A stretch of 20,945 nt of DNA from a virus. Positions 1 through 20,945 of this stretch are shown here, one piece after another. Each line of letters begins with the position of its first letter. Within the stretch, counting starts at the first letter, position 1. The DNA is taken from IMG/VR virus record IMGVR_UViG_3300020165_000186, positions 1-20,945 of that record. One strand, written 5' to 3'. Under the pieces are notes generated by a model that did no database searches, was not told where the DNA came from, and saw nothing but the letters and a program-made list of their open reading frames with translations. A program made the translations under genes and the position numbers.

Positions 1-10
1 TTATTGTCAT
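1..10 (-). CDS. Start of a leftward gene cut by the window edge
   Basis: Only the first three codons (Met-Thr-Ile) are inside the window. On the minus strand a clear ribosome binding site, AGAGGTGAC, lies a few bases before the ATG. The non-coding gap behind it (11-77) carries a copy of the conserved late motif. Nothing of the product can be identified. In T7-like genomes the gene after the internal core proteins is often a tail fibre or a lysis gene, but that is position-based inference only. Confidence 0.45.
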
Positions 11-53
11 GTGTCACCTCTGTGTTCTTTTTTCCATTGATTGCACAGAAGCG

Positions 54-66
54 CAACGCACAAAAT
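54..66 (-). promoter_or_regulatory. Conserved late motif, copy 1 (candidate phage promoter)
   Basis: Read on the minus strand this is ATTTTGTGCGTTG, followed by C. It matches copy 2 (10941-10953) over 14 bases and copy 3 (18076-18087) over 12. It sits in a 67-base gap between the gp16-like gene and the next leftward gene, about 44 bases before that gene's start codon. No good sigma-70 -10 box lies at the right distance, which fits a phage-specific promoter or operator better than a host promoter. Its function is inferred from position and recurrence. Confidence 0.5.
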
Positions 67-77
67 ATTTACACAAT

Positions 78-3000
78 TTATGGCCTGTTAGGTAATTGCC
101 CTACAATATCTTTCATCGTGTCTTTAATTACATCACCTGTAGCTACTGTTTCTATAAGAGGAAGCATATTTACAAATTTCTTTGCGCCATCTCCTACATC
201 ACCTTCAATCATAAGCTTTATTGATCGCATCATTTCCAATGTCCAATCTGCTGGTGCGCCACCTACACTTACTGCTGCACCTAATGGATCGTATCCACCG
301 CTATATTTTGGCTGTATTGGAAAACCACTATCAAAACCAAACTCATGTGCCATTGATAGCGTTCTATAAAGCATATCGCTTTGTAGTGCAGCTATACCTG
401 ACATATCAAAAGATCTCATTACTTTATCTTCTATATCCATTTTTTCCCAAGCCCAGTCAGGTGTGCGGAATTTTGTAATACTATATCCAAGTATCATTGC
501 TACAGCTATATGAGCCGTTTTATTTCTTACAGCACCAGCTGCCATATTACCTGTAATTTTGTTTAATGCACCAACCACAAAACTATAAAAAGTAAATGGT
601 AATGCTAAGAAGCCAGATTCAAATCTAACATATCCTGGGACTCTAGAATCTTTTGGCATTTTATCATAGTATGGCAAAGTTCTAGCTATATGATCTGGTA
701 TATATGCTACACCATCCATAGTAATAGGTTTATCTTCTGGACCACCCATGATAACTCTATTCATTACACCCGATCTAAGTGCGTTTCTAAATTCAGTTAC
801 TGCCTCTACGTCAGTCCACGCTTCAGTGTTTGGCTGTATCAAGTCACCACCTTTAGATCTTTGATATGGCATTTTGCTTATACGTTTTGCCATTGCTGGA
901 GTTATATTATACCTAGCTAAAAATTCTTTTTCAAAATCTGAAGCTTGATTTTTTGTTAATCTAATTGATGACTCAATAATTGTATGACCGCGGACTATAC
1001 TGTCTAATATTTTCATACCTACAGTTACAGGGCCAAGTCCATTTGCTACAAAAAATGCATTGTTTAATTTATCAGGTACTGTTTTATTAAACATATTATT
1101 AGATAAACTTTCCATTAACCTTAAGTGTGTAGTTCCTTGTTTTAACTCTAAAGCTTCACCAGCTAATTTTAATTCGTTTGCACCAACGCCCCATTTAACA
1201 TCATCCATTAACCCTATAACTGTACGACCTAACACATTTAACTCATGATCCATAAATATAGATGCAGCGTCACCAAATGCTGCTACACCAGAACCACCAA
1301 GAAACGTCCAGCTTGTTGCTGTTCTAAGCGAATCTGCTATTTTTGTATCCCAAGCATCAGGTCGTTTTAATGCAGCTCCAACTACTCTATCATATGTATG
1401 CACATAATTTTTTATAAACTTATTTATTTTTTTAGGAGGAACATTATCTTTTTTCATATCATTGCGTAATCTATTAATTTTTTCCTCTAATGTCATAAGT
1501 TTGCCATTATCAGGATTTAAATTAGCTTTGTGATATTCTAGTTTTGGCGCAACTCTTGCACCATAGTTAATCATAAGTTCTTTAACGTCAGTAACTAAAT
1601 AATTTTTTATATCTTTATTAGGTATACTTAGTCTTCTAGAGACAAGAGGACCGCTGCGACCATAACCAGTAAAAATAGCGTCAATGGCATCTTCTTCTGT
1701 TTCCTCCATAATGTTTTCAATTGTTTCTTCTGCTCTACGATACAATGAATCTGGATCAGTTGCTAGTTTTTGCATAATATAAAAACCATTAGCATCTTTA
1801 CTAATTACAGTAGGATCTTTTTTATATGCCTCTATAAGAGCGTTTCTAAATCCATCTCTATCTTTGTGTATTTTTTTTCTATTAAATATTCTAGGTAAAT
1901 CATATTTAGTTTTTGCAGTTTTCTTGTCATTAAATTTAATAACTTCAGCTGCATTGTCTATTTTTGCTCTTATTTCTTTAATTGCTGTATTTAAATCAAC
2001 TAAACCTTTTTCCATTTTTTTTGTTAAATTTAATTTACTATGCGCTAATTGTAATTCTTCTATAGATTTAGCATTATTAATTGTGTCAAATTGTTTGTTA
2101 AAATTATCAATCTGATCTTGGTATTTTGTTATTGTATCTTGCACATCAGCTTTTAATTTAACTTGCTTAGATGTTAAACCTCTATTACTTTCTTGTGCAA
2201 TAATTGATCTTTGTATTACTTTTTGCTTATCTATAATAGCTTGCATTGCATCTATTTCAGAAGACATCCATCTTTTATTTTGATCAATTATTTTATTAGT
2301 AACGCTTATTACCTCAAACGCTCTACCTAAATCTTTATTGTAAGATTCTTCAAATACATCACGTTTATTTATTAAACCTATTTCTTCAAGCTCTTTACCA
2401 AATGGCTCAAAATACCCTCTTACAGCTTGCATAGCTTGCGCTTCTTGTGGAGATACTTTGTCGTATGGAACATCATCCATAATTAATTGACCAATATGGC
2501 TTTGCCATTCAGACGGAGGAAAAGCACTCATACCAATTCTTTTTCTTACACTTTCAATTGGCCCTGCAAGATTTACATTAAGAACTTCTGGTTTTCCTCT
2601 AGGGCTTACTTCTCTATAGCCATTATCAACTACTTCCATAGCTTTGTACCATTCGCCTTGTCTGCGACCAGCATTTATAAACACAGAATTACCAACACTT
2701 TTACCCATTTGATTTGCAACTAATGGTAATCCATTAGAACCACCAAGTAATAACATTTCTTCAGTATATTTATCTGGTATATCTTTATCTGTAACAGTTG
2801 CTTTTAGTGGGCTTGGTATCATTTTTCCAAACCAAGATTCATTAAACCATTTTCCAGTGTATGATAATGGAGTTCCATCTTTTGTTGGCCTTGAATTTAC
2901 ACTATTTAAAAATTGTTTATATTTTGTACTATAATTTCTAACTCTTACTTTTCCATTTCGTGGACGTTCAATATATTTTCCAAGACCATAGCCAAATGCA

Positions 3001-3668
3001 CTTGAGATTGCTGTATCAGCCATAGTGCTAAGAGAAGCAGCAAACATAATATCATCTACTTCATCAGGGTTTACGCCTATATCTGTAAATGCTGTTGTTA
3101 TATTATATGCACCACTTGTTACCGCAGCATCTAATGCAGCTATTTTTGATAGCTCTTTACCTGTATACCTTTTGCCTGTTAGCAGTGCATTTGCTCTAGC
3201 AACTTGCTTTAAGCTACCTTTAAGGCCACCTTTATATAAAGCATATCCTGTTGCTCTTGATAAATTTACAGCAACATATGGTGTAGCTATTGTAACTGGT
3301 AGCAATGGATCACTTACAAATGCAGTTAAAGTAGAAGCATTGTTCATAGATTCTTTATCTCTATTTTTTCTGCTAATATAATCTAATGCTGACAAAAAGT
3401 TTTCTTCGCTGCCTATTCCATACGCTCTTAAATATTGTGCGTCTTGTGAATAAAGATCGTTATTTTCAATATATGTTTCAATTCTATCATTTGAATCTGG
3501 ATCGTAAGGTGTATCACTTGTGTAAAATTTTAATTGCTGTAAAGGCGCAGAAAAAAGTCTACGTGATTGTGCGTTAAATGCTTGCCCATAACTTGTTTTT
3601 GTTATGTCTCTTGGTTTACCTTGAGTCTGAGAATATACTGGTGCTAATGGAATTTCTATATCTGCCAT
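78..3668 (-). CDS. Internal virion protein, T7 gp16-like (DNA-ejection protein)
   Basis: This 1196-residue protein is the last of three internal-core-type genes. In T7, gp14, gp15 and gp16 form the core inside the capsid and are ejected into the cell envelope as a channel for DNA entry; T7 gp16 is 1318 residues. Visible here are hydrophobic or amphipathic segments near residues 113-146 and 205-230, a long charged helical stretch at about 470-580 that is probably coiled coil, and further hydrophobic segments in the C-terminal third, such as the stretch containing SWTFLGGSGVAAFG. I see no lytic transglycosylase (SLT) motif at the N terminus, where T7 gp16 has one. The start codon overlaps the gp15-like stop (TGATG), indicating translational coupling. 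The role rests on size, position and general character, so the exact family is inferred. Confidence 0.72.
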   Translation of the reverse strand: MADIEIPLAPVYSQTQGKPRDITKTSYGQAFNAQSRRLFSAPLQQLKFYTSDTPYDPDSNDRIETYIENNDLYSQDAQYLRAYGIGSEENFLSALDYISRKNRDKESMNNASTLTAFVSDPLLPVTIATPYVAVNLSRATGYALYKGGLKGSLKQVARANALLTGKRYTGKELSKIAALDAAVTSGAYNITTAFTDIGVNPDEVDDIMFAASLSTMADTAISSAFGYGLGKYIERPRNGKVRVRNYSTKYKQFLNSVNSRPTKDGTPLSYTGKWFNESWFGKMIPSPLKATVTDKDIPDKYTEEMLLLGGSNGLPLVANQMGKSVGNSVFINAGRRQGEWYKAMEVVDNGYREVSPRGKPEVLNVNLAGPIESVRKRIGMSAFPPSEWQSHIGQLIMDDVPYDKVSPQEAQAMQAVRGYFEPFGKELEEIGLINKRDVFEESYNKDLGRAFEVISVTNKIIDQNKRWMSSEIDAMQAIIDKQKVIQRSIIAQESNRGLTSKQVKLKADVQDTITKYQDQIDNFNKQFDTINNAKSIEELQLAHSKLNLTKKMEKGLVDLNTAIKEIRAKIDNAAEVIKFNDKKTAKTKYDLPRIFNRKKIHKDRDGFRNALIEAYKKDPTVISKDANGFYIMQKLATDPDSLYRRAEETIENIMEETEEDAIDAIFTGYGRSGPLVSRRLSIPNKDIKNYLVTDVKELMINYGARVAPKLEYHKANLNPDNGKLMTLEEKINRLRNDMKKDNVPPKKINKFIKNYVHTYDRVVGAALKRPDAWDTKIADSLRTATSWTFLGGSGVAAFGDAASIFMDHELNVLGRTVIGLMDDVKWGVGANELKLAGEALELKQGTTHLRLMESLSNNMFNKTVPDKLNNAFFVANGLGPVTVGMKILDSIVRGHTIIESSIRLTKNQASDFEKEFLARYNITPAMAKRISKMPYQRSKGGDLIQPNTEAWTDVEAVTEFRNALRSGVMNRVIMGGPEDKPITMDGVAYIPDHIARTLPYYDKMPKDSRVPGYVRFESGFLALPFTFYSFVVGALNKITGNMAAGAVRNKTAHIAVAMILGYSITKFRTPDWAWEKMDIEDKVMRSFDMSGIAALQSDMLYRTLSMAHEFGFDSGFPIQPKYSGGYDPLGAAVSVGGAPADWTLEMMRSIKLMIEGDVGDGAKKFVNMLPLIETVATGDVIKDTMKDIVGQLPNRP

Positions 3669-6600
3669 CAGTTATTGTCCCCATAAGATAATTCTTTTCT
3701 TGCATCAAATATTTCTTTAATTTGCTCTTCTGTGTAAACCTGCAAAAGTTGTGGATATTCATCAAGAAGTTTAAGCTGTTCATAGCTTTTAAAAAATTCA
3801 CGCGATGCTAAAACTTCAATAAAAGATTTTGACCTTACAGATAAATCAGGACTCATTAATGCGCTACCATGTTGTTGATATGTAACAAATCTATCTTTAG
3901 CTTTTCCTTCTTCATCTGACGGAATTAAAGTGTATTGCTCTCCGTTTATAGGTATTTCTTCCCATCTATCAAAATCATTTATAAAACCTGCTATATATTT
4001 AGGTTGTCCATTTGCAAAAGAAACTGTGTCAGGTTTCCAAACAATAGACGCAATTAAAGTATCATAGCCTTGCCTAACTCTTTCTTGGTTATATAAATTT
4101 GCAGATGCATCATAAGAACCTTCTTGAAATCCCATTGACTCCAAAACTGTGCCAACTAACAAACCAGCATTCATACCAAGTATATCTCTAAATCCTTGTT
4201 TGACTTGATCAAAAGTTGTCGTTTCTCCTAGCAATGGGCTGTCTGGATTACTAGCAATTAAAGCATCTGTAAGATTGCCAACTGATTCTAAAAAGTCAGT
4301 TTTGCTTATATGTGAAGATATAGCATACTCAACTGCTCCATCTATAGTTGGTGCAATAACATTAGAATCTGCTTTTGCGCTTATGTCTTTTGTATAATCT
4401 TGTATATATTCATTAACATATTCATCTGTTATAATGTTTCCTCTAGCTTTAGCCATTTTTAAACCAGCTATTATTTGCGCTTTGTAATTTGCACTCATAT
4501 TTTTATCATCAAAATAACGAATTAAGTTTTTGTATTTTTTATTATCTTTTGACAAATCAATTAATATATCTTGCTCAACATTTCCTTCATACGCATTAAG
4601 TTCAAACATTGCTGTAGAAGGAAGTATGCCTTCTTTTTTTGCTGTATAATGGGCAGCTGCTAATTTGTTGTAAGCACCTTTGCTAATTTTATTCTTTAAT
4701 CTATCACCTACATATGGTGTTCCAGCAGATGTTGTTTGTGCATTTGTATATTGTGACCACAAACCTGCTGCTGTATTTATATCATCTTCATTTTGTGAGT
4801 TTACTACATTTTCAAAATAAGTTTTTACAGCTGGAAACATATTATTATTACCAAGCTCTTGAAATAACTCTTCATACATTTTTATATTACTAGAATTTAT
4901 TAATAAATTTTCACCATAAACTTGATCTTGATAAAATTTAAGATCGTCTTCTGGTACTTGGCCTTGGCCTTCCATTGTAATACCAATAATGTTTAATCTT
5001 TTATTGGTTAAATTTGTATCAATTTCACGTTTTATATCATTTAGTCTTGCTTGTATGGATCTATTTACCACTGTTGGTATGTCATCAAATGCATTTCTGT
5101 AAGCTGTAAGTACATATTTACCATCATCAGATAATGCAGCCTCATCGTGTAGAGTTGGATTTTCAAGCATACCTTTAATTTTTATTAATTCATTATAAGA
5201 CACACCTCTTTGCCTTGCTAACCTATTCATAGTATGACCAAATATAGTACCTAAAGAATCTAGCTTTGATTGTTGATCTTTAAATTTACCATTTAATATT
5301 GCTTTTTGAAATTTAGTATAATCATTTACAGGGTCTTGTGATGTAGCCATGTTTCTTAAATTATTTTGTATTTGTTTTTCTACTTTATCTATAACTAAAG
5401 AATCTCTTGTTCTTATAAATGTAGCTTTAGTTGTTAAATATTTTACTAAATCACCCCTACCTTTAACATCCATATCTATAATAAATTGTGCTAACTCGCC
5501 TGTATTTTCAAATAGTTCGTTTCTTTGTATTTGATGTTGGTCAAGCAATGCAGTTAAACTAACTACATCTGGATTTGGTTTATTTAATTCAAGTTGAAGG
5601 TTGTTTATCTTTTCTTCATCATCTGAAGCAAAATCTATTTTCATAGATATATAATGTGTTAATAAACCTTCTTTAACTGCAGCCCTTGTATCAACAGGTA
5701 CACCTTTTACTAATTCATTTATTTGCTCAACTGTTGTTACTGAACTTAATTTTGGAATTAATAATGTTGTATAATTATCTTTTGCAGTTTCTATATATTC
5801 TTCTGTTCTAACGCTAGAATTTTCTAATGCATTAGCTAATGTTTCTGGTTTAGTATCTAACAGTGCATCTATAGTTAATTGTCTTAATTCAAAATTTTGT
5901 ATAGTTTCTGGTTTACTTAATAAGCTAAGAAATTCTTTTTGTTGCACGCTATCAAACTCTGCGTATTGTTGTGCTAAAGATGTGTGCGCTGATAACAATT
6001 GTAAGCTGTCTATTTTCTCCATTCTTTGTGTGTATTGTGGAAATGTAAGACCGCCAGTATTTTTTAATCTTTCGCTACGCGCTCTTTCTATATCTAAATT
6101 TTCTAACACATCAAGATGTGAAGTTGTACCGCTTGTTACAGCTTCTTTAATTGAAGCCATATGATTATAGCCAACAGTAAGATCATTTAACAAAATAGAT
6201 TTTCTACTATTTTCTATTTCTTCTGCTTTCATAGAAGTATATGTTTTAGACGCATAAGCTGTACCAGACTCATTTATATAACGACTAAAGTAAGTATCTT
6301 CTCCATCTGCGTTAATCATGCTAGCAACATGACTACTAATTAATTCATTATAATGGTCTGCATTTCTTGCAAATTTTGCATAGTGTGCGCCTTGCGCAGC
6401 TAACTCTTTGTCAACAGATTCTTCAAAGCGTGCATTAATTATTTCTTGAAATGAACTTGCTGCAATTTGTCCATATTCTTCTGGTGGTTGATATACTTTT
6501 GGTTGATTTGTTTTTGGGTCTAACGCAACAATGTCACTAGAAGACAATGACATAGCTTTTTCCGCACCAATTTTATTTGCTTCTACAGCTGCACTTTTAA

Positions 6601-6727
6601 AAGCACGATTGCTAAACTCATTTGCTTGTGCGGCTACTTGTTCCCACAACTCAGCTTCGCCTGTGTTTATTCTGCGCACGCCAACTGGCTTATTAAAAAC
6701 TTGTGTTTGTTGTCTTATAACAGCCAT
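3668..6727 (-). CDS. Internal virion protein, T7 gp15-like
   Basis: This 1019-residue, almost entirely helical, charged protein has no signal peptide or convincing membrane segment. It lies between the gp14-like and gp16-like genes, exactly where T7 has gp15 (747 residues), the middle ring of the internal core and ejection conduit. The N terminus (AVIRQQTQVFNKPVGVRR) is basic and is followed by long alanine- and glutamate-rich helices. A ribosome binding site AGGA precedes the ATG by seven bases, and a 9-base gap separates it from the gp14-like gene. The coding strand is notably A-rich, as in the next gene. It is longer than T7 gp15, which is common in marine relatives. Identity is inferred from order and overall character, not from a conserved catalytic motif. 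Confidence 0.7.
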   Translation of the reverse strand: MAVIRQQTQVFNKPVGVRRINTGEAELWEQVAAQANEFSNRAFKSAAVEANKIGAEKAMSLSSSDIVALDPKTNQPKVYQPPEEYGQIAASSFQEIINARFEESVDKELAAQGAHYAKFARNADHYNELISSHVASMINADGEDTYFSRYINESGTAYASKTYTSMKAEEIENSRKSILLNDLTVGYNHMASIKEAVTSGTTSHLDVLENLDIERARSERLKNTGGLTFPQYTQRMEKIDSLQLLSAHTSLAQQYAEFDSVQQKEFLSLLSKPETIQNFELRQLTIDALLDTKPETLANALENSSVRTEEYIETAKDNYTTLLIPKLSSVTTVEQINELVKGVPVDTRAAVKEGLLTHYISMKIDFASDDEEKINNLQLELNKPNPDVVSLTALLDQHQIQRNELFENTGELAQFIIDMDVKGRGDLVKYLTTKATFIRTRDSLVIDKVEKQIQNNLRNMATSQDPVNDYTKFQKAILNGKFKDQQSKLDSLGTIFGHTMNRLARQRGVSYNELIKIKGMLENPTLHDEAALSDDGKYVLTAYRNAFDDIPTVVNRSIQARLNDIKREIDTNLTNKRLNIIGITMEGQGQVPEDDLKFYQDQVYGENLLINSSNIKMYEELFQELGNNNMFPAVKTYFENVVNSQNEDDINTAAGLWSQYTNAQTTSAGTPYVGDRLKNKISKGAYNKLAAAHYTAKKEGILPSTAMFELNAYEGNVEQDILIDLSKDNKKYKNLIRYFDDKNMSANYKAQIIAGLKMAKARGNIITDEYVNEYIQDYTKDISAKADSNVIAPTIDGAVEYAISSHISKTDFLESVGNLTDALIASNPDSPLLGETTTFDQVKQGFRDILGMNAGLLVGTVLESMGFQEGSYDASANLYNQERVRQGYDTLIASIVWKPDTVSFANGQPKYIAGFINDFDRWEEIPINGEQYTLIPSDEEGKAKDRFVTYQQHGSALMSPDLSVRSKSFIEVLASREFFKSYEQLKLLDEYPQLLQVYTEEQIKEIFDARKELSYGDNN

Positions 6728-6736
6728 GTTTTATTC

Positions 6737-7180
6737 CTATGTTTTAGTTTTTTGATAATCGTGTATACCTTGCGCCACAGTTCCAGCGGCCTGTAGCAAA
6801 GAAGCACGTTTAGCATTTTTACCAGCGCGGCGTAGAGCCATAGCCTCTCTAGTTCTTGCGCTAGCCTCCATGTTTCTTTGTTGTGATAATCTGCTTAGAT
6901 CTTCAGCGGCTATTTCTTTTTGTTTTTCTAAGAATGCTTCAACTGATCTATCTGATCCTATGTCACGACCACTGGCTGCAAACATTGCTACATTTGTTTT
7001 TGTTGCAATATCGTACTCGTATCTGCGTTGCGCTGCTTGTTGCAGTGCTAACACTTCACCCTGTTCACGTTCAGTCTCAGTGTTAAATGCATCCATTCTA
7101 GCTGCATCTTCTTTAGCCTTACCTGCCTGTATTGAGGCATATGCTGATATTCCAGCGCTAAGTAATTGAAAAAAAGCCAT
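6737..7180 (-). CDS. Internal virion protein, T7 gp14-like
   Basis: A 147-residue alanine-rich helical protein. It starts with a hydrophobic segment (AFFQLLSAGISAYASIQAGK) and continues with glutamine- and arginine-rich helices containing FAASGRDIGS near the middle and repeated ARTREA/LRRAGKNAK-type sequence. This is the pattern of T7 gp14 (196 residues), which is ejected first and lodges in the outer membrane. The ATG overlaps the stop of the tail tubular B gene (TAATG). Order (tail tubular B, gp14, gp15, gp16) matches T7. Confidence is fairly high because both sequence character and synteny agree. Confidence 0.78.
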   Translation of the reverse strand: MAFFQLLSAGISAYASIQAGKAKEDAARMDAFNTETEREQGEVLALQQAAQRRYEYDIATKTNVAMFAASGRDIGSDRSVEAFLEKQKEIAAEDLSRLSQQRNMEASARTREAMALRRAGKNAKRASLLQAAGTVAQGIHDYQKTKT

Positions 7181-9369
7181 TATGTAATCAACTCCGATAT
7201 TAAACCATTAATTTGTAATGGCATGGGATCAACTTGCTCGATAGTAACTTGTGGGTTTCTACCATATCCTAAAAGCCTAACCTCTTTATTGCCTGTAAAT
7301 CCAGTAATATTATTGATAGTCCTATTATTTACTTTAACAGATGTAGAGTCTTTCATATTAAGTACAACTGTACTTATACCCCTTACATCGCCTGTAACTG
7401 GCCCATTTGCAGCCACAGTATCTACAGGATTAGTAATTACTTTAGATGTAAACTTTTTACCTACATAGAAATGTGTATAGCTACTGTGCGCTGTCATAGT
7501 AATATTACCACCGCTTACAGTAAACTCGCCTAAGTAAACCTTATCTGTACCATCGTAACCAATAACATCTACTGTACCGCTAGAATACAAACTACTTACA
7601 TCTACTGTGCCACTACCATACGCAACGTATAAATAGTTATCTAAGCCTATGTCGTCTACAAACTCTGACAATACATAGTTATTATTTATATCTTTTGCAT
7701 AATAAAATAACCTATCACCTACAGACGCAGTTGCTAAGAAGTCGCCTTGCGTTGTAACTCTTGTCCAAGCTGCACGTTTTTCCGCCCTGTTAGAACTAAA
7801 CAATGCCATGTCACCATTGCCCATAACTAAAGCTGCATAAGATTCTTGAGTTTTAAATCCAGAATGCACTACTGCTATATCAACTGGGTTAACTATTGTA
7901 TGACTTGCAACTGTAGATACACCTGTAGATATGTAAGCATCTTCTGCATCAGAGTATATGTATTCGCGTACTGCTCTACCACCACGCTCAACAAATATAG
8001 TAGCACCATCAATAGACGTAGGTAATACAAACTCAGTACCAAATGGTGTTTGCTTTCTTATCTGTGCATTTGTAGGTGTAATAGCTTGGTTAAGATATGT
8101 TGGTACATATAACTCATCTGATAGCGTAAAGATCTGTAGGTCACGATTTGACCTCATATATCTTATTTCATTTACATCACCTGTAGCCGCAACCAAGTTT
8201 ATAGCGTCAGTATCAGCACCTTCGCCAACATCGTAGTTAAAGAACTCACCTAGCTGACTCATAAATATTGTATCAGGTTCAGCTATTGTGCCAGCAAAAC
8301 ATAGCCTATTTTCATGGAATGTAACAGCAGCTGGATACCCACGTAATGCAGAGAAAGATTGCTCGTCCCATATTGTAGTCGTTGCGTTCGAGCTTATTTT
8401 AACAAAACCACCACCATCTTCAGAAGCATTTGCGGTAGTGCTAGAAACAATACTGTATGTATTTTCGTCTATAATTGATAATATTGATTTAGTTCCATTG
8501 ATATTACTTGCATTAATACCACCAACAGCTACAGCATCTGCAACTACAATAGTAGCACCACCTGTTAACCCATGACCTATATGCGTAACCTCAATAACAT
8601 TTGACCCATCTCTAGTGCGCAATGGGTTAGAGACTGTAAGCCTAGTAGATAATTCTCTTATTACAGTACCAGTAGCAATCGTTGATGATGTTACTGAATC
8701 TATTCTTATTTCATTACCACCATATCTCAATACAACATTGTTATGTTTTCCTGTTGTATCAAAGTAAGCGGAGCTAGCGGTTAATGTTCTACCGCTACCT
8801 TCAGTATATGAACTTACTGTTAATGTTTGGTTAGTGCTATGAAACACACTGTATGGTTGATATGTATCTTTATTGTCATAGCTTGTATCGAAACTAAATA
8901 CACTAACCTCAAATGTTGTAAGGCTTGTTCTTGTAAGCATACGTGGCGCAAACAATGGGTGACATATAAACATAACGTCACCATATTGCGCAGTATTGTA
9001 TTGATGTATGTAGTCTTTATCAAACGGCAGCACATTGCTTTGTGTGTCTTGTGTAATCGTAGCTACTAAACTTAAATTATTATTAGCAGTAATTCTCCAG
9101 CACAGTATGTATGCTTCACCAATACCAATTATATACTCTTCGTTATCGTCAAATATAAATGGAGCTAAGTACAACTCCTTATTGGTTTGTGTATTTTTGT
9201 AATGAAACTTAGCACCATGTCGTTTCTTTACAGCACCTTCTGGCAATACAATCATATTTTCTAGGCTTTGTGCAGACGCAGCATAGATAGGACTATCAGT
9301 CCTCATTACAGTATTGTCACTTATTTCTCCGTACTGAAAGCTATTCTGTGGGATTCTTACCTTCTGCAT
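7180..9369 (-). CDS. Tail tubular protein B (T7 gp12-like nozzle)
   Basis: A 729-residue protein that forms the tail nozzle below the adaptor ring; T7 gp12 is 794 residues. Family-typical features are an N-terminal region with LPEGAVKKRHGAKFHY (residues 42-57) and the hallmark GYPAAVTFHENRLCFAG at residues 344-360. A MRSNRDLQIFTLSDELYV stretch follows. Residues about 248-322 look like an inserted beta domain (VIEVTHIGHGLTGG, then an Asn-Gly-Thr turn, DENTYSIV and a closing Gly-Gly). This resembles the repeat often labelled ubiquitin-activating E1 FCCH-like in phage tail proteins. The start overlaps the stop of the tail tubular A gene (TAATG), so the two are probably translated in step. Confidence 0.9.
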   Translation of the reverse strand: MQKVRIPQNSFQYGEISDNTVMRTDSPIYAASAQSLENMIVLPEGAVKKRHGAKFHYKNTQTNKELYLAPFIFDDNEEYIIGIGEAYILCWRITANNNLSLVATITQDTQSNVLPFDKDYIHQYNTAQYGDVMFICHPLFAPRMLTRTSLTTFEVSVFSFDTSYDNKDTYQPYSVFHSTNQTLTVSSYTEGSGRTLTASSAYFDTTGKHNNVVLRYGGNEIRIDSVTSSTIATGTVIRELSTRLTVSNPLRTRDGSNVIEVTHIGHGLTGGATIVVADAVAVGGINASNINGTKSILSIIDENTYSIVSSTTANASEDGGGFVKISSNATTTIWDEQSFSALRGYPAAVTFHENRLCFAGTIAEPDTIFMSQLGEFFNYDVGEGADTDAINLVAATGDVNEIRYMRSNRDLQIFTLSDELYVPTYLNQAITPTNAQIRKQTPFGTEFVLPTSIDGATIFVERGGRAVREYIYSDAEDAYISTGVSTVASHTIVNPVDIAVVHSGFKTQESYAALVMGNGDMALFSSNRAEKRAAWTRVTTQGDFLATASVGDRLFYYAKDINNNYVLSEFVDDIGLDNYLYVAYGSGTVDVSSLYSSGTVDVIGYDGTDKVYLGEFTVSGGNITMTAHSSYTHFYVGKKFTSKVITNPVDTVAANGPVTGDVRGISTVVLNMKDSTSVKVNNRTINNITGFTGNKEVRLLGYGRNPQVTIEQVDPMPLQINGLISELIT

Positions 9370-9947
9370 TAGCTACGCCTTTGTGCTATAAACCTTGATG
9401 TCATTAACTTGCGCGTTGTTTGCTGCTGCGAGTCAAGTCGTCTAGCTTTTATCATCTGTCTTTCAGCTTGTTGATCCATCATACTACCTAAAGAAGCATC
9501 CCTAGCTATAGATATTGACAGCATTGCAGCCACTTGAAACTCTACAGCAAGTGTAAAGTATGAAGGCCATGTGGCCTCAGTAGCGCGGTATATGTAATCT
9601 GCTACAACAACTTCATTGGTTGATGTATCGCAGTATATCTTATCGCCATATGTGTCATATATAATTGGATCATCGTTAACTGTTACTGCACTAAGCATAA
9701 GAAGATCTGATGGCATTTGGTATGCAGCATCATATCTACTTGTAGGCGCAGCAGCTAATCTATTTAATACTTGTTGGTTAGTTGCAAATCTCCAGCGTGT
9801 ACTTGTTAACGCTGCTCTTGCTATGTCTTCGTACATTGCGTCAACTACATCAGCCTCGGCTGTACCTTCATCAAAGGATGAAATAGGAGAACCGCCCATA
9901 AGGACGGAAGCGCGTGAACATACTTTTATTGGTGTATTTGCTGGCAT
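9369..9947 (-). CDS. Tail tubular protein A (T7 gp11-like adaptor)
   Basis: This 192-residue protein is close to T7 gp11 (196 residues), the gatekeeper ring joining the portal to the nozzle. Typical features are an N-terminal CSRASVLMGGSPISSF segment, then ARAALTSTRWRFATNQQVLN (the Ala-Trp-Arg-Phe-Ala region common in this family), YQMPSDLLML, and a helical C terminus rich in Gln and Arg. It is the first gene after the capsid terminator, with a weak ribosome site (AGGTTGAAGAA) before the ATG. It is followed without a gap by tail tubular protein B. Confidence 0.9.
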   Translation of the reverse strand: MPANTPIKVCSRASVLMGGSPISSFDEGTAEADVVDAMYEDIARAALTSTRWRFATNQQVLNRLAAAPTSRYDAAYQMPSDLLMLSAVTVNDDPIIYDTYGDKIYCDTSTNEVVVADYIYRATEATWPSYFTLAVEFQVAAMLSISIARDASLGSMMDQQAERQMIKARRLDSQQQTTRKLMTSRFIAQRRS

Positions 9948-9973
9948 TTCTTCAACCTATATATTGGAGTTAA

Positions 9974-9991
9974 AGGGGGCCGAAGCCCCCT
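9974..9991 (-). terminator. Rho-independent-type terminator after the capsid gene
   Basis: On the minus strand the transcript reads AGGGGGC-TTCG-GCCCCCT followed by TTAA: a perfect 7-bp, very GC-rich stem with a UUCG tetraloop and a short U run. It begins 7 bases after the capsid stop codon, in the 50-base gap before tail tubular A. T7 has its main late terminator in exactly this place, after gene 10. The short U tract suggests partial termination, letting some transcription continue into the tail genes. On the plus strand the same hairpin is followed by TAAAAT, so it is unlikely to stop plus-strand transcription. Confidence 0.8.
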
Positions 9992-9997
9992 AAAATA

Positions 9998-10807
9998 TTA
10001 GTTGTTGTCAAGAACTTCGTAAACGCCATTGTTGTCGATTACTACTGAACCCATTGACATCATTGATGTTGCTAGGTGTGCAACCTTTTGCGGTACATAG
10101 TTAAGCTCTGTTTGAACATCAGAGTTAATACCGATACCAACTGATGATGTATGGTAAGCAAAGTTCTTACCACCAGCTACAGCAGACGTTGAGAAGATCT
10201 TAAATCCTAAGAACTCTTTCATTGTCATACCACCAGCAAATGGTAGGCTTTGTGGCCCAACATAGTCACTTGATGCGAACTCGTTGATGTTGAACAAGTC
10301 AGTGTATCCAGCTGGAGACATAGCAATATAACGCTGTCCGTCTTCTGGAATGTCAGCTGTACCCATTGTTTCAAACAATGTTAGTAGGTCACCTTTAACT
10401 AATGCACCTGCTGTGTCAGCGATTTGCGTTGAGTTTGCACCAGCATCCATAGCTGCTGTAATTAACTCATCTGTTTTGCGGCCTAATGCAGCAGCAGCAG
10501 ATTGAGCTACAACTTGACGCTCATTGATGTTGATCTTTAATTCGTCCAACTTATCAATGTATTCCGCTGCGTAGTAGTCAGCCATTGTGACTTCTACGTT
10601 AGTGTGCGCTAGTTCCATCGCTGTAACATCTCCGTTACGCGCTTTGGTTGACGCTGTGCCTGTTCCGATTTTCTGGAATCTTGCCACTGATGCAGATACA
10701 TTTGTTGAACGTACTGTGTTGCGAAGCTTAGAACCCATGCGTTGATACGCCATGTGGACTTCAGTTTCGAACTGCTTAATAAAAGCTTGGTCGATTGTAT
10801 TAGCCAT
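9998..10807 (-). CDS. Major capsid protein
   Basis: A 269-residue coat protein in the expected place between scaffold/gp13-like and tail tubular A. It has an N-terminal helical region (AFIKQFETEVHMAYQRMGSK), a beta-rich middle (RFQKIGTGTASTKARNGDVT), a long alanine-rich helix (ERQVVAQSAAAALGRKTDEL), and late in the chain AYHTSSVGIGINSDVQTELN, typical of HK97-fold phage coats where the final segment describes surface loops. It is much shorter than T7 gp10A (345 residues) and looks more like the compact capsid family found in many marine podoviruses. A good ribosome site (TTAGGAAAGAAAAATG), its own upstream motif and the downstream terminator suggest high expression as a single unit. Confidence 0.88.
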   Translation of the reverse strand: MANTIDQAFIKQFETEVHMAYQRMGSKLRNTVRSTNVSASVARFQKIGTGTASTKARNGDVTAMELAHTNVEVTMADYYAAEYIDKLDELKININERQVVAQSAAAALGRKTDELITAAMDAGANSTQIADTAGALVKGDLLTLFETMGTADIPEDGQRYIAMSPAGYTDLFNINEFASSDYVGPQSLPFAGGMTMKEFLGFKIFSTSAVAGGKNFAYHTSSVGIGINSDVQTELNYVPQKVAHLATSMMSMGSVVIDNNGVYEVLDNN

Positions 10808-10840
10808 TTTTCTTTCCTAAATATAAAGTTTCGGTTACTC

Positions 10841-10874
10841 GGGTATCCGTTCCTTCACATCGACAAGGGTATCC
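10841..10874 (-). repeat. Direct repeat in the capsid leader
   Basis: GGGTATCC occurs twice on the plus strand (10841-10848 and 10867-10874) within the 78-base gap ahead of the capsid gene. On the capsid mRNA these are two GGATACCC boxes 18 bases apart. The function is unknown. They may form part of leader structure or a binding site. The repeat is short, so chance is possible. Confidence 0.35.
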
Positions 10875-10885
10875 AAATGGGCCTT

Positions 10886-11407
10886 TCAGTGCATCACGGG
10901 CCGTGATGTTTCACTATAAGCACTTTTTTGTGGTGAAATGCAACGCACAAAATCAACATAATGATTAGAATTAAACTCAGTTACACCTATTGCTTCAAAT
11001 CCTAGCCATGCTGCCCAGTCCAACATAAACTGGTGATCACTCAATATACGCATACACATTTCGTCCTGTGTTCTATCAAAAAATGTAACTAACATACGTG
11101 ATCCACGCGCTATAGATGTAAAGTTTTTCTTAATATTCTTAGAAAACATTGCAAAAAACTGCGGTGTTTCTCTACCATCTTCGTACCAAAGGCCAGATAT
11201 AGCAGTAAATACTTCACCTTCTTTGCGTACTAAGTAACAATCAGAGTATTTCATCATCTCTTCAATGCATTCTCTGACATTATGATAGCCAAGGAGATTT
11301 ATCTCCCTGACATTTTCTGGTGCTAGGTTAGCAATAACCTCTTCAACATGATCTTTAGTAAAAGGTGTTAGGTAAAAGTTACCACGCTTTATTATCTTAG
11401 CTTCCAT
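10886..11407 (-). CDS. GNAT-fold virion-type protein, resembling T7 gp13
   Basis: A 173-residue protein with the layout of the T7 gp13/acetyltransferase-like family. It has a strand with a small-molecule-sensor look (SDCYLVRKEGEVFTAISGLW, residues 55-74), then a basic helix (FSKNIKKNFTSIARGSRMLV), FFDRTQDEMCMRIL, and WLGFEAIGVTEFNS before a final strand. T7 gp13 (138 residues) is needed for core assembly but has no shown enzyme activity. Here the gene sits between scaffold and capsid, not after the tail tubes as in T7. It overlaps the end of the scaffold gene by 11 bases. The late motif and a perfect 7-bp hairpin lie inside its 3' end, so its last codons double as the capsid leader. Confidence 0.6.
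   Translation of the reverse strand: MEAKIIKRGNFYLTPFTKDHVEEVIANLAPENVREINLLGYHNVRECIEEMMKYSDCYLVRKEGEVFTAISGLWYEDGRETPQFFAMFSKNIKKNFTSIARGSRMLVTFFDRTQDEMCMRILSDHQFMLDWAAWLGFEAIGVTEFNSNHYVDFVRCISPQKSAYSETSRPVMH
10892..10908 (-). promoter_or_regulatory. Perfect hairpin in the capsid leader
   Basis: CATCACG-GGC-CGTGATG on the plus strand (the same inverted repeat on the minus strand) forms a 7-bp stem with a 3-base loop. It lies about 33 bases downstream of the late motif copy 2 and about 85 bases before the capsid start, within the last codons of the gp13-like gene. A hairpin near the 5' end of a phage mRNA commonly protects it or marks a processing site, as in T7. There is no U run, so it is not a terminator. 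Confidence 0.55.
10941..10953 (-). promoter_or_regulatory. Conserved late motif, copy 2 (candidate capsid promoter)
   Basis: On the minus strand it reads ATTTTGTGCGTTG then CATTTC, matching copy 1 over 14 bases and sharing TTC three bases further on. It lies inside the gp13-like coding sequence (codons for Asp-Phe-Val-Arg-Cys), 134 bases before the capsid ATG. T7 has its strongest late promoter, phi-10, at the equivalent place. Embedding in coding sequence means part of the match could be forced by the protein, but the identity to two non-coding copies argues for function. Confidence 0.5.
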
Positions 11408-12128
11408 AAAGCTTCTTAAAGCCAGCCTCTACTTGCCGAACAAATGCAGGGTCATTCTTACTCCAATACCTCGGGTCTTGCATCATTTCCTTTAGACTGT
11501 CTTCACTTATTCCAGCCGCAGGTGTTGCATCTCCAGTAAAGGAACCATCTTTCATAGCTTCTTGTATAGCCTCCATAGCTATAATACCCTCATGCGTTTC
11601 AAATAAACGCTCTATTGCTGGCATAGTTTCTTTGGGGAAAAACTTAGTAGCGAACATCGATGCCGCTTCAATCCGCTGATCAGAGTTTTCCCCCAGTTTT
11701 GCAGCTTCAGCATCGAGGTCAGGAGCAGAACCATCCATCGTCTGAAGATACATCTCAATACCTTTTTCGAACTTATCTTGTCCAAATCCATTGTCAAATG
11801 ATTGTTCAGCCCACCATTTGAGTAGCTCATTGTCTACAGCTTCTTCGTCATTAACAAAGTCTGGTAGTGCATATTCGCCAGCAGATGCAGGTCGATCAGC
11901 ATTTTTTGTAGAATCATACTCTTCTTGGAACTTAGCACGCAGATCTTCTTCCTTTGTGCCTAGCTTAGACTCTAGTTCTTTATACGCTTTGGCTAAATCT
12001 TCGCCACTATTGTACTTCTCAGGCAACCATTCTGGTCTAGCTGGTGCTGTATCTTCAGCAACTACAAAGTCACGCTCCGCAGTTTCCCCATGTGTTGATT
12101 GTTCTGACTCTGTTGGGATGTCATTCAT
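11397..12128 (-). CDS. Capsid assembly scaffolding protein
   Basis: A 243-residue, strongly acidic protein directly upstream of the capsid region; T7 gp9 is 307 residues. After a disordered acidic N terminus it has the family-typical segment RPEWLPEKYNSGEDLAKAYK (residues 31-50). It ends in a helix with KNDPAFVRQVEAGFKKLYGS, the kind of basic C-terminal tail that binds coat protein in scaffolds. The ATG follows AGGAGT by eight bases, and the stop of the 89-aa upstream gene overlaps it (ATGA). It overlaps the gp13-like gene by 11 bases. Confidence 0.85.
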   Translation of the reverse strand: MNDIPTESEQSTHGETAERDFVVAEDTAPARPEWLPEKYNSGEDLAKAYKELESKLGTKEEDLRAKFQEEYDSTKNADRPASAGEYALPDFVNDEEAVDNELLKWWAEQSFDNGFGQDKFEKGIEMYLQTMDGSAPDLDAEAAKLGENSDQRIEAASMFATKFFPKETMPAIERLFETHEGIIAMEAIQEAMKDGSFTGDATPAAGISEDSLKEMMQDPRYWSKNDPAFVRQVEAGFKKLYGS

Positions 12129-12394
12129 TTGTTTTTACTCCTATGTGCATGTGATATGCGGCGTTCAACTAGGCCAACAACGTATCGTTGACCTTCGTGA
12201 TGCCGCAGTTCTTCTGTAGTCACATTAGGCCCATGTACCATTTCAATAGTAATGGAGCGCAAATACTTTAAGACAGCCTCACCAGCAGGGGTAGTAAATA
12301 TTTCAGCAATATTCTGGCTTATCTGCAGATCTTGACTTACTGCTCGCTGATAACCATCGACTCCAATATTAACCTTGTTGCTCAACCATCTCAC
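12125..12394 (-). CDS. 89-residue virion-module protein, possibly Bbp19-like
   Basis: This small protein sits between portal and scaffold and overlaps the portal 3' end by 26 bases. It contains IAEIFTTPAGEAVLKYLRSI and later TTEELRHHEGQRYVVGLVER. A pattern of Phe-x-x-Thr-x-x-Gly...Val-Leu...Leu followed by a Glu-Gly-Gln-Arg helix is one I associate with the small Bbp19-like proteins found beside phage portal genes; their role is unknown. The ATG has a poor ribosome site (AGGGTGAG), so translation probably depends on ribosomes finishing the portal gene. The family assignment is from memory and unconfirmed; the gene itself looks real. Confidence 0.7.
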   Translation of the reverse strand: MRWLSNKVNIGVDGYQRAVSQDLQISQNIAEIFTTPAGEAVLKYLRSITIEMVHGPNVTTEELRHHEGQRYVVGLVERRISHAHRSKNK

Positions 12395-13910
12395 CCTGTT
12401 GTTGTTGCGCTTGTTGTTGCGCCATTTGTTGCGCTAATGCAGCTATTTGTTTACGCTGTTCTTCATCTCGAATCAAGCTTTCAGGTACACCAAACTTTTT
12501 AGCTAGATGTATAGCTGTTTGCTCACCATCAATTAGTAGCTGCAACATCTCTGGCCCAAATGTACCAGCAACCATCTCTAAGAACCTACCAACACTAGAA
12601 ATATCTTGGTTAGATTGCGCTTGAGCTAGCGGAGATACAGAACGTATCTTAACTTCACGTCCATTTACTGTTGGTACATCTATGCGTCCTTGCTTTTTAA
12701 GGATGTAAATAACGCGCTGTAGTACAGGTTGTACTAATTCAGCTTGTAACCTACCAAAAGCAGCACCCATACGCCTAGAAAGGTCTGCCATGCGCTCTGC
12801 TACTTCTGTTGCTGACGCTGGTGTCTTGTCTGGATTGCCCAACATATCGTTATATAGCGCACGTTTAATGTTTTGACGCATATCACCTAGCACTAACTGG
12901 GCTACATCAAAGCTACCTGCTGAGTTTATAGGCTGTAATCCGCTGGAACCCATAGCTTTTGGTATGATAGATCCTGGGACTAACTGTATTGTATCTGGGT
13001 TTATTACGCCATCATCTTCCATTTGGTATACACCAGAGATAGCCATCTGTGCATTCTCAAGTATCATTTCAATGGTAAGATTTGTAGTTTTTATAGCAGA
13101 TAATGCGTTAATTAATGGGCCACGTCCGTATACTTCACCTGCGCATTTAGACCAACGGAAGCAAATAAATGGATTTGATCCATTACCTACCATTTGTTTG
13201 TAGTTTAACACAGTATTCGTAGTCATACAGAACGCATAACTTAGATATGCTTCCTGATTCTTTGCAGAGTAGTCACGGCACACAACTTCTAGTACAGTTG
13301 TTGTCTTATCTGACCCCATATAATTCATAACTTTAGGGTCTAATGTACCATTTGGGTACATCATTTCTAAGTGATCGTACTTTACACCCTTACGCTCACG
13401 GAAAACATGATCAATTCTATCATCAGGGCCAGTATCTAGCACCACATGAGGCAATGGTATCGCAGAAAAGTTAACAGGATTAAGAGCATCGCCCTCTTCT
13501 ACGCACAAAACCCCAGTACCAACAGCTAAATCCATGAAGGATTCGTGTACTTCTTGGCTAAAATTAGAGTTTTGTAGTATCTCAAAAACGTATTCTGTTA
13601 CCTCGTCAAGCTCGTTATCAACAGATTCACGCTGATTTGGAGGAACCTCACTACCAGCCATGAGATCAGCCCACCTAGCAAAATTAGGTACAAGCCCAGA
13701 CTGGAGGCGACTAGCAAACTCTTGAACACCCACCACCGCAGTCTCGTCAAATATGCGATCATCGCGTCTTTGCCCAGCAGTTTCAGCGTAAAAACTCTCA
13801 CGTTGAGGTAGTGCATACTCATAGCACTCCTCGAACAACGGAACCCAGTTCTCGCGAAAGGACTTGGCTTTCTCATACTTTTGTATGTACTGCTTGGCAA
13901 CTTTTTCCAT
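12369..13910 (-). CDS. Portal protein (head-tail connector, T7 gp8-like)
   Basis: A 513-residue protein (T7 gp8 has 536) that forms the dodecameric ring through which DNA is packaged and ejected. Family-typical segments are the helical N terminus ENWVPLFEECYEYALPQRES, then DDRIFDETAVVGVQEFASRL and LQSGLVPNFARWADL, and later EVYGRGPLINALSAIKTTNL. A clip or wing helix region with TPASATEVAERMADLSRRMG follows. The C terminus is a glutamine-rich tail (residues about 490-513) encoded by CAA/CAG runs. Start and stop are both overlapped: the ATG overlaps the stop of the MCG gene (TAATG), and the 89-aa gene begins inside its end. Confidence 0.93.
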   Translation of the reverse strand: MEKVAKQYIQKYEKAKSFRENWVPLFEECYEYALPQRESFYAETAGQRRDDRIFDETAVVGVQEFASRLQSGLVPNFARWADLMAGSEVPPNQRESVDNELDEVTEYVFEILQNSNFSQEVHESFMDLAVGTGVLCVEEGDALNPVNFSAIPLPHVVLDTGPDDRIDHVFRERKGVKYDHLEMMYPNGTLDPKVMNYMGSDKTTTVLEVVCRDYSAKNQEAYLSYAFCMTTNTVLNYKQMVGNGSNPFICFRWSKCAGEVYGRGPLINALSAIKTTNLTIEMILENAQMAISGVYQMEDDGVINPDTIQLVPGSIIPKAMGSSGLQPINSAGSFDVAQLVLGDMRQNIKRALYNDMLGNPDKTPASATEVAERMADLSRRMGAAFGRLQAELVQPVLQRVIYILKKQGRIDVPTVNGREVKIRSVSPLAQAQSNQDISSVGRFLEMVAGTFGPEMLQLLIDGEQTAIHLAKKFGVPESLIRDEEQRKQIAALAQQMAQQQAQQQQGEMVEQQG

Positions 13911-14155
13911 TAACTAAACCGATCTAAGAATCCACCGCCACCTGCTCTAAATAAAGAACGGCGACCTGTACCGCCACGCATAGCTTTACTTTCAGCGCGT
14001 GACTCTACTGCTTCACCAATGTCTTCGCGTTTCTTTTCTGCTTTTGCTTCAGCTTCTTTACGTTTCGCATCTTCTGCTGCTATACGAGCATCCGCTGCTT
14101 CTTTCGCCTCGCGATCTATATCAGCTTGGCTTCTTCTGCTACCGCCACCACACAT
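13910..14155 (-). CDS. MCG-type small protein, third member, between terminase and portal
   Basis: An 81-residue protein starting MCGGGSRRSQ, continuing as a highly charged alanine/glutamate/lysine helix (residues about 11-60) and ending GGTGRRSLFRAGGGGFLDRF. The ATG at 14155 was chosen over an upstream in-frame start because AAGGAGA lies six bases before it. The M-C-G N terminus and an Arg-Ser-Leu motif near the C terminus recur in the two tandem proteins at 16986-17204 and 17222-17413. Similar short proteins occur in T7-like marine phages beside the portal; I know of no established role. The stop overlaps the portal start, so it belongs to the virion operon. Confidence 0.82.
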   Translation of the reverse strand: MCGGGSRRSQADIDREAKEAADARIAAEDAKRKEAEAKAEKKREDIGEAVESRAESKAMRGGTGRRSLFRAGGGGFLDRFS

Positions 14156-14217
14156 ATTATTCTCCTTGGTTGTTTTACATTGGTTGGCATAGAAAAGAAA
14201 AGTTTTCAATGCACAAT

Positions 14218-15741
14218 TTAGAGTCTTGACCACAATCCTTGTCTACGCTGTGGCTTCTTTCGGTTGTCAAATACATTAAAACTGCCCTTTGCCACTGTTG
14301 CAGAGGCTGGTTTCTGGTTGTTTATTAAGGCTCTACCCTCTCCAGCACCTAACATTTGGTACTGTAGCGCATCATGTACGTGCGAAAACATATTTTTATC
14401 AGGCTTATCTGCGTATCTTTCGCCAGAAACCTCCATACGTCTGTACTGATACCCACCTTCAAAGCCTTTTATTAGCTGCTGACAGCGCGGATCTATAAGA
14501 AATGCTGGCTTTCCTTCTGTCATTTTCTGTAATTGGGACGCAACACTCTCTAATCTTAGATCAACAGAATTAGACGGAGCAGGGAAAGCACGCAAACCAG
14601 CACCACGCAGTATGTGAAAGGGCGTTGATTCATCAGTCTGAGCGCGGAAATCACCAGCAGGGTCGCCATATATAAATACCTCCGAACAAGTTGAGAACCT
14701 AGTAGCTATCTCTTGGCGTAAAACCTCTGCAAATCTAACGATACCCATGTCAAATGCAACGATTTCTTGCTGTATTAGCCACCTACCACGTACCTTTTGC
14801 CCCATTGTAGCAGCAGGTGTAAGCCCAAAATCTATACCAATGTATAAGGGAAGCCCAGCAGCGATAGGTATTTCTTCTTTTGCTACGTGCATATCGCTAG
14901 CAAACATCTGATAGATAGGTTTACCCTCTTGGATAGAGCCTAATTTGTTCATAACGTATACGTCAATCCAGCTTTTTGTCTTACCGCGTATCAAATTAGG
15001 GTAGTAATCCTGACGCATATACTCCCTGTTCTCTGCTACATCGTTAGGAACGTAGTCATCTATCTCGCCATCTTCGTCAAACTTCTCGATCATACCACTA
15101 GGTTGGGTATAAAACGACCAGTTGTCAGGTTTTACTAGCATTTTTGCTTGTTCTCTGGGGATATGATCAGGCACTGGCACTTCGCCAGACATGATAGGCC
15201 ACCAATGATCCTCTTCTGGAGCGTTGGTATCACAGATAACGCCTGTCCAACTAGCTCCACCATCGCGCATAGAAGGGAAACGACCTACACGCATGGTACA
15301 TGCATCAATAATTGACTTAGGAATTTCTCTAGCTTCGTTAACCCATACGCCTGTAAGCTCTAAAGATAGCAATTTCTTAACATCTTCTGGCCTATCAAGT
15401 GCTAAGAAGAGGACTTCAAGCTCCAGATCGCCTTTTTTAATCATATGTGTATAGGGAACTGACCAAGTAAACTTGCCCCATTGTTCCTCTGGGAACCAAT
15501 CAAGCCAAGTTTTTATGGTTGTGGTCTTTAACTGTGGGTTTGTATTACGGATTATTGCCCATCTGCTGCGGCGTATCCCTTGTTTATTAGGCTTCTGCGC
15601 TAATGCGCGTCTAAAAATTTCTACGCAACAAGACACTGACTTGCCAGAACCAACAGGCCCACGAATGCCACGGAAGAATGTATCGTCTTTCATAAACGCC
15701 TTAACAACTTCGCCATCTGGCCTGTATTTAAAATCTATCAC
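14218..15741 (-). CDS. terL: Terminase large subunit (packaging ATPase/nuclease)
   Basis: This 507-residue motor translocates DNA into the procapsid and cuts it. The ATPase has Walker A GPVGSGKS (residues 28-35) and a Walker B-type strand LTGVWVNEAREI (129-140) with Asn-Glu where many have Asp-Glu. The RNase H-fold nuclease has its three acidic positions: D304 in IGIDFGLTPA, D360 in YGDPAGDF and D457 in HVHDALQY. The start is GTG, overlapping the stop of the 64-aa gene (GTGA) without a good ribosome site, so translation is probably coupled. A 62-base gap with no evident feature separates it from the next MCG gene. Its place in the late operon downstream of the small subunit differs from T7, where terminase genes come last. 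Confidence 0.95.
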   Translation of the reverse strand: MIDFKYRPDGEVVKAFMKDDTFFRGIRGPVGSGKSVSCCVEIFRRALAQKPNKQGIRRSRWAIIRNTNPQLKTTTIKTWLDWFPEEQWGKFTWSVPYTHMIKKGDLELEVLFLALDRPEDVKKLLSLELTGVWVNEAREIPKSIIDACTMRVGRFPSMRDGGASWTGVICDTNAPEEDHWWPIMSGEVPVPDHIPREQAKMLVKPDNWSFYTQPSGMIEKFDEDGEIDDYVPNDVAENREYMRQDYYPNLIRGKTKSWIDVYVMNKLGSIQEGKPIYQMFASDMHVAKEEIPIAAGLPLYIGIDFGLTPAATMGQKVRGRWLIQQEIVAFDMGIVRFAEVLRQEIATRFSTCSEVFIYGDPAGDFRAQTDESTPFHILRGAGLRAFPAPSNSVDLRLESVASQLQKMTEGKPAFLIDPRCQQLIKGFEGGYQYRRMEVSGERYADKPDKNMFSHVHDALQYQMLGAGEGRALINNQKPASATVAKGSFNVFDNRKKPQRRQGLWSRL

Positions 15742-15932
15742 TTATCTAATATCTTATTATCTATGCCAACTTTAATCATTCTTGCTGCAATTTCGGGGCC
15801 AATAGCCTCAATAATCTTGTCAGCTTCGTGATCTGTCTGAAAATCTTTAGGATGATGCTTCATATGTACTATGCGCACCACCCTACGTAGTGTATCGCGC
15901 TCTTTAGGCTGCAATGTATTGAGAAAACTCAC
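15738..15932 (-). CDS. 64-residue protein coupled to large terminase
   Basis: I do not recognise this protein. It begins at GTG (cac on the plus strand) with AAGGA about ten bases upstream. It is helical and mixed-charge, with histidines (VRIVHMKHHPKDFQTDHEAD). Its stop overlaps the terminase start (GTGA), which suggests coordinated production with TerL. A role in packaging is possible from position only. The two-base gap to the previous gene and continuous operon make it a real gene. Confidence 0.7.
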   Translation of the reverse strand: MSFLNTLQPKERDTLRRVVRIVHMKHHPKDFQTDHEADKIIEAIGPEIAARMIKVGIDNKILDK

Positions 15933-15934
15933 AG

Positions 15935-16114
15935 TTACTTTTCCTTTTTAAAAGGTGTCGCTCTAGTTTTTCGTTCTTTCTTAGGCTTTGCTGCCTCTTT
16001 TACCTCTAGCAGAGGCTTAGAATCGCGAGTACGCGTCTTTCCAGAGTAAGTATTGCCAGCTAATTCGTGTGTGTCACCCACATATGGGTCACCATTTTTA
16101 AATGTCCAAGCCAT
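15935..16114 (-). CDS. 59-residue lysine-rich protein
   Basis: This unrecognised protein starts MAWTFKNGDPYVGDTHELAG and ends in a lysine/arginine-rich tail (residues about 40-59). Its ATG overlaps the previous stop as TAATG, and its stop is two bases before the next start. The short aromatic/glycine N terminus resembles small phage proteins that begin with a Trp-x-Phe-x-Asn-Gly turn, but no function is known to me. The basic tail could bind nucleic acid. Confidence 0.65.
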   Translation of the reverse strand: MAWTFKNGDPYVGDTHELAGNTYSGKTRTRDSKPLLEVKEAAKPKKERKTRATPFKKEK

Positions 16115-16263
16115 TATTTATCCTTTTTCAATAAAGTTTTCTTCTTAGGGAAGCCAGCTTTCATATTTTTGTAAGCCTTGTCGCTGATAGTAGAGTTTTT
16201 CTTAGATCTACTTGTTCCCTTTTTCTTACGTGCATTCATGTTTGCATATAATCCATTAGCCAT
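16114..16263 (-). CDS. 49-residue highly basic protein, marine phage type
   Basis: This protein starts MANGLYANMNARKKKGTSRS and has 16 Lys/Arg among 49 residues with two Asp. The GLYAN-N-x-R/K-K start followed by STISDKAYKNM is a pattern I recall from many small proteins in marine phages, always unassigned. Overlaps at both ends (TAATG) couple it to its neighbours. The charge suggests DNA or RNA binding, perhaps packaged with DNA, but this is inference. Confidence 0.68.
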   Translation of the reverse strand: MANGLYANMNARKKKGTSRSKKNSTISDKAYKNMKAGFPKKKTLLKKDK

Positions 16264-16700
16264 TACTTCATCCTTTCGCGCTCACTACGTCTAGAATTTT
16301 TAACTGTTTGCGGAGAAGCATTTGTTCTTGTGTCAAACATTCTTCCTTTAACAGTTTTGCCTTTGCTATCTTTTTCGCCCTTGTCAGTAATATAAACCTT
16401 GCTATCAATAGCTTTTAAGTCACCAATCATATGCTTTATTTTCTTTTCTTTAAGCAATAAAGACTTACGGCTTTCTTCGCCTTTAATTTTTCTTTTAGCA
16501 GCATCAAACCCAGCAGCAATAACACTGGCAACTTTTCTTGTAGACACAAGCCTTTCAACTCTTTTACCTTTTATTGTAGTAAAATCACCTGTAAACATTG
16601 ATCTACTTTCATAGCCTTTTGTATTCTTTAATTCTTTTTGTATTTTTTTTAATAATGTACGAGCCTTAAAATTTTGGCCTTCGCGTTTTCTATCAGGCAT
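16263..16700 (-). CDS. 145-residue basic protein of unknown function
   Basis: A lysine- and arginine-rich soluble protein with no recognised domain. Its central part (STRKVASVIAAGFDAAKRKI) could form an amphipathic helix. The N terminus (MPDRKREGQNFKARTLLKKI) and C terminus (NSRRSERERMK) are very basic. The start lies inside the end of the upstream gene, ATGCCTGA, with eight bases shared, and its stop overlaps the next start (TAATG). It may be a nucleic-acid-binding virion or packaging accessory, inferred only from charge and place. Confidence 0.72.
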   Translation of the reverse strand: MPDRKREGQNFKARTLLKKIQKELKNTKGYESRSMFTGDFTTIKGKRVERLVSTRKVASVIAAGFDAAKRKIKGEESRKSLLLKEKKIKHMIGDLKAIDSKVYITDKGEKDSKGKTVKGRMFDTRTNASPQTVKNSRRSERERMK

Positions 16701-16989
16701 TCTTTTTATTCCTTTTACTAATGGCTGCTGCTTTTGACTTAGCGTCAGCTTTTGACGATGCTCCCCATGCCTTTAGGCTAAGAAGAAGTCTAGTTGGTTT
16801 ACCCTTAGAGTCACGCTCTGGCCCCTTCATACCACCCATTCGTGCTAAGAAAGAAGCTCTCCTTGGGTTATCTCCAGACTTAACAGGACGTTTAAGCGTG
16901 CCACCCTTATAGCTTCTTCGACCTTCTTCATTAAGACCACCCTTGGGATTCTTCCCTGCTTTACGTGTCCATGCTGGAGTCTTACTCAT
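16693..16989 (-). CDS. 98-residue basic protein with PAWTRK-GKNPKGGLN motif
   Basis: Residues 5-20 (PAWTRKAGKNPKGGLN) followed by GDNPRRASFLARMGGMKGPE and LLSLKAWGASSKADAKSK match a small family widespread in marine phages and some bacteria. I recall it as a DUF (possibly DUF6321, not verified). Function is unknown. It is rich in Gly, Lys and Arg, with a C-terminal lysine/alanine helix. ATGA overlaps with the upstream gene and an eight-base overlap with the next indicate coupled translation. Confident as a gene, moderate as to family. Confidence 0.8.
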   Translation of the reverse strand: MSKTPAWTRKAGKNPKGGLNEEGRRSYKGGTLKRPVKSGDNPRRASFLARMGGMKGPERDSKGKPTRLLLSLKAWGASSKADAKSKAAAISKRNKKNA

Positions 16990-17204
16990 TTTGCATACGG
17001 CATTAACAATGATCTAGCTGTATTAGCAACCGACTTGTTAACGTCCTTCTTTTTCTTCTTAGGTATGTCAGCCATACCATCCTCAGTGCGCTTAACCTTA
17101 TCACCCACTGCTAGGGAAGGTAAGTCACCATAGTCTTTCTTGCCAGCCTGATAAAACTTTTCAGTCATTGCTGATACAGAAGTAGTCTTACTACCACCAC
17201 ACAT
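16986..17204 (-). CDS. MCG-type small protein, tandem paralogue 2
   Basis: This 72-residue protein starts MCGGSKTTSV and ends SVANTARSLLMPYAK. It is clearly related to the neighbour at 17222-17413: both have M-C-G, then (D/E)LPSL-x-V-x-x-K-x-KR, a lysine-rich linker and a C-terminal ARSLLMP. Two ATGs lie in a row; the second (17204) was chosen because it gives M-C-G as in the paralogue, with AAGGAGA eight bases upstream. The first (17207) is also possible. The function is unknown. The stop overlaps the next start (ATGA). Confidence 0.78.
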   Translation of the reverse strand: MCGGSKTTSVSAMTEKFYQAGKKDYGDLPSLAVGDKVKRTEDGMADIPKKKKKDVNKSVANTARSLLMPYAK

Positions 17205-17221
17205 CATTTAATCTCCTTATT

Positions 17222-17413
17222 CTATGTAGGCATTAAGAGTGACCTAGCCGCTTGACCCCTAGGCTTCTTAACATCTTTTGCTGCATCACCAGAAGACACA
17301 CGCTTTATTTTACTATCTACTGATAAAGAAGGTAACTCACTAGACTCAGGCTTATCTTCCTTCTTTGTCACCTTAACTATATCCTTACTTAGCTTACTCA
17401 TAGCACCACACAT
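17222..17413 (-). CDS. MCG-type small protein, tandem paralogue 1
   Basis: A 63-residue protein starting MCGAMSKLSK and ending GQAARSLLMPT. It shares ELPSLSVDSKIKR and ARSLLMP with the following gene, so the two look like a tandem duplication that has diverged in the linker. The ATG at 17413 overlaps the stop of the 35-aa gene (TGATG). An in-frame GTG one codon earlier would add a residue before Met-Cys-Gly and is less likely. After removal of the initiator Met, the N terminus would be Cys-Gly. The role is unknown. Confidence 0.75.
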   Translation of the reverse strand: MCGAMSKLSKDIVKVTKKEDKPESSELPSLSVDSKIKRVSSGDAAKDVKKPRGQAARSLLMPT

Positions 17414-17520
17414 CACTCAGTCTCCTTTGTATATCCACTACTCTTTAACGCCTTCTTAGCTGTAGAATTATCAGCACTGTTATCAAACGTCTCTGGAACC
17501 TTATCACCAAATCTACTCAT
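17413..17520 (-). CDS. 35-residue protein after small terminase
   Basis: A short hydrophilic protein, MSRFGDKVPETFDNSADNST then a lysine-rich end. The stop overlaps the ATG of the next gene (TGATG), which is the main support. The ribosome site is weak (AAGGG nine bases before ATG). It is separated from the small terminase by 108 bases with no gene, containing A/T runs and a C-rich tract. It is not recognised. It could be a leader peptide for the MCG genes. Confidence 0.5.
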   Translation of the reverse strand: MSRFGDKVPETFDNSADNSTAKKALKSSGYTKETE

Positions 17521-17616
17521 TTACAAAACCCTTTTTAATCCAAATATTTTTTCAAGCTTTTTTTAGTAATCATGTGAGTGAGGGACGTAACATAACTTAG
17601 TACCCGAGAGTTTTGA

Positions 17617-17628
17617 CCCCCCACCCCC
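17617..17628 (-). other. C-rich tract abutting the small terminase stop
   Basis: CCCCCCACCCCC on the plus strand touches the stop codon of the small terminase (17629-17631); on the mRNA it reads GGGGGTGGGGGG. It is very unusual in this AT-rich genome, and a second, longer C/T tract lies on the other side of the gene (18024-18046). A packaging recognition site or a guanine-quadruplex element are possibilities. Neither is shown by the sequence alone. Confidence 0.4.
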
Positions 17629-18006
17629 TTATCCTAAGTCTATTGACACCTTGATGTCCCCTGCCAATTGCACCTGAGATCTATCTATCGGTTTAAACCC
17701 TGCCCTGTCTAGTAAATCCTTGCTAGCTTCTAGCTGTACGTACTCACTCTTAGCCTTCCTAGATAGCCCTGCCAACTGGTGTACAGCCGCAGGAGCATGT
17801 CTGCTAAACTCCTTCGCCACCACTTCCATCATGTACTGTTGCACATGGGCTAGCTTCATACTCTTCTGTGCAGTTACTCTTCCGCTGTCGCCTTCAGCGT
17901 ATCCAGCTTCTTGACTGGCCTGAGTAAGATTACCACCATTTGCTACATACGCTTCAACCAATGCAGTCTGTTTATCTGTTAGTTTTCTTTGTGTGATGTT
18001 GCTCAT
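17629..18006 (-). CDS. terS: Terminase small subunit
   Basis: A 125-residue DNA-recognition subunit of the packaging terminase. Residues about 10-38 (TDKQTALVEAYVANGGNLTQ, then ASQEAGYAE) form the helix-turn-helix typical of terminase small subunits: a Lys-Gln-x-x-Phe/Leu-Val-x-Ala-Tyr helix, then Asn-x-Thr-x-Ala...Ala-Gly-Tyr. A helical oligomerisation part and a C-terminal beta tail (QVQLAGDIKVSIDLG) follow. The ATG at 18006 has GGAGA just before it; an open frame runs further upstream to 18273, but that stretch overlaps the promoter motif and has no ribosome site. It is the first gene of the leftward late operon. Confidence 0.88.
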   Translation of the reverse strand: MSNITQRKLTDKQTALVEAYVANGGNLTQASQEAGYAEGDSGRVTAQKSMKLAHVQQYMMEVVAKEFSRHAPAAVHQLAGLSRKAKSEYVQLEASKDLLDRAGFKPIDRSQVQLAGDIKVSIDLG

Positions 18007-18023
18007 ATTATCTCCAATTGTAG

Positions 18024-18046
18024 CCCCCCTCTCCCTCTCTCCCCCC
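18024..18046 (-). other. Pure pyrimidine tract in the small terminase leader
   Basis: Twenty-three bases of only C and T on the plus strand, with C6 at each end and CCC in the middle. The leader RNA therefore carries G6-AGAGA-GGG-AGA-G6. It lies 17 bases before the start codon, between the late motif and the ribosome site. Together with the tract at 17617-17628 it brackets terS. It could form a guanine quadruplex affecting translation, or mark a packaging site. Confidence 0.45.
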
Positions 18047-18075
18047 ATGTTTAGCACATCAATTATACTCTTTGT

Positions 18076-18087
18076 CAACGCACAAAA
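18076..18087 (-). promoter_or_regulatory. Conserved late motif, copy 3 (candidate late operon promoter)
   Basis: The minus strand reads TTTTGTGCGTTG, then ACAAAGAGTATAAT. It shares 12 bases with the other two copies and precedes the small terminase start by about 70 bases. The sequence also contains TTGACA and a perfect TATAAT, but only 5 bases apart, so they cannot act as one normal sigma-70 promoter. The TATAAT could work with a weak -35 further up. It marks the start of the leftward late operon. Confidence 0.55.
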
Positions 18088-18430
18088 CAGATGTTGGGCG
18101 ATTAACAGGCTATCGTGAACGGAGCCTAAAGTCTCCGCCCTTCGGGCTTCTATCCTGATCGCGGTGCTTATCTCTTCTTCTGCGCTGAACACTAGCCGTT
18201 TGATCGGCTCTACAAGGATGCTTGAACTATGTTCTTCGGTGAACAACATTACATGGCAACTTGCCTTCAGCAAGTTGGCTACACTTCATGTTGTCCAACG
18301 AGAACAGAGTCCTAGTAGCATCCTTATTCGCAGATCAAATGTATTAACATACACACACATGAACCTCCGTGCGGATTCTGCCTCGCTTCGCAACATAAAA
18401 TACAGTCCGTCAACCCCTCATGCTCATTCA
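18088..18430. other. Structured non-coding divergence region
   Basis: No convincing gene lies here; it is the main non-coding stretch of the window (18007-18591). It is rich in complementary segments: CGGAG/CTCCG (18120-18124 with 18133-18137), GCCC-TTC-GGGC (18137-18147), AGCCG/CGGCT (18194-18209), a long-range 9-bp match AAGGATGCT/AGCATCCTT (18214-18222 with 18317-18325), ACAACAT/ATGTTGT (18243-18249 with 18288-18294), and an 8-bp hairpin CAACTTGC-CTTCA-GCAAGTTG (18257-18277). The last three nest properly, as in a folded RNA. GC looks higher than in neighbouring non-coding DNA. The strand is unclear. It may be a non-coding RNA, a leader or an origin-like element; no known RNA family is recognised. 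Confidence 0.4.
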
Positions 18431-18458
18431 CAAGAGTTCATTTGCGCGTGAGAGGTAA

Positions 18459-18508
18459 TGAGATTATCAATTTTTCTTTTAGAAAAATGGTCGCTTTGCT
18501 TAATCTCA
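18459..18508 (+). promoter_or_regulatory. Two-level hairpin upstream of the first early gene
   Basis: TGAGATTA (18459-18466) pairs with TAATCTCA (18501-18508), enclosing a second hairpin ATTTTTC-TTTTA-GAAAAAT (18470-18488). ATGACTGACA follows at once (18509-18518), a 10-base word repeated at the foot of the long hairpin at 18791. It probably forms part of the leader or control region of the early genes. It has no U run of terminator type. Confidence 0.4.
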
Positions 18509-18548
18509 ATGACTGACAGTATTTTCCGTGCATATGTATTGGCATATC

Positions 18549-18565
18549 CACAAGGTGGTCTTGTG
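18549..18565. promoter_or_regulatory. Inverted repeat, operator-like, before the first early gene
   Basis: CACAAG-GTGGT-CTTGTG is a perfect 6-bp inverted repeat 26 bases before the ATG at 18592 and 15 bases before its ribosome site. It could be an operator for a phage regulator or a leader hairpin. No close copy was seen elsewhere in the window. Confidence 0.35.
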
Positions 18566-18591
18566 TGAGTATTAATATAAGAGGAAAGACA

Positions 18592-18765
18592 ATGTATACA
18601 TTAAATAGATTACCATACAAAGAAGGTAGATCAACTATCGAGCTAGAAGAAATAGCTACATACGAATCATTTGATAAGGCTCAAGGTATAGCCGATGCGC
18701 TTGATCAGATGCACGAGCTAGATCATTTCTTCGTAATAGAAGAACAAGAGATAGTAATAGTATAA
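18592..18765 (+). CDS. 57-residue acidic protein, first early gene
   Basis: A small acidic protein starting MYTLNRLPYKEGRSTIELEE and ending in a hydrophobic strand (FFVIEEQEIVIV). It is not recognised. The pattern of strand, helix (SFDKAQGIADALDQM) and strand suggests a compact alpha/beta fold. The ATG at 18592 follows AGAGGAAAG; an upstream in-frame GTG at 18565 lies within the inverted repeat's end and is less likely. As first rightward gene after the divergence region, it may act early in infection, perhaps on a host protein; that is inference from place and charge only. Confidence 0.75.
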   Translation: MYTLNRLPYKEGRSTIELEEIATYESFDKAQGIADALDQMHELDHFFVIEEQEIVIV

Positions 18766-18873
18766 AGATATAAGAAATTCGCCTGCCCCGATGACTGACA
18801 ATAGTCAAGGGTTCCCTTTGGCTTGCGCCCTTGACTATCATCAGTCTTCGGTGCTGGCCAGAGATATAAGAAA
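18766..18873 (+). repeat. Long hairpin flanked by a 12-base direct repeat
   Basis: AGATATAAGAAA occurs at 18766-18777 and again at 18862-18873. Between them lies a long imperfect hairpin (18788-18851): CCGA/TCGG, a T-T mismatch, GACTGA/TCAGTC, a 2x2 internal loop, then an uninterrupted 11-bp ATAGTCAAGGG/CCCTTGACTAT, with a 16-base loop that can also pair (AAGGG-TT-CCCTT). It fills the gap between the first and second early genes. It resembles a small inserted element with a target duplication, or an RNA processing site; the sequence cannot decide. Confidence 0.6.
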
Positions 18874-18898
18874 CAGTAATATATAGAGGATATATACA

Positions 18899-19387
18899 AT
18901 GACTAATTTAATCACAACAATGACTGAAACATATGTAAACAATACAGAACTATTCAACAACAGACCTACAATATCCGACAAGGATGGTTGGTATCAAGCG
19001 GATAGCATGACCTTTTTGCGTAAGATGAAGCTACAACAAGAGATACGTTTCTTGGAGTATTGGATACCAAGACAAGAACGTAGGCTCGACCAGCAAAAAG
19101 GTTGGGTATCACATTGGGCAAGACGTAGATCTGGTACGCCAGAGCTAGGCACACATGATGAGATCACAGAGAATAACTACCAAGCATCATTGGCTCAAGC
19201 CAAGGCTGACCAATACAACGTAGAGTTTCTTCAAGCTCAGCTAGATGATGCGCAACTTGCATATCAAGCAGAGAACGAGGAGGTATATACAACTGTTACT
19301 AACTCTAACGTAGCACCAGATGGCGCACCGACAGAGATAGATGCAGAGACAGCGCAAGATCTAGCATCGCTAGGTATTACGCTTTGA
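18899..19387 (+). CDS. 162-residue helical protein of unknown function
   Basis: This unrecognised, soluble protein has no signal peptide. Residues about 35-75 (MTFLRKMKLQQEIRFLEYWI and onward) and 95-135 (SLAQAKADQYNVEFLQAQLD) look like two long helices, perhaps an antiparallel coiled coil, separated by a basic, glycine-containing loop with WVSHWARRRSGTPELG. The C terminus is acidic (DAETAQDLASLG). The ribosome site TAGAGG stands nine bases before ATG. The stop overlaps the start of the 25-residue membrane ORF (TTGA). It is probably an early or middle gene. Confidence 0.78.
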   Translation: MTNLITTMTETYVNNTELFNNRPTISDKDGWYQADSMTFLRKMKLQQEIRFLEYWIPRQERRLDQQKGWVSHWARRRSGTPELGTHDEITENNYQASLAQAKADQYNVEFLQAQLDDAQLAYQAENEEVYTTVTNSNVAPDGAPTEIDAETAQDLASLGITL

Positions 19388-19461
19388 TAAAAGATATAAT
19401 CTTAGGCTTGGTCATGGGTATTACCCTTGGCCTTGCCCTTTTTATTGGTGTGTACTTTTAG
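19384..19461 (+). CDS. 25-residue single-span membrane peptide
   Basis: Starting at TTG (19384), which overlaps the stop of the previous gene (TTGA), the frame reads M-I-K-D-I-I then LGLVMGITLGLALFIGVYF and stops at TAG. Residues 5-25 are an almost unbroken hydrophobic helix with small Gly residues spaced for packing, preceded by Lys-Asp. The overlap suggests translation by re-initiation; the ribosome site is weak (TAGGT). It is short enough to arise by chance, but the clean membrane character and exact junction favour a real small membrane protein. Confidence 0.45.
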   Translation: MIKDIILGLVMGITLGLALFIGVYF

Positions 19462-19481
19462 AAGACACGCCAAGGAATTGT

Positions 19482-19510
19482 TTGCACTGCGCGTGTGCTA
19501 GTGCTAACAT
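19482..19510 (+). promoter_or_regulatory. Possible sigma-70 promoter
   Basis: TTGCAC, a 17-base spacer, then TAACAT, with TGC just before the -10 (extended -10). It lies in the gap after the 25-residue ORF and would start transcription near 19517, ahead of the gene at 19546. Match to consensus is moderate (three of six at -35, four of six at -10). Confidence 0.35.
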
Positions 19511-19545
19511 ACTGAATAGAAATGGAAAACAAAATGAGGAATCAA

Positions 19546-19776
19546 ATGGAAAATGAACCAATGTTTAACACGCCAGATTACGAGGCGTTAGATTATTTAT
19601 TTAACACTGTATACAAACAGATCGTTGCATCAGGTATGCTAGCTGACAAGTACATAGAAGATAATGATTGTGAGCTTGCTAAAGAAACTAAAGAAAGCAA
19701 TCCGTTTTCAATCATATCACTAATGCAAATCAAAAACTTTATTGTAACAAATCACAAACAGGAGGACGAGCAATGA
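19546..19776 (+). CDS. 76-residue acidic protein
   Basis: An unrecognised acidic helical protein. The ATG at 19546 was chosen because TGAGGA lies five bases before it; two earlier in-frame ATGs (19522, 19534) lack a ribosome site. The sequence NTPDYEALDYLFNTVYKQIV followed by SNPFSIISLMQIKNFIVTN suggests two helices with a polar middle. The stop overlaps the next start (ATGA), beginning a coupled run of five small genes. Confidence 0.7.
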   Translation: MENEPMFNTPDYEALDYLFNTVYKQIVASGMLADKYIEDNDCELAKETKESNPFSIISLMQIKNFIVTNHKQEDEQ

Positions 19777-20015
19777 TAGAAGTATACGATTGCTTTCAAC
19801 GCACATGGTGGAAAGACAACAGCGACTGGCCTAATGGTTTAGAACCACATGCTGGTCGTAAGAATTACTATTTCAAAAACGAAATAGGAAGTGAGACACA
19901 CGCCTTCTTTACTGAAGAGGAGGCTGTGGATTTTTGCAGTCAATGGAACGACACGCATGATGCAGGTCGATACAGTCTTAAAGCAGAGTACCAAGTAAGA
20001 GGAACAGGGAGATAA
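19773..20015 (+). CDS. 80-residue aromatic-rich protein
   Basis: This unrecognised protein is rich in Trp, Tyr and Phe (DCFQRTWWKDNSDWP, NYYFKNEIGSETHAFFTEEE). A TEEEAVDFCSQWND helix follows a strand, a pattern common in small phage proteins with an alpha/beta fold. A very good ribosome site (CAGGAGGA) precedes the ATG inside the previous gene, and the ATG overlaps that gene's stop. Confidence 0.72.
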   Translation: MIEVYDCFQRTWWKDNSDWPNGLEPHAGRKNYYFKNEIGSETHAFFTEEEAVDFCSQWNDTHDAGRYSLKAEYQVRGTGR

Positions 20016-20017
20016 TA

Positions 20018-20221
20018 ATGTCAGGAAATGGATTAAATAACTACATAGTATCTATGCATTACGAAGAAGGATTTACAGTCAAAGTAATTGCAAACAATGA
20101 AAAGCATGCAAAGAGAATTGCATTCTGTCGTGTAGCAGATGATGGGTTAGACTGTACTGGTTACATTAAGTCAGTACACAGAGACTATTCCGTAACAGAT
20201 ATAGAGGAGATTATAAAATGA
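20018..20221 (+). CDS. 67-residue alpha/beta protein
   Basis: Begins MSGNGLNNYIVSMHYEEGFT. A strand, a helix (NNEKHAKRIAFCRVAD) and further strands suggest a small ferredoxin-like or similar fold, in which a beta hairpin Y-x-V-x-V is followed by an Ala-rich helix. It is not recognised by name. GGGAGA precedes the ATG, two bases after the previous stop. Its stop overlaps the next ATG (ATGA). Confidence 0.7.
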   Translation: MSGNGLNNYIVSMHYEEGFTVKVIANNEKHAKRIAFCRVADDGLDCTGYIKSVHRDYSVTDIEEIIK

Positions 20222-20397
20222 ATATAACTATTATGAATGCAAGTAAGATTACACAAGTGCGTAAGATCTTTAAAGAATTTACTGCACTTGAACTCAAAGT
20301 AACTGACACCAAAGGCAATGATGATTATATTACATTGCACTTTGACAACAACAAGCAGCTTAAATGGGAGGCAAAGCCAGATGAAGAATACAATTAA
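20218..20397 (+). CDS. 59-residue protein
   Basis: An unrecognised protein: MNITIMNASKITQVRKIFKE, then ALELKVTDTKGNDDYITLHF and NNKQLKWEAK. It looks like a helix followed by a beta hairpin. The ATG overlaps the preceding stop (ATGA), with AGAGGAG about eight bases upstream. Its last 17 bases overlap the next gene. Missing a clear signature, it is called on coupling, ribosome site and open length. Confidence 0.65.
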   Translation: MNITIMNASKITQVRKIFKEFTALELKVTDTKGNDDYITLHFDNNKQLKWEAKPDEEYN

Positions 20398-20605
20398 AAC
20401 ACCGCCGATGACACGGCAGCACTATGAATTTATAGCAGATCTAATGGGCCCAATGGTTGCTTGGCCTTCACATCTGATTGACATTGCTAATGCACTGGAG
20501 AAATCAAACCCTAAGTTTGTTCGTAAGAAATTTCTTGAACGTGCAACTAAAGCATGGGAGGATAATCAAAACACAGGAGATTTAGATGACACAATTCCAT
20601 ACTGA
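20381..20605 (+). CDS. 74-residue helical protein
   Basis: Starts MKNTIKTPPMTRQHYEFIAD and continues with LMGPMVAWPSHLIDIANALE, KFVRKKFLERATKAWEDN and an acidic end. The start at 20381 has GGGAGG nine bases upstream, inside the previous gene. The TRQHYEFIADLMGPM...FLERATKAWE layout resembles small phage proteins of unknown role that pair an aromatic helix with a basic one. A longer reading from 20318 is less likely because it has no ribosome site and would overlap far into the previous gene. Confidence 0.68.
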   Translation: MKNTIKTPPMTRQHYEFIADLMGPMVAWPSHLIDIANALEKSNPKFVRKKFLERATKAWEDNQNTGDLDDTIPY

Positions 20606-20756
20606 AGTTGCAGCTAAATTCAATGATTGTCCTGAGTGTGATGGTACTGGCGTAGTTGTATACGCCAGCCTAAACGATGACATACCATTGAGGTCATGCA
20701 AAAATTGTAATGGCGATGGGTATGTAGAGATGGATAAACTTGACTGGCTTGATTGA
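20586..20756 (+). CDS. DnaJ-type zinc-ribbon protein, 56 residues
   Basis: Two CxxCxGxG motifs, CPECDGTG (residues 15-22) and CKNCNGDG (39-46), form a zinc-binding site of the kind in the central domain of DnaJ chaperones. Here they stand alone, without J or substrate domains. Such free-standing domains occur in phages and are usually taken to bind protein partners. The ATG follows AGGAGA by six bases and lies inside the previous gene's end. The C terminus is acidic (YVEMDKLDWLD). Confidence 0.78.
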   Translation: MTQFHTEVAAKFNDCPECDGTGVVVYASLNDDIPLRSCKNCNGDGYVEMDKLDWLD

Positions 20757-20774
20757 CTGCTGCATAAGAGCAGT
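20756..20774. promoter_or_regulatory. Inverted repeat abutting a start codon
   Basis: ACTGCT-GCATAAG-AGCAGT is a perfect 6-bp inverted repeat with a 7-base spacer. It begins at the last base of the zinc-ribbon stop codon and ends at the base before the ATG of the helix-turn-helix gene. It overlaps the only plausible ribosome site (AAGAG). It could be an operator for that regulator or an RNA hairpin that hides the ribosome site. Confidence 0.5.
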
Positions 20775-20945
20775 ATGATACAAAGTTATTGGCATACCAT
20801 ACAGGAAAAGCATAAGGAATTTAATATTCCTTTGCATAAAGTATTCATCAAGGCAGGGCTACCAACCTCAACGTATTATCGTACGTTAAATGGCAGCACT
20901 GAATTGAGATATGAAACCGCAAAGAAAATTATGAGAGTGATGGAA
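20775..20945 (+). CDS. Helix-turn-helix DNA-binding protein, cut at window end
   Basis: The first 57 residues are inside the window. Residues about 19-41 (PLHKVFIKAGLPTSTYYRTL, then NGS) form a Cro/C1-type helix-turn-helix: Ala-Gly-Leu turn, then a Thr-x-Tyr-Tyr-Arg recognition helix ending in Asn-Gly. They are followed by LRYETAKKIMRVME, the usual next helix of this fold. It is likely a phage transcription regulator. The ribosome site is weak and lies in the inverted repeat just upstream, which suggests autoregulation. The C-terminal part is not visible, so whether it is a repressor, an antirepressor or something else cannot be said. Confidence 0.72.
   Translation, partial: MIQSYWHTIQEKHKEFNIPLHKVFIKAGLPTSTYYRTLNGSTELRYETAKKIMRVME

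What the first reader, a model, noticed from the sequence alone, without database searches (positions are those of the whole stretch)
54..18087. Three-copy 12-13 base motif on the minus strand, each upstream of a late transcription unit
TTTTGTGCGTTG occurs at 54-65 (minus), 10941-10952 (minus) and 18076-18087 (minus), ahead of the left-edge gene, the capsid gene and the small terminase. Copies 1 and 2 agree over 14 bases. All three point leftward. This fits a phage-RNA-polymerase promoter or a late-activator site with a consensus that I do not recognise. The motif is not palindromic.
Basis: partly seen in the sequence, partly recalled or inferred. Interest (0 to 1): 0.72.

Follow-up and report, generated by a model that had tools for sequence, protein, structure and literature searches.

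The report
Late-gene promoter box in marine phages
A short DNA word in front of the structural-gene groups of a family of uncultured phages looks like the docking site of a small phage protein that switches those genes on, because the word and the DNA-reading part of that protein change and disappear together across related phages.

Summary
The three copies are real, on the minus strand, at the stated places. Alone they are weak evidence: 35 of 300 shuffles hold some 12-mer three times. Comparison makes them strong. TTGTGCGTTG occurs 120 times in late sense and never in antisense in 80 related contigs, 851 kb. At three of the four site classes a TG follows at about -10 spacing. No phage-type RNA polymerase and no sigma factor above cut-off was found in the window or six relatives. 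The best candidate reader is an 80-90 aa Xre (HTH_3) protein encoded, in relatives, just past the window's right edge. All 23 box-bearing contigs in which its region is visible carry helix SL(I/V)HKWE. A sister group with another box (TAGTCCATTG) carries V(A/S/N)KWE in 14 of 14. Of 12 box-less contigs, 4 have no detectable Xre gene and 8 a different helix. I read the element as an Xre-dependent late promoter. Activation rather than repression is inferred; nothing was measured in cells.

The parts
18076..18087 (-). Box at site A, upstream of the small terminase (TTTTGTGCGTTG, continuing into TTGACA)
   Evidence: same place in 8 of 21 relatives with 200 nt upstream of TerS visible
18045..18056 (-). 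Extended -10-like element of site A (TGCTAAACATGG)
   Evidence: TG in 6 of 6 dereplicated A sites; position
17629..18006 (-). Small terminase gene
   Evidence: PHROG 2538 E 3.6e-12 and Pfam Terminase_2
14207..14216 (-).
   Evidence: box present in 39 of 39 TerL leaders visible in the window plus 80 relatives
10941..10952 (-). Box at site B, upstream of the capsid gene and inside ORF 10886-11407
   Evidence: present in 77 of 78 capsid leaders visible in the window plus 80 relatives, the miss (L039) differing by one base
10913..10922 (-). Extended -10-like element of site B (TGCTTATAGT)
   Evidence: TG in 19 of 22 dereplicated B sites; position
9998..10807 (-). Major capsid gene
   Evidence: PHROG 3437 E 1.4e-58
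54..65 (-). Box at site C, after the 1196-aa gene; the next gene starts with ATG at 8-10 and runs off the left edge (tail-fibre type MTINIA in relatives)
   Evidence: 12 of 12 relatives with the fibre leader visible
20775..20945 (+). Start of HTH85, cut by the window edge; in relatives Xre89 (candidate box reader) follows directly
   Evidence: the visible 57 aa are identical in L327, which carries Xre89 with CTPSLIHKWE

Best explanation
The motif is the upstream (-35 region) recognition box of four leftward late promoters in a lineage of uncultured podovirus-like phages. SHOWN by sequence: a strictly oriented box at four homologous leaders, DNA-level constraint, a TG at about -10 spacing for sites A, B and D, and covariation and co-loss with one early gene. 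INFERRED: the early Xre/HTH_3 protein (Xre89, encoded just past the window's right edge in relatives) binds the box with its third helix and helps the host RNA polymerase start at an extended -10 promoter whose -35 is poor (TTGCAA, TTGAAA, TTGATN and the like; only site A has TTGACA). As Xre89 accumulates from the early operon, the terminase, capsid and tail-fibre units are switched on. Activation, not repression, is favoured because in relatives that lost the box the leader at site D has shrunk from a median of 61 nt to 11 nt.
For: Orientation: TTGTGCGTTG 120 sense, 0 antisense in 80 loci; 0 and 0 in 80 loci of the Hodr sister clade; first among 10-mers ranked by distinct sense minus antisense contexts. 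Position: of 136 sense hits to TTGTGC(A/G)TTG in the window plus 80 relatives, 77 are at B, 39 at D, 5 at C, 5 at A and 10 unplaced by script; by eye 7 of the 10 are C leaders at contig ends and 1 is a D leader. DNA-level constraint: codons TTT GTG CGT fixed wherever F-V-R-C is read (30 distinct contexts), and the box is kept where the preceding gene stops short of it. Second element. Reader. Helix 46-53 = PSLIHKWE in the model. Leader collapse.
Against: No start sites, binding or expression data exist for any member. The TG and -10 are not general: site C has TG in 6 of 10 (28 of 500 shuffle sets reach that), the -10 hexamer score is no better than shuffles at C and D (53 and 464 of 500 reach it), and box2 promoters show no TG at this spacing. 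Site A lacks the box in 13 of 21 relatives, some of which have it at D and B. Relatedness of contigs inflates the 23/0/12 table; the tree forces only four changes of the no-box label on well-supported branches, Hodr clade included. Xre loss means not detected by a profile built from box1 proteins; G036 has a weak hit (E 0.0015) to another HTH protein nearby. The window itself does not reach the Xre gene.
Confidence: 0.64

Rival explanations
1. The box is an operator at which Xre89 represses the late promoters early in infection (Cro/CI-like); host RNA polymerase alone uses the promoters otherwise.
For: Xre/HTH_3 proteins of this size are often repressors; nearest solved relatives include the P22 c2 repressor and HipB. 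Box and protein would covary in the same way. Site A has a consensus TTGACA -35 overlapping the box.
Against: At B, C and D the -35 is poor without help, and in box-less relatives the whole site-D leader has shrunk to a median of 11 nt instead of remaining as an unrepressed promoter.
Confidence: 0.16
2. The box is read by another factor: HTH85, the HTH protein after SSB, Zn106, or a host regulator.
For: HTH85 and Zn106 lie next to Xre89 in the contigs checked, and a small HTH gene follows SSB in many contigs.
Against: HTH85 and Zn106 persist in box-less G036 and G037, and Zn106 in G034 and G035. The HTH after SSB has a different helix in each subclade while the box stays the same. A host factor does not explain the matched change of box and phage protein.
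Confidence: 0.12
3. The element works in the RNA, as an antitermination or processing site in late leaders.
For: It lies in leaders, and the capsid leader downstream of it is a conserved structured RNA.
Against: The partner that covaries is an HTH DNA-binding protein, and a TG follows at promoter spacing.
Confidence: 0.05
4. A phage single-subunit RNA polymerase promoter.
For: Oriented motif in front of late units; a GGGGGGAGAGAGGGAGAGGGGGG stretch follows site A.
Against: PF00940 0 of 7 records, T7 control positive. The second element has spacing that varies by one or two between site classes.
Confidence: 0.02
5. Chance repeat or coding coincidence.
For: The triple 12-mer alone is not rare; copy 2 encodes F-V-R-C.
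Against: Strand asymmetry, four-site conservation, retention in non-coding contexts and fixed synonymous positions.
Confidence: 0.01

Closest known systems
T4 middle promoters (MotA box, sigma appropriation)
   Same: A phage-specific box takes the place of the -35 element in front of a -10, often with TGn, and an early phage protein reads it (passages of PMC2988021).
   Different: MotA box is (a/t)(a/t)(a/t)TGCTTtA, 12 +/- 1 bp from the -10; here the box is TTGTGCGTTG and the TG lies 17-22 nt further on. The candidate reader is an Xre/HTH_3 protein. AsiA or MotA relatives were not searched for as such.
P22 c2 / C protein / HipB type HTH_3 regulators
   Same: Xre89 has an HTH_3 domain over the Pfam cut-off (31.3 vs 23 bits) and P22 c2 and C-protein chains among its matches in the PDB by sequence and by fold, where the best Foldseek E is 2.6e-3. 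That some C proteins activate transcription is recalled.
   Different: Those bind (near-)palindromic operators as dimers (recalled); this box is not palindromic.
Lambda Q / other dedicated late activators
   Same: One early-operon protein turning on late units (recalled).
   Different: Q is an antiterminator at one late promoter (recalled); here four separate leaders carry the box.
Pelagibacter phage EXVC031P Hodr (OQ414635)
   Same: Best named relative: TerL 63.7% and capsid 53.3% identical, similar late gene order.
   Different: No TTGTGCGTTG; the nearest 10-mer has one mismatch, on the other strand (21607 +). Its Xre helix is VADSLITAWE.

Membership tests
T7-type phage RNA polymerase promoter | Phage encodes a single-subunit RNA polymerase (PF00940) | tested here: not met
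   0 of 7 records; T7 positive at 9.9e-110. Some records are fragments.
T7-type phage RNA polymerase promoter | One contiguous promoter block at fixed spacing | tested here: not met
   Second block 17-22 nt past the box, shifting by one or two between site classes
Sigma70 -35/extended -10 promoter | TGn-type -10 at -35 spacing | tested here: inconclusive
   TG enriched at A, B, D; weak at C. Hexamer score above shuffles at A and B only
Sigma70 -35/extended -10 promoter | TTGACA-like -35 | tested here: inconclusive
   TTGACA at site A in box-bearing relatives; weaker TTGNNN elsewhere
Activator-dependent (MotA-like) phage promoter | Box replaces or overlaps the -35 | tested here: met
   By spacing to the TG only
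Activator-dependent (MotA-like) phage promoter | Transcription depends on an early phage protein | not testable with these tools
   Only co-occurrence, co-loss and covariation could be tested
HTH_3 / Xre regulators (candidate reader) | HTH_3 domain with a DNA-reading third helix | tested here: met
   PF01381 over cut-off; helix 46-53 in the model, mean pLDDT 86.8
HTH_3 / Xre regulators (candidate reader) | Binds this box | not testable with these tools
   Helix-box covariation only

The most novel reading that the evidence does not exclude
A family of uncultured phages runs its structural genes from a multi-promoter regulon read by a minimal Xre activator, and this pair has been re-coded and lost as a unit: one lineage reads TTGTGCGTTG with SL(I/V)HKWE, another TAGTCCATTG with V(A/S/N)KWE, others further variants with (K/R)LVSKWE, with the visible sites switching together, while several lineages dropped both gene and boxes. 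That would be a natural series for a helix-to-DNA recognition code in which whole regulons were rewritten.
Probability: 0.5. Interest if true: 0.76.

Novelty: new variant of a known kind. Interest (0 to 1): 0.62.

Why it matters
How uncultured phages without a polymerase of their own control late genes is mostly unknown. If true, this gives a defined promoter sequence, its likely reader, and a natural set of matched box and helix changes that a simple reporter can test. It also offers a way to predict transcription units in metagenomic phages.

Tried and rejected
Chance: rejected only after comparison, not by the shuffles. Phage RNA polymerase: searched, not found. Sigma factor: PF04545 gave one sub-threshold hit (11.7 bits), which falls on the Xre89 gene of G004. 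The HTH gene after SSB as reader: my first favourite, dropped because its helix varies while the box does not. HTH85 as reader: dropped because it persists without the box. Rfam: nothing at gathering score in the window; two sub-threshold hits in the capsid leader. The genome-contig scan gave 12 phage-like contigs filed under very different organisms, so no host is claimed. Phage MEP301 was fetched but not scanned for boxes. The named-phage collection was not searched for the box itself, only for Xre89 (one match, Hodr) and HTH85 (none).

Literature, held library only: 'pelagiphage' + 'promoter motif' 0 papers, 'EXVC031P' 0, P22 c2/Val33/recognition helix 0, RinA/ArpU 0. Two broader searches listed one and two papers, seen as listings only. 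So I found no print record of this motif, but most subscription journals are not held. Seen as passages: PMC2988021 and PMC8024684, which says no RNA polymerase was identified in phage MEP301.

Rows dropped or misjudged: near-identical leaders and sites were dereplicated. One search leaves out contigs without Xre or Zn106, or without a D or B site. L327 was scored box-less at D there because its TerL match is split; one search shows the box. L513 and L533 were scored box-less although TTTGTGCGTT lies further down a longer leader. In one search my pattern put L039 and two other contexts in the wrong frame. One search's site-D numbers are not used because of the query named below; one search recounts them from real TerL stops.
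Full report
The three exact copies of TTTTGTGCGTTG are at the stated places and strand. The window is a 20,945-base virus record. By PHROG match its leftward genes include small and large terminase, head-tail adaptor (portal), head assembly, capsid, tail and internal virion proteins; the right end holds rightward small genes. By itself the triple repeat is weak: 35 of 300 dinucleotide shuffles and 48 of 300 codon shuffles contain some 12-mer three times on one strand.

Comparison makes it strong. Eighty capsid relatives were fetched, the best 80 of a capped list. In them TTGTGCGTTG occurs 120 times in late sense and 0 times in antisense over 851 kb; in 80 contigs of the Hodr sister clade it occurs 0 and 0 times over 878 kb. 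The full 12-mer occurs 48 times in sense and 0 in antisense. Ranking 10-mers by distinct sense minus antisense contexts puts this word first in the window clade. In the window plus the 80 relatives there are 136 sense hits to TTGTGC(A/G)TTG and one antisense: 77 at the capsid leader, 39 after TerL, 5 at the tail-fibre leader, 5 before TerS, 10 not placed by the script. By eye, 7 of those 10 are fibre leaders at contig ends, 1 (L075) is a D leader, and 2 are elsewhere (L056:220, L079:3209). The box is present in 39 of 39 visible TerL leaders and 77 of 78 visible capsid leaders, the miss (L039) differing by one base. For the fibre it is 12 of 12 and for TerS only 8 of 21, in a set that also holds more distant contigs. 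The window's own D copy is TTGTGCATTG at 14207-14216.

The constraint is on DNA. At the capsid site the box usually lies inside the preceding gene and reads F-V-R-C. In the 30 distinct contexts that read so, codons TTT GTG CGT never vary, while a valine two codons before the box uses GTT 19, GTG 5 and GTC 2 times. In L027, L036, L037, L040 and L059 an in-frame stop lies just upstream and the exact core is kept. Box-less relatives still spell F-V-R-C in the frame I infer, but with GTT (L184) or GTA (L489, L502).

The shape of a promoter. Dereplicated sites show a second element: a TG 17-22 nt past the box's last base in 6 of 6 A, 19 of 22 B and 24 of 27 D sites, against shuffle means of 2.0, 6.0 and 8.7; 1, 0 and 0 of 500 shuffle sets reach this. 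Its commonest place shifts by one nt between D, B and A, as expected for two separately bound elements. A -10 hexamer score beats shuffles at A and B (1 of 500 each) but not at C (53 of 500) or D (464 of 500), and at C the TG is weak (6 of 10). In the window the box starts 79, 61, 143 and 53 nt before the start codons at A, D, B and C, which leaves room for a start site and a ribosome-binding site.

Who reads it. No phage RNA polymerase (PF00940, 0 of 7; T7 control positive) and no sigma factor over cut-off (PF04545, 0 of 7; controls positive) were found in the window and six relatives, some of them fragments. In relatives the early operon carries HTH85, Xre89 and Zn106 side by side; the window ends inside HTH85. 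Xre89 has an HTH_3 domain over its cut-off. Its predicted model (mean pLDDT 86.8) puts PSLIHKWE on helix 46-53, the third helix. Its nearest solved folds are HTH_3 proteins such as HipB, C proteins and P22 c2, none below E 0.001; P22 c2 is also near by sequence (E 4e-8).

Covariation. I looked for the longest word shared by the D and B leaders in 178 loci where both are visible. By my count of the list, 61 share a word of 10 nt or more, against a mean near 6 for random windows of the same contigs. The words are lineage-specific: TTGTGCGTTG (box1), (T)TAGTCCATTG (box2, relatives of L189), and A(A/T)(A/T)GTGCGTAT-like (L449, L453, L457); one of the 61 (L458) fits none. Box2 is also strand-specific: TAGTCCATTG 66 sense, 0 antisense in 58 loci. 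Of 52 contigs with the Xre neighbourhood and a D or B site, 22 have box1, all with SL(I/V)HKWE; L327 makes 23. Fourteen have box2, all with V(A/S/N)KWE. G029 (GTGCGTTT) has KLVSKWE; G040 and G041 (TTTTGTGCGTA at the capsid site only) have RLVSKWE. Twelve are box-less where visible: four with no detectable Xre (G034-G037) and eight with other helices (L084, G042, L188, L190, L485, G038, G039, L185). In this table no box1 contig lacks the protein and no box-less contig has HKWE. Many of these contigs are close relatives, so the counts are not independent.

Co-loss. In G036 and G037 the HTH85 and Zn106 matches lie 13 nt apart with no Xre between them; in G034 and G035 Zn106, Hjc, YqaJ, SSB and TerS are present but neither HTH85 nor Xre is found. 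G036 has a weak hit (E 0.0015) to a different HTH protein near HTH85. None of these four contigs (30.8-33.3 kb read, overlaps counted) holds TTGTGCGTTG on either strand; G035 has one antisense hit to the relaxed word. Sisters G032 and G045 hold the box. A maximum-likelihood capsid tree of 58 rows places box-less tips at several points inside the box1 clade; the no-box label needs at least four changes on well-supported branches of the whole tree, Hodr clade included. Part of the backbone is unresolved, so I claim several losses, not an exact number. In box-less relatives outside the Hodr clade the TerL-to-next-gene leader has a median of 11 nt (37 of 43 measurable; distant relatives included), against 61 nt in 56 box1 loci. 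That is why I favour an activator: a promoter that lost its activator is dispensable, whereas losing a repressor would leave a working promoter.

What remains unknown. I have no RNA or binding data for any member. Xre89 has one match among 50,697 named phage records, Hodr (39%), and HTH85 none. The host is unknown. The Xre89 gene of this very phage lies outside the window; L327, whose HTH85 is identical over the window's visible 57 residues, has CTPSLIHKWE. Box2 promoters do not show the TG at the same spacing, so the second half of the promoter may differ between lineages.

Noticed in passing
window 10808-10912 (-), capsid leader; 23-24 dereplicated relatives: The leader between box B and the capsid ATG is a conserved structured RNA. 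A hairpin covaries (three pairs with 7, 4 and 9 double changes), a long-range CCCG/CGG pairing shows compensatory changes, and a third pairing near the ribosome-binding site (0 of 401 strand permutations reach it) would make a pseudoknot, though several relatives lack it. No Rfam family.
   Followed up: partly
window 18024-18046 (-), before the small terminase: A 23-nt polypurine block GGGGGGAGAGAGGGAGAGGGGGG follows the site-A promoter. It is unchanged in 12 of the 13 closest relatives listed (other G-run pairs in L042, L044, L076, L182, L184, L185) and is present without the box in L035, L093, L099, L181 and L079; possibly a packaging site (counted by eye).
   Followed up: no
window 18781-18858: A 31-nt inverted repeat (84% complementary, 16 nt between arms) holding two TTGACTAT words lies at the divergence between late and early genes; a possible operator or terminator.
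   Followed up: no
site C in L010, L087, L089 and others: A second, partial TTGTGCG lies about 14-15 nt upstream of the box at the tail-fibre leader in several relatives.
   Followed up: no
gene after SSB in L085, L087, L093, L099, L384, L387, L361-L370 and others: A small HTH-like gene often follows SSB at the end of the early operon, but its sequence differs from subclade to subclade.
   Followed up: partly
L181-L192: Twelve contigs of this phage type are filed in MAGs labelled as an archaeon, Rhodobacterales, Flavobacteriales, Novosphingobium and others, which looks like mis-binning.
   Followed up: no
L346-L351: Six early-sense copies of TTGTGCGTTG are one inherited site in one subclade, with near-identical flanks.
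   Followed up: yes
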